Source of the DNA: Acidovorax sp. CCYZU-2555
Lineage (GTDB): Bacteria; Pseudomonadota; Gammaproteobacteria; Burkholderiales; Burkholderiaceae_C
DNA: 64,000 nt
Direction of reading: 5' to 3'
NCBI RefSeq assembly: GCF_018413525.1
Contig: NZ_JAHCDD010000022.1
Coordinates: forward strand, 1-64,000
The stretch's first letter is position 1; every line of letters starts with the position of its first letter. A model generated the notes under the pieces. That model ran no database searches and was not told where the DNA came from. It was given only the letters and a program-made list of their open reading frames with translations. Position numbers and translations under genes: made by a program. Of this stretch, positions 1-64,000 are shown piece by piece.

Positions 1-3000
1 CCAGGCCTTGGGTGCCGGTCAGACCCTGACCGAAACGCGTGAAGTGGTGACGGCCGACGGCACCAAGTCGAACGTGGTCATCACCATCAATGGCACCAAT
101 GACGTTCCCACCCTGGGCACGGGCGTTGCTGCCGTGACGGAAGACGTCAATGTGGTCGGCGGCAAGCTGTCGACTTCAGGCACGGTCACGATCAGCGATG
201 TCGATGCCGGCGAAAGCAGCTTCAAGGCGGGTGCAGCGTTCACCAGCACCACGGGTGCGGCGCAGCTGGGCACGCTGGTGTTCAACACCGACGGCTCCTA
301 TAGCTACTCGGTGGACAACAGCAAGGTCCAGTACCTCAAGGCCGGTGAATCGGTGGTGGAGACCTATACCGTCACCAGCAAGGACAACTCGGCCACGACC
401 ACCATCAAGATCACCATCAATGGCACGAACGAAGCCCCGGTAGTGCAAGCCGTGACGGGTACGGCCCCTGAAGACAATACCGTGGCCATCGTGCTGCGCG
501 GTACCGATGAAGACGGCACCGTGGCGAGCTTCCAGCTCACCAGCCTGGCGGCCAACGGAACGTTCTACAAGGATTCGGCAGGCACGCAGGCGCTGACCAC
601 GTCGGATGTGATCAATGCGACCAGCAATGGCGCGACGATCTACTTCAAGCCCACGGCCGACTGGAGCGGAACGACCACGTTCAACTACAACGCCAAGGAC
701 AATCTGGGCCAGGTATCCGCCAGCACGGCGACGGGCACCATCACCGTGACGCCGGTGGCCGATACGCCGGTGGTGAATGTCCAGGTGGGCAGCGGATCGA
801 CGCCGGTGACGACATCGATCACCGCCACCACCGTGGGCGCCGCGAATGCCGGTCATACCATCACGGCGAAGAATGCCGACGGCGGCAATGCCTCCGTCAG
901 CGTCATCACTGGTACCAACCACGATGGCTTCGGTGTCGCGGGTGCGATCACCACCAACACGGCCGCCGCTTCGGAAGAACTGGCGGGCAACGGCACCAAA
1001 TCCGAATCGCTGACCATTGCCTTCAATGTGCCGGTCACCAAGATCACGGTGCAGTTCGCCTGGCTGGCGAGCGGCGAGCAGGCGCGCTATGTGATGTATG
1101 ACGAAGCCGGCAAAGTGATCAAGACGGCCACGGTGCAAGGTGTGACCGACACCGTCGATGAGCAGTTCTCGCTCACGGCCCCGGTCGGTACGACGATAGG
1201 AAAAATCGTGTTCGATGCTCCGCGCAACGGCGATGATTATCTGATCCACAAGGTGACGTATACGACGGCCTCCACCTATCCGCTGACCATCACCGCGGAT
1301 CCGCGCGATGTCGATCATTCGGAAAATATCTCCAAGGTCATCGTGGACGTACCCAAAGGTGTGACGCTGTCCGCGGGCAAGCCTGTCGCGGGCAGTGATA
1401 CCCAGTGGGAATTGCCGCTGGAAAGCAATGGCAGCTACTCGGTGAGTGTGAATGGCACGACCAAGGCGGTCACCATCACCGGCTTGAGCATGACCGTGCC
1501 CGAGAACGTCAGCGTGGGCGAGATCAAGGTGACTGCCACCGCCAAGGATGGCGAGAGCAGTACCGCGGATGCGACCTATAGCTACAAGGGACCGCTCGCG
1601 ACCAATGACGTCAATACGGCGACATTGACTTCGGAAAACGTCACTCCGGCGAGCACTGCGACCTTGGCCACGTTTACCGGCAATAACGAGAGCAACCCAT
1701 GGAGGTTCAGCAACAGCACCAGCACGTATGCGACCAAGACCAATGCGGCTTTCACGAACAACAGCGCGCTGAGCACTGATCAAGGCAAGTGGCTGGTCAG
1801 CACCGTCTCGGGCAACGGCCGTGTCGATGCCAACCGCAGCGACGACCAGGTTCTCGTACTGACCGACCGCAATGGACAGAGCGGTGGCGATGCGAAGCTG
1901 GTGACACCGACCTACAGCGTGACCACCGCGGGAACGACGCTGCAGTTCGAGGTGAAGAATGTCAATGGCCTGACCGGTGGCAACGCCGATAGCGCCACCT
2001 GGCAGCTCTTCAAGAGCACGAATGGCGGCACCAGTTGGTCTGCGGCCGAACAGGGTGGGGACATCACCGCAAAGGGCATCATCACCACTGGGGCGCTGGA
2101 AGCGAACACCGCTTACCGTATCGTCATGACGGTGCGTGAAGGCTATACGGATGCGGGGGACGCCAACAATGCCACCGTGAGCTTCGATAACTTCCAGGCC
2201 AATATTGCGGCCTCGGCCGAAATCAAGTGGAGCAGCTCGGCAATCAGCGGCTCGGTCACGTCCAATGACATGCTGGGCACGCAGGGCGAAACCTCGACGC
2301 TGTCGGTGTTCAACGGTACGTCCTGGGTCAATGCCGCTGCCGGTGGCACCACGGTCAGCGGCAGCTACGGCACCTTGGTGCTCAAGAGCGATGGTTCCTA
2401 TACCTACACTCCGAAGGCCAGCGCCGAAGGTGCGGGCCAGGTCGAGCACTTCGCATACAAGCTGACCCAGGCCGATGGCGATACCGCGACGGCGAATCTC
2501 GACATCACCATCAATGCGACCGGTCCGGGCGCGACGAGCATGTCGTCCGCGCGCATGGCCATGTTCAGCATGGAGACCAGCGAGCATGAAGTCCACAGCA
2601 CGACCGGCAACGACACGCTGCTGGGTACGGCTGAAGACGACCTGTTCGTCTGGCACCAGGGCGATGCCGGTACGGTCGGGCGTCCGGTCACCGATGTGGT
2701 GAAGAACTTCGGCACCTCGGGCAACGACAAGCTCGATCTGGCCGATCTGCTGCAAGGCGAAGAGGCCTCCAGCGATCTGAGCAAGTTCCTGCACCTCGAG
2801 ACCCGCACCGAAGCCGATGGCAAGACCATCGATACGGTGATCAATGTCTCGACCGCGGGTACGCTGGATGCGGCAGGCAATGGCTTCAATCAGCAGATCC
2901 TGGTCGAGGGCGTGAACCTGACGGGCACCAGCCATGATCAGAACACCATGATCAAGGAGCTGATCGAGCAGGGCAAGCTGAAGATCGACCACAGCGGCAG

Positions 3001-3004
3001 CTGA
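1..3004 (+). CDS. Large VCBS-repeat adhesin, type I secreted (LapA/BapA-like), C-terminal part
   Basis: The gene is cut by the left edge of the window; the frame is open from base 2, and about 1000 C-terminal residues are visible. The first ~140 residues form a VCBS-type bacterial Ig-like repeat (ITINGTND ... DGSYSYSVDN ... ITINGTNEAP). A cadherin/Ig-like module follows (PEDNTVAIVLRGTDEDG), and another VCBS-like unit lies near residues 750-840. The last ~130 residues (GNDTLLGTAEDDLFVWHQGD, then VKNF and NDKLDLADLL) match the C-terminal target region of type I-secreted RTX-like adhesins. Composition is rich in Thr, Ser, Gly and Asn with no Cys, as expected of a surface protein. The lapG and lapD homologues directly downstream argue that this is the LapA-type adhesin retained on the outer membrane for biofilm formation. 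The N-terminal retention module and protease site are outside the window, as are the lapBCE secretion genes. Confidence 0.9.
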   Translation, partial: QALGAGQTLTETREVVTADGTKSNVVITINGTNDVPTLGTGVAAVTEDVNVVGGKLSTSGTVTISDVDAGESSFKAGAAFTSTTGAAQLGTLVFNTDGSYSYSVDNSKVQYLKAGESVVETYTVTSKDNSATTTIKITINGTNEAPVVQAVTGTAPEDNTVAIVLRGTDEDGTVASFQLTSLAANGTFYKDSAGTQALTTSDVINATSNGATIYFKPTADWSGTTTFNYNAKDNLGQVSASTATGTITVTPVADTPVVNVQVGSGSTPVTTSITATTVGAANAGHTITAKNADGGNASVSVITGTNHDGFGVAGAITTNTAAASEELAGNGTKSESLTIAFNVPVTKITVQFAWLASGEQARYVMYDEAGKVIKTATVQGVTDTVDEQFSLTAPVGTTIGKIVFDAPRNGDDYLIHKVTYTTASTYPLTITADPRDVDHSENISKVIVDVPKGVTLSAGKPVAGSDTQWELPLESNGSYSVSVNGTTKAVTITGLSMTVPENVSVGEIKVTATAKDGESSTADATYSYKGPLATNDVNTATLTSENVTPASTATLATFTGNNESNPWRFSNSTSTYATKTNAAFTNNSALSTDQGKWLVSTVSGNGRVDANRSDDQVLVLTDRNGQSGGDAKLVTPTYSVTTAGTTLQFEVKNVNGLTGGNADSATWQLFKSTNGGTSWSAAEQGGDITAKGIITTGALEANTAYRIVMTVREGYTDAGDANNATVSFDNFQANIAASAEIKWSSSAISGSVTSNDMLGTQGETSTLSVFNGTSWVNAAAGGTTVSGSYGTLVLKSDGSYTYTPKASAEGAGQVEHFAYKLTQADGDTATANLDITINATGPGATSMSSARMAMFSMETSEHEVHSTTGNDTLLGTAEDDLFVWHQGDAGTVGRPVTDVVKNFGTSGNDKLDLADLLQGEEASSDLSKFLHLETRTEADGKTIDTVINVSTAGTLDAAGNGFNQQILVEGVNLTGTSHDQNTMIKELIEQGKLKIDHSGS

Positions 3005-3185
3005 TGCAAAGCGCCACGCAGGGCTGGATGACAACCGCCCCGTGGCGCCGCGCAGGCGAAAGCGTTGCGCCCCAATGTCAATGGGATTGGTTACAGTAGT
3101 GCGCTATCCACGCTGCTGTTTCAGCATTTCCGCAGGCGTCCGGGCCGGAGAACGGCGGGCGCAGGCTTCTGACAGTGCCTTTCCA

Positions 3186-3902
3186 TTGAGCCGTTTGCCT
3201 TGCCCTTCGCCGCCGCGCCCTTTGCGTCTATCGCGCAGGGCGTTGCTTGGCTATGGCGCGGCGGCCGTGGGGCTGTGCGCCTTGCGGTCCGCTTCGGATG
3301 CTATCGCGTTGGACTTCGACGCCGCGCGGCTGCAGACCAGCATGCAGTCGCGTTATGGCGCCAAAGGCGCGCAGGCGCTGCGCCAGTGGCTGGACATGCT
3401 GCAGCAGCAGGCCGGCAAGCCGCTGCAGCAGCAGTTGCCCGCGGTCAACCAGTTCTGGAACCGGGCCGTGGTGCAAACGGAAGACAGCGTGCTCTGGTCG
3501 CAGCCCGACTACTGGGCGACGCCCGTGGAAACGCTGGGCCGTGGCGCTGGCGACTGCGAGGACTATGTGATCGGCAAGTATTTCTCGCTGCTGCGTCTGG
3601 GCGTGGCCGAAGAGAATCTGCGCCTGATCTATGTCCGCGCGCGCATGGGCGGAGTGGGCAGCACGCAGAGCGTGGCGCACATGGTGTTGGGCCATTACAC
3701 GACGCCGACGGCCGAGCCGCTGGTACTGGACAGCATGCTGGACCCCATCCTGCCGTCGAGCCAGCGCCGTGATCTGACGCCTGTGTTCAGCTTCAATGCC
3801 CAGGGCGTGTACGTGGCCGGAGCGCAGCCGTCGCCGGTGGAACGCATCACGCGCTGGAGCGATCTGCTGGCGCGCATGCGGCAGGAAGGATTTTTGCCAT
3901 GA
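3186..3902 (+). CDS. lapG: LapG-like periplasmic transglutaminase-like cysteine protease
   Basis: Bacterial transglutaminase-like cysteine protease that, in the family, cleaves the N-terminus of the LapA adhesin and frees it from the cell surface. The catalytic triad is visible as Cys124 (GAGDCEDY), His165 (AHMVLG) and Asp182 (LDSML), counted from the TTG at 3186. A twin-arginine-like signal (LSRRALLGYG then a hydrophobic stretch to DAIA) precedes the mature domain LDFDAARLQ. The start is uncertain. The frame is open back to a GTG at 3042, with ATGs at 3075 and 3081, but a promoter-like stretch near 3085-3110 and the position of the signal peptide favour a later start. It lies between the adhesin and lapD, the usual order of this regulatory set. 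It ends 55 bases before the lapD start. Confidence 0.88.
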   Translation: MSRLPCPSPPRPLRLSRRALLGYGAAAVGLCALRSASDAIALDFDAARLQTSMQSRYGAKGAQALRQWLDMLQQQAGKPLQQQLPAVNQFWNRAVVQTEDSVLWSQPDYWATPVETLGRGAGDCEDYVIGKYFSLLRLGVAEENLRLIYVRARMGGVGSTQSVAHMVLGHYTTPTAEPLVLDSMLDPILPSSQRRDLTPVFSFNAQGVYVAGAQPSPVERITRWSDLLARMRQEGFLP

Positions 3903-3957
3903 ATCACATGGTGCACGCACAGGCCGATGCATGGCCAGGCACAGAGAGGGCCGCAAG

Positions 3958-5928
3958 ATGTCTTTGTTGAAACAACTTTTGATCAGCGTGACCGTGGCGA
4001 TCGCGGCCATTCTGATCGGCACGCTGGCCTTCAGCATCGAAGCCGCGCGCGAATATCTCGACGGGCAGCTGCAGTCCGAAGGCGAGAACGCGGCATCGTC
4101 GCTGGCCTTGTCGCTGTCGCAACCCGCCAATCAGGACCCCGTCACGCGCGAGCTGCTGATGATGGCCTTGTTCGACAGCGGGCAGTTCAAGCTGATACGC
4201 CTGAAGTCGCCGCAAGGGCAGACCCTGTTCGAACGCACACGAGGAGGCCAGGCGCGTGAAGAGAGCAAACCGGCGCGCGAGCGCGTTCCTCAATGGTTTG
4301 CCGCGGCCTTGCCGCTGCACCAGGCCACGGCCGAGCGCGCCATCAGCGACGGCTGGACTCAGGTGGGCCAGCTCACGCTCGAAGTCGATGACAGCTATGC
4401 GCGCGAGGCGCTGTGGGGCAGCAGTGTGCGCACGGCCACGCTGGTGGTGGGCGCCGGCCTGGCCTGGGCGCTGTTCGTGGTGCTGTTGCTGCAGTGGTTT
4501 CGCAAGGTGCTGCAGCGCGAGATCGCGAGCCAGGTGCGCGCGATCGATGGCGGCAGCGGTGCGCAGCCCGCCGCCCCCCGCCCTGACCGGTCGTTCGCTG
4601 CCGAGCTTATGCCCGTGGTGCGCGCGATTGCCGATACGCGCGAGCGCGTGCAGGCCACATCGATGGAGCAGATCGCGCGCATCGAATCGCTGGAGCTCGA
4701 AGTCAACTGCGACCCCGGCACGCAATTGCCCAATCGCAAGTATTTCGTCAATGAACTGCGCCGCGCGCTCAGCGGTGACGCCGGCCGGGTGGCGCACGGC
4801 TATGTGATGCTGTTTCGCCAATGGGATCTGGTGGCGCTCAATGCCCAGATGTCGCGCGCCAGCGCCGATGCCTGGCTGGCTTCGGTGGTCGAACATGTGG
4901 GCCAGGTGCTCAAGGACCATGCCGAAGCCGGGCCGCAATTGGCGCGGCTCAATGGGTCTGACTTCGTGGTGCTGATGCCCGCGCTGGCCGGGCCGCAGGC
5001 GATGTCGCTGGTGCAGCAGATCCGCCAGGTGCTGCTGTCGATGCGCGTACGGCTCGCGGGCGGGCAGTGGTGCCGCTGGAGTTTTGCGCTGACCGATTAC
5101 TCGCCGTCGAGTTCGGTCACCGGCGTGCTGTCGCGCCTCGACTACGGGCTGATGCGCGCCGAAAGTTCGGGCCAGGCAGAAGTCGAATACGTGGCCTATG
5201 GCGATGAGGAAGTGGTCTCGAACATGGCGGGCGAAACGCTGTGGCGGCAGATGCTGATCACGGCACTCGAAGCCCAGGGCATGTTGTCGCTGGCCGTGCA
5301 GCCGTTGGCTCTGAACGGTACGGAACGCACGCTGATGCGCAATGAAGCCTCGCTGACGCTGAATGCGGCATCGGGCGAGACCATGATGGGCTCGCTCTTT
5401 TTGCCGGTGGCCGTGCGCCTGGGGCTGTCGGCCGACTTCGATCTGCGCGCCGTGGCGCTGGGCCTGTCCTGGCTGGAACAGCAGGCGGATGCCGAACTGG
5501 TGGTGCGCATCTCTTTGCCTTCGCTGGCCCAGCCCGATTTCCTGGCGCGTCTGCGCGAAGTGCTGCAGACCGCGCCGCGCCTGCAGCGACTGTGCCTGGA
5601 ACTCGACGCGCATGGCCTGGTCGCCTATCCGCAGGAAGTCGCCGAGTTCTGCAATGCGATGGCGCTGGCCGGTGCGGGCGTGGGCCTGCGCCGCCTCGAC
5701 CAGCAACCCATGGCGCTGCCGCATCTGCACACGCTCGCGCTGCGCTATGTGAAGCTGGGTGGCGATTTCGCCGAGCAATCCTGGCAAAGCCCGGGCGCGC
5801 TGCATCTGCTGCAGGCCATGCTGCAGACCGCGGCCACGCTGGGCATTCAGGTGGTGGTGACCGACTCCGTGAACGGCGAGACCTTGCGCATGCTGCACGC
5901 GCACGATGTGCTGATGCCCGCAATTTGA
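3958..5928 (+). CDS. lapD: LapD-like inner-membrane c-di-GMP receptor (degenerate GGDEF-EAL)
   Basis: Inner-membrane receptor that in the family binds c-di-GMP through a degenerate EAL domain and sequesters LapG on its periplasmic side, so the adhesin stays on the surface. About 656 residues: a first membrane helix at ~7-27, a periplasmic LapD/MoxY-type domain, a second helix at ~158-181, a short HAMP-like linker, a GGDEF-like domain whose signature reads GSDFV (~330), and an EAL-like domain (~425-650) whose EAL motif is replaced by AVQPL. Loss of both catalytic signatures fits a receptor without cyclase or phosphodiesterase activity. The ATG at 3958 was chosen because an AGAGGG ribosome-binding site precedes it and it begins directly with the membrane helix (MSLLKQLLISV). 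It was probably transcribed with lapG. Confidence 0.92.
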   Translation: MSLLKQLLISVTVAIAAILIGTLAFSIEAAREYLDGQLQSEGENAASSLALSLSQPANQDPVTRELLMMALFDSGQFKLIRLKSPQGQTLFERTRGGQAREESKPARERVPQWFAAALPLHQATAERAISDGWTQVGQLTLEVDDSYAREALWGSSVRTATLVVGAGLAWALFVVLLLQWFRKVLQREIASQVRAIDGGSGAQPAAPRPDRSFAAELMPVVRAIADTRERVQATSMEQIARIESLELEVNCDPGTQLPNRKYFVNELRRALSGDAGRVAHGYVMLFRQWDLVALNAQMSRASADAWLASVVEHVGQVLKDHAEAGPQLARLNGSDFVVLMPALAGPQAMSLVQQIRQVLLSMRVRLAGGQWCRWSFALTDYSPSSSVTGVLSRLDYGLMRAESSGQAEVEYVAYGDEEVVSNMAGETLWRQMLITALEAQGMLSLAVQPLALNGTERTLMRNEASLTLNAASGETMMGSLFLPVAVRLGLSADFDLRAVALGLSWLEQQADAELVVRISLPSLAQPDFLARLREVLQTAPRLQRLCLELDAHGLVAYPQEVAEFCNAMALAGAGVGLRRLDQQPMALPHLHTLALRYVKLGGDFAEQSWQSPGALHLLQAMLQTAATLGIQVVVTDSVNGETLRMLHAHDVLMPAI

Positions 5929-6000
5929 GCGCAAAGCCAAAAAAGTGCGGAGTTTCCTCGGAGCCCCAATTTATGCTGCTATACTTGCGGCTTCAACGAC

Positions 6001-6077
6001 AGGCGCGTAGCTCAGCTGGTTAGAGCACCACCTTGACATGGTGGGGGTCGTTGGTTCGAGTCCAATCGCGCCTACCA
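6001..6077 (+). tRNA. tRNA-Val (GAC)
   Basis: A 77-nt cloverleaf with encoded CCA. The acceptor stem pairs AGGCGCG (6001-6007) with CGCGCCT (6067-6073), discriminator A6074, CCA 6075-6077. The anticodon loop reads CTTGACATG with anticodon GAC, and the T-loop TTCGAGT is intact. A TATACT -10 box lies at 5980-5985. No other tRNA is adjacent. Confidence 0.97.
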
Positions 6078-6090
6078 AATAACCATTGGT

Positions 6091-6127
6091 AAAAAGCCTT
6101 CTAGATCAACGGTCTAGAAGGCTTTTT
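6091..6127 (+). terminator. Strong rho-independent terminator after tRNA-Val
   Basis: Perfect 15-bp inverted repeat: AAAAAGCCTTCTAGA (6091-6105) and TCTAGAAGGCTTTTT (6113-6127), 7-nt loop, ending in a T run. It sits 13 bases after the tRNA. Confidence 0.93.
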
Positions 6128-6242
6128 CTTTTGTGTTTTCGTTGTCTGGGGGCTGGAGTTATCACGAATCTTTTATGTTTGCGTGAGGACTTCGGGAGGT
6201 CGTCTCTATAAGCTGGGAAGGTCCCATCCACAAAGGCCACCC

Positions 6243-6737
6243 ATGACCACCCGACGCCACCTTTTGCTTGGCACGGCCGCCGCCGCTGCTCTTTCGGCCG
6301 GTCTGTTCCAGCGCCGCGCCACGGCCGCGGGCGCCGCGCAAGTCTTCGAAGTCAGCTACACCGATGCGCAGTGGCGCGCGCGGCTCAGCCCGCAGCAGTA
6401 TGCGGTGCTGCGCCAGGAAGACACGGAGCGACCGGGCAGCAGCCCGCTCGATAAGGAGCATCGCGCGGGCATCTTTGCCTGCGCCGGCTGTGCCTTGCCG
6501 CTGTTCGCATCGACCACCAAGTTTGATAGCGGAACGGGCTGGCCCAGCTTCTGGAAGCCCTTGGACAATGCCGTTGCCACACGCAGTGACAGGAGCTTCG
6601 GCGCAGTGCGCACCGAGGTGCACTGCAGGCGCTGTGGCGGGCATCTGGGCCATGTCTTCGACGACGGACCGCGCCCTACGGGACTGCGCTATTGCATGAA
6701 TGGTGTGTCGCTGGCCTTCATGCCCAAGCCGGCCTGA
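6243..6737 (+). CDS. msrB: Exported peptide-methionine (R)-S-oxide reductase MsrB
   Basis: Reduces methionine-R-sulfoxide in oxidised proteins. 164 residues. The N-terminus MTTRRHLLLGTAAAAALSAG is a twin-arginine-type signal, so the enzyme probably works in the periplasm. Zinc-binding CxxC pairs are at Cys80/Cys83 (CAGC) and Cys128/Cys131 (CRRC). The catalytic Cys151 lies in RYCMNGVSL, the classic MsrB C-terminal motif, and TGWPSFW is also typical. The ATG at 6243 directly precedes the signal peptide; the frame is open further upstream but without family similarity. No MsrA is fused or adjacent. The next gene, convergent, is a thioredoxin-fold protein that could supply electrons (inference). 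Confidence 0.93.
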   Translation: MTTRRHLLLGTAAAAALSAGLFQRRATAAGAAQVFEVSYTDAQWRARLSPQQYAVLRQEDTERPGSSPLDKEHRAGIFACAGCALPLFASTTKFDSGTGWPSFWKPLDNAVATRSDRSFGAVRTEVHCRRCGGHLGHVFDDGPRPTGLRYCMNGVSLAFMPKPA

Positions 6738-6873
6738 GCCGCCGACAACCATCTGAACCGGTGCCGCCGCTTTCACGGCCTGTTGCGATCTGCGCAGCCG
6801 GGGTGCGCGGGCCATGCGCAGTCCCGTTGTGGTCAGTGTGTTCAAGTTGAACTGCGGCCCGACTCAGCAACAG

Positions 6874-7476
6874 TCAGCGGCGCGGCGCCTGATCGAGAAC
6901 GCGTGCAAAGCTGTTGATGGTGCCGTCGTACTTGATCTTCACGCCATCCAGGAAAAAGCTGGGCGTTCCCTTGATGTCGAAATCGTTGTAAGCCTGATCG
7001 GTCAGGCGCTGCAGCGCCCGCTGGTGGTCCGAATTCTTCATGGCGCGGTCGTAGGCCGCGCGGTCCACGCCCGATTGCGCGGCCACTTCGCGCAGCAATT
7101 TTTCCCTGTCCTTGGCGGCCATGATCTCGCTGCGTTTCTCCCGAAAGCGCGCGAGCGTCGCATCCCTGCGCATCAGGCCGCCGGCATCGGCGATCAGCAG
7201 GATTGCGCCATCGACGGCATTGTTCATGGTCGGGCGCACCGAAACCCTGAGTCGGCCGCTGTCGACGTAGCGCGATTTGATCAGCGGCAGCACCTGCTCC
7301 TCGAAGCGAATGCAGGGCGGGCAGGTGGGCGAGCTGTAGACAATCAGCGTGGACGGCGCATTGCTGGCACCGATGAAGCGATCGGGAATGCCGTCGGGCT
7401 GCATCAGCGAAGCCGCGCATGCCGTGCCTGCAAGGCCCATGCACAGGGCGATGAAAAGAAGAATTCTGGTCTTCAT
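6874..7476 (-). CDS. Periplasmic thioredoxin-fold protein, DsbA/DsbG-like
   Basis: 200 residues with an N-terminal signal (MKTRILLFIALCMGLAGTAC), a CPPC redox motif at Cys52-Cys55 (SSPTCPPCIRF) and a cis-proline motif GTPSFFLDG near the end. A helical insertion between them is as in the DsbA/DsbG superfamily. It would form, reduce or isomerise disulfides in the periplasm. The CPPC pair differs from the CPHC of E. coli DsbA, so the direction of its redox activity cannot be assigned. It converges with the exported MsrB gene. Confidence 0.8.
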   Translation of the reverse strand: MKTRILLFIALCMGLAGTACAASLMQPDGIPDRFIGASNAPSTLIVYSSPTCPPCIRFEEQVLPLIKSRYVDSGRLRVSVRPTMNNAVDGAILLIADAGGLMRRDATLARFREKRSEIMAAKDREKLLREVAAQSGVDRAAYDRAMKNSDHQRALQRLTDQAYNDFDIKGTPSFFLDGVKIKYDGTINSFARVLDQAPRR

Positions 7477-7631
7477 GTATTGGAAACAGCCCGGAGTTCC
7501 AGCCTCCGTTGTTTCGAAAATGGCCGGTATTCAAAGCTTGATGGGATTAAGAGCTGGTGGCCTCGCCGGTGGCTTGGCGCGTGCGCAGTGGCGGATGCTA
7601 GGACGCTCTTGCGCTTGCAGCCATCGGGGGC

Positions 7632-7653
7632 AACCCGTGGTTTCTTGCGGGTT
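7632..7653 (-). terminator. Possible terminator hairpin after the TetR gene
   Basis: AACCCG (7632-7637) pairs with CGGGTT (7648-7653) across a 10-nt loop, just beyond the stop of the minus-strand TetR gene. There is no clear T run, so this is weak. The rest of 7477-7662 shows no other feature. Confidence 0.35.
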
Positions 7654-7662
7654 TCAACTCCG

Positions 7663-8295
7663 TCAGGCGCCGGGCTGATCGCTCTCTGAGAGCAGCAGCG
7701 CGCCGGCGATCAACGCCTGCATGCCGCGCGTGAATTCCACTTCCATCTCGGCTTCTTCGAGGGCCCGGTCCGCATCGACCACGGGCTCCTGCGCCGCCAC
7801 CGAATACACCGTGTCGGCGGCCGCAAAGCAATGGAATGCCACCGTTGCCAGCAGCCACTGCGCGCGCTCCTGCGCAATGCCGTAGGCCTGCGCGATGTGG
7901 CGCTGGTGCGATTGGATCTTCTCGATGACCGCTTCGGATGCCGCCATGCGGCGCAGCATGTAGGGCGTCACGCCCGGATGCGCCTTGACGAATTCCTGTA
8001 TCGAGGCACTGAACACCGTCAGGTATGCCCCCAGCGCCTCAGGCTCGTTGCCCAGGGCCTGGGGAATCTTCCAGCGGCGGATGATTTCGTCGGCTACCAG
8101 CTGCTTGAGCGCTTCCAGGCTGGCCACATGCTTGTACAGCGCCATGTGGCTCACGCCCAGCGCGCAGGCCACGCCGACAAAAGTGATGTTGCGCAGTCCC
8201 AGCGCGATGCCCGCATCGGCGATGCGCGCATGGGTGATGGAGGGCGGGCGGCCGCGGCCGCGCGCGGGGGGGAGGGATGTTGTTTCCATGTTCAT
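7663..8295 (-). CDS. TetR-family transcriptional regulator
   Basis: 210 residues. The N-terminal helix-turn-helix (~20-65: RIADAGIALGLRNITFVGVA then ALGVSHMALYKHV) is of TetR type, followed by a helical ligand-binding domain without recognisable signature. It is divergent from the siderophore-uptake operon, with a perfect palindrome between the two genes. By position it most likely represses itself and the operon; the inducer is unknown. Confidence 0.85.
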   Translation of the reverse strand: MNMETTSLPPARGRGRPPSITHARIADAGIALGLRNITFVGVACALGVSHMALYKHVASLEALKQLVADEIIRRWKIPQALGNEPEALGAYLTVFSASIQEFVKAHPGVTPYMLRRMAASEAVIEKIQSHQRHIAQAYGIAQERAQWLLATVAFHCFAAADTVYSVAAQEPVVDADRALEEAEMEVEFTRGMQALIAGALLLSESDQPGA

Positions 8296-8322
8296 TTCAG
8301 TGGGGCAGGACTACAGCATCTT

Positions 8323-8349
8323 AATTAGTTTAGTATGATGCAACTAATT
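8323..8349. promoter_or_regulatory. Probable TetR operator between tetR-like gene and ABC operon
   Basis: Perfect inverted repeat AATTAGTT (8323-8330) and AACTAATT (8342-8349) with an 11-nt spacer containing TAGTATGAT. It is 28 bases upstream of the TetR start and 116 upstream of the first ABC gene. It is AT-rich in an otherwise GC-rich stretch, the usual layout of a TetR operator overlapping divergent promoters. Confidence 0.6.
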
Positions 8350-8464
8350 CCGATTCTCAATTACGTACCGTGTCTTCGTCGCTTCTTCATTGGCCGCCAT
8401 TCTGCGCGGTAACGGGGTTCTCCGACCCTTGCATGTCCGTGTCGAACGCGGCGCCGGCGTTCCC

Positions 8465-10237
8465 ATGAGTACGCGCAAGTCCAAGGAACCCGGACCGATT
8501 GCCCGGGTGCTGCTGCCGATTCGCGGCCGGCTCATTGTCGCGGCGCTGCTGTCGGCGCTGGGCGCGGTGCTCACGCTGGTGCCGCTGGCCGCCATGGCGC
8601 ATATTGCCGGCCTGGCGCTGGGCGCGGGCGGCGCGCTGCCCGACACGCTCTGGTCCATCGTCGCTATCAGCATTGCCTGTTTGCTCGCGGGAATGGCTTC
8701 CATCTCGGCGGCCGAACTGGTCGCGCATCTGGCCGACAACCAGCTGACCCACCAGTTGCGCCTCACGGCCGCGCAGCGCCTGTCTCAAGTGCCGCTGGGC
8801 TGGTTCACGGGCCGGGCCTCGGGCGAAGTCAAGCAGGCGATGCAGGACGACATAGGCACGCTGCACGAACTGACCGCGCATTTCTTCACCACGGCGGGGC
8901 GCGCCGCGGGCGCGGTGCTGGCCTGCGCGCTCTATCTGTTGGCCATGGACTGGCGTCTGGCCATCGTCGCGCTGCTGCCGTTTCCCGCGTTCTTCGCGTT
9001 CTTCGGCCGTGCCGTGAAGCGCAGCGCGGCCAACATGGGAGAACTTGCGACGGCCATGGGCCGCATCAACAATACCGTGGTCGAGTTCACGGGCGGCATG
9101 CCCGTGCTCAAGGCGTTCGGCGCGGCCGGCAAGGCGCATGGCGCCTACCGCGAGGCCGTCGATTCCTTTGCGCGCGTGTTCACCGATTTCACGCGCCCGC
9201 TGGTCGGCTCCATGGCCAATGCCAACGCGATGATCGCGCCCGTGGCGGTGCTGGGCGTGGTGCTGGTTGCCGGCACGCTGTTCGTTGCGCAAGGCTGGAT
9301 GGCACCTGTGGACCTGCTGCCGTTTGTGCTGGTCGCGCCTGGCATGTCGGCGCCGTTGCTGCTGCTGCACTACCTGACGCATGACCTGAACGCCGCCACC
9401 GGCGCCGCGCAGCGCGTGCATGCGTTGCTGCAGACGCCGGTGCTGGCCCGGCCCGCGCCCGCGCAATGCCAGATTCCGGCCGGCGCCGAGGTGCGCTTCG
9501 AACAGGTCGGTTATGCCTATGACGGCCAGGACAATGTGCTCCGCGACATCAGTTTCACGTTGCGCCCCGGCACGGTGACCGCGGTGGTCGGCGCCTCGGG
9601 CTCGGGCAAGTCGACGTTGGCGCGGCTGCTGCTGCGCTTCTTCGATCCCACGCAGGGGCGCATCACGCTGGGCGGCGCCGATCTGCGCCAGATGGACAGC
9701 GCCGCGCTGTACCAGCGCGTGGGTTTTGTGCTGCAGGAAGTGCGGCTGATACATGCAAGTGTGCGCGAGAACATCGCGCTGGGCCGGCCTTCGGCCAGCC
9801 AGCGCGAGATCGAGGAAGCGGCGCGCGCGGCCAATATCCATGAGCGCATTCTGAGGCTGCCGCGCGGCTATGAATCGGTCGTGGGCGAGGACGCGCAGCT
9901 GTCGGGCGGCGAACGCCAGCGCGTGAGCATTGCGCGCGCGCTGCTGCTCGATGCGCCCGTGCTGGTGCTCGACGAAGCCACGGCCGCGGCCGATGCCGAA
10001 AGCGAGCTGGCGATGCAGGAAGCGCTGTCGCGCATGGCCCGGGGCCGCAGCCTGCTGGTGATCGCGCACCGGCTCGACACCATCGCCCATGCCGATCACA
10101 TCATCGTGTTCGAAGCCGGGCGCATCGCCGAGCAGGGCAGCCATGCCGAACTGCTGGCATGGGGCGGCCGCTATGCGCGGCTATGGGCCCTGGGCGGCTA
10201 TGCGCCATCGGAAGAAGAAGCGGGTGCCGCATGCTGA
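8465..10237 (+). CDS. ABC half-transporter (permease-ATPase fusion), YbtP/IrtA-like
   Basis: 590 residues: an exporter-fold membrane domain (~1-330, six helices) fused to an ATPase with Walker A GASGSGKST (~375), signature LSGGERQRVSIARAL (~478) and Walker B VLVLDEAT (~499). It would form a heterodimer with the next gene. In siderophore clusters such pairs (YbtPQ, IrtAB) import ferric siderophores across the inner membrane despite their exporter fold; that role is inferred from the operon here. The ATG at 8465 was chosen because it starts the typical N-terminus, although the frame is open to a GTG at 8390. It overlaps the next gene by 7 bases. Confidence 0.85.
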   Translation: MSTRKSKEPGPIARVLLPIRGRLIVAALLSALGAVLTLVPLAAMAHIAGLALGAGGALPDTLWSIVAISIACLLAGMASISAAELVAHLADNQLTHQLRLTAAQRLSQVPLGWFTGRASGEVKQAMQDDIGTLHELTAHFFTTAGRAAGAVLACALYLLAMDWRLAIVALLPFPAFFAFFGRAVKRSAANMGELATAMGRINNTVVEFTGGMPVLKAFGAAGKAHGAYREAVDSFARVFTDFTRPLVGSMANANAMIAPVAVLGVVLVAGTLFVAQGWMAPVDLLPFVLVAPGMSAPLLLLHYLTHDLNAATGAAQRVHALLQTPVLARPAPAQCQIPAGAEVRFEQVGYAYDGQDNVLRDISFTLRPGTVTAVVGASGSGKSTLARLLLRFFDPTQGRITLGGADLRQMDSAALYQRVGFVLQEVRLIHASVRENIALGRPSASQREIEEAARAANIHERILRLPRGYESVVGEDAQLSGGERQRVSIARALLLDAPVLVLDEATAAADAESELAMQEALSRMARGRSLLVIAHRLDTIAHADHIIVFEAGRIAEQGSHAELLAWGGRYARLWALGGYAPSEEEAGAAC

Positions 10238-11973
10238 AGACGTTCATCGAACTGCTGGGCGACGACGCGCGCGTGCTGCGCCGTTATGGCGGGCTGGCCG
10301 TGTCCTATGGCCTGGTCAGCGGGCTGACCATCGTCACGCTGGTACCCATTCTTTCGCGCCTGCTGGCCGGTGACGCGCGTGGCGCGGCGCCGTGGTTGGT
10401 GCTGCTGATCGCCGGCATGGTCGTGTGCTGGGCCTGGCGCCGCCAGGTCGAAAAAGCCGGCGTGGCCGTGGGCGTGGCCATTCTCGGCAGTGCGCGCCAG
10501 CGCGTGGGCGACCATGTCGCGCACCTTCCCGTGGGCTGGTTCACGCCGGCGAAAACGGCGCGGCTGTCCCATGTGCTCACGCAGGGAATGATGGCCCTGG
10601 CCCAACTGCCCGCGCATGTGCTCACGCCCGTGATCAGCGGCGCCGTGGTGCCGCTGGTGATCGTCGTGGCGCTGTTCGTGCTGCACTGGCCGCTGGGGCT
10701 GATCGCGCTGATCGCGCTGCCCTTGCTCGCGGCCATGTCGCTGGCCGCGGCGCGGCTGGGGCGGCATGCCGAGCAGGCGTATCACCGGCATTTCGCGCAG
10801 ACCAGCCAGCGCCTGGTCGAGTTCGCCCAGGCGCAGTCGGTGCTGCGCGCCTTCAACGGCGAAGGCGGCGGCACGCGGCTGCTGGAGCAGGCCATGGCGC
10901 AGCAGCGCCAGGCGGGCGCGCGGCTGATCTATCTGTCCACGGCATCGGCCGTGCTCAATGCCTGGACGGTACAGGCGATCTTCGCTGCGCTGCTGGTGGC
11001 AGCCATGCTGTGGCTGCAGGCCGCGCCCGACATGGCGACGGCGATAGCGGCCGTCGTGGCGCTGCTGCTGGTCAACCGTTTCATCGATCCGTTGCTCGAC
11101 GTGGCGGGCTACGGCGAAGTGCTGCGCGGCGTGCGCGGCCAGCTGGGCGCGGTGCGCGAAATCCTAGCGGCTGAGCCCCTGCCCGAGCCCGCACAGTCAC
11201 AGGCTGCGCGCGATGCGTCGGTGGAGCTGCGCGATGTCGGCTTCCGCTACTGTGCGGGCGAGGCCGCAGTGCTGCAGGACGTGAGCCTGCGCATAGCGCC
11301 GTGGAGCATGACGGCGCTGATCGGCGCCTCGGGTTCGGGCAAGACCACGCTGGCGCGGCTGATCGCGCGCTTCTTCGATGTGCAGCAGGGCAGTGTGCGG
11401 GTGGGCGGTGTCGATGTGCGCGACATGTCCGGCGAACAGCTGGCCGCGCAGATCAGCCAGATCTTCCAGGACAGCGATCTGTTCGCGGGCAGCATTGCCG
11501 ACAACATCCGCATGGGCCGGCCCGGCGCCAGCCAGGCCGAAGTGCTGCAGGCCGCGCACCAGGCGGGCGTGGCCGAGATCATCGCGCGCCTGCCGCAGGG
11601 CATCGACACGCCGGTGGGCGAGGGCGGGGTGCGGCTGTCGGGCGGCGAGCGCCAGCGCGTGGCGATTGCGCGCGCGCTGATCAAGCGTGCGCCCATTTTG
11701 CTGGTCGACGAAGCCACGGCCGCGCTCGATGCCGAGAACCAGGCGGTGATCGCCCAGGCGCTGGCGCGGCTGCGCGGCCAGTGCACGCTGATCGTGATCG
11801 CCCACCAGCTGTCGACCGTGGCCATGGCCGACCATATCGTGGTGCTCGATGGCGGCCGGGTCTGCGAGCAGGGAACGCCCGCGCAGCTGGCGGCCGCGGG
11901 CGGGCGCTATGCGCAGTTTCTCGCCCAGCGCCGCGCCGCCAAGGGCTGGCGCCTGGCGCCGGCGCGCGGCTGA
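10231..11973 (+). CDS. ABC half-transporter (permease-ATPase fusion), YbtQ/IrtB-like
   Basis: 580 residues with the same architecture as the preceding gene: membrane domain ~1-320, Walker A GASGSGKTT (~364), signature LSGGERQRVAIARAL (~468), Walker B ILLVDEATAALD (~489). The start at 10231 overlaps the stop of the first half-transporter, so translation is probably coupled and the two subunits are made in equal amounts. The permease gene follows after 17 bases. Whether the pair imports a siderophore or exports a metabolite cannot be settled from the sequence. Confidence 0.85.
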   Translation: MLKTFIELLGDDARVLRRYGGLAVSYGLVSGLTIVTLVPILSRLLAGDARGAAPWLVLLIAGMVVCWAWRRQVEKAGVAVGVAILGSARQRVGDHVAHLPVGWFTPAKTARLSHVLTQGMMALAQLPAHVLTPVISGAVVPLVIVVALFVLHWPLGLIALIALPLLAAMSLAAARLGRHAEQAYHRHFAQTSQRLVEFAQAQSVLRAFNGEGGGTRLLEQAMAQQRQAGARLIYLSTASAVLNAWTVQAIFAALLVAAMLWLQAAPDMATAIAAVVALLLVNRFIDPLLDVAGYGEVLRGVRGQLGAVREILAAEPLPEPAQSQAARDASVELRDVGFRYCAGEAAVLQDVSLRIAPWSMTALIGASGSGKTTLARLIARFFDVQQGSVRVGGVDVRDMSGEQLAAQISQIFQDSDLFAGSIADNIRMGRPGASQAEVLQAAHQAGVAEIIARLPQGIDTPVGEGGVRLSGGERQRVAIARALIKRAPILLVDEATAALDAENQAVIAQALARLRGQCTLIVIAHQLSTVAMADHIVVLDGGRVCEQGTPAQLAAAGGRYAQFLAQRRAAKGWRLAPARG

Positions 11974-11990
11974 CTTCACGGATTGCCACC

Positions 11991-12941
11991 ATGCCGCTCA
12001 TGCGTTCCGGCCTGTTGCCGCTGTTTGCCCTGCTGTGCGCCGCTTCGCTGCTGGTCGGCGCGCGGCAGGTCGCGTGGGTCGACATCCTGTCCCTTTCCGA
12101 CGATGCCTGGCTCACGCTGACCGCGAGCCGCCTGCCGCGCCTCGCGGCGCTGGTGCTCACGGGCGTGGGCCTGGCGGTCTGCGGCGTGGTGCTGCAGCAG
12201 ATCCTGCGCAACAAGTTCGTGGAGCCGGCCACCACGGGCGGGCTCGATGCCGCCAAGCTGGGCATCCTGGTCGCGCTGACGGCCGCGCCCGCCGCGGGCA
12301 CCACGGTGCGCATGCTGTTCGCACTGGCGTTCTGCCTGGCCGCGAGCCTGCTGTTCGTCGCCATCATTCGCCGCGTGCGCGCGCGCAGCACGGTGCTGGT
12401 GCCGGTCATAGGCCTGATGTACGGCGGCGTGCTCAGCGCCATCGCCGAGTTCTACGCCTACCAGCACAACATCCTGCAAAGCATGCAGGGCTGGCTGCTG
12501 GGCGACTTCTCGCGCATCGTGCAGGGCAACTACGAAATTCTCTGGCTGGTGCTGCCCATCGTCGCGCTGACCTATGCCTACGCCCACCGCTTCACCGTGC
12601 TGGGCATGGGCGAAGGCATGGCCACAAGCCTGGGGCTCAACTACCGCGCCACGGTGCTGCTGGGCCTGCTGCTGGTCGCGGTCACGGTGTCGGTCACGGT
12701 GATCACGGCCGGCGCGATTCCTTTCGTCGGGCTGGTGATTCCCAATCTGGTGGCGCTGCGCCATGGCGATCACATGGGCCGCACGCTGCCCGTGGTGGCG
12801 CTGGGCGGCGCCTCGCTGCTGCTGGCCTGCGACATCCTGGGGCGCCTCGTGGCCCATCCGTACGAAGTGCCCATAGGACTGACCGCAGGCGGCGTGGGCG
12901 GACTGCTGTTTCTGGTGCTCATCGTCTGGAGACGGCGATGA
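11991..12941 (+). CDS. FecCD-type ferric-siderophore ABC permease (FatD-like)
   Basis: 316 residues, strongly hydrophobic, with about nine membrane helices. The FecCD/BtuC family is recognisable from RLPRLAALVLTGVGLAVCGVVLQ near the start and the coupling region AGAIPFVGLVIPNLVALRHGDHMG near the end. It would form an inner-membrane channel with the next gene for import of a ferric siderophore delivered by the binding protein. Its stop overlaps the start of the second permease (ATGA). No dedicated ATPase gene accompanies it. Confidence 0.9.
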   Translation: MPLMRSGLLPLFALLCAASLLVGARQVAWVDILSLSDDAWLTLTASRLPRLAALVLTGVGLAVCGVVLQQILRNKFVEPATTGGLDAAKLGILVALTAAPAAGTTVRMLFALAFCLAASLLFVAIIRRVRARSTVLVPVIGLMYGGVLSAIAEFYAYQHNILQSMQGWLLGDFSRIVQGNYEILWLVLPIVALTYAYAHRFTVLGMGEGMATSLGLNYRATVLLGLLLVAVTVSVTVITAGAIPFVGLVIPNLVALRHGDHMGRTLPVVALGGASLLLACDILGRLVAHPYEVPIGLTAGGVGGLLFLVLIVWRRR

Positions 12942-13882
12942 CGCGCACAAGCCTCTGGGCCGGCGCGGCTTTGGGTGCGCTCGCGCTGACGTACCTGTTG
13001 CTGTTTTCGGGCATGGACTTCGACTATGTGATCCCGAAGCGGCTGGTGCGCCTGGGCGCGATGCTGATCGGCGGCGTCTGCATCGCCTGGTCGGCCATCA
13101 CGTTCCAGACGCTCACCAACAACCGCATTCTCACGCCGGCCGTCATGGGCTACGAGGCGGTCTATCTGCTGGCGCAGTCGCTGCTGGTGCTGCTGCTGGG
13201 AACGCAAAGCCTGGTGCTGCTGGGCGCGGGCGGCAACTTCGCGCTGTCGGTGGCGCTGATGCTGGCCTATTCGTGGGTGCTGCACCGCTGGCTGTTCAAC
13301 GACGGCCACAGCAATGTGTATTCGCTGCTGCTCGTGGGCCTGGTGCTGACGCTGGTGATGGGCACGTTCACGCAGTTCGTGCAGTTTCGCACCAGCCCGG
13401 GCGAGTTCTCCATGCTGCTGGGCTTTACCCAGGCCTCGTTCAACCGCGCCCAGCCCGGGCAGCTGCTGTATGCGGGCGCCATCGTGGCCCTGGTCTGCGC
13501 CGTGGGGTACAGGACCCTGCCCACGCTCGATGTGTTGGCGCTGGGGCGCGAGAGCGCGATTTCGCTGGGCGTCGATTACCGGCGTGCCGTGCGGCTGCAG
13601 CTGGTGCTGGTTTCGACACTGGTCGCGGTCTCGACCAGCCTGCTCGGGCCCACGGCGTTCATGGGCATCTTCGTCGCCAACATGGCCTATGCGCTGGCGC
13701 GCAGCATTCGCCACCGCGCGACGCTGCCCATGGGCTGCGCGATCGCCGTCGCCATCTTCATCGCGGCCCAGCTCGCGGTCGAGCATGTCTTCAATTACCG
13801 CACCACGGTGGGCATTCTCGTCAACCTGGTGTGCGGCGCGTACTTCCTCGCGCTGGTCGTGCGCAACCGGGGCGTGCAATGA
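12938..13882 (+). CDS. FecCD-type ferric-siderophore ABC permease (FatC-like)
   Basis: 314 residues of the FecCD family, with about nine helices. Characteristic segments are VCIAWSAITFQTLTNNRILTPAVMG and the late ATPase-coupling loop GPTAFMGIFVANMAYALAR. Its start overlaps the stop of the preceding permease, giving a heterodimer made by coupled translation. Partner of the solute-binding protein encoded next. Confidence 0.9.
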   Translation: MTRTSLWAGAALGALALTYLLLFSGMDFDYVIPKRLVRLGAMLIGGVCIAWSAITFQTLTNNRILTPAVMGYEAVYLLAQSLLVLLLGTQSLVLLGAGGNFALSVALMLAYSWVLHRWLFNDGHSNVYSLLLVGLVLTLVMGTFTQFVQFRTSPGEFSMLLGFTQASFNRAQPGQLLYAGAIVALVCAVGYRTLPTLDVLALGRESAISLGVDYRRAVRLQLVLVSTLVAVSTSLLGPTAFMGIFVANMAYALARSIRHRATLPMGCAIAVAIFIAAQLAVEHVFNYRTTVGILVNLVCGAYFLALVVRNRGVQ

Positions 13883-13923
13883 CATTTTTCATCCAGGCAT
13901 TTCCAATCTTCAGGAGAAAACCC

Positions 13924-14871
13924 ATGCGATTCACTTTCCGCAGCGCCGCCTTGCTGCTGGCCGGCATGACCGCGTTCGCGGCCGGCGCGCAGACGCCCAA
14001 GGCGGCTGCCTTTGCCCCCGTGACGGTGCAACACCAGTTGGGCAAGACCGTGGTCGCCAAGTCGCCGCAGCGCGTCGCGGCGCTGGACATGAACGAAGTC
14101 GACTTTCTCGACCAGCTGGGCGTGGCCGTGATCGGCATGCCCAAGGACTTCATTCCGCACTTCCTCGCCAAGTACCAGAACGCGCCGCGCGTGCAGGACC
14201 TGGGCTCCATCGTGCAGCCGAATGTGGAAAGAGTGCATGCAGCACGCCCTGATCTGATATTGATCACCTCGCTGCAGGCCGGCCAGTACAAGGAGCTGTC
14301 GCAGATCGCGCCGACCATACAGTTCGACGTCGACTACCGCAACAGCGCCACGCGCCACATCGAAGTCATCAAGGACCATCTGCTGACGCTGGGCCAGTTG
14401 TTCGGCAAGCAGGATCTCGCGCGCGCCAAGGCCGCGGAGCTCGACGCGAAGGTGCAGCAGGCGCGCCAGGCGACCAAGGACCGCCCCGAGAAAGCGCTTA
14501 TCGTGCTGCACAACAACGGCGCCTTCAGTTCGTTCGGCCCGCAGTCGCGCTACGGTTTTGTCTTCAGCGCGCTGGGCGTCAAGCCCGCGGGCCCGGCCGC
14601 CGACACCGGTCTGCACGGCCAGCCGGTGTCCAGCGAATTCATTCAGCAGGCCGATCCCGACATCATCTATGTAGTCGATCGCACGGCGGTGATGGAACGC
14701 CGCGCCGCGCTCAACGCCCAGAGCCTGAGCAACCCGCTGCTGCGCCAGACCAAGGCCTGGAAGAACGGCCGCGTGGTGTTTGTCGATGCCCAGGCCTGGT
14801 ATGTGACCGCGGCCAGCCCGACTTCGGTGAGCATCGTGATCGATGACGTTCTCAAGGGTTACAAGCCCTGA
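13924..14871 (+). CDS. Siderophore ABC transporter solute-binding protein (FatB/CeuE-like)
   Basis: 315 residues with a signal peptide (MRFTFRSAALLLAGMTAFAAGAQ) and the two-lobed cluster A-II fold of periplasmic siderophore-binding proteins: VAALDMNEVDFLDQLGV, ERVHAARPDLILIT, ADPDIIYVVDR. It would hand the ferric siderophore to the two FecCD permeases. The ATG at 13924 has a good AGGAGA site before it; an earlier in-frame ATG at 13879 overlaps the previous stop but lacks such a site. No lipobox is seen, so it is probably soluble in the periplasm. Confidence 0.9.
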   Translation: MRFTFRSAALLLAGMTAFAAGAQTPKAAAFAPVTVQHQLGKTVVAKSPQRVAALDMNEVDFLDQLGVAVIGMPKDFIPHFLAKYQNAPRVQDLGSIVQPNVERVHAARPDLILITSLQAGQYKELSQIAPTIQFDVDYRNSATRHIEVIKDHLLTLGQLFGKQDLARAKAAELDAKVQQARQATKDRPEKALIVLHNNGAFSSFGPQSRYGFVFSALGVKPAGPAADTGLHGQPVSSEFIQQADPDIIYVVDRTAVMERRAALNAQSLSNPLLRQTKAWKNGRVVFVDAQAWYVTAASPTSVSIVIDDVLKGYKP

Positions 14872-14881
14872 CCCCATTTCC

Positions 14882-14897
14882 GGCCCTGAGCAGGGCC
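14882..14897 (+). terminator. Hairpin between binding-protein and receptor genes
   Basis: GGCCCT-gagc-AGGGCC perfect stem, 11 bases after the stop, without a T run. A 12-bp palindrome GCACCCGGGTGC follows at 14910-14921. It could be a partial terminator or RNA-stability element inside the operon. Confidence 0.4.
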
Positions 14898-14994
14898 TGA
14901 CTCCCTGACGCACCCGGGTGCAGACGCGGCCATTGCTTTGTCTGTCAACGGTAGTACGTCTCATTTCACTCCAACCTTATCAAGCGAGCACAAG

Positions 14995-17169
14995 ATGTCC
15001 CGCAGCCGCCGCATGCCCCATTCCAAACAACCCCGCGCATTCCTCCTGCGCCAGACCGCCGCCGCCGCGCTGGCGCTGACCGCCATCAGCGCGCTGGCGC
15101 AGTCCCAATCGAGCGAACCCGCGGCCACGCTGCCCACGGTGACCGTGTCGGGCCAGCCGGGCGCAGCGACCGCGCCCTATGCGGGCGGCCAGGTGTCTTC
15201 GGGCGGCCGCGTGGGCCTGCTGGGCGACAAGGACTTCATGGAGACGCCGTTTTCCACCATCAGCTACACCGAGAAATACGTGGCCGACCGCCAGGCCAAG
15301 GACATCACGGAAGTGATCGCCGCCACCGATCCTTCGGTGTTCAGCAACGGCGTTTCGGGCGCCTGGAGCGAGAACTACTCGATACGCGGCTTTGCTTCCA
15401 GCACCAACGACATGACTTTCGGCGGTCTGGCCGGCATGGCGCCGTACTACCGCACCTCGCCCGAAATGTTCGAGCGCGTCGAAGTGCTCAAGGGCCCGTC
15501 GGCGCTGCTTAACGGCATGCCGCCGGGCGGCTCGGTGGGCGGGGCGATCAACCTGGTGCCCAAGCGCGCGGGCGACACGCCGCTCACGCGCTTCACCGCC
15601 ACCTACCTGTCTGACTCGCAGTTCGGCGGCCATGTCGATATCGGCCGGCGCTTTGGCGAGCAAAAGGAATTCGGTGTGCGCTTCAACGGCGTCTACCGCG
15701 ATGGCGCGGGCCCGGTCGACAACCAGGACAAGAAGCTGCAGATGGGCGCGCTGGGCCTCGACTGGCGTTCGGCGCGCGCGCGCCTATCGGCCGATTTCTA
15801 CAGCGCCGACGACCACATCAACGGCCAGACGCGCGGCGTGAGCCTGGCGCCGGGCGTCGCCATTCCCCGGCCGCCCAGCGGCAATACGCTGATCAACCCC
15901 GACTGGGCCTATGTCGACAGCAAGGACAAGGGCGCGATCCTGCGCGGCGAGATCGATCTCACCGACCAGATCACCGCTTACGGCGCGTTCGGCAGTGCGA
16001 AGACCAACTACCAGTACAACGGAGCGATCTCGGCCCAGGTGCTCAACGCCGCGGGCGACTACCGCACGACCATGGGCCAGCTGGCTTTCGATGTCGACAA
16101 GAAGTCGGCCGAAGTGGGCCTCAAGGGCCGGCTGCAGACCGCGGGCATCAAGCACCAGTGGGCCTTGAACGCCACACGCTACGAACATGAGCAGCGCGAC
16201 TATGGCCGCCGCACGGTGCCCGGCGCCGACTGGACCACCAATCTCTACAACCCGGTCTGGGGCGCGGCGCCCGCGTTCATCGCGCCGCCGGTCTCGCACA
16301 CCGCGCTGGCGCTGACCAGCATAGGTCTGGTCGACACCATGTCGTTCGCCCAGGACCGCGTGCAGCTCACGCTGGGCCTGCGTCGCCAGCAGGTCAAGAG
16401 CGACACCTACAGCACCGTGACAGGACTGCTGGGCACACGCTATGACCAGGGCGAGACCACGCCCGCGGCCGCGCTGCTGGTCAAGGCCAGCGAGCGCGTG
16501 GCGCTTTACGCCAACTACATCGAAGGCCTGAGCCAGGGGCAGAGCGCGCCCCTCACCGCGGCGAATGCGGGCGATATCTTCCCGCCCTACAAGACCAAGC
16601 AGAAGGAAGTGGGCGTCAAGGTCGACATGGGCGACTTCGCGCATACCTTTGCCCTTTACCAGATCGAAAAGCCCAGCAGCTATACCGACCCGGTCACCAA
16701 CGTCTTCTCGTTCGGCGGCGAGCAGCGCAACCGCGGCCTGGAATGGAGCTTCTTTGGCGCTGCGACGCGCAGTCTGCGCCTGATGGGCGGCGTGGCCTAT
16801 GTCGACCCCAAGGTCACGCGCACCACGGTCGCCAATGCCCAGGGCAAGATGGCCACGGGCGTGGCCAAGCTCCAGGGCAAGCTGGGCGTCGAATGGGATG
16901 TGCCCGGCGCCGCGGGCCTCACGCTCACGGGCAATGCGACCGCGGTCTCCAAGCAGTACATCAGCGCCGACAACGGCCTGTGGGTCGGCGGCCGCACCAC
17001 CTATGACCTGGGCGCGCGCTATGCAACGAAGATCTCGAACCGTCCCGTGACCTTGCGCGCAGGCATCGCCAATGTGACCAACAAGGCCTATTGGGGCATG
17101 CCGCTGCTGTCGAGCCTGGCGCTGGGCGCGCCGCGCACGTTCCAGCTGTCGGTGAGCGTGGATCTTTGA
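14995..17169 (+). CDS. TonB-dependent siderophore receptor (no STN domain)
   Basis: 724 residues: signal peptide (~1-36), a TonB-box-like TLPTVTVSG segment, a plug domain (ITEVIAATDPSVFSNG ... RVEVLKGPSALLNGMPPGG), and a 22-strand barrel ending in the usual aromatic strand (RTFQLSVSVDL). Unlike the four other receptors in the window it has no N-terminal STN signalling domain, so it should transport but not signal through FecR. It ends the TetR-linked uptake operon and is probably the outer-membrane entry for its siderophore. The ATG at 14995 was chosen as the first one adjacent to the basic signal-peptide start. Confidence 0.9.
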   Translation: MSRSRRMPHSKQPRAFLLRQTAAAALALTAISALAQSQSSEPAATLPTVTVSGQPGAATAPYAGGQVSSGGRVGLLGDKDFMETPFSTISYTEKYVADRQAKDITEVIAATDPSVFSNGVSGAWSENYSIRGFASSTNDMTFGGLAGMAPYYRTSPEMFERVEVLKGPSALLNGMPPGGSVGGAINLVPKRAGDTPLTRFTATYLSDSQFGGHVDIGRRFGEQKEFGVRFNGVYRDGAGPVDNQDKKLQMGALGLDWRSARARLSADFYSADDHINGQTRGVSLAPGVAIPRPPSGNTLINPDWAYVDSKDKGAILRGEIDLTDQITAYGAFGSAKTNYQYNGAISAQVLNAAGDYRTTMGQLAFDVDKKSAEVGLKGRLQTAGIKHQWALNATRYEHEQRDYGRRTVPGADWTTNLYNPVWGAAPAFIAPPVSHTALALTSIGLVDTMSFAQDRVQLTLGLRRQQVKSDTYSTVTGLLGTRYDQGETTPAAALLVKASERVALYANYIEGLSQGQSAPLTAANAGDIFPPYKTKQKEVGVKVDMGDFAHTFALYQIEKPSSYTDPVTNVFSFGGEQRNRGLEWSFFGAATRSLRLMGGVAYVDPKVTRTTVANAQGKMATGVAKLQGKLGVEWDVPGAAGLTLTGNATAVSKQYISADNGLWVGGRTTYDLGARYATKISNRPVTLRAGIANVTNKAYWGMPLLSSLALGAPRTFQLSVSVDL

Positions 17170-17234
17170 GGGGGCGGGGCAAACGAGCCGAGGTCTCGCA
17201 AGGCGTTCAAAAGAAACAGCGGGCTTCAAAATCC

Positions 17235-17410
17235 CCGTTCGCCCTGAGCCTGTCGAAGGGTGAACGGCCTGCGCTCAAGGCATGAGGACGGGCCGTTCAT
17301 GGTTCGACAGGCTCACCACGAACGGGTCACTGTTTTACCGCCGTTTGCCAAAATCGACCGCCTTCTAAGTCATTGATTTATTTGACAATAAAAGCTGTTT
17401 CTTGAAAGCT
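17235..17410. repeat. Dispersed BIME-like repeat, copy 1
   Basis: About 175 bp, nearly identical to 45785-45957. It begins with CCGTTCGCCCTGAGCCTGTC, contains facing arms GCCTGTCGAA and TTCGACAGGC able to form a large hairpin, then an AT-richer tail TCTAAGTCATTGATTTA. It is intergenic in both places. Confidence 0.88.
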
Positions 17411-17482
17411 TGCCGAAGTGCCGAAGTGCCGAAGTGCCGAAGTGCCGAAGTGCCGAAGTGCCGAAGTGCCGAAGTGCCGAAG
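17411..17482. repeat. Octanucleotide tandem repeat (TGCCGAAG) x9
   Basis: Nine perfect head-to-tail copies of TGCCGAAG, 72 bp, directly at the end of the dispersed repeat and 31 bases before the stop of the minus-strand receptor gene. It is outside coding sequence. Confidence 0.95.
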
Positions 17483-17513
17483 AACCGGCCCATCAGCCCC
17501 TGGGCCGCTTGCC

Positions 17514-19868
17514 TCAGAAGTCGTAGCGCATGCTGACGTTCACGCTGCGCGGTGCACCCCAGGTGTACTGCACGCGGCCGAAATCGCGCATGCCTGCGAA
17601 GTAGCTCTTGTCGAACGCATTGCGCACGTTGAGGTTCAGGCTCAGGTGGGTGTTGAAGCGATAGCGCGCCATCAGATCGACGACCCAGAACGAGGGTTGA
17701 ACCAGCGGGCCGGCCGTGGTCTTGCTTTGCCAGCGCGTGGACGCACCCACGGTCAGGCCGCTCAAGGCGCCGGCGAGCTGGTAGGTGCTGCCCAGCTTGA
17801 ACTGGTTCTTCGGCAGATAGGTGTAGTTGTTCAGGTTGCTGCTGTTTTGCACATAGCTGCCCTGGGCCTGCCAGCCGCGCGCGATCTCGCCCGACAGTTC
17901 GAGCTCGTAGCCGCGCTTGGTGACGCCCGAGGCCGAGCGATAGATGGCCGTGCCGTCGGGCATTTCGTTGCCGGTTTCCTCGGCCACGTTGTCGGTCTTC
18001 ATCCAGAAGTAGGACAGGCTCGCGTTGAGGCGCTTGTCGAAGAACTCGCCCTTGGCGCCGATCTCGCGCGTCTGGCCTTCTTCCGGGTCGAGCACGCGGC
18101 CGCTCGCATCGATGGCGCTTTGCGGTTTGAAGACGCTCGCATAGCTGCCGTAGAGCGAGACGTTCGGGTGCACGTCGACCACCAGGCCCGCGTAGGGCGT
18201 GAGCACGCCGCTTTTCTTGATGTCGTAGTTCGACCAGGCGTAGGGCGTGACGTCGTATTGCCGGTAGTTGGTGAGGCGCGCACCCGCAATCAGTTTGACC
18301 GGATCGGCCAGACTAAACTTCCCCGCGGCATAGACCGAGTTGCGGCGCGAGCTGAAGGTACTGTGGTTGTCCATCGGATAGTCGAGCAGATCTTCGGGGC
18401 GCGCGATGCCGCCGCCGCCGGCCGCATAGTCGAGGCCGAGGTTGGTGAACCGATCTGCGCCCGAGTACGCGTCCGAGCGGGTACGCGCGGTGTCGAAGCC
18501 GAACATCAGTTCATGGGTGCGGCCGAACAGCTGCACCGGGCCGTGCAGATCGAGGGCCAGGCCGCGATTGGTGTTGGTGCTGTCGCGCGTATAGCCCAGG
18601 TCCACCGCCTGGGGCATCGCCATGAACAGGATGCCCGTGGTTTCGAGCGGCACCGTCGTCTTCTCGGTACTCGCGCGCAGGCTGGCTTTCCAGCCGTTGC
18701 CGAAGCTATGTTCGAGGCTGGCATTCAACGCATTCGTGTCCTGATCGTAGCCCGACCAGGGTGCGCCCAGGTTGTAGGAGCGCGGCTGCAGTCCCAGGTA
18801 CTGGCCGTTGGCCGCATAGGCCTGGATCATCGCGGTGCTGCTCGCACCGTAGTACTCGCGGTGGCGGTGGGTGAAGCCCAGGTTCAGCAGTGTGTCCGGG
18901 CTCAGGTCCACATCGACCGTGCCATAGAGTGTCTGGTTGCTGCGCTTGGCGTGATCGCGAAAATCCTTTCCGTCGGCTGCCGCGGCCACGATGCGACCGC
19001 GGATGCTGCCGCTGTCATTGAGCGCGCCGCCCAGGTCCACATCGGCGCGGTAGCTGTCCCAGCTGCCTATGCCTGCGCCCACGCTGGCCTTGAACTCCTG
19101 TGTCGGGCGCTTGCGGATCATGTTGACCGTGCCGCCATACTTGCCGTCGCCGCTGACCAGTCCCGACGAGCCCTTGAGCACTTCGATGCGGTCGATTTCG
19201 ACCATGTCGTCCATGGTGTAGAAGGTCTGGGTGTTGGCGTACCAGCCCGATGCCAGCTGGCGCAGGCCATCGACCTGCAGGTTGACGGCGTTGCCGCGCA
19301 CCATGATGTTGTTGCCGTCGCCCTGGCGATCGATCGTCACGCCAGGCGTCTGCTCCATGACATCGGTCAGCGTCTCGAGCTTGAAATCATCCATGCGCTG
19401 GCGCGTCATCACGCTGACCGATTGCGGCGTCTCGCGCAGCGTGAGGTTCAGGCCGGTCGCGCTGCGCGACGGGCCGGTCTGGGTGTAGCTGCCCGTGCCT
19501 TCGGTCGTGCCGTCACGGTGGGCCTGGGCTTTCACCGTCACGGTGTCCAGCTGTACCGCGCGAATCAGATAAGTGCCCGGTATCGATTGCACGAATTCAA
19601 GCCCGCTGCCGCGCAGCAACTGGCGCAGACCGTCCGAGAGTTCGAACTGGCCGCGCACCGCGGGCGCCTGCTTGCCCGCGAGCAGCGCGCCATCGGCGGC
19701 AATCGTCACGCCCGCGCTGCGCGCCAGCGACTTGAGCGCATCGCCCAGCGGCTGGGCCGGCAGATCGATGGCCAGCGGCGCGGCCCAGGCAGCGGCCCAG
19801 GCGGATGCGCACAACAGGGACAGGGTGGCTTTGCGCAGGGGACGGCCCGCGCGGGAAAACTTCGACAT
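17514..19868 (-). CDS. TonB-dependent signalling receptor with STN domain (cassette 1)
   Basis: 784 residues: signal peptide, STN domain (~32-105: IDLPAQPLGDALKSLARSAG ... QLLRGSGLEF), plug (LRETPQSVSVMTRQRMDD ... IEVLKGSSGLVSGDGKYGG) and barrel ending RSVNVSMRYDF. The STN domain contacts a FecR protein in the periplasm, so this is a transducing ferric-siderophore receptor of the FecA/FpvA type. The start at 19868 is supported by a CAGGAG site nine bases upstream. Its fecR and sigma genes follow on the same strand upstream; a 103-bp gap before it should hold its ECF-dependent promoter. Confidence 0.92.
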   Translation of the reverse strand: MSKFSRAGRPLRKATLSLLCASAWAAAWAAPLAIDLPAQPLGDALKSLARSAGVTIAADGALLAGKQAPAVRGQFELSDGLRQLLRGSGLEFVQSIPGTYLIRAVQLDTVTVKAQAHRDGTTEGTGSYTQTGPSRSATGLNLTLRETPQSVSVMTRQRMDDFKLETLTDVMEQTPGVTIDRQGDGNNIMVRGNAVNLQVDGLRQLASGWYANTQTFYTMDDMVEIDRIEVLKGSSGLVSGDGKYGGTVNMIRKRPTQEFKASVGAGIGSWDSYRADVDLGGALNDSGSIRGRIVAAAADGKDFRDHAKRSNQTLYGTVDVDLSPDTLLNLGFTHRHREYYGASSTAMIQAYAANGQYLGLQPRSYNLGAPWSGYDQDTNALNASLEHSFGNGWKASLRASTEKTTVPLETTGILFMAMPQAVDLGYTRDSTNTNRGLALDLHGPVQLFGRTHELMFGFDTARTRSDAYSGADRFTNLGLDYAAGGGGIARPEDLLDYPMDNHSTFSSRRNSVYAAGKFSLADPVKLIAGARLTNYRQYDVTPYAWSNYDIKKSGVLTPYAGLVVDVHPNVSLYGSYASVFKPQSAIDASGRVLDPEEGQTREIGAKGEFFDKRLNASLSYFWMKTDNVAEETGNEMPDGTAIYRSASGVTKRGYELELSGEIARGWQAQGSYVQNSSNLNNYTYLPKNQFKLGSTYQLAGALSGLTVGASTRWQSKTTAGPLVQPSFWVVDLMARYRFNTHLSLNLNVRNAFDKSYFAGMRDFGRVQYTWGAPRSVNVSMRYDF

Positions 19869-19971
19869 GAAAAGTGGCTCCTGAGAGGTCATTGCTCGTC
19901 CCACGGACAAGCCTTGGTGTATGACGCGTATGCCCCCCCAATCCCTGAGTTCGAAAGCGAAATAAATTTCC

Positions 19972-20946
19972 TCAGCGCGCCGAAAGCACGATTTCGCTGC
20001 CGGCGCGCTGCACGCGCACCGCGCCCAGATGCGGCAGCGCGCGCAGGAAATCATCGACCTGGCGCAGCTGCACCGCGGCCGTGATGCGCGGCGCGACCTG
20101 GCCCGCGGCGGGCAGGGCGCGTATCGCCAGCGGGTGGTAGCGCGACAGCGTGGCGGCGATTTCCTCCAGCGTCGCCAGCTCGAACACGACGAGGCCGCGC
20201 TCTATCGCAAACGCGTCTTCGGCGCGCAGGCCCGCGAGGCGCTGCGGCGTGCTGCCGGGCGCGGCCGCGTCGTACCATGCGCCCACCTGGCCGGCGCGCA
20301 GCTCCAGCGGCGCCTGCAGGTTGTCGCGCGACGCGAGCCGCACCACGCCTTCCTGCACGCTCACGCGCACGCTGCCCGGCAGGCGATCGACCGAGAACAC
20401 CGTGCCCACCACCGTGATGCGCGCGCCCGCGCAATCGACGATGAAAGGCCGCGCGGGATCGGGCGCCACATTGAACAGCGCCTGGCCTTGCGCCAGCCGC
20501 ACGGCGCGTTGCGCACTATCGAAGGCGACTTCAATGGAAGTCGATCCGCCCAGTCGCAGAGCGCTACCATCGGGCAAGGCCACAGGATCGAACTGGCCTA
20601 TCGCCGTCGCGCGCGCCAGCGTGAAACGGGCCGCATCGGCCGCGCGCCAATGCGCGCGCAGCAGCCAGGCCATGCAGCCCAAGCCCGCCAGGCCCAGCAG
20701 CCCGCGCGTGACATGGCGGCGCTGGCGTCGGCGTTGTGCCGTGGCCGCCGAGGCCAGTGCCTGGGCGCGGTCGGTGGCGCCGAAGTCCTGCCACAAGGTG
20801 TCGAAGCCCGCGTACTCGCGCGCATGGTCGGGGTGGGCGTTGAGCCAGGCGTCGAACGCCAGGCGTTCGCCTTGCGGCAAAGGGGCGGTGCGCATGCGCA
20901 GAAACCAGCGTGCGGCGTCTTCGCGCACGGTCGCGTTGGCGGCCAT
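19972..20946 (-). CDS. FecR-like anti-sigma / sigma regulator (cassette 1)
   Basis: 324 residues: an N-terminal DUF4880-like cytoplasmic region (AARWFLRMRTAPLPQGERLAFDAWL), one membrane helix (~84-100: GLLGLAGLGCMAWLL), the periplasmic FecR domain (VALPDGSALRLGGSTSIEVAF ... VVGTVFSVDR) and a C-terminal receptor-contacting region. It would relay occupancy of the cassette 1 receptor to the sigma factor encoded two bases upstream. Confidence 0.92.
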   Translation of the reverse strand: MAANATVREDAARWFLRMRTAPLPQGERLAFDAWLNAHPDHAREYAGFDTLWQDFGATDRAQALASAATAQRRRQRRHVTRGLLGLAGLGCMAWLLRAHWRAADAARFTLARATAIGQFDPVALPDGSALRLGGSTSIEVAFDSAQRAVRLAQGQALFNVAPDPARPFIVDCAGARITVVGTVFSVDRLPGSVRVSVQEGVVRLASRDNLQAPLELRAGQVGAWYDAAAPGSTPQRLAGLRAEDAFAIERGLVVFELATLEEIAATLSRYHPLAIRALPAAGQVAPRITAAVQLRQVDDFLRALPHLGAVRVQRAGSEIVLSAR

Positions 20947-20948
20947 GT

Positions 20949-21482
20949 TCAGCCGCCGATCTGCTCGCGCAGCGCACGCAGATCGACCAGCGCCCGGATC
21001 AGGTGGCGCTCCACGGCATTGAGCGTGATGCCCAGCTGGCGCGCGATCTCGGGCTGGGTCAGGCCTTCGATGCGGCACAGCCAGAACACTTCGCGGCAGC
21101 GCGGCGGCAGGCTGTTGATCGTGGTCTGCACGGCGTTGAGCCGCTGCTGCAGGTCGAGCAGGAACTCGGCCGAAGGCGCGGTCAGCCGCATCACGTCGGC
21201 GCCTTCGTTTTGCAACTGCAGCGGATCCTGCGGCAGCGCGCACCAGCGCCTGGCCTCGTTCGCATGGTCGGCCAGCACGGAATGCACCACGCGCCGCAGA
21301 TAGGCATGCGGGCTGTTCAAGCCTTCATGCCGGCCGCTGAGCGCATAGCGCAAAAAGGCATCGTGCAGCACGTCCTGCGCCCGGTGCACGCAGCGCGTGC
21401 TGCGCCAGATGGTGGGCAGCAATGCATGGTAGGCCCAGCCAAGGTCCAGGCCTAGCCATACGGGGGAGGCGTTTGGTGTCAC
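20949..21482 (-). CDS. FecI-like ECF sigma factor (cassette 1)
   Basis: 177 residues from a GTG at 21482. Region 2 is RAQDVLHDAFLRYAL ... YLRRVVHSVLADHANEARR, and region 4 is LPPRCREVFWLCRIEGLTQ followed by the HTH ARQLGITLNAVERHL. It is an iron-starvation-type ECF sigma factor that would direct transcription of its receptor gene. The frame is open to 21587, but that part contains the Fur-box-like palindrome and a GATAAT -10, so the start must lie downstream; GTG 21482 is the first suitable codon. Paired with the fecR gene two bases downstream. Confidence 0.88.
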   Translation of the reverse strand: MTPNASPVWLGLDLGWAYHALLPTIWRSTRCVHRAQDVLHDAFLRYALSGRHEGLNSPHAYLRRVVHSVLADHANEARRWCALPQDPLQLQNEGADVMRLTAPSAEFLLDLQQRLNAVQTTINSLPPRCREVFWLCRIEGLTQPEIARQLGITLNAVERHLIRALVDLRALREQIGG

Positions 21483-21502
21483 GGAAGCGGAAGGTTTATC
21501 GG

Positions 21503-21521
21503 AATGAGATGGATTCTCAAT
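21503..21521. promoter_or_regulatory. Fur-box-like palindrome before sigma gene of cassette 1
   Basis: AATGAGATGGATTCTCAAT, an imperfect inverted repeat of the ATGAGAA half-site seen at all four sigma genes here. A GATAAT -10 element (minus strand, 21526-21531) lies directly upstream, so binding would cover the start of transcription. Confidence 0.75.
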
Positions 21522-21676
21522 GCCGATTATCCATCGAATCCCTGAAGCCTTGGGCAGAGCGCGCGCGAAGCTGCAGCCATCGCGCAACGGTATGTGCCGC
21601 GGCCTTGATCCCGATCAGACCCTGAGGCAAGGCCGCGCCCGACAATCCTGTCGATGCGTTGCTGGAGATGCCGCCC

Positions 21677-22864
21677 ATGAAACCGCTGATCATTCCTTCC
21701 GAGCCGACACCGCCCGCGCGCGGCTTTGCGCTCTGGGCGCTGGGCTTTCGCCCGTTCTATCTGCTGGCCAGCGTGTTTGCCGCGCTGTCGGTGCCGCTGT
21801 GGGCGCTGCAGTTCAGCGGGCATCTGCCGTTTGCCTATGTCGACGGCCCGTTCTGGCATGCGCATGAAATGCTGTTCGGCTTCGCGCTGGCGGTCATTGT
21901 CGGTTTCCTGTTCACCGCGGGGCGCAACTGGTCGGGCCACGCCACGCCGACAGGCGCCTTGCTGGCCGCATTGGCGCTGCTGTGGCTCGCGGCGCGCGTG
22001 CTGCTGCTGACGCGCTGGCAGATTGCGGCCGCCGTGGCGAATGTCGCTTTTGCGCTGGCCGCGGCGCTGGGCCTGGCCCTGCCGTTCTGGCGGGCGCGCA
22101 ACAAGCGAAACTATTTCTTTGTCGGCCTGTTGCTGCTGTTCGCGGCCTGCTGCGCCTGGGTGCACGCGCAGCGGCTGGGCTGGACTGCGTCGAACGCCTG
22201 GGGCGGGCTGCAACTCGGGCTCAACATGCTGCTGTTCATCATGGTGGTGATCGCGGGCCGCGTGCTGCCCATGTTCACCAACAATGCCGCGCCGGGCGCA
22301 CGGGCCACGCGCCGTGGCTGGCTGGAGAAGCTGAGTCTGGGCCTGGTGCTGACGCTGCTTGTCGCCGACCTGGCGGGCGCGGGCGGACCGCTGTCGATTG
22401 CGCTGGCGCTGCTCGCGGCCGCGGCGCATGGCCTGCGCTGGTGGCTGTGGCAGCCCTGGAAGACGCTGCGCCAGCCGCTGCTGTGGGTGCTGCATCTGGC
22501 CTATCTGTGGATTCCCGTGCATTTGCTGCTGCGCGCGCTCGCGGCGCTTGAATGGGTGCCGCTGTCGGCGAGCATCCACGCGCTGACCGTGGGCGCGGCC
22601 GGCGGCCTGATCATCGGCATGATCACGCGCACTGCGCTGGGCCACACGGGCCGGCCGCTGCGCGCGGGCCGCGGCGAAACCGCCTGCTATCTGCTGATCG
22701 CGGCCGCGGCGCTGGTGCGCGTGCTGCTGCCGCTGTCGCTGCCCGCGCTCACGCTGCAGGCGATGGTGTGGTCATCGCTGCTGTGGGCGCTGGGGTTTGG
22801 GCTCTATGCCGTGCTGTATTGGCCCGTGCTGACCCGGCCGCGCATTGACGGGCAGCCGGGGTGA
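21677..22864 (+). CDS. nnrS: NnrS-family integral membrane protein
   Basis: 395 residues with about 12 hydrophobic helices. NnrS signatures are present: GFRPFYLLASVFAALSVPLW at the start, WHAHEMLFGFALAVIVGFLFT, and VIAGRVLPMFTNNA in the middle. NnrS proteins contain haem and are linked to protection against nitric-oxide stress in denitrifiers. No denitrification gene is visible; here the gene sits between two iron-signalling cassettes. The ATG at 21677 has a GGAG site ten bases upstream. It ends 16 bases from the convergent receptor gene. Confidence 0.92.
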   Translation: MKPLIIPSEPTPPARGFALWALGFRPFYLLASVFAALSVPLWALQFSGHLPFAYVDGPFWHAHEMLFGFALAVIVGFLFTAGRNWSGHATPTGALLAALALLWLAARVLLLTRWQIAAAVANVAFALAAALGLALPFWRARNKRNYFFVGLLLLFAACCAWVHAQRLGWTASNAWGGLQLGLNMLLFIMVVIAGRVLPMFTNNAAPGARATRRGWLEKLSLGLVLTLLVADLAGAGGPLSIALALLAAAAHGLRWWLWQPWKTLRQPLLWVLHLAYLWIPVHLLLRALAALEWVPLSASIHALTVGAAGGLIIGMITRTALGHTGRPLRAGRGETACYLLIAAAALVRVLLPLSLPALTLQAMVWSSLLWALGFGLYAVLYWPVLTRPRIDGQPG

Positions 22865-22879
22865 GGGGGCAGGCGGCTG

Positions 22880-25393
22880 TCAGAACTTGCTGCGCAGCGT
22901 CACCATCACGCTGCGCGGCGCGCCGTAACGGTAGCCGAACTCGTCGTTGTAGTAACGCTTGTCGAACAGGTTCTTGACGTTGAGCGCGAGCGTCGTGCCC
23001 TTGGCGATACGGTAGCGCGCAAAGCCTTCCCAAAGTGCTCGCCCGGGCTGGCGGCGTTCGATGCCGTTGTAGTCGTTGCCGGCTGTTCTGCTTTGAATTT
23101 CGGTTCCCGCTCCGAACGTCCAGCCCTCGACCAGCGAGTCGTAGGTCGCGAACAGGCGCACGGTATGGTGGGGAATCACGCTGAACTGCTGGCCTTCGTT
23201 GGCGGTGGGTTGGCCGTAGGCGTCGCGGTCACGCAAATAAATGGCGTCGGTGTAGGTGTAAGCCGCTGAAGTCTGCAGACCACGGACCAGCTCGCCGGCG
23301 ACCTCCAGCTCCAGGCCCTGGCTGCGCACCTTTCCGCCGTTGACGTAGCACAGACCGCTGGCGGGCTGCCCTGGGCAGCCTCCGGCAGGGTAGTTTGTGT
23401 CGATGGCCGCGCGCCCTGTCTGCTCTATGCGAAAGATCGCGGCAGCGACCGTCGCCCGACCGCCCAGTGCTTCGCCTTTGATTCCCAGTTCGTAATTGCT
23501 GCCGATCGCCGGGTCCAGTGCCTTGCCACTCGCCGTGGCATACGTGCTCTGGGGCTGGAAGATGTCGGCGTAACTTGCATACGCGGACCAGGCCGGACTG
23601 AGGGCGTAGACAAGGCCCGCAAAGGGAGTGAACTCCTGGCTCTGCTTGCTGACGCTGGTAACTGCTCCCCTGGCGTTGTAGTTGGTGGCCGTGTTCCAGC
23701 TGAGCCGTCCACCCAAATTCAACTTGATGGCATCCGTCACCTGGATCACGGAGTTGCCGTAGAGGCTCTGGCTCTGTATCTTGACGGCTCCCGACGGTGT
23801 TCTGGAAAAGACTGGTTCGGAAAATCCTTCAAAGAAGGGATTCAACGCATTGAAGGTCTGACCGGTATAGCCGTAGGTAGCAAGGCTGTCGTTGCGGGTT
23901 TCGTCCATGAACGAAGCGCCGAATCGCAGTTCCTGGCGATATCCGAGAAATTTCAGCTGCCCTTGAACGCTCGCATCCAGGGCCTGCCTGTCCAGGTCGT
24001 AATAGGTGTTGAGCGCAGTCGGGGCACCGGACCCTATCTGCTGGTAGGTGGCCGGATCGACCAGTCGGGATGCGGTTGCAATGCCGATCTCATCGATGAA
24101 AGCCCGCTGTTTGTTGAAGGCGAATTTCGCGGCCCAGTCGTTGTCGAAGCGGTGGCGCAGTTCAGCAAACAGCTCCTTGGTCTCGCTTTGATATTCCGAC
24201 CAGGAAGGACCGTACGAATAGCTGCGCGGCAGGCCCAGGTCGCGGCCGTTGCTGGAAACGGGAATCCCACGGAACAGGTAGAGGCCATCCTGCTCATACG
24301 CCTGGTAGCGCAGGCCGGCGGTCAGCGTTGTCGCAGGGGCCAGGTCGGCTTCGATGAGGGCGTAGACCAACGGCACCTTCGAAGAAGCCCGGTCGTAGAA
24401 AAAGTCTTTGTCCTCATAGGCCAGCACGGCACGGCCGCGAACACTAGCGCTTTCGTTCAGCGGCCCCGTGGCATCGAGTTCGCCGCGCCGGTAACCCCAG
24501 GAGCCAGCCCGGGCCACGAACTCCACCTGTTTTTCGTCCAGTGGTCGCTTGCGCACCATATTGACTGTCAGGCCGGGCGTTCCCGCACCCAGTTGTAGCC
24601 CTGCCGCGCCACGCAGGACTTCCACGCGGTCGAGGGTGGCGGGATCTGGCGCCAGCCCTAGGATCTGGTCGAAGCTGCCCACGATCTGCATCCCGTCCAT
24701 CAGCATCTTGGTGGAGTTGAAGCCGCGGGCAACGTAGCTGCTTTGTCCGCTGTTCAAGAAAACACGGCTGATCCCCGGCGTGGCGATCACCACGTCGTCG
24801 AAGTTGCTGAGGTTTTGGTCTTCAAGTCGCTGTCGGGTGACCACGGAGATCGACTGTGGAATATCTTTCAATGGCTGTTCGATACCGGTCATCGAGGCGG
24901 CTTTCGCCGCATAGCTGGCAGTGCCCTCGCTCACTGCACTGCGGCTGCTTTGCGCCGTGACCGTCACCGCCGCCATCGCCGCCTCGCGCCCACCGGCCTC
25001 GCGCGACGTCAAGGCTGCCGCACTCCTGCGCACCACATACCCCCCGCCCGCGCCCGGAACGGTCTCAAGCCCATGTCCGGCAAGAACCGCTTTCAGTGCG
25101 GCCGACAGGCTATAGCTGCCAGCCAGCCCGGCGCTGGTTTTGCCCGCCGTGAGCGCGCCGTCGAACGACAGCCAGATGCCGGCGCTGGTCGCGAGACGGT
25201 TGAGCACCTGATCCAGCGTGCCGGCTGCAATGTCGTAGCGCACGCTGGCTTCGGCGCGCGTGGGTGCGGTGCCATCTTGTGCCCAGGCGGGTGCGAAGGC
25301 GATGCTGAGGCAGGCCAGCAGCGCGGCGTGGTGCAGCGGTTTCATGCGCAGTGAACGGCCTGCAGCCGAGCGCTTGTCATTTCCCATGGTCAT
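22880..25393 (-). CDS. TonB-dependent signalling receptor with STN domain (cassette 2)
   Basis: 837 residues: signal peptide ending APAWAQ, STN domain (~50-125: YDIAAGTLDQVLNRLATSAG ... GLETVPG), plug (PLKDIPQSISVVTRQRLEDQ ... VEVLRGAAGLQLGAGTPG) and barrel ending RSVMVTLRSKF. Barrel similarity to FpvA-type hydroxamate/pyoverdine receptors is suggested by the plug sequence, but the ligand is unknown. The start has a GAGAGGG site. Its fecR and sigma genes lie upstream on the same strand. Confidence 0.92.
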   Translation of the reverse strand: MTMGNDKRSAAGRSLRMKPLHHAALLACLSIAFAPAWAQDGTAPTRAEASVRYDIAAGTLDQVLNRLATSAGIWLSFDGALTAGKTSAGLAGSYSLSAALKAVLAGHGLETVPGAGGGYVVRRSAAALTSREAGGREAAMAAVTVTAQSSRSAVSEGTASYAAKAASMTGIEQPLKDIPQSISVVTRQRLEDQNLSNFDDVVIATPGISRVFLNSGQSSYVARGFNSTKMLMDGMQIVGSFDQILGLAPDPATLDRVEVLRGAAGLQLGAGTPGLTVNMVRKRPLDEKQVEFVARAGSWGYRRGELDATGPLNESASVRGRAVLAYEDKDFFYDRASSKVPLVYALIEADLAPATTLTAGLRYQAYEQDGLYLFRGIPVSSNGRDLGLPRSYSYGPSWSEYQSETKELFAELRHRFDNDWAAKFAFNKQRAFIDEIGIATASRLVDPATYQQIGSGAPTALNTYYDLDRQALDASVQGQLKFLGYRQELRFGASFMDETRNDSLATYGYTGQTFNALNPFFEGFSEPVFSRTPSGAVKIQSQSLYGNSVIQVTDAIKLNLGGRLSWNTATNYNARGAVTSVSKQSQEFTPFAGLVYALSPAWSAYASYADIFQPQSTYATASGKALDPAIGSNYELGIKGEALGGRATVAAAIFRIEQTGRAAIDTNYPAGGCPGQPASGLCYVNGGKVRSQGLELEVAGELVRGLQTSAAYTYTDAIYLRDRDAYGQPTANEGQQFSVIPHHTVRLFATYDSLVEGWTFGAGTEIQSRTAGNDYNGIERRQPGRALWEGFARYRIAKGTTLALNVKNLFDKRYYNDEFGYRYGAPRSVMVTLRSKF

Positions 25394-25501
25394 CCGACTT
25401 TCCCTCTCATAGTTGAAACGGTGCGACGCGCGTTGAAAACGCGGTCCTTACCTGTTTCCCGAACGAGATCGAAAAAGTGCTACGGCCCACGCAAAAAAGT
25501 T

Positions 25502-26449
25502 TCAGCCCCTGGCCCGCACCGTGACCCACCAGCGCGTGGCCGTGCTTATCTGCAGCGGCAAGGCCTGCGCCAGGATGCGCAGCGCATGGTCGGTGTCGTC
25601 GAGCGGGTAGACGCCCGAGACGATGAGATCGCGGACTGCCGGATCGCAGCGCAGCACGCCGCTGCGGTAGCGGCCCAGCTCCGCGAGAAAGTCTTCGAGC
25701 CGCATGCGCTCGGCGACCAGCACGCCCTGGGCCCAGGCCGTCGCATTGGCATTCAGCGGCGTGATGGCGTCGACGGACGCCTGGCCGAAGCGCGTCTGCT
25801 GGCCCGCGTCGACGCGCTGCCTTGCGGCCATGCCGCCGTTTGCGGGGCTGATTTCCACCGCACCTTGCGCCACGCCCACCTGAATCCAGTCGCCGGTCTG
25901 GCGCACGCTGAAGCTGGTGCCCAGCGCGCGCACCGTGCCTTGCGCGGTGTGCACGATGAACGGCCGCGCGCTCGCATCCGTCGCCGTGGTGATGAAGATT
26001 TCGCCGTCCAGCAGGCGCACCTGGCGTTCGCCGGCGCTGTAATGCACATCGATGGCGCTGGCGCTGCCCAGCATGATTCGCGTGCCGTCGGGCAGAACGA
26101 TCTCGCGCCGCTCGCCGCGTGCGCTGCGGTGGTCGGCGAGCACGCGTTGCCATGGCGCGGTTTCGCGCACGGCATACGCGGCCAGGCCGCCGCCGGCCAG
26201 CAGACCCGCGATGCCCAGCAGCGCGCGCCGGCGCGCCGTCGATGGCCGCACGCGCAAGGCCTGTCCCGCGGCGGGCCGGGCCAGGGTCTGCAATCGGCTA
26301 TCCGTGCGCTGCACCTGCGCCCAGGCCTGGGCATGCTCGGGCGCCGCGCCTAGCCATTGCGCAAAGCCATCGCGCTCCTCCTGCGTGACTTCGCCCGACC
26401 AGAACGTGACCTGCCATTCGAGCGCCTGGTGCAGCACCGCGTTGCTCAT
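25502..26449 (-). CDS. FecR-like anti-sigma / sigma regulator (cassette 2)
   Basis: 315 residues: DUF4880-like start (ALEWQVTFWSGEVTQEERDGF), a membrane helix (~76-92: ALLGIAGLLAGGGLAAY), the FecR domain (IVLPDGTRIMLGSASAIDVHY ... ALGTSFSVRQTG) and a C-terminal domain. Its ATG overlaps the sigma-gene stop (ATGA), so the two are translationally coupled. Confidence 0.92.
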   Translation of the reverse strand: MSNAVLHQALEWQVTFWSGEVTQEERDGFAQWLGAAPEHAQAWAQVQRTDSRLQTLARPAAGQALRVRPSTARRRALLGIAGLLAGGGLAAYAVRETAPWQRVLADHRSARGERREIVLPDGTRIMLGSASAIDVHYSAGERQVRLLDGEIFITTATDASARPFIVHTAQGTVRALGTSFSVRQTGDWIQVGVAQGAVEISPANGGMAARQRVDAGQQTRFGQASVDAITPLNANATAWAQGVLVAERMRLEDFLAELGRYRSGVLRCDPAVRDLIVSGVYPLDDTDHALRILAQALPLQISTATRWWVTVRARG

Positions 26450-26958
26450 GCGGCCTCCGGGTGCAGCGCCGCATGGCAGGCGAGGGCGGCGCGCAGCATG
26501 TATTTGCGCACCGCGCCCACCGAGAGTTCGAGACGGGCGGCGATTTCCGAGTAGGTCAGCCCATCGAGCTGCGACAGCATGAACGTCTCGCGCACCTTGG
26601 CCGGCAGACTGCCCAGCGCCGCATCGAGCAGCAGCAGGGCTTCGAGCGCCAGGGCCCGTTCCTCGGGCGAAGGCGCGAGATTTTCGGGCAGCACGGCCAG
26701 CGCTTCGAGATAGGCGGCCTCGAGCACGCGGCGGCGGTGCAGGTCTATGACCAGGCCCTTGGCGATCTGCGTCAGATGCGCGCGCGACTGCGCGGCATCG
26801 GGCATGCGCCCCGACACGAGAATGCGCACGAACGTGTCCTGGGCCAGATCGGCCGCGTCGAAGGCATTGCCCAGCCGACGGCGCAGCCAGCCCTGCAGCC
26901 AGCCGTGGTGGTTGCCGTAAAGGGTCTGAAGGTCCTGGGATGCGTCGCCTGCCGACAT
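26446..26958 (-). CDS. FecI-like ECF sigma factor (cassette 2)
   Basis: 170 residues. Region 2 is DAADLAQDTFVRILVSGR ... IAKGLVIDLHRRRVLE, and region 4 is LPAKVRETFMLSQLDGLTYSE with HTH ARLELSVGAVRKYM. The motif DLAQDTF is typical of iron-starvation ECF sigma factors. A near-perfect Fur-like palindrome lies 36 bases upstream of its start. It overlaps fecR by four bases. Confidence 0.93.
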   Translation of the reverse strand: MSAGDASQDLQTLYGNHHGWLQGWLRRRLGNAFDAADLAQDTFVRILVSGRMPDAAQSRAHLTQIAKGLVIDLHRRRVLEAAYLEALAVLPENLAPSPEERALALEALLLLDAALGSLPAKVRETFMLSQLDGLTYSEIAARLELSVGAVRKYMLRAALACHAALHPEAA

Positions 26959-26993
26959 GAAAGAGCCGTCTGTCGCGCTGCGACGGTTTGTTA

Positions 26994-27010
26994 ATGAGAA
27001 CTGTTCTCAT
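26994..27010. promoter_or_regulatory. Fur-box-like palindrome before sigma gene of cassette 2
   Basis: ATGAGAA-CTG-TTCTCAT, a perfect 7+7 inverted repeat. It is flanked by a second, outer pair TTGTTA / TAACAA. It lies between the cassette 2 sigma gene and the divergent YciI-like gene and could control both. Confidence 0.8.
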
Positions 27011-27115
27011 GTTAACAAAACTTGCGCGTGCCGGGTTCCAAGCCGGTGGCCGTCTTCAGGGGTTCGGATGCGGCTACGATCGGTTCTCCGTATTTCCTCT
27101 CCATGAAAGAACCCC

Positions 27116-27409
27116 ATGCAATTTGCCCTTGTTGCACAAGACTTCAAAGATGACGGCGCACTGGATCGGCGCCTGGCCTGCCGCGAAGCCCACCTCGAAC
27201 GCGTACGCGTGCTGGCGGCCCAGGGCGGCTTCATCAGCGGCGGGGGCGTGCTCGATGCCAGCGGCAAGATGGTGGGCTCGAACGCGCATTTTTCCTTTGC
27301 CGACCGCGCTTCCTTCGACGCCTGGCTCGAGGCAGAGCCTTACATCTTGCAGCGCGTGTGGGAGAAGATCGAGATCAGCGAAGTGCGCCTGTTCAATCCG
27401 GCGGCGTGA
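27116..27409 (+). CDS. YciI-like small protein
   Basis: 97 residues of the YciI/dimeric ferredoxin-like fold: MQFALVAQDFKD at the start, REAHLERVRVLAAQGGFISGG in the middle and EAEPYILQRVWEKIEISEVR near the end. The conserved His (REAHL) and the Asp-rich start are present. Functions of the family are poorly defined (small-molecule enzymes or binding proteins). It stands alone between two divergent iron-signalling cassettes and may share the Fur-like site at 26994. Confidence 0.85.
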   Translation: MQFALVAQDFKDDGALDRRLACREAHLERVRVLAAQGGFISGGGVLDASGKMVGSNAHFSFADRASFDAWLEAEPYILQRVWEKIEISEVRLFNPAA

Positions 27410-27430
27410 TTCCCGCGACGGCGTGATCGC

Positions 27431-27447
27431 ATGAGATCAATTCTCAT
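27431..27447. promoter_or_regulatory. Fur-box-like palindrome before sigma gene of cassette 3
   Basis: ATGAGAT-CAA-TTCTCAT (6 of 7 positions paired), followed by a perfect TATAAT -10 at 27456-27461. The site covers the -35 to -10 spacer, a repressing position. Confidence 0.78.
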
Positions 27448-27492
27448 TTCGATCCTATAATCCGCCGATTCCCTTGCCGCCACGCATATGCC

Positions 27493-28080
27493 GTGGCGAA
27501 ACGGGTTCATTCGTTGGCGGGCTTTGTTCGATTCGTGTTTGAGCGCTATTACCGGGAACTGCTGAACTTTCTTGCCCGCTCCGTGCGCGACCGCGATACC
27601 GCGGCCGATCTGGTGCAGGAGAGCTATGCCCGCGTTCTGGCCGCGCAGCAGTCGGGGCAGACGGTGCAGGACCCGCGCGCGCTGCTGTATCGCACGGCGC
27701 GCAATCTCGTCATCGACCAGCACCGCCGCGCGGAGACTCGCGCCGAAATCAGCGAAACCGTTTTGGGAGATGACAAAGAGGGCGCTTTTGACGGCCTGCC
27801 CGGCCCGCGCTCGCTGGAGCCGGACACCATCCTGGCTTCGCGTGAAGGCCTGGCGGCCGTGGTGGCCGCCATCGACCAGTTGCCCCCGCGCTGCCGCGAG
27901 GCCTTTATTCTCTACAGGTTCGACGGCCTGTCGTATGCCGAGATTGCCGCGCAGATGGGAATTTCCACGCGCACGGTGGAAATGCAGTTGCGCATCGCCA
28001 TGGAAGCCTGCTGGCGCTGCCAGGACGAGCTCGAGGGTGCTGCGCCGCGCAGCGCCGGCAAGAAGCGCGTTTCCCCATAA
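27493..28080 (+). CDS. FecI-like ECF sigma factor (cassette 3)
   Basis: 195 residues. Region 2 is DTAADLVQESYARVLAAQQ ... RTARNLVIDQHRR, and region 4 is LPPRCREAFILYRFDGLSYAE with HTH AQMGISTRTVEMQL. The GTG at 27493 was taken as start, 32 bases after the -10 box; a TTG at 27514 is the alternative. It differs from the other three sigma genes in not overlapping or abutting its fecR: a 78-bp gap with its own promoter motif separates them. Confidence 0.92.
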   Translation: MAKRVHSLAGFVRFVFERYYRELLNFLARSVRDRDTAADLVQESYARVLAAQQSGQTVQDPRALLYRTARNLVIDQHRRAETRAEISETVLGDDKEGAFDGLPGPRSLEPDTILASREGLAAVVAAIDQLPPRCREAFILYRFDGLSYAEIAAQMGISTRTVEMQLRIAMEACWRCQDELEGAAPRSAGKKRVSP

Positions 28081-28103
28081 GCCGCACAATAAACGATGTC
28101 CGA

Positions 28104-28133
28104 TACCGGGTTGTGGCCGGTCCGTGCGTCTAC
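28104..28133 (+). promoter_or_regulatory. Predicted ECF-sigma promoter before fecR of cassette 3
   Basis: TACCG (28104-28108), 14 bases, then CGTGCGTCTAC (28123-28133). The same two blocks with the same spacing stand before the receptor gene of this cassette at 29244-29273. A CGTC -10 is typical of ECF-dependent promoters. Confidence 0.75.
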
Positions 28134-28158
28134 ATCAGAACACAGTGAGTTTTTCCTC

Positions 28159-29205
28159 ATGATTCCTGCGCCTCCTTCTCCAGCAGACATGTCCGGCTTG
28201 CGCCAGGACGTGCTCGACTGGTATGTCCGTCGCCATGGCGATGGCTGGGGCGCGGGCGACGAAACGGCGTTTCAGGCCTGGCTGGCCGCGGACGCGCGCC
28301 ACGCCCAGGCCTATGCGCAGTGGGCCGCGCATTCGCAGGCGATAGCCGACCTGCCCGCCGATGCGCTGGCGCAGCTGCGCCGCAATCTGCAACGCGACAA
28401 GGCGGCGGCCGCGCCGGCGCCGCGCCGGCGTTTTCTGCGGCCCGCGTTGGGCATCGCAGCAGGGCTGGCCATCGCCTGCGGCTCGGGGCTGCTCGCGTGG
28501 AATCACCACCAGGCGCAGCCCGTTTTCGCCCAGGCGTTCAGCGCCCCGCGCGGCCAGCAGACCGAAGTCTCCCTGCCCGATGGCAGTCGCCTGCGCCTCG
28601 ATTCGACCACGCGGCTTGCAGTCACGTATTACCGCCAGCGCCGCGAAGTGCAGTTGCTCGATGGGCAGGCGGTGTTCAGCGTGCAGGGCGATGCGGCCCG
28701 ACCGTTCCATGTGCTCGCGGGCCCCGTGGGCGTGACCGTGGTCGGCACGCGCTTCGCGGTGCGGCATACGCCCGGCCTGCCAGGCAACGAAGGCGTGCGC
28801 GTGTCGGTGGAAGAAGGCAAGGTCCGGGTGGTGCGCCGTGATGGCACGCCAGGCGAGGCGCTGCGCGACCTTCCCGGTGCGGTCTACCTGCGGGCGGGGG
28901 AACAGGTCGCAGCGAATGCACAAGGCCGGTTGACGCCGGTGGCTGCCGTGCCCGGCGAAGGCATTGCACTGTGGCGCGACAGCCGCATCAGTTTCGTCGA
29001 TACACCGCTGGCGCAGGCGCTGGCCGAACTGGAGCGCTATGGCAGCACGGGCCTCACGGTGCGCGATCCCGCCGTGGCCGCGCTGCGCCTGAGTGGCACC
29101 TTCGACCCGACCGATGCGCAGACTTTCCGGTTGGCACTGCCCAGCGCGCTGCCCGTGCGGCTCAAGCAGGGCAATGGCACGACCGAAGTGGTGTCGGCGC
29201 GCTGA
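28159..29205 (+). CDS. FecR-like anti-sigma / sigma regulator (cassette 3)
   Basis: 348 residues from the ATG at 28159: DUF4880-like start (RQDVLDWYVRRHGDGWGAGD), a membrane helix (~97-113: ALGIAAGLAIACGSGLLAW), the FecR domain (VSLPDGSRLRLDSTTRLAVTY ... VVGTRFAVRHT) and a C-terminal STN-like part. The frame is open back to 28096, but the predicted ECF promoter lies inside that extension, which rules it out. Having its own promoter, this fecR should be induced with the receptor. Confidence 0.9.
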   Translation: MIPAPPSPADMSGLRQDVLDWYVRRHGDGWGAGDETAFQAWLAADARHAQAYAQWAAHSQAIADLPADALAQLRRNLQRDKAAAAPAPRRRFLRPALGIAAGLAIACGSGLLAWNHHQAQPVFAQAFSAPRGQQTEVSLPDGSRLRLDSTTRLAVTYYRQRREVQLLDGQAVFSVQGDAARPFHVLAGPVGVTVVGTRFAVRHTPGLPGNEGVRVSVEEGKVRVVRRDGTPGEALRDLPGAVYLRAGEQVAANAQGRLTPVAAVPGEGIALWRDSRISFVDTPLAQALAELERYGSTGLTVRDPAVAALRLSGTFDPTDAQTFRLALPSALPVRLKQGNGTTEVVSAR

Positions 29206-29221
29206 GGCGCAGCACGCCGCA

Positions 29222-29238
29222 CGCAAAAATATTTTGCG
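29222..29238. promoter_or_regulatory. CGCAAAA-ATA-TTTTGCG palindrome after fecR of cassette 3
   Basis: Perfect 7+7 inverted repeat, 17 bases beyond the fecR stop and six bases before the -35 block of the receptor promoter. Single TTTTGCG half-sites occupy the same place in cassettes 2 (25490-25498) and 4 (29-nt gap at 34229-34236), on the coding strand. It may be an operator or a short terminator. Confidence 0.45.
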
Positions 29239-29243
29239 GGCCT

Positions 29244-29273
29244 TACCGTAATTTCGAAAGCCCGTGCGTCTAC
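29244..29273 (+). promoter_or_regulatory. Predicted ECF-sigma promoter before receptor of cassette 3
   Basis: TACCG (29244-29248), 14 bases, then CGTGCGTCTAC (29263-29273). Both blocks and spacing are identical to the element before the fecR gene at 28104. The receptor ATG lies 42 bases downstream. Confidence 0.78.
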
Positions 29274-29315
29274 CTCAATAGCAAATCATTCGCATTGACT
29301 ATTCAGAGGACGTTC

Positions 29316-31703
29316 ATGAGCCGCCAATTCCTTTCCGCCCCGCTTGCCCTGGCCATCGCGCTGGCGTTCGCGGGCACTTCCGTGCACGCCCAAGACGGCG
29401 CCGCGCCTATTGCCTTCTCGATCAAGGCCCAGCCGCTGGCCGAGGCGCTCAACGACTGGGCGCGGCTTACGCGCATTCAACTGATCGCCCAGCAGGACCT
29501 GGTCGCGGGCAAGTCCGCGCCCGGCGTATCGGGCGCGTTGACGCCGGACCAGGCGCTGGCGCAGTTGCTCGCAGGCAGCGGGCTGATGGCCACGCGCACG
29601 GGCAAGGTGATCGTGATCAAACCACAGCCTGCCGCGGGCAATGCCGCGAGCCTGGCCGAAGTCAAGGTCACGGCGGCCGCGGAACGCAGCGCGACCAGTG
29701 ACGGCACGGGCTCGTACGCCGCGCGCGGCGCGACGCTGTTCAAGGGCGTGCAGTCGCTGCGCGAGATTCCCCAGTCGATCAGCGTGCTCACGCGCCAGCA
29801 GATGGACGACCAGAACATCACCTCCGTCGACGCCGCGCTGGAGCAGATGGCCGGGGTGAGCATCACCGGTCTCGCCGGCGAACCCGTGTTCTGGAGCCGC
29901 GGTTACCTCATGAGCGCGCAGATCGACGGCATGCAGGGCACGGCCAACGAAGGCCGCTACGCGAACTCGCTGCCCGCGCTCGCGATGTACGACCGCATCG
30001 AAGTGCTGCGCGGCGTGGGCGGGCTGCTGCGCGGCAATGGCGAGCCAGGCGGCGTGATCAACTTCGTCAAGAAGCGCCCGGGCCATGAACCGGCCACTTC
30101 GGTGCGCCTGCAGGCTGGTTCGTGGAACAGCTACTACACCGAACTGGACGTTTCGCGCCCGCTCAATGCCGAAGGCACGCTGCGCGGCCGCGCCGTGCTG
30201 GCCTATCAGAACGAAGACAAGTTCTACGATGTGGCCACCGACGAGGCCAAGCTGGCCTATGGCGTGCTGGAGTACGACCTCACGCCCGCCACCACGCTGG
30301 GCCTGTCGGCTTCATACAGCCGGCGCAACAACACGCCGTTCTGGGGGCTGCCGTACAACAGCGATGGCAGCCTGCCGGCGCGCTCGGCCTTCGTGGGCCA
30401 TGACCAGGACATGCACACCGAACAGGTCGATGTGGGCCTGTCGCTGGAGCACCGTTTCGACAACGACTGGCGCTTCAAGGCGGGCTACAAGCAGGTGCAT
30501 CTGGACCGGGCCTACGTCATTGCCTACGGCACCACGCCCATTGCCGCCAACGGCCTGGGCGGCTACCAGTCCGGCAACGACCGCTACGATTCGGTCGATC
30601 GATCGCTGGACGTCAGTCTGTCGGGCCCGGTGCAGCTGGGCGGGCGCACGCACAAGTTGACCGTTGGCTATGACCGCCAGTACCAGAACTACACCATGGG
30701 CGCGCGCTGGGGTGCGGGCACGGGCTGGGACCTGCTGAACAACCATGACTTCGGAGCCCTCATTCCGGCCGAGGGAAACTTGACGCAGTACCAGACCAGG
30801 CGCTCGGGGGTGTATGCCAATGCCCATATCCGCCCGACCGACGACTGGACCGTGGTGCTCGGCGGCCGCTGGTCCAACTACGACACCAAGAACCGTGGCA
30901 TCACGCTGCCCGCCGATTGGCGCGTGAGCAATGCAAAGGCCGACCACGAGTTCACGCCGTTTGGCGGCGTGATCTGGGACATGAACCCGCAGGTCTCGTT
31001 GTACGGCAGCTATGCCGAGATCTTCATGCCGCAAAGCGATGTCGATTACACCGGCCAGGTGCTCAAGCCGCGCACCGGCTGGCAGACCGAACTCGGCGCC
31101 AAGGGCGAGTTCTTTGGCGGACGCATGAACGCATCTATTGCGCTGTTTCGCATCCGCGACGAGAACCGCTCCATCGTCGATGTCCTGCGCAGCAACTGCG
31201 GGGCCTCGGGCACCGGCGCCTGTCTCACGGCCGCGGGTCTGTGGCAAAGCCAGGGCTGGGAAGCCGAAGTCTCGGGCAGCCCAGCGCGTGGCTGGGATGT
31301 GTCCGCGAGCTATACACAAAGCAAGACCGAGGTGCTGCGCGCAGCCAATCCCGCCGCTGAAGGGGTGATGGCCAATGTCAAGACGCCCGAACACCTGCTC
31401 AAGCTCTGGACCCAGTACCGCCCGGGCGCCGACCTGTGGGACGGCGCGCTGCAGGGCTGGACCGTGGGCGCCGGCCTATACGGCACCAGCCGCTATGGCT
31501 TCAGCACCACCGCGCCATTCCAGGGCGGCTATGCCACGGTCTCGGCCAAGGCCGGCTACCGTATCAGCCCACAATGGGATGTGGCGCTGCTGGTCGGCAA
31601 CCTGTTCGACCGAAAATACCTGGAGCGCGTCGGCCCTGAGAATTACGCCAACATCTACGGTAAGCCGCGCAACTTCACGCTGACGCTGAACGGCCGCTTC
31701 TGA
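29316..31703 (+). CDS. TonB-dependent signalling receptor with STN domain (cassette 3)
   Basis: 795 residues: signal peptide ending SVHAQ, STN domain (~32-108: FSIKAQPLAEALNDWARLTR ... LLAGSGLMATRTGK), plug (SLREIPQSISVLTRQQMDDQ ... IEVLRGVGGLLRGNGEPGG) and barrel ending RNFTLTLNGRF. The plug resembles that of ferric-pyoverdine/ferrioxamine-type transducing receptors; the actual ligand is unknown. An AGAGGA site precedes the ATG. Unlike the other three cassettes this one lies on the plus strand. Confidence 0.92.
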   Translation: MSRQFLSAPLALAIALAFAGTSVHAQDGAAPIAFSIKAQPLAEALNDWARLTRIQLIAQQDLVAGKSAPGVSGALTPDQALAQLLAGSGLMATRTGKVIVIKPQPAAGNAASLAEVKVTAAAERSATSDGTGSYAARGATLFKGVQSLREIPQSISVLTRQQMDDQNITSVDAALEQMAGVSITGLAGEPVFWSRGYLMSAQIDGMQGTANEGRYANSLPALAMYDRIEVLRGVGGLLRGNGEPGGVINFVKKRPGHEPATSVRLQAGSWNSYYTELDVSRPLNAEGTLRGRAVLAYQNEDKFYDVATDEAKLAYGVLEYDLTPATTLGLSASYSRRNNTPFWGLPYNSDGSLPARSAFVGHDQDMHTEQVDVGLSLEHRFDNDWRFKAGYKQVHLDRAYVIAYGTTPIAANGLGGYQSGNDRYDSVDRSLDVSLSGPVQLGGRTHKLTVGYDRQYQNYTMGARWGAGTGWDLLNNHDFGALIPAEGNLTQYQTRRSGVYANAHIRPTDDWTVVLGGRWSNYDTKNRGITLPADWRVSNAKADHEFTPFGGVIWDMNPQVSLYGSYAEIFMPQSDVDYTGQVLKPRTGWQTELGAKGEFFGGRMNASIALFRIRDENRSIVDVLRSNCGASGTGACLTAAGLWQSQGWEAEVSGSPARGWDVSASYTQSKTEVLRAANPAAEGVMANVKTPEHLLKLWTQYRPGADLWDGALQGWTVGAGLYGTSRYGFSTTAPFQGGYATVSAKAGYRISPQWDVALLVGNLFDRKYLERVGPENYANIYGKPRNFTLTLNGRF

Positions 31704-31709
31704 CGCAAA

Positions 31710-31729
31710 GGGGCCGGCATGCCGGCCCC
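31710..31729. terminator. Bidirectional terminator hairpin between convergent receptor genes
   Basis: GGGGCCGGCATGCCGGCCCC, a perfect 20-nt palindrome in the 30-bp gap between two convergent receptor genes. It has no T run, but the position favours termination from both sides. Confidence 0.7.
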
Positions 31730-31733
31730 TGCC

Positions 31734-34187
31734 TCACAGCTTGGGCGTGTACTTCACCGTGAGCATCACGTTGCGTGGCTCGCCGTAGCTCGCGCCCGTG
31801 TAGCCGACATAGCCCGGCAGCACATAGCGCTTGTCGAACACATTGTTGACGTTCACGGCCACGTTGAGTTCGCGCGTGGCCTGGTACGACAGGCGCAGAT
31901 TTCCCACGGTGAAGCCCGCGAGCTTGAACGAGCGGTCATAGCCCAGCGTATGGCTTTGCGTGTTGAAGCCGCCGGCCACCGTCAGCTGGTTCCAGTCGCC
32001 GGGCAGGCGATACGAGGCCCAGGCGCGCAGCATGTGCTTGGGCGTGACGGTGCTGAACACCTTGCCTTGCTCTTCAGGGTCGCTGAGGAACTCGGTGGTG
32101 TTGTAGGTATAGCCCGCCATCAGCTGCAGATTGCGCGCCACTTCACCGCTGACTTCGGCTTCGAAGCCCTGGCTGCGCACCTTGCCCGAGTTGCGCGAGC
32201 AGTACCAGCCGTCGCAGGCAAAGCCGGCTTCGAGGTCATTGACGGCGCGCTTGTTGTGGTCGTAGCGGAATACGGCCAGCGAAGTGTTGACGCGGCCTTC
32301 CATCAGCTCGCCCTTGACGCCCAGTTCGTAGTTCTTCCCGATGATGGGCTCGAGCACATTGTCGGCTGCGGTGCGTTCCGACTGCGGCACGAACACGCCC
32401 GTGTAGCTGCCATACGCCGACCATTGCGGTGTGAGCGCATACACCAGGCCCGCATAAGGCGTGATTTCGCGCGAGGCCGTGGTCAGCGAGCGCGTGCCCG
32501 CCTGCTTGTCGTCATAGATCGAGTCGTACCAGCTCGCGCGCGCGCCGACGATGGCCGTCAGCGGTTCGGTGATGCGGCTGCGCAGGCTGGCGTAGATGCC
32601 TTTTTGCTGCACGTCGTAGGCCGCGCGATACTGCCGGCCGCCGCTGGCCAGCATGCTCGCCACCGTGGGCTCGGGGCGGTTGTGGTCGATGGCGAAAAGA
32701 TTGCCGCCCGTGGTGAACGTGCGCGCGAACATGTCGTCGGACGTGTACTTCGAGTAGTTGGCGCCCACGGTGGTTTCGTGGCGCAGGCCCAGGGCCTCGA
32801 AGCGGCCGGTCACATAGGCGTCTAGCCCGACCTTGCTGGAGTCGAAGTCGGTGATCCAGTTGGCATAGGTCATGCCGCTGCCGTCGGCGGCCACGTCGCC
32901 GTGCATGCGCTGGTGCTTGGAGGTGTTCTTTTCGCTCAGATGAATGGCCGCGACCTTGAGCTTCCAGTCGGCGTTGAAACGGTGGTCCAGATCGGCGTAG
33001 AGCATGGTCTGCTCGATGTTGCCGCGGTTCCACGCGGCGCCGGTGTAGGTGGAGCGCGGCAGGCCCACGTCGCTGCCATCGGCGCGCAGCGGCACGCCGT
33101 AGATCATGGGGCGCGACTTGCTGTCCGAGTGGCTCAGGCCCACGCCCACCGTGGTGTCGGGGCTGATGTCGTAATCGAGCGCCGCATACAGCGAGCGCGT
33201 GCGGTCGTTGACGTGATCGATGAACGAGTGGCCGCGTGCTTCGTCGACGACCAGGCGCCCGCGCAGTGTGCCTTCGTCGTTCAGAGGACCGCCGGCGTCG
33301 AGCTGCAGGCCGTAACGGTCCCAGGAGCCGGCGCGCGCCGTGACCGAAACGGTCTTCTCCGTCTGGCCGCGCTTGCGCACCAGGTTGACCGCGCCGCCCG
33401 GGCTGCCCGTGCCCTGCAGCAGGCCAGAGGCGCCGCGCAGCACTTCGAGGCGGTCATAGAACACCATGCCTTCCGTGCCCCAGTTGCCCAGCGCGTAGTT
33501 GTTGCGCGGAATGGCCACGCCGTCGTACTGCCAGTCATTGATCTCGAAGCCGCGCGCGAACAGCACCATGCCCTGGCCCACGCCTTGCGCGCCCACCATG
33601 CCGGTCACATTGTTGATCGCCACGCGCAGATCGGTGATGGCCTGCTCGTCGAGCTGCTTGCGCGTCACCACGCTGATCGACTGGGGAATGTCCTTGAGCG
33701 CCTGGCTGCCCTTGTTGATGGTCACGGCGCGCACCGCCAGCGAGTCCGAACCTTCGGTGGTGGCGCTGCGCTCGGCGCGTGCCGAAACCGTCACCGGGGC
33801 CATCGTGACGGCCGTGCCTGCGGGCACGGCCGCACCCGCGCCCGCGGCCTTGCGCAAGACAAACAGGCCGTCGCCGCGCTGTTGCGCTTCGAGGCCGCTG
33901 CCCTGCAGCACGCGGCGCAGCGCTTCCTCGTTGCCGTAGCTGCCGCGCAGACCCGGGCTGCGCAGGCCGTCGACCAGCGAAGGCTCGAACGACAGGCCCA
34001 TGCCCGCGGCCGTGGACAGGCGCAGCAGCGCCTCATCGAGCGGCCCGGGTTCTATCGCATAGGCGCGTTGCACCGGCGCGGCCGAAGAGCTGGTCTGGGC
34101 AAACGCGCCGGGCAGGGCGCTGGTGGCCAGCAGCACGGCAATGGCCAGCGCGGAGGGCTGGAAACGAAGCGAGGGCTTGGAAGACAT
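31734..34187 (-). CDS. TonB-dependent signalling receptor with STN domain (cassette 4)
   Basis: 817 residues: signal peptide ending PGAFAQ, STN domain (~42-115: YAIEPGPLDEALLRLSTAAG ... VLQGSGLEAQQRG), plug (ALKDIPQSISVVTRKQLDEQ ... LEVLRGASGLLQGTGSPGG) and barrel ending RNVMLTVKYTPKL. The loop FACDGWYCSRNSGK carries a possible disulfide. Upstream on the same strand come its fecR and sigma genes; the 53-bp gap between them should contain its ECF promoter (CGTTCGTC is visible, minus strand). Confidence 0.92.
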   Translation of the reverse strand: MSSKPSLRFQPSALAIAVLLATSALPGAFAQTSSSAAPVQRAYAIEPGPLDEALLRLSTAAGMGLSFEPSLVDGLRSPGLRGSYGNEEALRRVLQGSGLEAQQRGDGLFVLRKAAGAGAAVPAGTAVTMAPVTVSARAERSATTEGSDSLAVRAVTINKGSQALKDIPQSISVVTRKQLDEQAITDLRVAINNVTGMVGAQGVGQGMVLFARGFEINDWQYDGVAIPRNNYALGNWGTEGMVFYDRLEVLRGASGLLQGTGSPGGAVNLVRKRGQTEKTVSVTARAGSWDRYGLQLDAGGPLNDEGTLRGRLVVDEARGHSFIDHVNDRTRSLYAALDYDISPDTTVGVGLSHSDSKSRPMIYGVPLRADGSDVGLPRSTYTGAAWNRGNIEQTMLYADLDHRFNADWKLKVAAIHLSEKNTSKHQRMHGDVAADGSGMTYANWITDFDSSKVGLDAYVTGRFEALGLRHETTVGANYSKYTSDDMFARTFTTGGNLFAIDHNRPEPTVASMLASGGRQYRAAYDVQQKGIYASLRSRITEPLTAIVGARASWYDSIYDDKQAGTRSLTTASREITPYAGLVYALTPQWSAYGSYTGVFVPQSERTAADNVLEPIIGKNYELGVKGELMEGRVNTSLAVFRYDHNKRAVNDLEAGFACDGWYCSRNSGKVRSQGFEAEVSGEVARNLQLMAGYTYNTTEFLSDPEEQGKVFSTVTPKHMLRAWASYRLPGDWNQLTVAGGFNTQSHTLGYDRSFKLAGFTVGNLRLSYQATRELNVAVNVNNVFDKRYVLPGYVGYTGASYGEPRNVMLTVKYTPKL

Positions 34188-34240
34188 TTTTTCCTTTCGT
34201 CATGTACTGATGAACACGACGAACGAAACGCAAAAAGGTA

Positions 34241-35221
34241 TCACGGGGTGGTGCGAATCGGCTCCACGGTCACCCAGTACGCGCTGCGCTCGCGCACTTG
34301 TACCGGCAGCGACTCGGCCAGCAGCTGCAGGCTGCGCGCGCGCGCCAGCGCGGGGAAGGTGCCCGAAATGCGCAGATTGGCGACATCGGGGTGGCAGCGC
34401 AGAAAGCCCGGGTGGTAGCGGTCCAGCTCGGCAACGAGATCGGCCAGGCGCATGCGGCGTGCGACGACCATGCCCTGGGTCCAGGCTTCATCGGTCAGGC
34501 CCGCATGGGCCTGGGCCTGGCCCATGCCGCCGGCGCCGAAGTCCAGACGCTGGCCTGCATTGACGCGTTCCTGCCGGCCCAGTGCGTCGACCTCGACCGC
34601 GCCTTCGAACACCACCACACGGCTGTCGTCATCGCGGCCCGCGCGGCGCACCGAAAAGCGCGTGCCTATGGGGCGCACGCTGCCGTCGTGCGTCAGCACG
34701 CGCAGCGGCCGGGGCACGGGCGACGGGTCGGGCGCGCTGGTCACGAGAATCTCGCCGCCCAGCAGATGAATCGTGCGCGACTGGGCGTTGAAGTCCACGG
34801 CAATCTCCGTGGATGTATTGAGCAGCAGCCGCGTGCCGTCGGCCAGCGTCAGCGGCAGCTGCTCGCCGGTCGCGCTGCGCCAGCGCTCGCCGTCGACGCG
34901 CATCTGTTGCCAGCCGAGCCAGCCCGCGGTGGGCAGCAGCGGCAGCCACATCAGGCGCAGCAGATGGCGCCGCCGCGCTGCGGGCTTTTCGAGCGTGGCG
35001 CGCAGCGGCCCGCCGGGCAGGTCGCGCAAGTCGCCCATCAAGGCTTCGGCGCGTTGCCAGGCCCGGCCATGCGCGGGGCTGGACGCGCGCCAGCATTCGA
35101 TGGCTTCCCATTCCTTGGGGCCGGCATCGCCGCCGTGCAGATGGGTCAGCCATTCGGCGGCCTCGCGCAGGATGATCGGGTCTATGGGCGTGTCGGCGCC
35201 TGCCGAGTGCGCGCTGCTCAT
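34241..35221 (-). CDS. FecR-like anti-sigma / sigma regulator (cassette 4)
   Basis: 326 residues: DUF4880-like start (REAAEWLTHLHGGDAGPKEW), a short membrane helix (~88-104: LMWLPLLPTAGWLGW), the FecR domain (LTLADGTRLLLNTSTEIAVDF ... PIGTRFSVRRAG) and a C-terminal receptor-contact part. Its ATG overlaps the sigma stop (ATGA). Confidence 0.92.
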   Translation of the reverse strand: MSSAHSAGADTPIDPIILREAAEWLTHLHGGDAGPKEWEAIECWRASSPAHGRAWQRAEALMGDLRDLPGGPLRATLEKPAARRRHLLRLMWLPLLPTAGWLGWQQMRVDGERWRSATGEQLPLTLADGTRLLLNTSTEIAVDFNAQSRTIHLLGGEILVTSAPDPSPVPRPLRVLTHDGSVRPIGTRFSVRRAGRDDDSRVVVFEGAVEVDALGRQERVNAGQRLDFGAGGMGQAQAHAGLTDEAWTQGMVVARRMRLADLVAELDRYHPGFLRCHPDVANLRISGTFPALARARSLQLLAESLPVQVRERSAYWVTVEPIRTTP

Positions 35222-35730
35222 GCCGCGCTCAGGCAGGCGAGAAAGGCCTGGCTCATATGGCGCTTGACTGTAGGCAGCGACACGCCCATCTGCTCGGCAA
35301 TGTCGGCGTAGACCAGTCCGTCGAGTTGCGAGCTCAGGAAGATGCGGCGCGTGAGCGCAGGCAGGGCGGCCAGGCAGGCGTCTATGCGCAGCAGGGTTTC
35401 GACGATCAGCAACTGTGCTTCGGGCGACGGCGCCAGTGGTTCGGGCTGGGCGGCCAGCGCCTCCAGATAGGCGCGTTCGAGTTCCTGGCGACGCCAGTGG
35501 TCGGCCACCAGATTGCGCGCAATGGTCGTGAGATAGGCGCGCGGTTCGCGCCAGGCGGCCGTATCCGCGGCCTGGCGGCTGCTGAGTACGCGCAGGAAAG
35601 TGTCCTGCGCCAGATCTGCAGCGCGCTCGCCGCAGCCCAGACGGCGGCGCAGCCAGGCACGCAACCAGCCGTGGTGGTCGCTGTACAGGGTTTGGACATT
35701 TAGTCGCAGGGCCGCGCCGGCGTCAGACAT
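35218..35730 (-). CDS. FecI-like ECF sigma factor (cassette 4)
   Basis: 170 residues. Region 2 is ERAADLAQDTFLRVLSSR ... TIARNLVADHWRRQELE, and region 4 is LPALTRRIFLSSQLDGLVYAD with HTH EQMGVSLPTVKRHM. It is the closest relative, by eye, of the cassette 2 sigma factor (both share TLYxxHHGWLxxWLRRRLG at the start). The ATG at 35730 is preferred over the open frame to 35817, because the Fur-like site lies in that extension. Confidence 0.92.
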   Translation of the reverse strand: MSDAGAALRLNVQTLYSDHHGWLRAWLRRRLGCGERAADLAQDTFLRVLSSRQAADTAAWREPRAYLTTIARNLVADHWRRQELERAYLEALAAQPEPLAPSPEAQLLIVETLLRIDACLAALPALTRRIFLSSQLDGLVYADIAEQMGVSLPTVKRHMSQAFLACLSAA

Positions 35731-35742
35731 AGAGATTGCACA

Positions 35743-35761
35743 AATGAGAAAGATTCTCATT
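35743..35761. promoter_or_regulatory. Fur-box-like palindrome before sigma gene of cassette 4
   Basis: AATGAGAA-AGA-TTCTCATT, a perfect 8+8 inverted repeat, the best of the four. It is 12 bases upstream of the sigma ATG and overlaps a TAGAAT -10-like element (minus strand, 35759-35764). The remaining gap to 35959 shows only a small CGTTGG/CCAACG hairpin at 35802-35819. Confidence 0.85.
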
Positions 35762-35959
35762 CTAATGGAGCCGCCGAAATTGGTGGCAAAAGCTGTGCGG
35801 GCGTTGGCTGCGCCCAACGGTTGCGGCCTGGCCTTCTCTGTAGGCCAATTCTTACCAAACCGTCATGTGGAGTTCATCCCACGCGCGAGGACCGCTTCCT
35901 ATCATCGGCTCAAATCACCCTGGTGCGACATGCCTGCACTGTTTTGAGAAAGCCGAAAA

Positions 35960-37087
35960 ATGGTTCCCTCTTCCATCCCCGCGATGTCTTCCGCCAAGCT
36001 GTTGCGCCCCGGCGTGGCCGCGCTGCTCGTCAGCGCGCTGTTCGCCGCGCCCGCGTTCAGTCAACAGATCGCGGCCGTCAAGGTTGCATCCGTCAAGGTC
36101 GCTCCGGCAGCCTTGCGCCTGCTGGAGATCGCGCCCGTGCAGGCGCCTCAATCCAATCAATGGCTGTGGTCGCCCGCGCGCCTTGAATATCCTTCGGGTC
36201 AGCTCGACAGCGTGGCTTCGCCCGCCGCGGCGCGCATTACCGCCATCCATGTGCAGCCCGGCCAGGCCGTCAAGGCCGGCGCGCCGCTCGCCACCCTGGT
36301 GAGCGCCGATGCGCTGCGCATGCGCCATGAAGTCAGCGCGGCCCAACTCGCCGCCGAAACCAGCCGCGCTGAATTGCAGCGCCAGCAGGACATGGTCGCG
36401 CGCGGCGTGGGCACCGAGACCGAACTGCGCGTGGCCCAGGCCCGCAGCAAGGAAACCGCCCAGGAACTGGCGCGTGCGCGCGGCACCGCGGCCCTGCTGG
36501 GCTCGGACGGTGGCGATCGCATCGTGCTGCGCGCTCCGCATGCGGGCGTCGTTGCCCAGCACCAGGCGACCATGGGCCAGCAGGCCGAAGCCGGCGCCGT
36601 GCTGTTTGCCATCGGCAACCCGCAATCGCTGGGCGTGGTGGCCGAGGTGTTCGAAGCCGATCTGCCGCAGCTCAAGGCGGGCGTCGTCGCCCAGGTCGAA
36701 CTGTCGACGCAGTCGGCGCCGGTCGCCGCGCGCGTGCTGCAGGTGGGGGCCGTGGTGAATGCCGAATCGCGCCGTGCGCCTGTGCAGCTCGCGCTGACCG
36801 ACAAGGATCTGCCCCAGGGCCTGCGCGCCGGCATGCAGGCGCGCGTGGGCATTTCCATGGAGCGCTCGCCCGAAATGCGCGTGCCCATCGGCGCGGTGCT
36901 GATCCAGGGCGAAAACCGCAGTGTGGTGTTCGTGCAGACCGCCGAGCAGACCTTCGAGCCGCGCGTCGTGAAGTTGGGCTCGCCGGTACGCGGCTGGGTG
37001 CCCGTGATCTCTGGTCTCAAGAGCGGCGAGCGCATCGTGGTGCGCGGTGCGTTGCTGCTCGATGGCGCCGCGAGCCAGATGCTTTAA
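35960..37087 (+). CDS. RND efflux periplasmic adaptor (CzcB/CusB type)
   Basis: 375 residues: N-terminal signal/anchor (~13-35), a short biotinyl-lipoyl half (AARITAIHVQPGQAVKAGAPL), an alpha-hairpin with two coiled helices (~125-175: AAQLAAETSRAELQRQQDMV), the second lipoyl half (APHAGVVAQHQATMGQQAEAG) and a membrane-proximal beta-barrel domain (RVPIGAVLIQGENRSVVFV). It would bridge the RND pump and the outer-membrane channel encoded directly downstream. No His/Met-rich metal-binding extension is seen. First gene of the efflux operon. Confidence 0.9.
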   Translation: MVPSSIPAMSSAKLLRPGVAALLVSALFAAPAFSQQIAAVKVASVKVAPAALRLLEIAPVQAPQSNQWLWSPARLEYPSGQLDSVASPAAARITAIHVQPGQAVKAGAPLATLVSADALRMRHEVSAAQLAAETSRAELQRQQDMVARGVGTETELRVAQARSKETAQELARARGTAALLGSDGGDRIVLRAPHAGVVAQHQATMGQQAEAGAVLFAIGNPQSLGVVAEVFEADLPQLKAGVVAQVELSTQSAPVAARVLQVGAVVNAESRRAPVQLALTDKDLPQGLRAGMQARVGISMERSPEMRVPIGAVLIQGENRSVVFVQTAEQTFEPRVVKLGSPVRGWVPVISGLKSGERIVVRGALLLDGAASQML

Positions 37088-37102
37088 GGACCGGACCCGA
37101 GC

Positions 37103-40100
37103 ATGTTGCGCGCATTGATTAATTTCGCCGTCCATCGGCGGCTGGTGGTGCTGTGCGCCACCATTTTTATCGCCATCTACGGCGTCTATTCGTACCTGCA
37201 CACCGCCATTGAAGCCTATCCCGACGTGACCAACGTCCAGGTGGGCATCATTGCGCAGGCGCCAGGCCTGGCACCCGAGGAAGTCGAACGCCAGATCACC
37301 CAGCCGCTGGAGCGCCAGCTCAACGGCACGCCGGGTCTGGTGTCGCTGCGTTCGGAAAGCTATTTCGGCCTGTCGATGGTCAACATGGTCTTCGACGACC
37401 ATGCGAACAGCTTCACCGCGCGCGCCGAAGTCGCGCAGCGCCTGCCCCAGGCCGATCTGCCCGCGGGCGTGACGCCCGAAATGGCGCCCGACTACACGCC
37501 GCTGGGCAAGATCTATTACTACCGCCTCAAGAGCGACCGCCACACGCTGGACCAACTGCGCACCGAGCAGGAATGGAATATCGTGCGCACGCTCAAGCAG
37601 GTGCAGGGCGTGGCCGATGTGGTGAGCATCGGCGGCTTCGTCAAGGAGTACCACATCGAAGTGGACCCGGACAAGCTGTATCGCCTGGGACTGTCGCTGG
37701 CCGACGTGACCGAAGCCATAGAGAAGTCGAACCGCAACGTCGGTGGCGGCCTGCTGCGCCGTGGTGAACAGTCGTTCATCATCCGCGGCATCGGTCTGCT
37801 GCGCTCGCCGCAGGAAATCAAGGAAGTGGTGGTGCAGCTGCGCGGCGGCGCGCCCATCACCATCGGCGATGTCGCCAGCGTGATCCAGTCGCATACGCCG
37901 CGCCAGGGCTCGGTGGGCATGGACGACGAAAACGACGTGGTGCAGGGCGTGGTGCTGCTCAAGCGCGGCGAGAACCCTTCGCTGGTGCTCGACGGTCTGC
38001 ATGAAAAAGTGAAGCTGCTCAACGGCGGCCTGCTGCCCGAAGGCATGCAGATGGAAGTCACCTACGACCGTTCCGACCTCGTGGGCCATACGCTGGCCAC
38101 GGTGCAGCACAACCTGCTGTTCGGCGCGAGCCTGATCGTCGGCGTGCTGTGGCTGGTGCTGCGCAGCCTGCGCGGCTCGCTGATCGTCGCCACGGTGATT
38201 CCTCTGTCGCTGCTCGTGGCCTTCATCGGCCTGCACTGGCTGGGCATGCCCGCCAACCTGATTTCCATGGGGGCCATCGACTTCGGCATCATGGTCGACG
38301 GGGCGGTGGTGCTGGCGGAGAACATCATTCGCAACGCGCGGCTGCGCAAGCCCGAGAACCAGCGCGAGATGCGCGCGGTGATCATCGAGTCGACGATTGC
38401 CGTCGCCAAGCCCACGCTGTTCGCGATGGCCATCGTGATCGCGGCGTTGATTCCCGTGTTCTCGCTGCAGAGCATCGAAGGCCGGATCTTCCGTCCGCTG
38501 GCCATGACCTACAGCTTTGCGCTGCTCGGCGCGCTGGTGTTCGCCCTGGGCCTGGTGCCAGCGCTGTGCGCGCTGCTGCTCAAGCCCAAGCATGTGATGA
38601 AGCCCGAGCCTGAAGTGTTCGAGCGCATGGACCATGGCTACCAGCACTGGATCGGCCGCACGCTGGACCGCATCGCGCGTCAGCGCATGGTGGTCTGCGG
38701 TGCCATCGTGATCCTGGTGGTCGCGGGCCTGTCGGCGACCAAGCTGGGAACCGAGTTCCTGCCGCAGCTCGATGAAGGCGATGCCTACGTGCTGGTGCAG
38801 ATGCCGCCGTCGATCTCGCTCGAGAAGGGCCAGGAAGTGCTGGCCGAAGTGCGCCATATCCTGCGCCAGTTCCCCGAAGTGACTTCGGTCAGCACGGAGC
38901 AGGGCCGTCCGGAGTCGGGCACCGACAACGAAACCTTGAACATGGCCAAGGCGCTGATCCGCCTCAAGCCGCTGAAAGATTGGCGCAAGGACCTGACCAA
39001 GCCCGACCTGATCGAGCAGATGCGCAACGAGCTGGGCGTGATTCCCGGCGTGGCGTTCAACTTCTCGCAGCCCATTCGCGACAGCGTCGAGGAATCGACT
39101 TCGGGCGCGCGCGGCCAGGTGGTGCTCAAGGTGTTCGGTCCCGAGATCGATCAGCTGCGCGCCATCCTGATGCAGACCATGGAGCAGGTGCGCCCCATCG
39201 AAGGCGTGGTGGATCTGGACCTGTACCGCGATGCGCCCGCACCGCAGCTGCACGTCGAGTTCGACCGCAACGCGCTGGCCCGCCAGGGCATTGCGATGGA
39301 AACCGCGCAGAAGACGCTCGAAATGGCGCTGGCCGGTGAACTCGCGACCACGCTGTGGGAAGGCGAGCACCCGGTGCCGGTGCGCGTGCGCCTGCCGTAC
39401 GTGAACCGCATGGACGAAGCCACGATGCGCGATATCGCTATTCCCACGGCCCAGGGCGGTTCGGTGCCGCTGCATTCGGTCGGCAAGATCAGCGTGAAGA
39501 TCGGCAATGCGTCCATCTTCCGTGAGAACAACAGCCGCTACATGGCACTGAAGTTCAACGTCGAAGGCCGTGACATCGGCTCGGTGGTCAAGGACACGCT
39601 GGCCGCGTTCAAGGCCAACGTCCAGGTGCCCGCGGGCTACCAGGCCGTCTGGGGCGGCGAGTGGGAAAACCAGCAGCGCGCCTCGCGTCGCCTGCAGGTG
39701 GTCGTGCCGCTGTCGCTGCTGATCGTCTTCGGTCTGTTGTTCGGCGCGCTGGGCCAGGCGCGCAGCTCGGCGGTGATTTTGCTGTGCGCTCCGTTCGCGA
39801 TGGTCGGCGGCATTGCCGCGCTGCACCTCACGGGCATCGAGCTGTCGATCAGCGCCGCCATCGGCTTCATCGCCTTGCTGGGCCAGGTCGCCCTGGTCGG
39901 CTTGCTGGTGGTGTCGGCGGTCGAGACGCTGCGCCGCGAAGGCATGCCGTTGCGCGAGGCGCTCATACAGGGCACGGCCGAACGCATGCGCTCCGTGCTG
40001 CTGGTCGCCACGCTCGCGCTGCTGGGCCTGCTGCCCATGGCCTTGTCGACTGGCGTGGGCAGTGAAACCCAGCGTCCCTTTGCTTCGGTGATCGTCGGCG

Positions 40101-40207
40101 GCATGCTGGTGCTGCCCGTGGTTGCGCTCGTACTGTTGCCCGTGCTTTATGCCTGGCTCGGCCCCAAGACCTTGAAGAAACCGGATGAGTTGGATGAAAG
40201 CCATTAA
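37103..40207 (+). CDS. Heavy-metal-efflux-type RND pump (CzcA/CusA family)
   Basis: 1034 residues with the 12-helix RND layout (helix 1 at ~13-30, helices 2-6 from ~335, helix 7 at ~530, helices 8-12 from ~860) and two large periplasmic loops. It belongs to the heavy-metal-efflux subfamily: YPDVTNVQVGIIAQAPGLAPEEVE near the start and helix-4 motif DFGIMVDGAVVLAENIIRN. The two Asp and the Glu of this motif are those linked to divalent-cation transport in CzcA, in contrast to the Cu/Ag subgroup; the exact metal cannot be read. 15 bases after the adaptor, and overlapping the outer-membrane gene by 23 bases. Confidence 0.93.
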   Translation: MLRALINFAVHRRLVVLCATIFIAIYGVYSYLHTAIEAYPDVTNVQVGIIAQAPGLAPEEVERQITQPLERQLNGTPGLVSLRSESYFGLSMVNMVFDDHANSFTARAEVAQRLPQADLPAGVTPEMAPDYTPLGKIYYYRLKSDRHTLDQLRTEQEWNIVRTLKQVQGVADVVSIGGFVKEYHIEVDPDKLYRLGLSLADVTEAIEKSNRNVGGGLLRRGEQSFIIRGIGLLRSPQEIKEVVVQLRGGAPITIGDVASVIQSHTPRQGSVGMDDENDVVQGVVLLKRGENPSLVLDGLHEKVKLLNGGLLPEGMQMEVTYDRSDLVGHTLATVQHNLLFGASLIVGVLWLVLRSLRGSLIVATVIPLSLLVAFIGLHWLGMPANLISMGAIDFGIMVDGAVVLAENIIRNARLRKPENQREMRAVIIESTIAVAKPTLFAMAIVIAALIPVFSLQSIEGRIFRPLAMTYSFALLGALVFALGLVPALCALLLKPKHVMKPEPEVFERMDHGYQHWIGRTLDRIARQRMVVCGAIVILVVAGLSATKLGTEFLPQLDEGDAYVLVQMPPSISLEKGQEVLAEVRHILRQFPEVTSVSTEQGRPESGTDNETLNMAKALIRLKPLKDWRKDLTKPDLIEQMRNELGVIPGVAFNFSQPIRDSVEESTSGARGQVVLKVFGPEIDQLRAILMQTMEQVRPIEGVVDLDLYRDAPAPQLHVEFDRNALARQGIAMETAQKTLEMALAGELATTLWEGEHPVPVRVRLPYVNRMDEATMRDIAIPTAQGGSVPLHSVGKISVKIGNASIFRENNSRYMALKFNVEGRDIGSVVKDTLAAFKANVQVPAGYQAVWGGEWENQQRASRRLQVVVPLSLLIVFGLLFGALGQARSSAVILLCAPFAMVGGIAALHLTGIELSISAAIGFIALLGQVALVGLLVVSAVETLRREGMPLREALIQGTAERMRSVLLVATLALLGLLPMALSTGVGSETQRPFASVIVGGMLVLPVVALVLLPVLYAWLGPKTLKKPDELDESH

Positions 40208-41513
40208 ATCTATAGCGGCCGCCGTGGCCCTCGTGAGCGCGGGCGCCTGCCTGGCCGCGTCGCCGGCGCAGACCTCCGCATCCGTTGCTGCCGCGCCCGC
40301 CGCGGTCAGCGCTTCCCAACTGCCGGCGTCGCTGGGCCTGGTCGAGTACCTGGCGCTGGTGCGCAGCCTGCACCCGACGCTGCGCGCCATGCCCTTGCGC
40401 CAGCGCATGGAGCAGGCCGACGTGCAGACCGCGGGCACCTGGGCCAATCCCACGGCGCACTACGGTCGCAAGCCTGAAGAGAAAGAATGGGGCGTGGAGC
40501 AATCCCTGCCCATCTTCGGCCAGATCGGCATGCGCACCGAAGCCGCCAAGCTCGCGGCCGCGACCGCCGAAGCCGAGCGCGCGGCGCAGGTGCAAGAGAT
40601 CATGAGCCAGGCGGCCCAGCGTTTCGCGCAGCTGCTGCTGGACCAGGAAAAGCTCAACGCCAAGCAGCAGGCCATGGCCCAGCTGGAGCAGGCCGCCAAG
40701 GTGGTGCAGGGCCAGATCCAGCTCGGCGGGCGCAGCCGCTACGACGGCGCGCGCGTCGAACTGCAGCGCGCCCAGATGCAGGTGCAGCTCGAGCAGCAGG
40801 AAGCCCAGACGCTGGCCGCGCGCGCCGCGCTGGCAGAACTGCTGGCGCTGCCGAACTGGACGCCCGAGGCCGTGGGCAGCCTGCTGCCCGCCAAGGTCGC
40901 TGCGCAGGAGCCGACATTCGACGCCATGTGGCTGCAGGCGCAGGAGCGGCTCGCGCCGCTGCAGGCCGCGCATGCCAAGGTGGTGCAGGCCGAGCAGTTC
41001 ACGCGCCAGCAGGCGCGCGAAGCCCTGCCCACGCCTACCGTGGGCGTGACGCGGGTGCGCGGCCGCCAGGAGACGTATGGCTATAACCAAGTCGGCATCT
41101 CGATCGAGCTGCCGCTGTTCGATCGCAAGCAGGGCCCGATCGAGCGCGCCCGGCTGGAGCACGCGCAGGCGCTGCTTGAGGAAGACGCCGCGCAGCAGCT
41201 GGCCCGCCAGCAGCTGCAGCAGGCGCTGCGCCAGCGCAATCTGCTGCGCAAGTCGCTCACGAGCTTCGAGTCGCGCGGTCTGACGCAGCTCGCACCGCTG
41301 CGCCAGATGGCGCAGGACGCCTACCGCCTGGGCCAAAGCTCCATTCTGGAATGGCTGGACGCGATGGATTCGGTCTCCACGCACCAGCAGGAATACCTCG
41401 ATCTGACGCTGCAGGCATGGCAGGCCGAATGGGCGCTCAATGCCGCGCGCGGCCAGTTGCCACTGGCTGATGGGGTCGTGGGCAATGGCTGCGTTGCGCC
41501 CGGCTGTTTATAG
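40185..41513 (+). CDS. TolC-family outer-membrane efflux protein (CzcC/CusC type)
   Basis: 442 residues with signal peptide (MKAIKSIAAAVALVSAGACLAAS) and two TolC-type repeats of long amphipathic helices (~85-200 and ~290-430; AEAERAAQVQEIMSQAAQRF, ARQQLQQALRQRNLLRKSL). It completes the three-part metal-efflux complex. The start codon is the ATG at 40185 or at 40194, both inside the pump gene's end. Confidence 0.9.
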   Translation: MSWMKAIKSIAAAVALVSAGACLAASPAQTSASVAAAPAAVSASQLPASLGLVEYLALVRSLHPTLRAMPLRQRMEQADVQTAGTWANPTAHYGRKPEEKEWGVEQSLPIFGQIGMRTEAAKLAAATAEAERAAQVQEIMSQAAQRFAQLLLDQEKLNAKQQAMAQLEQAAKVVQGQIQLGGRSRYDGARVELQRAQMQVQLEQQEAQTLAARAALAELLALPNWTPEAVGSLLPAKVAAQEPTFDAMWLQAQERLAPLQAAHAKVVQAEQFTRQQAREALPTPTVGVTRVRGRQETYGYNQVGISIELPLFDRKQGPIERARLEHAQALLEEDAAQQLARQQLQQALRQRNLLRKSLTSFESRGLTQLAPLRQMAQDAYRLGQSSILEWLDAMDSVSTHQQEYLDLTLQAWQAEWALNAARGQLPLADGVVGNGCVAPGCL

Positions 41514-41546
41514 TTCGGGGATTTGCTCCTGACCGCACCCCAGCCC

Positions 41547-42239
41547 ATGCCGCGCTTTCTCATCATCGAAGACGACACCCAGAACGCCCGCTTTCTGGCC
41601 GAAGGCATGCGTGAACTGCAAGCCGAAGTCTGCGTCTGCCCCGACGGGGTGCAGGGGCTGACCCAGGCCGTGACGGGCCACTGGGATGCGATCGTGCTCG
41701 ATCGCATGCTGCCCGACGGTTTCGACGGCATCAAGATCCTGCAGGCGCTGCGCGGCATGGGCAACACCACGCCCGTGCTGGTGCTCAGCGCGCTGTCGGC
41801 GACCGACGAGCGCGTGCGCTGCCTCAAGGCCGGCTGCGACGACTACCTGACCAAGCCGTTCGCGTTCTCCGAACTCCAGGCGCGGATCGAAGCGCTGCTG
41901 CGCCGCGTGCAATCGACCGCGCCCGTGCCCGTGCTCGAAGTAGGCGATCTGCGGCTCGATCTGCTGAGCCGCCATGCCGAACGCGGCGGGCGCACGCTGC
42001 AACTGCAGCCGCGCGAGTTTCGCCTGCTGGCTTTCCTGGCGCGCCATGTCGACCACACCGTCACGCGCACCATGCTGCTGGAGTCGGTCTGGGATTACCG
42101 CTTCGATCCGCAGACCAATGTGATCGACGTGCACATCAGCCGGCTGCGCAACAAGGTCGACAAAGGCTTCGAGCAGCCGCTGATCCACACCGTGCGCGGC
42201 GTGGGCTATTGCCTCTCGACCCAGACACCCGGGCTATGA
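41547..42239 (+). CDS. OmpR/PhoB-family response regulator (metal-response type)
   Basis: 230 residues: receiver domain with acidic pocket EDD at 8-10, phospho-acceptor Asp52 (IVLDRML) and Lys in TKPF; winged-helix DNA-binding domain with RTLQLQPREFRLLAFLARH and VIDVHISRLRNKVDKGFE. By position downstream of the pump and upstream of the kinase it should control the efflux operon. The ATG at 41547 begins the receiver domain; the stop overlaps the kinase start (ATGA). Confidence 0.92.
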   Translation: MPRFLIIEDDTQNARFLAEGMRELQAEVCVCPDGVQGLTQAVTGHWDAIVLDRMLPDGFDGIKILQALRGMGNTTPVLVLSALSATDERVRCLKAGCDDYLTKPFAFSELQARIEALLRRVQSTAPVPVLEVGDLRLDLLSRHAERGGRTLQLQPREFRLLAFLARHVDHTVTRTMLLESVWDYRFDPQTNVIDVHISRLRNKVDKGFEQPLIHTVRGVGYCLSTQTPGL

Positions 42240-43624
42240 GCCTGATGAACGCGGCCAGGCGTCCCTGGAGTTCCATTGCCTTTCGTCTGGCGCTGAGCTA
42301 CGGCGGCCTGCTGCTGCTGACGCTGGTGGTGGTGCTGACCATCTTCTATGTGCAGATGGTCAGCGTGTTCAGCCAGCGCATGGACCGTGAAGCCAAGATG
42401 GATTTGCAGCGCCTGGAGCAGCATGCGCTGCATTACGGCGAAGAGTCGCTGTCCAACGAAATCAGCCGCCTGCTCAGCGACGGCGTCGACAGCCAGACGG
42501 AAATCGCCATCCTCACCGATCGCGACGGAAACGTACTCATAGGCAATGCGCGCGTGCTGCGCGATCGCCGCATGAGCACTTTCGGCCTGCGCGAGCTGCC
42601 GCTAGAACGCTATGGCCGCAGAATGACGGGGCGCGTGGCGGTGTCGCAATTGCCCAGCGGCAATCTGCTGGTGGTCGGCAGCGACATGGATGCGCTGCAG
42701 GACATAGAGCAACGTTTCATGAACGCCAGCCTGACCGCGGCGGTGATCGTCGTGATCCTGGCGATCTGGGGCAGCATAGGTTTCGGGCGGCTGGTCGATG
42801 ACCGCGCGGCCAGCATACGTCACACCATGCTGCAGGTCGCGAACGGCGATCTGGGCCAGCGCATTCCATTGTCCGACGACGAAGACGAGTTCACCCGCCT
42901 GGGCCGCGACATCAACAAGATGCTCGACCAGATCGAGCTGCTGATGGACGGCGTGCGCCATGTCTCCAACACCATTGCCCACAACCTGCGCACGCCGCTC
43001 ACCAGAGTGCTGCTGCAGCTGCGCAGCGCGCGCCATCTGGACGGCAATGAACAGCAGCGCCTGCTCGAACACCTGGAGCAGGAAGTGCAGGCCCTGGGCA
43101 CGGTGTTCGACAAGCTGCTGCAGATTGCCGAACTCGAATCGGGCATGCGCCGCCAGGAGTTCGGCGTGGTCGACATGCAGGGCCTGCTGGCCGACATTGC
43201 CGATCTCTACGCGCCGGTTGCCGAGGAAACGGGCTCCCATCTCGAAGTCGTGGTCGAGGGCCATCCGTGCGCGCTGGCCGATGCCGATCTGCTGGCCAAT
43301 GCGCTCGCCAACCTGGTCGAGAACGCGCTCAAGTACGCGTGCCAGCAGGACGGCGGCCACTTGCGCATCACGGCCCGGCAGGACGGCGACATGATTGATC
43401 TGCGCCTGCAGGACAACGGCCCGGGCGTGCCCGCGGAGCGGCTGCCGCACATCACCGACCGCTTCTACCGCGCCCACGAGCGCCAGCCCGGCCACGGCCT
43501 GGGACTGTCGAGCGTGCAGGCGATCGTGCAATTGCACAACGGCAGCTTGCACTTCACCAATCTCACACCGGGTTTTGAAGTGCAGCTGCGCCTGCCGGCC
43601 GTGCCCGGCGTGGAGCGCGCCTAG
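42236..43624 (+). CDS. Sensor histidine kinase of the metal-efflux operon
   Basis: 462 residues: membrane helices at ~22-43 and ~165-185 enclosing a periplasmic sensor of ~120 residues, a HAMP-like linker (IRHTMLQVANGDLGQRIPL), a HisKA domain with phospho-acceptor His249 in AHNLRTPL (rather than the common HELRTP) and an ATPase domain (NLVENALKYA, DNGPGVP, HGLGLSSVQAIV). It pairs with the preceding regulator. The signal is unknown; metal sensing is inferred from the pump. Confidence 0.92.
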   Translation: MSLMNAARRPWSSIAFRLALSYGGLLLLTLVVVLTIFYVQMVSVFSQRMDREAKMDLQRLEQHALHYGEESLSNEISRLLSDGVDSQTEIAILTDRDGNVLIGNARVLRDRRMSTFGLRELPLERYGRRMTGRVAVSQLPSGNLLVVGSDMDALQDIEQRFMNASLTAAVIVVILAIWGSIGFGRLVDDRAASIRHTMLQVANGDLGQRIPLSDDEDEFTRLGRDINKMLDQIELLMDGVRHVSNTIAHNLRTPLTRVLLQLRSARHLDGNEQQRLLEHLEQEVQALGTVFDKLLQIAELESGMRRQEFGVVDMQGLLADIADLYAPVAEETGSHLEVVVEGHPCALADADLLANALANLVENALKYACQQDGGHLRITARQDGDMIDLRLQDNGPGVPAERLPHITDRFYRAHERQPGHGLGLSSVQAIVQLHNGSLHFTNLTPGFEVQLRLPAVPGVERA

Positions 43625-43627
43625 GAC

Positions 43628-43972
43628 TCAGGTCCGCAGCGTGCGCCGCGTGCTGAAAAAGGCGGCCACGCGCGCGCGCCAGTCCGGGCTCGCCGGCTCG
43701 GCCAGGGGCGCGGGCGCCGGGCTGCAGCGCAGCTGGGCCGGGCCGCCCAGCGCCATGATTTGCAGCCGCAGCGGCGCGGGGGCGCGCCAGCTCTGGCCGG
43801 CCTGCAGCCGCAGTTGCAGCCCGGCCATGGCCTCGATGCCGGCCAGCGCCGACGTGTTCAGCTGCAGCGTGCCGCTGGCACAGAACAGTTCATCACCCGC
43901 GGCAAAAGCGCGGGTCAGGGTCTGGCCGCAGGCCAGTGGCGCAAGGGCAGGAGCGGGGGCGGAGTGTTGCAT
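43628..43972 (-). CDS. Small protein of unknown function, possibly DUF2917-like
   Basis: 114 residues, no signal peptide or membrane helix. A central beta-rich stretch (LTRAFAAGDELFCASGTLQL ... LQAGQSWRAPAPLRLQIMAL) is reminiscent of small cupin-like DUF2917 proteins, but I am not certain. The C-terminus is Arg-rich. It is divergent from a MocR regulator with repeated CTGTTC/GAACAG sites in between, so it may be that regulator's target. It converges with the sensor-kinase gene. Confidence 0.6.
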   Translation of the reverse strand: MQHSAPAPALAPLACGQTLTRAFAAGDELFCASGTLQLNTSALAGIEAMAGLQLRLQAGQSWRAPAPLRLQIMALGGPAQLRCSPAPAPLAEPASPDWRARVAAFFSTRRTLRT

Positions 43973-44085
43973 GCGAGGACTCGTTCGGTGTGCTGTTTCG
44001 GTGCTGCAAGCGTAAGTCCGTCGCTGTTTGCATAACAGACACAGCAGCCGGCCTTGTCGACCGCAGCAGCGCAGCTTGTGCTCGT

Positions 44086-44139
44086 CTGTTCTGGTCGGTC
44101 AAGACTGAATCTGTATCTGTTCCAGAACAGCCGGAACAG
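44086..44139. promoter_or_regulatory. Cluster of CTGTTC/GAACAG half-sites (probable MocR operator)
   Basis: CTGTTC at 44086-44091 and 44117-44122; GAACAG at 44125-44130 and 44134-44139. The pair CTGTTC-CA-GAACAG (44117-44130) is a tight palindrome, and CTGTTCTGG (44086-44094) mirrors CCAGAACAG (44122-44130). The cluster lies between the divergent small gene and the regulator. Confidence 0.55.
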
Positions 44140-44177
44140 GCATGATGCAATGCCTGAGCTCTCTTGTTCCATGCCCC

Positions 44178-45686
44178 ATGCTGCTGCCCCTCGCCGAACC
44201 GACTTCCGACGCCTCGCTGCCGCTGTACCAGCGCATTGCGGCCGATTACGCGCATGCAATGGCCATGGGCGCGCTGCAAGTCGGCGAGCGCATGCCTTCG
44301 GTGCGCGAAGTGATGCGCCGCCACACCGTGAGCCTGTCGACGGCCCTGCAGATGCTGCGCCACCTCGAAGCCGCGGGCCATCTGGAGGCGCGCGAGCGCG
44401 TGGGCTATTTCGTGCGCAGCGCCCATGGCGGCGCGCTCGCGCCCAACAGCGAACCCGATCTGAGCCAGCCCGTCGAAGGCATCGATCAGGCGCATTTCAT
44501 AGGCATCAACGCGCATATCTCGTTGCTGCTGGAGCAGGGCCGCCAGGCGCAGGTGCATACCGACATCGGCGGCTGCACGCCGCCGCCGGGACTGTTCGAT
44601 CACCACTACCTCAACCGCATCGTCGCCAAGCTGCTGCGCGACGACCCCACGCTGCTGGTGCAGGGCCGTTCACTGCTGGCGAATCAGGGCAACCACCCCG
44701 ATTTCCAGCAGGCCATGGCGCGGCGCGCGCTGGCCTCGGGCATTCGCGTGGCGCCCGTCGATGTGCTGGCCACCACCGGCAATTCGGAAGCCGTGGCGCT
44801 GGCCCTGGCCGCGGTGTGCGCGCCCGGCGACATGGTGGCCGTCGAGTCGCCCACCTACTACGGCCTGCTGCAAGTCGTCGAGTCGCTGCAGCTGCAGACG
44901 CTGGAAATTCCCTGCAGCCCGCGCACGGGCATGTCGATCGAAGCGCTCGAACTCGCGTTCCAGACCCAGCCGCGCCTGAAGGCCGTGGTGGTCGTGCCCG
45001 AGTTGCAGATGCCGCTGGGCGCGCGCATGCCCGACGCGCACAAGGCGCGCATGGTGGCGCTGTGCGCGGCCCATGGCGCGGCCTTGATCGAAGACGATTC
45101 GTATGGCCTGTTCGTCGAAACCGATCAGGTGGTCAAGCCGCTCAAGGCCTGGGACAACACGTCGGGCCATGTGATCTATTGCCAGGCGTTCAACAAGAGC
45201 CTGGCTCCGGGCCTGCGCCAGGGCTGGATGAACGGCGGGCGCTGGCATGGCCGCGTGCAGATGCTCAAGTTCGCCCAGAGCCGCAACACGCAGACGTTGG
45301 GCCAGCTGGTGGTCGCCGAAGTGCTGGGCTCGCCCACGCACCAGCGCAGCCTGGTCAAGCTCAAACAGCAGCTGCGCACCCAGCGCGAAGGCATGGCGCG
45401 GCTGGTGGCGCGCTACTTTCCGCTGGGCACGCGCCTGAGCCTGCCGCCCGGCGGCCTGTGCCTGTGGCTGGAACTGCCCGAAGGTTTTTCGAGCGCCGCG
45501 CTGTTCACCGAGGCCCTGGCCCAGGGCATACGCATTGCGCCGGGCAGCATGTTCTCCAACTCGGGCCGCTACGAACACTGCCTGCGTCTGGCCTGCACGC
45601 ATCCCGTCACGCCCGCGATGGAGCAGGTGTGCCGAACGCTGGGGGCGATGGCCTGCGCGCAGCTGGGGCAGGGCGCGCGCGGGTGA
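44178..45686 (+). CDS. MocR/PdxR-like regulator (GntR HTH fused to aminotransferase fold)
   Basis: 502 residues from the ATG at 44178 (the frame is open to 44142). N-terminal GntR-type winged HTH (~15-75: LPLYQRIAADYAHAM ... RMPSVREVMRRHTVSLSTAL) is followed by a fold-type I aminotransferase domain (~95-490). The PLP-site segments are recognisable: ATTGNSEAVAL, a YCQAFNKSLAPGLRQGW region with the Schiff-base Lys (FNKSL), and ESPTYYG. MocR proteins sense PLP adducts and control vitamin B6, GABA or amino-acid genes; the target here is unknown. Confidence 0.9.
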   Translation: MLLPLAEPTSDASLPLYQRIAADYAHAMAMGALQVGERMPSVREVMRRHTVSLSTALQMLRHLEAAGHLEARERVGYFVRSAHGGALAPNSEPDLSQPVEGIDQAHFIGINAHISLLLEQGRQAQVHTDIGGCTPPPGLFDHHYLNRIVAKLLRDDPTLLVQGRSLLANQGNHPDFQQAMARRALASGIRVAPVDVLATTGNSEAVALALAAVCAPGDMVAVESPTYYGLLQVVESLQLQTLEIPCSPRTGMSIEALELAFQTQPRLKAVVVVPELQMPLGARMPDAHKARMVALCAAHGAALIEDDSYGLFVETDQVVKPLKAWDNTSGHVIYCQAFNKSLAPGLRQGWMNGGRWHGRVQMLKFAQSRNTQTLGQLVVAEVLGSPTHQRSLVKLKQQLRTQREGMARLVARYFPLGTRLSLPPGGLCLWLELPEGFSSAALFTEALAQGIRIAPGSMFSNSGRYEHCLRLACTHPVTPAMEQVCRTLGAMACAQLGQGARG

Positions 45687-45784
45687 GTGTCATTCTTGCT
45701 TGAGGGCAGGACGCTCACGGTTCGACGCGCCCGGCCAGGGGCGCTCACCATGAACGGGTTCGGAATATCGTGCGCTGATTTTTT

Positions 45785-45957
45785 CCGTTCGCCCTGAGCC
45801 TGTCGAAGGGTGAACGGCCTGCGCTCGAGGCATGAGGACAGGCCGTTCATGGTTCGACAGGCTCACCACGAACGGGTCACAGTTTTGCCGCCGTTTGCCC
45901 AAGCCGACCACCTTCTAAGTCATTGATTTAGTTGAAGGAAAGCTGTTTCTTGAGAGC
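45785..45957. repeat. Dispersed BIME-like repeat, copy 2
   Basis: About 173 bp, nearly identical to 17235-17410 in the same orientation, including hairpin arms GCCTGTCGAA / TTCGACAGGC and the tail TCTAAGTCATTGATTTA. The octanucleotide array that ends copy 1 is absent here; the sequence diverges right at that point. Confidence 0.88.
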
Positions 45958-45983
45958 CTGCCTCGCCGGCCGCGTCGAAGGGT

Positions 45984-46020
45984 GAGCGGCCTGTACTCAA
46001 AAAAGAGTCACAGGCCGCTC
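45984..46020 (-). terminator. Hairpin beyond the IclR gene
   Basis: GAGCGGCCTGT (45984-45994) and ACAGGCCGCTC (46010-46020) pair perfectly, the stem extended by ACTC/GAGT with one bulged C. It lies just after the minus-strand IclR stop and is a probable terminator built from a repeat half-unit. Confidence 0.55.
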
Positions 46021-46023
46021 CAC

Positions 46024-46806
46024 TCACCCCCGATTCTTGAGCAGCGCCGACCCGCTGCTGGTCATCGCCAACTCCTGCGTGGTCTGCAGCAGCGCCGGGC
46101 CCAGCGCCGCCATGCGCTCCTCGGTCAGGCGCATCAGCGGGCCGGCGATGGTCACTACGCCGATGACCGGGCCGTTGCCGCGGCGAATCGGCGCGGCCAT
46201 GGCGCTCATGCCGGGGGCGAAGACTTCGACGATGCGGCTGAAGCCGTGCAGGCGCGTGGCTTCGAGGTGGGCCAGCAAGGCCTTGACCGTGGTCGGCGCA
46301 TTCGGGCCGAAGTCCTGCGGCTGGCCGAAGCCCTGGCGCGACACCAGGGCCAGCGCCTGTTCGTCGCTCATGGTCGCGAGCCAGGCATGGCCGGCAGCGC
46401 TGCATGACAGATTGACCGACAGCCCCATGTCCGGGTCATAGCGCAGGCCGCGCAGCGCGCCCTGGGCCTTGGCGACGAACGTCAGCTCATCGCCGTCGAC
46501 CACACCCAGGCGCACCAGCTCGCCGGATTCGCCGGCCAGGCGGTCGAGCAGCGGCTGGGCGATGTCGACGATGCCGCTGGCGCTCAGAAAACCCAGGCCC
46601 AGCGAGACCAGCTTGATGGTCAGCATGTAGTTGCCCTGGCTGTGCTCCTGGCGCACATAGCCGCAGCGGCTGAGCTCGGCGAGCAGCCGGTGCGTGGCGC
46701 TCAGCGGCATGTCCAGTTCGGTGGACAGACTGGAAATGGCTTTGCCTTCGGGATGAACGGCCAGATGTTCCAGGACTTTGAAACTGCGTTCAAGGATATT
46801 GCTCAT
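46024..46806 (-). CDS. IclR-family transcriptional regulator
   Basis: 260 residues: N-terminal winged HTH (~5-60: RSFKVLEHLAVHPEGKAISS, ELDMPLSATHRLLAEL) and a C-terminal effector domain (LVRLGVVDGDELTFVAKAQG ... SAAGHAWLATM ... SAMAAPIRRGNGPVIGVVTIAG). It is divergent from the TRAP operon with a 17-bp palindrome between, so it probably controls that operon in response to the imported acid or a breakdown product. Confidence 0.92.
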   Translation of the reverse strand: MSNILERSFKVLEHLAVHPEGKAISSLSTELDMPLSATHRLLAELSRCGYVRQEHSQGNYMLTIKLVSLGLGFLSASGIVDIAQPLLDRLAGESGELVRLGVVDGDELTFVAKAQGALRGLRYDPDMGLSVNLSCSAAGHAWLATMSDEQALALVSRQGFGQPQDFGPNAPTTVKALLAHLEATRLHGFSRIVEVFAPGMSAMAAPIRRGNGPVIGVVTIAGPLMRLTEERMAALGPALLQTTQELAMTSSGSALLKNRG

Positions 46807-46893
46807 GCGGTGCGACTTTCAAGCGGGGGGCAGACGGGTGCCATCTGCTGATTTGTACGAGAAATTTTTGATAAATGATAAAGGGTTTCTACT

Positions 46894-46910
46894 GTGGAAT
46901 CAGTTTCCAC
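46894..46910. promoter_or_regulatory. Probable IclR operator before the TRAP operon
   Basis: GTGGAA-TCAGT-TTCCAC, a perfect 6+6 inverted repeat in an AT-rich stretch, 74 bases before the TRAP binding-protein start and 88 from the IclR start. The size and arm spacing suit an IclR-type site. Confidence 0.6.
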
Positions 46911-46983
46911 TTTTTAATTACCATCGGTATCAATCGCTGGGCCTGCCCGGTCCTGTCCGTTGATTTTTCCTTGGAGGTGTTTT

Positions 46984-47985
46984 ATGCGCATTCCTGCCCG
47001 TATCGCTCTGGCCGCCGGCCTGTCCCTGCTTTTTGCCTTGCCTGCGAGCGCGCAGCAAGAGCGCGTGATCCGCTTTGGTCACTTGAACAATGCCGACCAT
47101 CCGGTGAGTTTCGGCGTCAAGCGCTTTGGTGAAATCCTCGCCACCAAGAGCGGCGGCAAGATGAAGGTCATGGAGTTCCCGGCCTCGCAGCTGGGCAACG
47201 AGATGCAGCAGCAATCGGCGCTGCAAGGCGGCGTGCAGCAGATGTCGGCGCCGGCCACCACGTCGCTGGCCGGCATCATCAAGGAATTCGGCCTGGTCGA
47301 TTTCCCGTTCTCGGTCGCCAACTACGCCCAGGCCGATGCGCTGCTCGACGGTCCGCTGGGCCAGGCGCTGATCGCCAAGCTGCCCGAAAAAGGCCTGGTC
47401 GCTCTCGGCTACTGGGACCTGGGCTTTCGCAACGTCACCAACAGCAAGCGCGCGATCACCAAGCCCGAAGACTTCGACGGCCTCAAGCTGCGCGTGATTC
47501 CCAACCCGGTGTTCCTCGATACCTTCAAGGCGTTCAAGGCCAACCCCGTGCCCATGCCGTTCGCCGAACTCTATGGCGCGCTCGAAGCCAAGGCCGTCGA
47601 CGGCCAGGAAAACCCGTTCGCCGTGATCCTGTCGAACAAGTTCTACGAAGTGCAGAAGTTCGTCAGCGCGACCAACCATGTCTACGCGGCCAACATCGTG
47701 CTGGTCAGCAAGAAGTTCTGGGACCAGCTGACGCCGGCCGAGCAGAAGATGATGAACGAGGCCGCGAACGAGTCGCGCGGCTACCAGCGCCAGGTCAGCC
47801 GCGCGGCCGCGCAAAAGGCCGTGGGCGAACTGCAGGCCAAGGGCCTGCAATACAACGAGCTGTCGGCCGCCGAACAGGCGCGCATGCAGCAGATCGCCAA
47901 GCCCGTGATCGACCGTTTCGCCGCGACCTACGACCCCGCCATCGTCAAGCTCTACAACGACGAACTGGCCCGCATCCGCAAGTGA
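46984..47985 (+). CDS. TRAP transporter solute-binding protein (DctP family)
   Basis: 333 residues with signal peptide ending ASAQ. DctP-fold signatures: IRFGHLNNADHPVSFGVKRFGEILATKSGGK, the substrate-carboxylate-binding Arg in KLRVIPNPVF, and the hinge AKAVDGQENPFAVI. It binds an organic acid in the periplasm and delivers it to the DctQM permease. An excellent GGAGGTG site precedes the ATG. The dehydroquinase-like gene following after seven bases suggests an aromatic or cyclic polyhydroxy acid such as quinate or shikimate, but this is inference. Confidence 0.92.
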   Translation: MRIPARIALAAGLSLLFALPASAQQERVIRFGHLNNADHPVSFGVKRFGEILATKSGGKMKVMEFPASQLGNEMQQQSALQGGVQQMSAPATTSLAGIIKEFGLVDFPFSVANYAQADALLDGPLGQALIAKLPEKGLVALGYWDLGFRNVTNSKRAITKPEDFDGLKLRVIPNPVFLDTFKAFKANPVPMPFAELYGALEAKAVDGQENPFAVILSNKFYEVQKFVSATNHVYAANIVLVSKKFWDQLTPAEQKMMNEAANESRGYQRQVSRAAAQKAVGELQAKGLQYNELSAAEQARMQQIAKPVIDRFAATYDPAIVKLYNDELARIRK

Positions 47986-47992
47986 GCATCGC

Positions 47993-48436
47993 ATGAAAAT
48001 TCTTGTTCTCAACGGTCCCAATCTGAACCTGTTCGGACGGCGTGAACCGCATATCTACGGCACGACCACGCTGGTGCAGATCAACGAGCGCCTCGAAAAG
48101 CTCGCCCAGGAGCTGGGCGTGACGCTCGACATCATGCAGTCGAACCACGAAGGCGCGCTGATCGATTTCCTGCACGCCAACATCGACAGCGCCCAGGGCG
48201 CGCTGGTGAACCCGGCCGGCCTCACGCAGCATGGCGTGCCGCTGCACGATGCGATCAAGGCCATGCCTTTCCCGGTGATCGAAGTGCACATGTCGAACAT
48301 CGCCGCGCGTGAAGCCTGGCGCGTGCATTCGATCATCTCGCCCGCGGTCAAGGCCACGGTGCAGGGCTTTGGCCCGCATTCCTACTTCGCCGGCCTGCGC
48401 GCGCTGGTCGACAGCCTGCGCGAAGCCAAGGCCTGA
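47993..48436 (+). CDS. aroQ: Type II 3-dehydroquinate dehydratase, divergent paralogue
   Basis: 147 residues of the small type II dehydroquinase fold (LVLNGPNLNLFGRREPHIYG, QSNHEGALIDFLH, VIEVHMSNIAARE, GFGPHSYFAGLRAL). The lid Arg and Tyr (GRREPHIYG) and the catalytic His (EVH) are kept. The usual substrate loop NxGAYTHTS is replaced by NPAGLTQHG, and the usual SNIHARE reads SNIAARE. Located between dctP and dctQ of a TRAP operon, it looks like a catabolic or modified-substrate paralogue, not the shikimate-pathway enzyme. Function on 3-dehydroquinate is plausible but not certain. Confidence 0.85.
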   Translation: MKILVLNGPNLNLFGRREPHIYGTTTLVQINERLEKLAQELGVTLDIMQSNHEGALIDFLHANIDSAQGALVNPAGLTQHGVPLHDAIKAMPFPVIEVHMSNIAAREAWRVHSIISPAVKATVQGFGPHSYFAGLRALVDSLREAKA

Positions 48437-48437
48437 C

Positions 48438-48480
48438 GCCGCGGCCCCCGCCGCCCCGAGAAGGGCTGCGGGGCCGCGGC
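48438..48480 (+). other. GC-rich intercistronic hairpin between aroQ-like gene and dctQ
   Basis: GCCGCGGCCCC (48438-48448) and GGGGCCGCGGC (48470-48480) pair perfectly over 11 bp with a 21-nt loop; no T run. It could reduce read-through or protect the upstream message, giving more binding protein than permease. Confidence 0.55.
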
Positions 48481-48502
48481 CCCATCACGCAAGGGGAATG
48501 AC

Positions 48503-49078
48503 ATGAATCGTTGGATCGATCGCGCCTGCCGCGGTCTCGAAGGGGTGATAGCCGCCATGCTCGCCGTGATGGTGGTGCTGGTGTTCGGCAACGTGGTGTT
48601 GCGCTATCTGTTCAATTCGGGCATCACCGTCTCCGAGGAAGTGTCGCGCTGGCTCTTCATCTGGATGACGTTTCTCGGCGCCATCGTCGCGCTGCGCGAG
48701 CACGGCCATCTGGGCGTCGACATGGTGGTGCAGCGCCTGCCGCCCCTGGGCAAGAAGATCTGCCTGGGGCTGGGCCACCTGCTGATGCTCTACATCCTGT
48801 GGCTGCTGCTGCAGGGCAGCATCGCCCAGGCGCGCATCAACTGGGACGTCACGGCGCCCACGACAGGCGCGTCCATGGCCATCGTCTATCTCTCCTGCGT
48901 GGTGTTCGCGGTCTGCGCGGGCTTTCTGATGCTGCTCGATCTGCTGCGGCTGGTCACGGGAAAGATGAGCGAAGAGGAACTGGTGATGGTGCAGGAATCG
49001 GAAGAAGCGGTGCAGTTGCAGCAGATTTTGGCGGCGCAGGGCGGCGATGCGCCCGCGCCCGGGAAAGGCGAAAAATGA
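48503..49078 (+). CDS. TRAP transporter small permease (DctQ family)
   Basis: 191 residues with four membrane helices (~15-37, ~50-68, ~87-107, ~128-150); DctQ motifs VVLRYLFNSGITVSEEVSRW and FLGAIVALREHGHLGVDMVV are clear. Its acidic tail (EEELVMVQESEEAVQLQQI) is longer than usual. An AAGGGGA site precedes the ATG; its stop overlaps the dctM start. Confidence 0.92.
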   Translation: MNRWIDRACRGLEGVIAAMLAVMVVLVFGNVVLRYLFNSGITVSEEVSRWLFIWMTFLGAIVALREHGHLGVDMVVQRLPPLGKKICLGLGHLLMLYILWLLLQGSIAQARINWDVTAPTTGASMAIVYLSCVVFAVCAGFLMLLDLLRLVTGKMSEEELVMVQESEEAVQLQQILAAQGGDAPAPGKGEK

Positions 49079-50355
49079 CGATCTTCGTATTTGTGGGCGC
49101 ACTGCTGCTGGCCATGGCCATGGGCATTCCGATTGCGTTCTCGCTGCTGGCCAGCGGCGTGGCGCTGATGTGGCATCTCGATCTGTTCGATCCGCAGATT
49201 CTGGCGCAGAACCTGATCGGCGGCGCCGACAGCTTCCCGCTGCTGGCCGTGCCGTTCTTCATGCTGGCCGGCGAAATCATGAACGTCGGCGGCCTGTCGC
49301 GGCGCATCGTCGACTTCGCGCTGGCGCTGGTCGGCCATGTGAAGGGCGGCCTGGGCTACGTGACCATCATGGCCGGCTGCCTGCTGTCGGCGCTGTCGGG
49401 TTCGGCCGTGGCCGATGCCGCGGCACTCACCGCGCTGCTGCTGCCGATGATGACCAAGGCCGGCCACGACAAGGCGCGCGCCGGCGGCCTGATCGCCGCG
49501 ACCGGCGTGATCGGCCCCGTGATTCCGCCCAGCATCGGCCTGGTGATCTTCGGTGTCGCCGCCAACGTGTCGATCTCCAAGCTGTTTCTCGCGGCCATCG
49601 TGCCCGGGCTGCTGATCGGCGGCGCGCTGTGGGTCACCTGGGCCTACCTGGTGCGCAAGGAAAAGATCGTGCCGCCGCCGCGCAAGTCGAGCGCAGAAAT
49701 CCTGCTCGCCGCGCGCAAGGCGTTCTGGGCCCTGCTGCTGCCGGTGATCATTCTGGTGGGTCTGCGCATGGGCGTGTTCACGCCCACCGAAGCCGCCGTG
49801 GTGGCCGCGGTCTATGCGCTGTTCGTCTCGGCGGTGATCTACCGCGAGATCACCTGGGCCAAGCTCTACGGCATCTTCGTTGCCGCGGCCAAGACCAGCG
49901 CCATCGTGATGTTCCTGATCGCCGCGGCCATGGTCAGCGCCTGGCTGATCACCGTCGCCGATCTGCCTTCGAAAGTCGTGGCGCTGCTGCAGCCGTTCAT
50001 GGACAACAAGGTGCTGCTGATGATGGCGATCATGGTGCTGGTGATGCTGGTGGGCACGGCGATGGACATGACGCCGACCATTCTGATCCTGACGCCGGTG
50101 CTGATGCCCGTGGTGAACGCGGCCGGAATCGACCCTGTCTACTTCGGCGTGATGTTCATCATCAACAACTCGATAGGCCTGGTGACGCCGCCCGTGGGAA
50201 CGGTGCTCAATGTGGTCGCGGGCGTGGGCAAGATGTCGATGGACGATGTCACGCGCGGCGTCGTGCCTTTCATGCTCGCGCAGTTCGCGATGATGTTTGC
50301 GATGGTGCTGTTCCCGTGGCTGGTCACGGGCCCGGCGAAATTCTTCTATCGCTGA
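49075..50355 (+). CDS. TRAP transporter large permease (DctM family)
   Basis: 426 residues, about 12 helices plus two re-entrant hairpins. DctM signatures: AVPFFMLAGEIMNVGGLSRR, GSAVADAAALTALLLPMM, GVIGPVIPPSIGLVIFG and TPTEAAVVAAVYALF. It forms the ion-driven transport core with DctQ. It starts within the dctQ stop (ATGA). Last gene of the operon. Confidence 0.94.
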   Translation: MTIFVFVGALLLAMAMGIPIAFSLLASGVALMWHLDLFDPQILAQNLIGGADSFPLLAVPFFMLAGEIMNVGGLSRRIVDFALALVGHVKGGLGYVTIMAGCLLSALSGSAVADAAALTALLLPMMTKAGHDKARAGGLIAATGVIGPVIPPSIGLVIFGVAANVSISKLFLAAIVPGLLIGGALWVTWAYLVRKEKIVPPPRKSSAEILLAARKAFWALLLPVIILVGLRMGVFTPTEAAVVAAVYALFVSAVIYREITWAKLYGIFVAAAKTSAIVMFLIAAAMVSAWLITVADLPSKVVALLQPFMDNKVLLMMAIMVLVMLVGTAMDMTPTILILTPVLMPVVNAAGIDPVYFGVMFIINNSIGLVTPPVGTVLNVVAGVGKMSMDDVTRGVVPFMLAQFAMMFAMVLFPWLVTGPAKFFYR

Positions 50356-50360
50356 TCGTC

Positions 50361-50390
50361 TGCCGCGCCGGTCCGGGGCCCGGCGCGGCA
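50361..50390 (+). terminator. Terminator-like hairpin after the TRAP operon
   Basis: TGCCGCGCCGG (50361-50371) and CCGGCGCGGCA (50380-50390), a perfect 11-bp stem six bases after the dctM stop. The T-richness downstream is slight (CATTCATT). Confidence 0.65.
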
Positions 50391-50555
50391 CGCATTCATT
50401 GCAAGGCTTTGTCCTCCAACCCACAGGTTGCAGCGTTATGCAATAAATGGTCTATTCAAACCGGCGTCCAGGTGCTACAACAGCAACATACGGCAAGCGA
50501 ATGCCTTGCAACTTAGCGGCACTTTTCGCCTTTGGGTGTTGCCACGGGAGGTCGT

Positions 50556-52478
50556 ATGGATGTCATCAGCAATTCGGCTGCGCGGTACGTTCGTCTGCGC
50601 GAAGAGGAGATGTCGGTCGACGAATACCTGGCGCTTTGCCTGCGTGATCCGACCGCGTATGAAAGTGCCGCCCAGCGCATGCTGCTGGCCATGGGCGAGC
50701 CCGTCATGGTCGACACGCGCAGCGACCCGCGGCTGTCGCGCCTGTTCGCCAACAAACTGATCCGCCGCTATCCCGCCTTTGCCGAGTTCTACGGCATGGA
50801 AGACTCGATAGAGCAGGTGGTGAGCTTCTTCCGCCATGCGGGCCAGGGGCTCGAAGAGCGCAAGCAGATTCTCTATCTGCTGGGCCCGGTGGGCGGCGGC
50901 AAGAGCTCCATTGCGGAACGCCTCAAGTACCTGATGCAGAAGGTGCCGTTCTACGCGCTCAAGGGTTCGCCGGTGAACGAGTCGCCGCTGGGCCTGTTCG
51001 ACCCCATAGAAGACGGGCCGGTGCTCGAAGAACAGTTCGGCATTCCGCGGCGCGCGCTGTCGCATGTTTTGTCGCCCTGGGCCGTCAAGCGGCTCGAGGA
51101 GCTGGGCGGCGATATCCGCCAGTTCCGCGTCGTCAAGCGCTACCCCAGCATTCTCAAGCAGGTCGGCATCGCCAAGACCGAGCCCGGCGACGAGAACAAT
51201 CAGGACATTTCCAGCCTGGTGGGCAAGGTCGATATCCGCAAGCTCGAGAACTTCGCCCAGGACGATACCGACGCCTACAGCTACTCGGGCGGCCTGTGCC
51301 TGGCCAACCAGGGCCTGCTCGAATTCGTCGAAATGTTCAAGGCGCCCATCAAGGTGCTGCACCCGCTGCTCACCGCGACGCAGGAAGGCAACTACAAGGG
51401 CACGGAAGGCTTTGGCGCGATTCCCTTCGACGGCATGGTGCTGGCGCACAGCAACGAGAGCGAGTGGAAGGCGTTTCGCAACAACCGCAACAACGAGGCG
51501 TTTCTCGATCGCATCTACATCGTCAAGGTGCCGTACTGCCTGCGCGTATCCGAGGAAGTGAAGATCTATGAGAAGCTGATTCGCGAGTCGTCGCTGGCCA
51601 ACGCCGTCTGCGCGCCCGGCACGCTCAAGATGATGGCCCAGTTCGCGGTGCTCACGCGCCTGGTGGAGCCCGAGAACTCGAGCATCTTCAGCAAGATGCA
51701 GGTCTATGACGGCGAAAGCCTCAAGGACACCGACCCGCGCGCCAAGAGCTACCAGGAGTACCGCGATTTCGCGGGCGTCGACGAAGGCATGTCGGGCATC
51801 TCCACGCGCTTTGCGTTCAAGATCCTGTCGCGGGTGTTCAACTACGACAGCACCGAAGTCGCGGCCAATCCCGTGCACCTGATGTACGTGCTGGAGCAGC
51901 AGATCGAGCGCGAGCAGTTCTCCGCCGAGCTCGAGACCAAGTACACCGGCTTCATCAAGGAGTACCTGTCGCCGCACTACGCCGAGTTCATCGGCAAGGA
52001 GATCCAGACGGCCTACCTCGAAAGCTACAGCGAGTACGGCCAGAACATCTTCGACCGCTACGTCACCTACGCCGACTACTGGATACAGGACAACGAGTAC
52101 CGCGACAACGACACCGGCGAGGCTTTCGATCGCGCCGCGCTCAATGCCGAGCTCGAGAAGATCGAGAAGCCCGCGGGCGTGGCCAATCCCAAGGACTTCC
52201 GCAACGAGATCGTCAACTTCGTGTTGCGCGCGCGCGCCAACAACCAAGGCAAGAACCCGGCGTGGACCAGCTATGAGAAGCTGCGTCTGGTGATAGAGAA
52301 GAAGATGTTCTCCAACACCGAGGAGCTGCTGCCCGTGATCAGCTTCAACGCCAAGGCCAACGCCGAGGACGCGCGCAAGCACGAAGATTTCGTCATGCGC
52401 ATGGAAGCCAAGGGATACACGCCCAAGCAGGTGCGCCTGCTGTGCGAGTGGTACCTGCGCGTGCGCAAAAGCAGCTGA
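50556..52478 (+). CDS. prkA: PrkA-family serine protein kinase / AAA+ protein (YeaG)
   Basis: 640 residues: an AAA+-like N-terminal domain with Walker A GPVGGGKSS (~109-117), and a C-terminal PrkA kinase-like domain (KTAYLESYSEYGQNIFDRYV, NPAWTSYEKLRLVIEKKMF). Homologue of E. coli YeaG, a stress- and starvation-induced kinase. It is followed by yeaH and spoVR homologues, the conserved three-gene order. A GGGAGG site supports the ATG at 50556. The 200-bp leader contains a TTGCA-N6-TGCAA palindrome at 50428-50443. Confidence 0.95.
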   Translation: MDVISNSAARYVRLREEEMSVDEYLALCLRDPTAYESAAQRMLLAMGEPVMVDTRSDPRLSRLFANKLIRRYPAFAEFYGMEDSIEQVVSFFRHAGQGLEERKQILYLLGPVGGGKSSIAERLKYLMQKVPFYALKGSPVNESPLGLFDPIEDGPVLEEQFGIPRRALSHVLSPWAVKRLEELGGDIRQFRVVKRYPSILKQVGIAKTEPGDENNQDISSLVGKVDIRKLENFAQDDTDAYSYSGGLCLANQGLLEFVEMFKAPIKVLHPLLTATQEGNYKGTEGFGAIPFDGMVLAHSNESEWKAFRNNRNNEAFLDRIYIVKVPYCLRVSEEVKIYEKLIRESSLANAVCAPGTLKMMAQFAVLTRLVEPENSSIFSKMQVYDGESLKDTDPRAKSYQEYRDFAGVDEGMSGISTRFAFKILSRVFNYDSTEVAANPVHLMYVLEQQIEREQFSAELETKYTGFIKEYLSPHYAEFIGKEIQTAYLESYSEYGQNIFDRYVTYADYWIQDNEYRDNDTGEAFDRAALNAELEKIEKPAGVANPKDFRNEIVNFVLRARANNQGKNPAWTSYEKLRLVIEKKMFSNTEELLPVISFNAKANAEDARKHEDFVMRMEAKGYTPKQVRLLCEWYLRVRKSS

Positions 52479-52523
52479 GCGGGGCGCGCGCGCAGCGCGC
52501 GTCCGTCCATGGAGGGAGCTAAG

Positions 52524-53795
52524 ATGGCATTGCATATCATTGACCGCAGGCTCTCCGGCAAGAACAAGTCGGTGGGCAACCGCGAGCGCTTCGTGCGCCG
52601 CTACAAGCAGCAGATCGCCGAGGCGGTGCAGCGTGCCGTGGGCAAGCGCGACATCCGCCATATCGAGCAGGCCGAGAGCATCACCATTCCGCGCAAGGAC
52701 ATCCGCGAGCCCCTATTCCGCCACGGCCAGGGCGGCATCTCCGACACCGTGCACCCGGGCAACAGCGACCATGTGCGCGGCGACCGCATCGCCAGGCCGC
52801 AGGGCGGCGCGGGCAGCGGCTCGGGCTCGCAGGCCAGCGACAGCGGCGAGGGTGAGGACGACTTCACGTTCACGCTGTCCAAGGAAGAGTTCATGGAACT
52901 GTTCTTTGAAGACCTGGCGCTGCCGCGGCTGCTGCGCACCCATATCGCCAGCACCCAGCAGTTCCGCCTGCGCCGCGCGGGCTACAGCCACGACGGCACG
53001 CCGCAGAACCTGGCGTTGCTGCGCACCATGGGCGGCGCACTGGGCCGGCGCATCGCGCTGACCAAGGCGCCACAGCGCGAGCTCAAGACCTTGCAGGCCC
53101 AGCTCGAAGCGCTGCTGGCGCAGGACGACGGCACCAGCGAAGTGCTGGCCGAACTGCAGCAGCGCATCACCGCGCTGCAGGCGCGCATAGGCAAGGTCGC
53201 GTTTCTCGATCCCATAGACCTGCGCTTTCGCAGCCGCACGCGCGTGCCCGTACCCAGCAGCCAGGCCGTGATGTTCTGCCTGATGGACGTGTCGGGCTCC
53301 ATGGACCAGGCGCGCAAGGAGCTGGCCAAGCGCTTCTTCATCCTGCTGTACCTGTTTCTCACGCGCCACTACGAGAAGATAGAAATCGTCTTCATACGCC
53401 ACCACACCCAGGCGGCGGAAGTGAGCGAGGACGAGTTCTTTCACTCGCAGGAAACCGGCGGCACGATAGTGAGCAGCGCGCTGGTGCTGCTCGACCAGAT
53501 CATCCGTGCGCGCTACCCCGCGGGCGACTGGAACATCTACGTGGCCCAGGCCAGCGACGGCGACAACTTCAACGACGACGTGGGCAACTGCCGCAATCTG
53601 CTGGTCGAGAAGATCCTGCCGCTGGTGCGTTATTACGCCTATGTGCAAGTGGTGCAGGAAGAGCAGAGCCTGTGGCAGGAGTACAGTCAGATTGCGCGCC
53701 AGTTCTCGCACTTTGCGCTGCGCAAGGTGTCGGTGCCCGGCGATATCTACCCGGTGTTTCGCGATCTGTTCAAGAAAGAGGGGGTTGCTGTATGA
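52524..53795 (+). CDS. yeaH: YeaH/YhbH family protein (DUF444, VWA-like)
   Basis: 423 residues. A basic N-terminus and a low-complexity GSGSGSQASDSGEGEDD linker (~92-112) precede a von Willebrand-type domain with a metal-site motif DVSGSMDQ (~255) and ASDGDNF (~345). It works with PrkA/YeaG in stress physiology; the molecular activity is not established. The ATG at 52524 has a GGAGGGAGC site; an ATG at 52509 would lie on that site. The stop overlaps the next start (ATGA). Confidence 0.93.
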   Translation: MALHIIDRRLSGKNKSVGNRERFVRRYKQQIAEAVQRAVGKRDIRHIEQAESITIPRKDIREPLFRHGQGGISDTVHPGNSDHVRGDRIARPQGGAGSGSGSQASDSGEGEDDFTFTLSKEEFMELFFEDLALPRLLRTHIASTQQFRLRRAGYSHDGTPQNLALLRTMGGALGRRIALTKAPQRELKTLQAQLEALLAQDDGTSEVLAELQQRITALQARIGKVAFLDPIDLRFRSRTRVPVPSSQAVMFCLMDVSGSMDQARKELAKRFFILLYLFLTRHYEKIEIVFIRHHTQAAEVSEDEFFHSQETGGTIVSSALVLLDQIIRARYPAGDWNIYVAQASDGDNFNDDVGNCRNLLVEKILPLVRYYAYVQVVQEEQSLWQEYSQIARQFSHFALRKVSVPGDIYPVFRDLFKKEGVAV

Positions 53796-55420
53796 ACCTT
53801 TCTCAATACCCGGTGCTCGCGCCGCGCGCAGGCCCGCAAATCTGGCGCCCGTCGGGCACGGCCGACCGCCTTCAGCGCGGCGTGCCCACCACGCCGCTGC
53901 CCGCGGGCAAGCGCCCGGCGCAGCCGCTGCCCGATCCCAGCGACTGGACGTTCGAGCTGATCGAGCGCTACCACGCGGCGATCGCCGACACCGCGGGGCG
54001 CTTCGGCCTCGACACCTACCCGAACCAGCTCGAAGTGATCTCGGCCGAGCAGATGATGGACGCGTACTCCAGCGCGGGCATGCCCGTGGGCTACCGCCAC
54101 TGGAGCTACGGCAAGGACTTCCTCGCCACCGAGCGGCGCTACCGCCGCGGCCACATGGGCCTGGCCTACGAGATCGTGATCAACTCCAACCCCTGCATCA
54201 GCTACTTGATGGAGGAAAACACCACGGCCATGCAGGCGCTGGTGATCGCCCACGCGGCCTACGGCCACAACAGCTTCTTCAAGAACAACTACCTGTTCGG
54301 CATGTGGACGGATGCGGGCGGCATCATCGACTACCTGGTCTATGCGCGCGATTTCGTCGCCCAGTGCGAGGAGCGCCATGGCGTGGAGACCGTGGAGCAG
54401 TGGCTCGATTCCTGCCATGCGCTGTCCAATCTGGGTGTGGACCGCTACCGTCGCCCGAGCAAGAAGAGCCTGGCGCGCGAACGCACCGAGCGCGAGCAGC
54501 GCGAGGCCTATGCCCAGCAGCAGGTCAACGTGCTGTGGCGCACGCTGCCCACGCGCCCCGGCAAGGACAATGCGGCCCAGGAAAACGAGCGCTTTCCCAA
54601 GGAGCCCGAAGAGAACCTGCTGTACTTCGTCGAGAAGAACGCGCCGCTGATGGAGCCCTGGCAGCGTGAAATCGTGCGCATCGTGCGCAAGATCGCCCAG
54701 TACTTCTACCCGCAGCGCCAGACCCAGGTGATGAACGAAGGCTGGGCCACGTTCTGGCACTACACGCTGCTCAACACCATGTACGACGAAGGCTGGCTCA
54801 CCGACGGCGTGATGATCGAGTGGCTGGCGTCGCACACCAACGTCATCTACCAGCCGCCGGCCGGCCACCGCGCCTACAACGGCATCAACCCCTATGCGCT
54901 GGGCTTTGCGATGTACCGCGACATCCGCCGCATCTGCCAGGAGCCGACCGACGAAGACCGGCGCTGGTTCCCCGACATGGCCGGCACGCCCTGGCTGCCC
55001 GCGCTGCACCACGCGATGCAGAACTTCAAGGACGAAAGCTTTGTGGGCCAGTACCTGAGCCCGCAGCTGATGCGCGACATGCGGCTGTTCTCCATCCACG
55101 ACGATTCCAGCCAGCGCGAGCTGGTCGTCAGCGCCATCCACAATGACGACGGCTACCGCACGCTGCGCCAGACGCTGTCGCAGCAGTACGACCTGGGCGC
55201 GCGCGAGCCCAATATCCAGGTCTGGAACGTGAACCTGCGCGGCGACCGCGGCCTCACGCTGCGCCATACGCGCCACCAGGGCCGGCCGCTGACCGACGAT
55301 GTGCAGGAGGTGCTCAAGCACGCGGCGCGGCTGTGGGGCTTTGGCGTGCAGCTCGAAAGCGTCAACGGCGACGGCGAGTCGCCCGTGCTGGTGCATTCGG
55401 TGCCGCCGCCGTCCAGCTGA
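53792..55420 (+). CDS. SpoVR/YcgB family protein
   Basis: 542 residues matching the SpoVR family: PNQLEVISAEQMMDAYSSAG, YGKDFLATERRYRRGHMGLA, EIVINSNPCISYLMEENT and QTQVMNEGWATFWHYTLLN. The His- and Glu-rich core suggests metal binding. Although named from Bacillus spore cortex formation, it is common in non-sporulating proteobacteria next to prkA and yeaH, as here. No spore genes are present. Confidence 0.94.
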   Translation: MNLSQYPVLAPRAGPQIWRPSGTADRLQRGVPTTPLPAGKRPAQPLPDPSDWTFELIERYHAAIADTAGRFGLDTYPNQLEVISAEQMMDAYSSAGMPVGYRHWSYGKDFLATERRYRRGHMGLAYEIVINSNPCISYLMEENTTAMQALVIAHAAYGHNSFFKNNYLFGMWTDAGGIIDYLVYARDFVAQCEERHGVETVEQWLDSCHALSNLGVDRYRRPSKKSLARERTEREQREAYAQQQVNVLWRTLPTRPGKDNAAQENERFPKEPEENLLYFVEKNAPLMEPWQREIVRIVRKIAQYFYPQRQTQVMNEGWATFWHYTLLNTMYDEGWLTDGVMIEWLASHTNVIYQPPAGHRAYNGINPYALGFAMYRDIRRICQEPTDEDRRWFPDMAGTPWLPALHHAMQNFKDESFVGQYLSPQLMRDMRLFSIHDDSSQRELVVSAIHNDDGYRTLRQTLSQQYDLGAREPNIQVWNVNLRGDRGLTLRHTRHQGRPLTDDVQEVLKHAARLWGFGVQLESVNGDGESPVLVHSVPPPSS

Positions 55421-55566
55421 GCCTTGCGGGAGCGCGTTCATGGGCCGCGTCGGGCTCTGCGGGCTTTTGCATGCTCAGGGTAAGTTCTGCGCAAGCCTGG
55501 CGTGGGGTATGTCTAAAATCGCTGCTGCAGTGCAAGCCGGGGCGCCATGCCCCAGAGGAGTCAGCC

Positions 55567-56100
55567 GTGCAAGAGAACCAGACACCGAACGCCCCCGCCA
55601 AGCCCCGGCCGCGCGTCATCAAGAAGTACCCGAATCGCAGGCTCTACGACACGGACACCTCCACCTACATCACGCTGTCGGAAGTCAAGGCGCTGGTCAT
55701 GTCCAACGAGCAGCTCGTGGTGCGCGACGCCAAGACCGGCGACGACCTCACGCGCAGCATCCTGCTGCAGATCATTCTCGAGGAAGAAGCCGGCGGCGCG
55801 CCGATGTTCACCGAAGCCGTGCTTGCCAACATCATCCGTTTCTACGGCCATGCGATGCAAGGCAGCATGGGCGCGAGCCTCGAGAAGAACGTGCAGATGT
55901 TCAGCGACTTCCAGGCCCGCATGGTGGAGCAGGGCGCGACGCCCGAAATGTGGAACCAGTTCGTGCGCATGCAGCCCGGGCTGATGCAAGGCATGGTCGG
56001 CAACTACCTGGGCCAGTCGCAGACCATGCTCACGCAGATGCAGGAGCAGATGCAAAAGCAGACCGAGCAGATGCTCGAGGCCATGGGGTTGAAGCGCTAG
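55567..56100 (+). CDS. phaR: PhaR polyhydroxyalkanoate synthesis regulator
   Basis: 177 residues. The N-terminal DNA/PHA-binding domain is highly characteristic (IKKYPNRRLYDTDTSTYITL, then MSNEQLVVRDAKTGDDLTRSILLQII). The C-terminus is a Gln/Met-rich coiled stretch (QTMLTQMQEQMQKQTEQML). PhaR represses phasin and PHB genes and leaves DNA when PHB granules form. Start GTG 55567 with GAGGAG upstream. It stands alone, without phaC/phaA/phaB. Its stop overlaps that of the convergent LysR gene. Confidence 0.94.
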   Translation: MQENQTPNAPAKPRPRVIKKYPNRRLYDTDTSTYITLSEVKALVMSNEQLVVRDAKTGDDLTRSILLQIILEEEAGGAPMFTEAVLANIIRFYGHAMQGSMGASLEKNVQMFSDFQARMVEQGATPEMWNQFVRMQPGLMQGMVGNYLGQSQTMLTQMQEQMQKQTEQMLEAMGLKR

Positions 56101-56999
56101 GCGCCGGGCACCAACCCCCTCACCGCCACCCGCAATGCCTCGCGCAGGCATTGCCCCGGCCCTTCGAGCGGTCGGTCCTTGGGGCTCACCAGCGACAGCG
56201 CCGAATCGTCCATGGTGCGCAAATGCCTGGCGACCAGGCCCATGCGCTGCGCATAGCGCGCGCCCAAAGATTCCACCACGGCCACGCCCAGTTGTTCGCC
56301 CGCGAGTTCGCAGGCCGTGAACGACTGCGCGACTTCCATCAGCGGGCGGTAGTCGAGGCCGTTGTCCTGGAAGGCCTGCTGCGTCGCCAGCCCTGCAGGC
56401 AGCGCGGGCGACAGCGCGATCAGGCCCAGCGCCGCGACCTGGGCCAGCGTCAGCGTTTCGGCCCGGGCCTGCGGGTGGTCGGGGTGCAAGACGGCGAACA
56501 GGCTCACCGCGGCCAGCGGCTCCTTGTGCACCCGTTCATTGGGCGCCGACGAGCCGATCACGATGCCCAGGTCGATGCGGTGGTCCACGGCCATTTCCAT
56601 GATTTCGAGGCCCGAGCCCGCGCGCACCGTGAACGTGATGCCCGGGTAGGCGCGGCGCACCGCGACCAGGGCCTGGGGCAGCAGCATCGACGAGGCCACG
56701 GCGACCGCACCCACGCTGAGCCGGTCCGACGCTCCCTTGCGGATATCGCTGGCCAGGCGGTCCACGGACTCCATGCCCGACAGCGCATTGAGCACTTCGG
56801 GAATCAGCGAGCGGCCCTGGCTGGTCAGATGCAGGCGCCGGTTCTCGCGGCTGAACAGCGCAAAGCCCAGCCGCGTCTCCATGTCCTTGAGCAGCGCGCT
56901 GGCCGCGGGCTGCGTCATGTGGATGGAATGCGCGGCGGCGGTCACCGTGCCCTGTTGGTACATGGCGCGCAGCAGCAAAAGCTCTCGTCGACTCAGCAT
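56097..56999 (-). CDS. LysR-family transcriptional regulator
   Basis: 300 residues: winged HTH at ~1-60 (LLLLRAMYQQGTVTAAAHSI, MTQPAASALLKDMETRLG), and a LysR substrate domain (LSVGAVAVASSMLLPQALVAVRRAYP). It is divergent from the enolase-superfamily gene and probably regulates it and the Bug-type binding protein. The 91-bp gap contains repeated TATGAAA near 56999-57015. Confidence 0.92.
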   Translation of the reverse strand: MLSRRELLLLRAMYQQGTVTAAAHSIHMTQPAASALLKDMETRLGFALFSRENRRLHLTSQGRSLIPEVLNALSGMESVDRLASDIRKGASDRLSVGAVAVASSMLLPQALVAVRRAYPGITFTVRAGSGLEIMEMAVDHRIDLGIVIGSSAPNERVHKEPLAAVSLFAVLHPDHPQARAETLTLAQVAALGLIALSPALPAGLATQQAFQDNGLDYRPLMEVAQSFTACELAGEQLGVAVVESLGARYAQRMGLVARHLRTMDDSALSLVSPKDRPLEGPGQCLREALRVAVRGLVPGA

Positions 57000-57090
57000 A
57001 TGAAATTCGTATGAAAACAGTGTATTTAGCTATTTGACCATAGGCTGCGCTGCGCCAAGAATGGGCGATCTGTCATCTTCGGTCCCCTCC

Positions 57091-58188
57091 ATGAGCGCCA
57101 ACGCCATCGCCTCGATCACCTGCATTCCCATGCGCCTGCCTTTCCATCATTGGAGCGAGCCGCCGCTGTTCGCGGGCCGGCCGCGCGACAAGCTCGACAG
57201 CGCTCTGGTGCGCGTCGAGACCAGCGACGGCACGGTCGCCTGGGGCGAGTCGTACTGCGTCGAGCCGCGCGCGCTGCAGGCGATCTTCGAGACCCTGATC
57301 GCGCCGCTGGCCTGCGGAAAGCAAGCCGACGATCCGGCGCTGCTGCCGTCGATGCAACGTACGCTGCACAACCTGGGGCGCTCGGGCCCCGTGGTGCATG
57401 CGCTTGCCGGGCTGGACATCGCGCTGTGGGATCTGCGCGCCAAAAGGGCAGGGGTGCCGTTGTATGAACTGTTGGGCGGCAAGCGCCGCGACCGCGTGCG
57501 CGTCTATGCCTCGCTGCTGCAGTACTACGCCGACGGCGCCCTGCTCGCGCAGGTGACCCAGCGCGCGCTCGCCGAAGGCTATACCGAGATCAAGCTGCAC
57601 GAGCGCACCGCGCCCGCGCTGGCCGCGGTGCGCCGGGCCGTGGGCCCCGATGTGCCGGTGATGGTCGACACCAACTGCGCCTGGCTGCCCGGCGAAGCCG
57701 AAGCCGCGATCACCGAAATGCTGCCGTACAAGCCATTCTGGATTGAGGAGCCGATCTGGACGCCCGAAAACGACCAGGCGCTGGCCGCGCTGCGCGAACG
57801 CGTCCCCGTGCCGCTGGCCGTGGGCGAGAACGCGAGCTGCGCGCTGGCGCTGCAGCGCATGGTGGAGAACGCCACCGTGCAATACGTTCAGCCCAGCGTC
57901 ATCAAGCTGGGGCTCACGGCCGCATGGGATATTGCGCGCGCCTGCGAAGGCACGCGCGTGACCTGCGCGCCCCAGGTGGCATTCTTCGGGCCGGGCTTTC
58001 TGGCGAGCCTGCACCTGATCGCCGCGCAGCAGACCGAAGTGTCGCTGGAGCGCCTGTATGTGGAACTCGCCCATGTGCCCTACGGCCGCACGCTGCCGAT
58101 AGAGCAGGGCTGGCTGCAGGTGCCTGACGGCCCGGGCCTGGGCGCCGACCCCGAGGCCGAACTGGCCCAGGGCCGCTACGCGCACTGA
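57091..58188 (+). CDS. Mandelate racemase/muconate lactonizing enzyme family protein
   Basis: 365 residues of the enolase superfamily: capping domain (~1-115) and TIM barrel. Metal ligands are visible as Asp193 (VMVDTN), Glu219 (WIEEP) and Glu246 (VGENAS). The first acid/base site reads K168-L-H170 (IKLHE). At the second, where relatives usually have His (APH before FGPG), this protein has Gln (CAPQVAFFGPGF), an odd change for a racemase/dehydratase. Substrate unknown, presumably a sugar acid or other alpha-hydroxy acid. The ATG at 57091 was preferred over 57061 and 57034 from domain length. A Bug-type binding protein follows. Confidence 0.85.
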   Translation: MSANAIASITCIPMRLPFHHWSEPPLFAGRPRDKLDSALVRVETSDGTVAWGESYCVEPRALQAIFETLIAPLACGKQADDPALLPSMQRTLHNLGRSGPVVHALAGLDIALWDLRAKRAGVPLYELLGGKRRDRVRVYASLLQYYADGALLAQVTQRALAEGYTEIKLHERTAPALAAVRRAVGPDVPVMVDTNCAWLPGEAEAAITEMLPYKPFWIEEPIWTPENDQALAALRERVPVPLAVGENASCALALQRMVENATVQYVQPSVIKLGLTAAWDIARACEGTRVTCAPQVAFFGPGFLASLHLIAAQQTEVSLERLYVELAHVPYGRTLPIEQGWLQVPDGPGLGADPEAELAQGRYAH

Positions 58189-58219
58189 GCTTTCAAGAAT
58201 TCAAAAAAGGAGACAAGAC

Positions 58220-59206
58220 ATGCACAACAACCGCCGCACTTTCATCAGCCACTGCGCAGGCCTGGCGCTGGGCAGCGCCGCGCCCTGGGCGCTGGCCAGC
58301 ACGGGCGCCTATCCCGACAAGACCGTGCGCATCATCGTTCCCTATCCCGCGGGCGGTGCCACCGACAATCTGGGCCGGCTCGCGGGCCAGGCACTGCAGC
58401 AGGCGCTGGGCCAGTCGTTCATCGTCGACAACAAGGGCGGGGGCGGCACGACCATAGGCACGCGCGCGCTCGCGCAGGCTGAGGCCGACGGCTATACGCT
58501 GGGCATGATAGACAGCACGTTCACCATCAACCCCGGCTTGCTGGGCACGCGCCTGACCTACGACACGCAAAAGGACTTCACGCCGATCAGCCAGATCGCC
58601 AGCGCGCAGTTCGTGCTGGTCACGCACCCTTCGGTGCCGGTCAAGGACCTGGCCGGTTTCCTCGCCAAGGCCAGGGCCGAACCCGGCACGCTGGCCTATG
58701 GCTCGGCGGGCGTGGGCAGCGGCCCGCACCTCGCGGGCGAACAGCTGGCGCAGCAGGCCGGGCTCAAGGTGATTCACATTCCCTACAAGGGCGGCGGCAC
58801 GGTGATTTCCGATCTGCTGGGCGGCCAGGTGCAGTTCGCTTTCGCCACCGTGCCCACGCTGGCCGAGCACATCAAGGCCGGCAAGCTGCGCGCGCTGGCC
58901 GTGACCGGGCCGCAGCGCGCGGCGCAGCTGCCCGACGTGCCCACGTTCACCGAAGCCAAGCTGCCGGGCGTGGACATCATGCCGCTGTTCGGCCTGATCG
59001 CGCCCAAAGGCATTCCCGCTGCCGCAGTCGACAAGATTGCCAAGGCCTTGCGCGCCTCCATTCGCCAGGGCGAGATGCAGATGCGGCTCAAGTCCATGGG
59101 CTTCGAGCCCGTGGGCAGCACGCCGGCCGAGTTCGCGCAACGCATTCAGGAAGAGGTCGCGAAGTGGACCGAAGTGATACGCAAGGGCGGCATACGGCCT
59201 GAGTGA
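58220..59206 (+). CDS. Bug/TctC-family tripartite tricarboxylate solute-binding protein
   Basis: 328 residues with signal peptide (NNRRTFISHCAGLALGSAAPWALA). Family motifs: YPDKTVRIIVPYPAGGATDNLGR, FIVDNKGGGGTTIGTRALA and HIPYKGGGTVISDLLGGQV. It binds a carboxylated solute in the periplasm. No TctA/TctB membrane genes are present, as is common for Bug proteins in this group. Co-oriented 31 bases behind the enolase-superfamily gene, so it probably binds that enzyme's substrate. Confidence 0.92.
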   Translation: MHNNRRTFISHCAGLALGSAAPWALASTGAYPDKTVRIIVPYPAGGATDNLGRLAGQALQQALGQSFIVDNKGGGGTTIGTRALAQAEADGYTLGMIDSTFTINPGLLGTRLTYDTQKDFTPISQIASAQFVLVTHPSVPVKDLAGFLAKARAEPGTLAYGSAGVGSGPHLAGEQLAQQAGLKVIHIPYKGGGTVISDLLGGQVQFAFATVPTLAEHIKAGKLRALAVTGPQRAAQLPDVPTFTEAKLPGVDIMPLFGLIAPKGIPAAAVDKIAKALRASIRQGEMQMRLKSMGFEPVGSTPAEFAQRIQEEVAKWTEVIRKGGIRPE

Positions 59207-59216
59207 GCGGCGGCTC

Positions 59217-60218
59217 TTACGTGCTGTCCCTGACGACGATATGAAAGCCGACATCGACCACCGGACTCTCAACGGGGCGGCCCTCGGCGCGCGCGATCAT
59301 GAGTTCGGCCGCGATTTCGCCGATGCGCGTGCCGTCGAGCCGCACCGTCGTCAGCGCGGGCTGCGCATCCTGGGCAAAGCTCTGATCGCCCATGCCCACG
59401 ATGGCCAGCTGGTCCGGCACGCGCAGGCCCTGGTGCTGGGCTTCGATGGCCGCGCCCAGCGCCAGGCTGTCCGAACTGCAGAACACCGCGGAGATCTCGG
59501 GCGTGGTCTGTATCAGCGACGCCAGGGCTTTGCGTCCCGCGCCCATGGTGCTCGGAGCCTTGGTGAAGAAGCACTGCGCCGACTGCGCGCCCAGCGCCTG
59601 GGAACGCGCGATGAAGGCCGCGGCGCGCGCGCGCGCACGCGCGTCGTCGCCGGTGATGATGGCCACATGCCGGTGGCCGCGTGCGTGCAGGAACTCGGCG
59701 ACGGATTCGCCAATCGCGACATGCGAAAAACCGACCAGCATGTCGATGGGGTTGTCGCTGAAGTCCCAGGTTTCCACGACCGGAATTCTGGACGCGAGCA
59801 GGGCGCTGCGTCCGCCCGCGGACGAGGCCGCGCCGACCAGCACGATGCCGTCGGGCCGGCGCTGGATGATGGTCTTGATCAGCGCTTCTTCCTGCGCCGC
59901 GTCGTAGCCGGCCTGGCCGATCATCAGCTGGTAGCCGCTGCGCTTGAGCGATTCGGCCAGCGACTCGACCAGTTCCTGGAACACCGGGCCGACCAGCGTG
60001 GGCAGCAGCGCTGCGACCATGCGCGCGCGCGCGGTGCGCAGGCCGCTGGCCATGGCATTGGGCACATAGCCCAGCGTGTCGACCGCGACCCTGACCCGCG
60101 CCAGCGTATCCGGCGTGACCTTGTCGGGCGCATTCAGCGCGCGCGAGACCGTCATCGCGGAAACCCCCGCGAGGGTGGCGACATCTTGAACGGTAGCGGG
60201 CTTGTTGGACAAATTCAT
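59217..60218 (-). CDS. LacI/GalR-family transcriptional regulator (GntR-of-LacI type)
   Basis: 333 residues: N-terminal LacI HTH (~7-30: ATVQDVATLAGVSAMTVSRALN) with hinge helix (NAMASGLRTARA), then a periplasmic-binding-protein-like sensor domain (PDGIVLVGAASS, AIVGMGDQSFAQDAQPALTTVRLD). It is divergent from the Bug/gudD pair with two palindromes between, so it should repress that operon, perhaps with glucarate as inducer. The start is at ATG 60218; a GTG five codons upstream (60233) is an alternative because AGGA abuts the ATG. Confidence 0.92.
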   Translation of the reverse strand: MNLSNKPATVQDVATLAGVSAMTVSRALNAPDKVTPDTLARVRVAVDTLGYVPNAMASGLRTARARMVAALLPTLVGPVFQELVESLAESLKRSGYQLMIGQAGYDAAQEEALIKTIIQRRPDGIVLVGAASSAGGRSALLASRIPVVETWDFSDNPIDMLVGFSHVAIGESVAEFLHARGHRHVAIITGDDARARARAAAFIARSQALGAQSAQCFFTKAPSTMGAGRKALASLIQTTPEISAVFCSSDSLALGAAIEAQHQGLRVPDQLAIVGMGDQSFAQDAQPALTTVRLDGTRIGEIAAELMIARAEGRPVESPVVDVGFHIVVRDST

Positions 60219-60367
60219 TCCTGTTGACGCCACGGCAGGCGCCGCAGCCGGTGTGGCCGCCGCGCCATGGGGCTGGCGCGATTGTATGCAGTAAGAATGG
60301 CCGTCCCAGGCGGGCGCAGCTTGGGGAATCCGCTCATTCCAAGGGTAAACACCGATTCGAACGCGAA

Positions 60368-60381
60368 TGTTCACGTTAACA
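60368..60381. promoter_or_regulatory. LacI-type operator 1 before the glucarate operon
   Basis: TGTTCAC-GTTAACA, palindromic at 6 of 7 positions around a central CpG, as usual for LacI/GalR sites. Its centre is 31 bp from that of operator 2. Confidence 0.62.
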
Positions 60382-60398
60382 ATCTGATCTTGCGTGAA

Positions 60399-60412
60399 TG
60401 TTAACGTTATCT
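60399..60412. promoter_or_regulatory. LacI-type operator 2 before the glucarate operon
   Basis: TGTTAAC-GTTATCT, palindromic at 5 of 7 positions, sharing the TGTTnAC-GTTA core with operator 1. It lies 63 bases before the start of the Bug-type gene. Confidence 0.58.
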
Positions 60413-60474
60413 GGCCATCATTTCATAATCGGGCCAAGCCTCGATGCTTGCCCGGAACATATCGGAGACAACAG

Positions 60475-61455
60475 ATGAGAGCACTGAAAACCACCGCCGC
60501 CGCCGTTTGCATCGGCCTGGCCAGCATGGGCGCCGCGACATCGGCATTCGCCTGGCCCGACAAGACCGTGAACGTGATCGTTCCCTTCCCCGCGGGCGGC
60601 GCGACCGACACCATTGCGCGCGCGGTCAGCAACCACCTGGGCACGCAGTTCAAGCAGACCTTCGTGGTCGACAACAAGGCCGGCGCGACCGGCAGCATAG
60701 GTGCGACCCAGGTCGCGCGCGCGCCTGGCGATGGCTATACGCTGCTCGTGGCCTCGCTGGCGCCGTTCGTCGTCGCCCCGCACCTGATGAAGAACCTGCC
60801 CTACGATCCGCTCAAGGACTTCACCTACCTCACCGTGGCCGTGCAGACGCCCAATGTGCTGGTCGTGAACCCCACGCTGGCGCCCAAGGTCAACAACATC
60901 CAGGACGTGATCGCCTTGCTCAAGGCCAAGCCCGGCGCGGTGAGTTTCGCAACGTCGGGCGCCGGTTCTTCCGACCACCTGACGGCCGAGCTGTTCTGGC
61001 AGAAGACCGGCACCAAGGGCCTGCATGTTCCCTACAAGGGCGGCGCTCCCGCCATCACCGATCTGCTGGGCGGCCAGGTCGACATGTCGTTCCAGAACGT
61101 GAATGCCGTCATCCAGCACATCAAGTCCGGCAAGCTCAAGGCCATCGCCGTGACGGGCGACAAGCGCTCGCCCGTGCTGCCCGATGTTCCGACCACGGGC
61201 GAAGCCGGCGTTCAGGGCGTCGAGGTGTACGCATGGCAAGGCATTGCCGCGCCCAAGGGCCTGCCCGCCGATGTCAAAGCCAAGCTGCATGCCGGCATCA
61301 TCAAGGCCCTCAAGGACCCGGCACTGACCAAGCAATTCACCGACGCCGGCCTCGAAGTCGTGGGCAACAGCCCCGAGGAGTTCACCCAGTTCCAGGCCAA
61401 GGAATTCGCGCGCTGGAAGCAGGTGATCGACACCGGCGGCATTACCGCCAATTGA
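60475..61455 (+). CDS. Bug/TctC-family solute-binding protein of the glucarate operon
   Basis: 326 residues with signal peptide ending TSAFA. Family motifs: WPDKTVNVIVPFPAGGATDT, FVVDNKAGATGSIGATQVAR, HVPYKGGAPAITDLLGGQVD. It is followed by glucarate dehydratase, so glucarate or a related aldarate is the likely ligand (inference). A GGAG site precedes ATG 60475. As with the other Bug protein, no membrane components accompany it. Confidence 0.92.
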   Translation: MRALKTTAAAVCIGLASMGAATSAFAWPDKTVNVIVPFPAGGATDTIARAVSNHLGTQFKQTFVVDNKAGATGSIGATQVARAPGDGYTLLVASLAPFVVAPHLMKNLPYDPLKDFTYLTVAVQTPNVLVVNPTLAPKVNNIQDVIALLKAKPGAVSFATSGAGSSDHLTAELFWQKTGTKGLHVPYKGGAPAITDLLGGQVDMSFQNVNAVIQHIKSGKLKAIAVTGDKRSPVLPDVPTTGEAGVQGVEVYAWQGIAAPKGLPADVKAKLHAGIIKALKDPALTKQFTDAGLEVVGNSPEEFTQFQAKEFARWKQVIDTGGITAN

Positions 61456-61528
61456 GTTTCTGACCTACCATCCCAGGGCCTGACCCCCACCCAGGCCCCT
61501 TCATTTTCTCTCTGCACCTGGTTTCACT

Positions 61529-62863
61529 ATGGCTTCCTCTTCCACTCCTGTCGTCACCCAATTGCGGGTCATTCCGGTCGCCGGACATGACAGCATGCTT
61601 CTCAACCTGAGCGGTGCGCATGCGCCGTTCTTCACGCGCAATCTGCTGCTGCTGACCGACAGCTCGGGCAACACGGGCGTGGGCGAAGTGCCGGGCGGCG
61701 AGAAGATTCGCCAGACGCTGGAAGATGCGGGCAAGCTGATCGTGGGCCAGCCCGTGGGCAACTACAACGCCGTGCTCAATGCCATGCGCGCCGAGTTCGA
61801 AGGCCGCGACAGCGGCGGTCGCGGCCTGCAGACGTTCGACCTGCGCATCGCCATCCACGCGGTCACGGCCGCGGAATCCGCGCTGCTCGATCTGCTGGGC
61901 CAGCACCTGGGCGTGCCCGTCGCGGCGCTGCTGGGCGAAGGCGTGCAGCGCACTTCGGTGCAGATGCTGGGTTACCTGTTCTACGTCGGCGACCGCACGC
62001 TCACCGACCTGCCTTACCAGACCGACCCCGGCGCCGCCAACGACTGGCAGCGCCTGCGCCATGAAAAGGCGATGACGCCCGAAGCCATCGTGCGCCTGGC
62101 CGAAGCCGCGCACGAGCGCTATGGCTTCGAAGACTTCAAGCTCAAGGGCGGCGTGCTGCGCGGCGAGGAAGAAGTCGAAGCCATCCGTGCGCTGCATGAA
62201 CGCTTCCCCGAAGCGCGCGTCACGCTGGACCCCAACGGCGGCTGGCTGCTCAAGGACGCGATCCGCCTGACGCGCGATCTGCACGGCGTGCTCGCCTATG
62301 CCGAAGATCCCTGCGGCGCCGAAGGCGGTTTCTCGGGCCGCGAAGTCATGGCTGAATTCCGCCGCGCCACGGGGCTGCCCACGGCGACCAACATGGTCGC
62401 GACCGACTGGCGCCAGATGGCGCATTCGATCTCGCTGCAGTCGGTGGACATTCCGCTGGCCGACCCGCATTTCTGGACCATGGCCGGATCGGTGCGCGTG
62501 GCCCAGCTGTGCCAGGCGTTCGGCCTGACCTGGGGTTCGCATTCCAACAACCACTTCGACGTGTCGCTGGCGATGTTCACGCATGTGGGCGCCGCCGCTC
62601 CAGGCCGCGTGACGGCGATCGACACCCACTGGATCTGGCAGGACGGCCAGTACCTGACCAAGAACCCGCTGCAGATCAAGGGCGGCTACATCGAGCTGCC
62701 CCAGCGCGGCGGCCTGGGCATCGAACTCGACATGGAAGCCGTCGAGCGCGCCCACCAGCTGTACCTGCAGCACGGCCTGGGCGCACGCGACGACGCGATG
62801 GCCATGCAGTTCCTGGTGCCGAACTGGACCTTCGACAACAAGCGCCCCTGCATGGTGCGCTGA
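61529..62863 (+). CDS. gudD: Glucarate dehydratase
   Basis: 444 residues, the full length of GudD. It dehydrates D-glucarate (and usually L-idarate) to 5-keto-4-deoxyglucarate. Catalytic pieces of the enolase superfamily are present: K204-x-K206 (FKLKGG), metal ligands in LDPNGGW and AEDPCG, ATNM with the Asn ligand, and His338 in [10 protein letters not shown]. Distinctive GudD segments [20 protein letters not shown] and [12 protein letters not shown] are intact. It forms an operon with the preceding Bug gene; later steps (gudL/garL-type aldolase, dehydratase) are not in the window. Confidence 0.96.
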
Positions 62864-62901
62864 GACGGCGGCACTGCCCGGGCCGCTGACGCGGCCGGGG
62901 C

Positions 62902-63618
62902 TCAGTGCACGTGAACATGGCCCGCGGTTTTTCCCGGGCCTTTTTCATGGTCGTCATGTTCATGGTCTTCGTGGGGCGCGACGCCTTCGCGCGACTTGAG
63001 CAGCCATTGCTTGGCCAGCACTGGATTCGCGGCCACGCCCTGGCCGCTGCGGTAGGCCAGGCCCAGCGCTCTTTGCGCCTGCGGGTTGCCGGCGTCGGCC
63101 GAGCGCTGCAGCCATTCGATGGCCTTGCCCAGGTCTTTTTTCACGCCCAGGCCGGCGGCGTAGCTGACATAAAGTTCATATTGGGATTTCGATGCGCAGC
63201 GCGCGCTGGCGCCGGCCGTCTTGCGGTACCAGCGCACCGCGGCCGCATGGTCCTGCGGCGCGCCGCCCAGGCCGCCCCGGTAGAAGTCGCCGAGCATGCA
63301 TTGCGCGAGCACCATCTGGTTGGCGGCCGCGGCATCGAACCACTTGAAGGCCTGTGCCATATCCTTGGGCGTGCCCGTGCCGTTGAGATAGATGAAGCCC
63401 AGGTCGACTTGCGCCTGGCCATGGCCGCGCTGCGCCGCGCGCAGCAGATGCTGGCGACTGCGCGCCATGTCGATGGTGTCGCCCGCGCTGCCGTTGAAGC
63501 GCTTGCTTTGTTGATAGTCGCTGTCGGCGGTGTCCTGGGCCACCGACAACGCGGGCATGGCCGCGCAGCAAAGCGTTGCCGCGAGGCCCAGGCGAATGAA
63601 TCGGCAAATGGAGATCAT
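62902..63618 (-). CDS. Sel1-repeat protein with His-rich tail, exported
   Basis: 238 residues: signal peptide (MISICRFIRLGLAATLCCAAMPALSVAQ) and about four Sel1-type repeats (~70-215: GHGQAQVDLGFIYLNGTGTP, AAAANQMVLAQCMLGDFYRG, SADAGNPQAQRALGLAYRSG). A tail with eight His mixed with Asp and Glu follows (APHEDHEHDDHEK, GHVHVH). Sel1 repeats mediate protein contacts; the tail could bind Zn, Ni or Cu. No partner is obvious. The start at 63618 was chosen to begin with the signal peptide. Confidence 0.85.
   Translation of the reverse strand: MISICRFIRLGLAATLCCAAMPALSVAQDTADSDYQQSKRFNGSAGDTIDMARSRQHLLRAAQRGHGQAQVDLGFIYLNGTGTPKDMAQAFKWFDAAAANQMVLAQCMLGDFYRGGLGGAPQDHAAAVRWYRKTAGASARCASKSQYELYVSYAAGLGVKKDLGKAIEWLQRSADAGNPQAQRALGLAYRSGQGVAANPVLAKQWLLKSREGVAPHEDHEHDDHEKGPGKTAGHVHVH
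62919..62945 (+). terminator. Rho-independent terminator of the gudD operon
   Basis: GGCCCG (62919-62924) and CGGGCC (62935-62940) with a 10-nt loop, followed by TTTTT. It lies inside the 3' end of the convergent Sel1 gene. A second GC hairpin (CCCGGGCCGC / GCGGCCGGGG, one mismatch) precedes it at 62877-62900. Confidence 0.75.
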
Positions 63619-63703
63619 TGGAGTACCAAGTGGGAGTCGGTCTGAGGCTGGAATGCGTACGCACGCGGCCGGCAAGCGCCAGCCGCGTGCGTGCATCAGC
63701 GCC

Positions 63704-64000
63704 TTACTGGAAGGTCTGCGCGACGTTGGCCGGCACGACGATCTCGCTGGCCGGCGTCAGCGACAGCGTCACCGTGCGGCCCTTGCCGATCGACTGCAAC
63801 ACGGCCTGCGCTTCGGCCAGCGAGTTCAGCCGCTGGGTGCGCAGCACTTCCGGCGGATGGAACGTGCCCTTGGCCGCATGCACCGACTCGACGGGGCCAC
63901 CCTTGTAGGTGATCGTCGCGTTCATGCCCGGGCTGAACTGCGTGTAGCCTTCGGGGATATAGCCCTTGTAGCCTGCGTCCTGCACATCGACCGACACCTG
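63704..64000 (-). CDS. Unknown protein, C-terminal end only
   Basis: The gene is cut by the right edge; 98 codons are visible, ending EIVVPANVAQTFQ. The segment has several short beta-type stretches (ITYKGGPVESVHAAKGTFHP, RTVTLSLTPASE). No family recognised. It lies 85 bases upstream of, and on the same strand as, the Sel1-repeat gene, so the two may be co-transcribed. Confidence 0.6.
   Translation of the reverse strand, partial: QVSVDVQDAGYKGYIPEGYTQFSPGMNATITYKGGPVESVHAAKGTFHPPEVLRTQRLNSLAEAQAVLQSIGKGRTVTLSLTPASEIVVPANVAQTFQ

What the first reader, a model, noticed from the sequence alone, without database searches (positions are those of the whole stretch)
17514..35761. Four complete, separate FecI-FecR-receptor signalling cassettes in 18 kb, each with a Fur-like palindrome
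Four ECF sigma genes, four fecR genes and four STN-bearing receptors alternate in order and strand (minus, minus, plus, minus). Every sigma gene is preceded by a variant of ATGAGAA-N3-TTCTCAT. Such clustering implies recruitment or duplication of xenosiderophore systems, and raises the question of cross-talk between near-identical sigma/FecR pairs (cassettes 2 and 4 are the most alike).
Basis: partly seen in the sequence, partly recalled or inferred. Interest (0 to 1): 0.72.

Follow-up and report, generated by a model that had tools for sequence, protein, structure and literature searches.

The report
Swappable siderophore receptors on iron-sensing circuits
This bacterium carries four neighbouring iron-scavenging circuits of a known kind, and comparison with relatives indicates that evolution sometimes replaces the part of the receptor that recognises the iron carrier while keeping the signalling part, joining the two at one spot.

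Summary
Four intact operons (ECF sigma, FecR, STN-bearing TonB receptor) lie at 17514-35761, strands -,-,+,-, each with a Fur-box-like palindrome 13-45 bases before the inferred sigma start. As cassettes they are ordinary cell-surface-signalling operons: the genome has 37 FecR matches, another four-cassette cluster, and similar palindromes before most FecR loci checked (26 of 34). The pairs are not near-identical: 2 and 4, the closest, share 54.5% (sigma) and 39.8% (FecR).

The notable result is how the cassettes evolve. In the closest relative found, cassette 2 keeps sigma, FecR, promoter region and STN domain (95.6% DNA identity), but from the TonB-box codons to the stop its receptor is a rec4-type plug-barrel. 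Rec1- and rec4-type plug-barrels occur on several FecR lineages; FecR data reject one clade for each (AU test). Across 27 complete cassettes of this genome, sigma, FecR and STN similarities correlate with each other, none with plug-barrel similarity (r -0.07 to 0.10), while plug and barrel correlate (0.79); the switch sits at the TonB box. Of nine comparable orthologous cassettes shared with that relative, one is swapped. In one Pseudomonas genome decoupling is weaker. Function is inferred; nothing was tested at the bench.

The parts
20949..21482 (-). sigma 1 (ECF sigma factor, GTG start inferred)
   Evidence: Sigma70_r4_2 4.2e-17 (scanned without its first residue); frame checked
19972..20946 (-). 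fecR 1 (DUF4880 + FecR)
   Evidence: FecR 6.3e-20
17514..19868 (-). receptor 1 (STN + Plug + barrel); start inferred, the longest ATG frame begins at 20054
   Evidence: TIGR01783 280.8 bits, cut-off 223.5
19524..19541 (-). TonB-box-like codons of receptor 1 (VTVKAQ), the split point used
   Evidence: DNA matches to rec1 barrels in relatives often end near 19550
21504..21520 (.). Fur-like palindrome of cassette 1 (2 mismatches)
26446..26958 (-). sigma 2
   Evidence: Sigma70_r2 and r4_2
25502..26449 (-). fecR 2; resembles the solved chain 6ovk_R
   Evidence: FecR 8.6e-25; E 4.6e-40
22880..25393 (-). receptor 2; its plug-barrel is unlike that on the same signalling module in the closest relative
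24950..24967 (-). TonB-box codons (VTVTAQ) of receptor 2 = exchange joint
   Evidence: DNA alignment with the relative, identity profile, frame
26994..27010 (.). Fur-like palindrome of cassette 2 (no mismatch)
27431..27447 (.). Fur-like palindrome of cassette 3 (1 mismatch)
27493..28080 (+). sigma 3 (GTG start inferred)
   Evidence: Sigma70_r2, r4_2
28096..29205 (+). fecR 3 (a later start near 28189 is possible)
   Evidence: FecR 3.2e-18; model match 28189-29193
29316..31703 (+). receptor 3 (STN + Plug + barrel)
   Evidence: TIGR01783 351.5 bits
29661..29678 (+). TonB-box-like codons of receptor 3 (VKVTAA), the split point used
35218..35730 (-). sigma 4 (start inferred)
   Evidence: NF009180 203.8 bits, cut-off 184 (scanned without its first residue); frame checked
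34241..35221 (-). fecR 4
   Evidence: FecR domain over cut-off; NF007296 217.5 bits, below its 385 cut-off
31734..34187 (-). receptor 4; its plug-barrel type recurs on other signalling modules in relatives
   Evidence: TIGR01783 325.7 bits; STN
33777..33794 (-). TonB-box-like codons of receptor 4 (VTVSAR), the split point used
35744..35760 (.). Fur-like palindrome of cassette 4 (no mismatch)
21659..22864 (+). NnrS-family gene between cassettes 1 and 2; absent from this place in the closest relative
   Evidence: PF05940 3.4e-109

Best explanation
These are four cell-surface-signalling operons of the sigma-FecR-TonB-dependent-transducer kind, probably Fur-controlled, each expected to switch on its own siderophore receptor when that receptor binds its iron carrier. 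They evolve as two-part machines. The signalling part (sigma, FecR, the receptor promoter region, signal peptide and STN domain) is inherited together; the ligand part (TonB box to stop codon, plug plus barrel) is now and then exchanged at the TonB-box joint. One exchange gives an existing circuit a new ligand without touching its regulation. SHOWN by sequence: gene content, palindromes, the joint in the closest relative, conflict between FecR and barrel trees, loss of correlation at the TonB box. INFERRED: Fur binding, signalling, siderophore ligands, that recombination made the joints, that the chimeras signal.
For: Closest relative found (L046/L063): in 60-bp steps its cassette-2 DNA is 87-97% identical to the window's in the ten steps up to the TonB-box codons, then 48-68% in the next ten, while identity to window rec4 goes from 50-62% to 73-95% (alignment). 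After its stop, 28 bases separate that block from the cassette-1 block. Own genome, 27 complete cassettes of 37 FecR matches: sigma-FecR r 0.68 (0 of 2000 permutations), FecR-STN 0.35 (0 of 2000), sigma-STN 0.26 (2 of 2000); sigma, FecR, STN with plug-barrel -0.07, 0.06, 0.10 (1355, 526, 239 of 2000); plug with barrel 0.79; 40-column slices jump at the box from r 0.16 to 0.74 with the C-terminal 300 columns. Ten rec4-type and seven rec1-type plug-barrels each form one branch with support 100 in the barrel tree; FecR data reject either as one clade (p-AU 6e-64 and 5e-155). Six relatives carry modules like sigma3-FecR3-STN3 (sigma 80%, FecR 66-67%, STN 62-64%) on a plug-barrel 56% like rec1 and 29-30% like rec3. 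Published hybrid: the PupB signalling domain on the PupA barrel imported PupA's ligand and signalled (review PMC9249621, passages seen).
Against: Orthologous cassettes mostly keep their barrel: 8 of 9 comparable pairs with the closest relative, so exchange is occasional per species pair. In one Pseudomonas genome (35 cassettes) decoupling is partial: FecR-barrel r 0.24 (7 of 1000), STN-barrel 0.39 (0 of 1000). Change points of signal-close/barrel-far pairs scatter: 36 of 127 within 20 columns of the box, against 311 of 402 for barrel-close pairs. The reverse published hybrid (PupAB) imported but did not signal. The fecR-receptor gap follows the signalling half only weakly within the own genome (r 0.20 with FecR, 0.01 with STN, 0.01 with plug-barrel). 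The 119-cassette set was gathered partly by barrel similarity and holds one locus twice (L050 = L113); the own-genome and Pseudomonas samples were gathered by FecR alone. The clearest joint rests on one draft assembly.
Confidence: 0.85

Rival explanations
1. Ordinary cluster of four FecIR-receptor operons gained whole by horizontal transfer; receptors travel with their signalling genes and the tree conflict is noise of fast, saturated sequences.
For: Whole-cassette gain or loss does occur: cassette 3 and the NnrS gene absent from this place in one relative, cassettes 2 and 3 in another. 8 of 9 comparable orthologous pairs keep their barrel.
Against: A swap between species that are about 95% identical on one side of the joint cannot be saturation. 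Plug-barrel r 0.79 and sigma-FecR r 0.68 in the same data show that the distances carry signal. AU tests reject one clade.
Confidence: 0.08
2. The joint marks differing rates, not exchange: FecR and STN diverge fast and together, the barrel slowly.
For: 402 of 529 discordant pairs have a similar barrel and dissimilar signalling parts.
Against: The opposite also occurs: 127 of 529 discordant pairs have similar signalling and dissimilar barrels, and cassette 2 against its ortholog is 96/96/87% (sigma/FecR/STN) but 37% in the plug-barrel.
Confidence: 0.03
3. A refinement rather than a full rival: joints at the TonB box reflect selection, not a recombination hotspot. Crossovers fall anywhere but only joints between folded domains survive.
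For: The box lies in the flexible linker between signalling domain and plug (PMC11637429, passages seen). DNA shared by all three sequences at the joint is short, GTGACGGT.
Against: No test made. It is compatible with the main explanation and concerns only why the joint lies there.
Confidence: 0.6

Closest known systems
FecI-FecR-FecA / PupI-PupR-PupB / FoxI-FoxR-FoxA cell-surface signalling (TonB-dependent transducers)
   Same: Same three components and domains; FecR 2 resembles solved chain 6ovk_R (that this is PupR is recalled), receptor 2 resembles solved ferripyoverdine, pyochelin, alcaligin and ferrioxamine receptors.
   Different: Sigma 1 and 4, FecR 4 and the four receptors were scanned and stay below the equivalog cut-offs of FecI, FecR, FauA and FhuE, so ligands are unknown. 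Here sigma, FecR and receptor stand together; the review reports separate fecIR and fecA transcripts in E. coli (passage).
Laboratory PupB-PupA hybrid receptors (Koster et al. 1994, seen only through passages of PMC9249621)
   Same: Signalling domain of one receptor joined to the plug-barrel of another; one direction imported and signalled.
   Different: Made by hand in one pair, and the other direction did not signal; here natural and recurrent by sequence, with signalling untested.
Diverse ferripyoverdine receptors FpvA (eLife 2024, PMC11444679, passages seen)
   Same: Same receptor architecture with a diversifying ligand part; the authors infer recombination and transfer of pyoverdine synthetase clusters.
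   Different: The passages seen do not treat the STN/plug joint as an exchange point.

Membership tests
Cell-surface signalling operon (ECF sigma + FecR + TonB-dependent transducer) | ECF sigma factor gene | tested here: met
   sigma 1-3, sigma 4
Cell-surface signalling operon (ECF sigma + FecR + TonB-dependent transducer) | FecR with DUF4880 and FecR domains | tested here: met
   both domains in FecR 1-3; FecR 4 has the FecR domain and scores 217.5 bits with the FecR model; DUF4880 was not scanned in FecR 4
Cell-surface signalling operon (ECF sigma + FecR + TonB-dependent transducer) | Receptor with N-terminal STN domain | tested here: met
   4 of 4
Cell-surface signalling operon (ECF sigma + FecR + TonB-dependent transducer) | Fur control of the sigma gene | tested here: inconclusive
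   palindrome 4 of 4, 5 Fur-family matches in the genome; binding not testable
Cell-surface signalling operon (ECF sigma + FecR + TonB-dependent transducer) | Sigma-dependent promoter before the receptor | tested here: inconclusive
   in 119 cassettes the fecR-receptor gap resembles that of cassettes with like FecR (r 0.29), not with like plug-barrels (r 0.01); own genome 0.20 and 0.01; no promoter identified
Cell-surface signalling operon (ECF sigma + FecR + TonB-dependent transducer) | Ligand-induced signalling | not testable with these tools
   needs reporter assays
Siderophore receptor subfamily TIGR01783 | Score above the curated cut-off 223.5 | tested here: met
   receptors 1-4: 280.8, 329.2, 351.5, 325.7 bits
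FecI and FecR proper, FauA and FhuE receptors (equivalog models) | Score above the equivalog cut-off | tested here: not met
   FecI 169.7 (sigma 4) and 42.3 (sigma 1) of 260; FecR 217.5 of 385 (FecR 4); FauA 359-423 of 900 and FhuE 270-353 of 666 (four receptors); sigma 2-3 and FecR 1-3 were not scanned with these

The most novel reading that the evidence does not exclude
The TonB box is a general exchange joint: sigma-FecR-STN modules act as sockets into which natural recombination plugs new siderophore-recognising plug-barrels, so that in bacteria with many such cassettes ligand and regulator evolve as independent parts and neither can be predicted from the other.
Probability: 0.6. Interest if true: 0.75.

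Novelty: new variant of a known kind. Interest (0 to 1): 0.62.

Why it matters
It is natural to treat such a cassette as one unit when annotating receptors or predicting siderophore networks. If signalling and ligand halves are exchanged at the TonB box, the ligand must be predicted from the plug-barrel alone and cross-talk from FecR and STN alone. It also gives ready-made natural chimeras for asking how a receptor tells FecR that it has bound its ligand, and a design rule for rewiring such circuits.

Tried and rejected
Recent tandem duplication of the four cassettes: rejected, sigma identities 27-55%. Cross-talk from near-identity: not supported by the same numbers. A donor of the window's rec2 plug-barrel: not found; of 299 genomes drawn from the family only the window's own and one other (46% identity) pass E 1e-150, so which lineage is the swapped one stays open. 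A sigma promoter motif before the receptors: looked at by eye only, not established. Generality: the Pseudomonas genome gives a weaker, mixed picture; the Pigmentiphaga kullae genome was counted (9 FecR) but its cassettes were not fetched as a set. Non-FecR palindrome places: 13 of 15 looked at, six proteins scanned; the frames beside the other places were not scanned, and some do not look like genes. Literature: ten searches of an open-access library; no listed title or shown start of an abstract reports natural exchange at the STN/plug joint. Of the 305 papers only 20 were listed, and most subscription papers are not held, so this is not proof of absence. Four papers were looked into by term search only (PMC9249621, PMC11637429, PMC11444679 gave passages; PMC11734721 gave no match for recombination, signaling domain, STN, sigma factor or horizontal). 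The first script on Pseudomonas failed because the loci were too short; longer stretches were fetched and the script rerun.

Dropped rows: 10 of 37 own FecR matches are not among the 27 complete cassettes (sigma or receptor missing, cut by a contig end, or too short, and three whose FecR my models did not match). The trees used 53 of 119 cassettes, picked by me.
Full report
WHAT IS THERE. Four complete operons, sigma-fecR-receptor, lie at 17514-35761 on strands -,-,+,-; all twelve frames are open. Pfam and NCBIfam identify the parts and the own-genome search finds an STN in all four receptors. All four receptors pass the siderophore-receptor subfamily TIGR01783, but none reaches an equivalog cut-off among the families listed, so ligands are unknown. 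The window's genome belongs to a genus that seems to include Comamonas composti: the contig length 374590 of genus member G008 equals that of record NZ_AUCQ01000002.1. Member G038 likewise equals record NZ_CACSJA010000023.1, filed as 'Pantoea sp. 18069' (86485 bases). These identities are inferred from lengths.

THE PALINDROMES. The pattern occurs four times in the window at up to three mismatches, each time 13-45 bases upstream of an inferred sigma start, against 0.63 expected. In the genome 32 places have up to two mismatches, reversed control 2; 17 of 32 stand 400-1500 bp before a FecR domain. With three mismatches allowed, 26 of 34 FecR loci with enough upstream sequence have one, against 1 of 36 control stretches. 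Of the 15 other places I looked at the frames beside 13 and scanned six chosen proteins: BFD-like ferredoxin, siderophore-interacting protein, imelysin, and three TonB receptors without STN. One more (C107) precedes an STN receptor, and one at the end of contig C96 precedes what by eye is a sigma frame. The rest were not scanned. This is what a Fur box should do; binding was not tested. Five Fur-family matches exist.

THE CASSETTES ARE NOT SPECIAL BY THEMSELVES. The genome has 37 FecR matches and 36 STN matches, the largest FecR number of 53 genus genomes, some of them incomplete (range 0-37, next 27 and 23). Contig C101 holds four more complete cassettes, FecR domains within 17.5 kb, and other genus members hold arrays too.

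WHAT IS UNUSUAL. Aligning the window with the closest relative found (L046, part of G038) gives five blocks: cassette 4 with its flank (90.7%), the cassette-2 signalling part (95.6%), a block matching the window's rec4 plug-barrel (80.9%), cassette 1 (86.9%) and its flank (89.2%). Cassette 3 and the NnrS gene are missing there. The DNA of the relative's cassette-2 receptor follows window rec2 to the codons for VTVTAQ and window rec4 from there on; its receptor was recovered as one long frame. Another member, G003, has cassettes 4 and 1 about 100 bases apart with neither 2 nor 3 between.

IS IT GENERAL? I collected 119 complete cassettes (27 of the own genome, others from genus members, and named relatives) and split each receptor at the TonB-box column. 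Identities correlate within the signalling half (sigma-FecR 0.80, FecR-STN 0.60, sigma-STN 0.52) and not with the plug-barrel (-0.01, 0.04, 0.08). That set was partly chosen by barrel similarity, which can create such a result, and holds one locus twice (L050, L113). The own-genome subset, chosen by FecR alone, agrees: 0.68, 0.35, 0.26 against -0.07, 0.06, 0.10. In it, slices of 40 core columns change at the box: correlation with FecR drops from 0.28 to 0.02 and with the C-terminal 300 columns rises from 0.16 to 0.74. Ten own-genome pairs have sigma of 65% or more, or plug-barrel of 45% or more: one is alike in both halves (L006/L010, sigma 58, barrel 54), one moderately so (L007/L009, 46 and 45), and eight in one half only, such as L014/L021 (sigma 28, barrel 64) and L007/L017 (sigma 71, barrel 22).

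TREES. For 53 of the 119 cassettes, picked to cover the discordant groups and a spread of others, rec4-type (10) and rec1-type (7) plug-barrels are each one branch with support 100 in the barrel tree (LG+G4, quick). In the FecR tree, as I read its topology, the rec4-type lie on four lineages and the rec1-type on three; the tool's own count among the grouped rows is 3 changes for each, of which starred branches force 2. The AU test rejects one clade on FecR data (p 6e-64, 5e-155). The groups were named from barrel similarity seen beforehand, and the tool warned of long branches in both trees.

JOINT POSITION. Of 529 discordant pairs, 402 are barrel-close and 127 signal-close. The best single change point lies within 20 columns of the box in 311 of 402 and in 36 of 127. 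The pairs are not independent, since many come from a few related loci. The eleven pairs of receptor 4 with L065-L075 all put it at the box itself; the pair of cassette 2 with the relative puts it 6 columns after.

HOW OFTEN? Reciprocal-best FecR pairs between this genome and the closest relative number 12, of which 11 have FecR of 80% or more; receptors are comparable in 9 of these 11; 8 keep the barrel (81-95%) and 1, cassette 2, does not (38%). The twelfth pair (FecR 56%) also differs in barrel (33%). With G003 there are ten pairs, nine with receptors; eight of these have FecR of 67% or more and barrels of 60-90%; the 60% one (L025/L206) may be an older change, not followed; the ninth has FecR 52% and barrel 38%. 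So exchange is occasional per species pair, while at greater distance the correlation is gone.

OUTSIDE THE GENUS. In the genome behind L057 (record Pseudomonas sp. Irchel 3E13; all 36 FecR places fetched; 38 FecR frames, 35 complete cassettes) plug and barrel correlate 0.81, sigma-FecR 0.64, FecR-STN 0.54, sigma-barrel 0.13 (111 of 1000), but FecR-barrel is 0.24 (7 of 1000) and STN-barrel 0.39 (0 of 1000), so coupling is partly kept. Single cases resemble exchange: L157/L158 have plug 82%, barrel 68%, sigma 43%, while each has another cassette with 70-71% sigma and 45% barrel.

HOW IT WOULD WORK. Established for the family: the receptor's signalling domain contacts the periplasmic part of FecR, and the other end of FecR binds the sigma (PMC9249621 and PMC11637429, passages). 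The TonB box lies in the flexible linker between signalling domain and plug. A joint there leaves the regulatory contacts (sigma-promoter, sigma-FecR, FecR-STN) on one side and the ligand-binding part on the other. The gap between fecR and receptor goes with the signalling half in the clear cases: local DNA score 332 between window cassette 2 and the relative's chimera, 22 between that chimera and window cassette 4, median of all pairs 18; over all 119 the correlation is 0.29 with FecR and 0.01 with plug-barrel, in the own genome 0.20 and 0.01. The published PupB-PupA hybrid worked in one direction and not in the other. That the natural chimeras signal is inferred.

NOVELTY. The operons are members of a known kind. 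I saw no paper on natural exchange at this joint in ten searches of an open-access library (limits in Tried and rejected), which does not exclude one elsewhere.

Noticed in passing
G000 (whole genome of the window): 37 FecR matches, the most of 53 genus genomes searched (range 0-37), with another four-cassette cluster on contig C101.
   Followed up: partly
window 14938-17169: A fifth siderophore-type TonB receptor (TIGR01783 383.7 bits) with no STN match in Pfam stands next to the cluster.
   Followed up: no
window 17411-17482: Nine perfect tandem copies of TGCCGAAG just after receptor 1; a neighbouring stretch of about 120 bases (17300-17421) recurs at 94% twice elsewhere in this genome and at 92% in a relative.
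   Followed up: no
window 21659-22864: An NnrS-family gene sits between cassettes 1 and 2 on the other strand; absent from this place in the closest relative.
   Followed up: partly
L020:7514-8881: In one cassette (C64) two frames stand between fecR and receptor; by eye they resemble DoxX and a class III extradiol dioxygenase (recalled, not scanned). The cassette has an ortholog in G038.
   Followed up: no
L007:5630-7200: A sigma-FecR pair (minus strand) with a Fur-like site but no receptor found downstream within 3.5 kb.
   Followed up: no
L044:2568-5001: An STN receptor on contig C107, which has no FecR match, preceded by a Fur-like palindrome; its DNA partly matches the rec4 plug-barrel at 66%.
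   Followed up: no
L206 against L025: G003 ortholog pair with sigma 84, FecR 80, STN 78 but barrel 60%: perhaps a further, older exchange.
   Followed up: no
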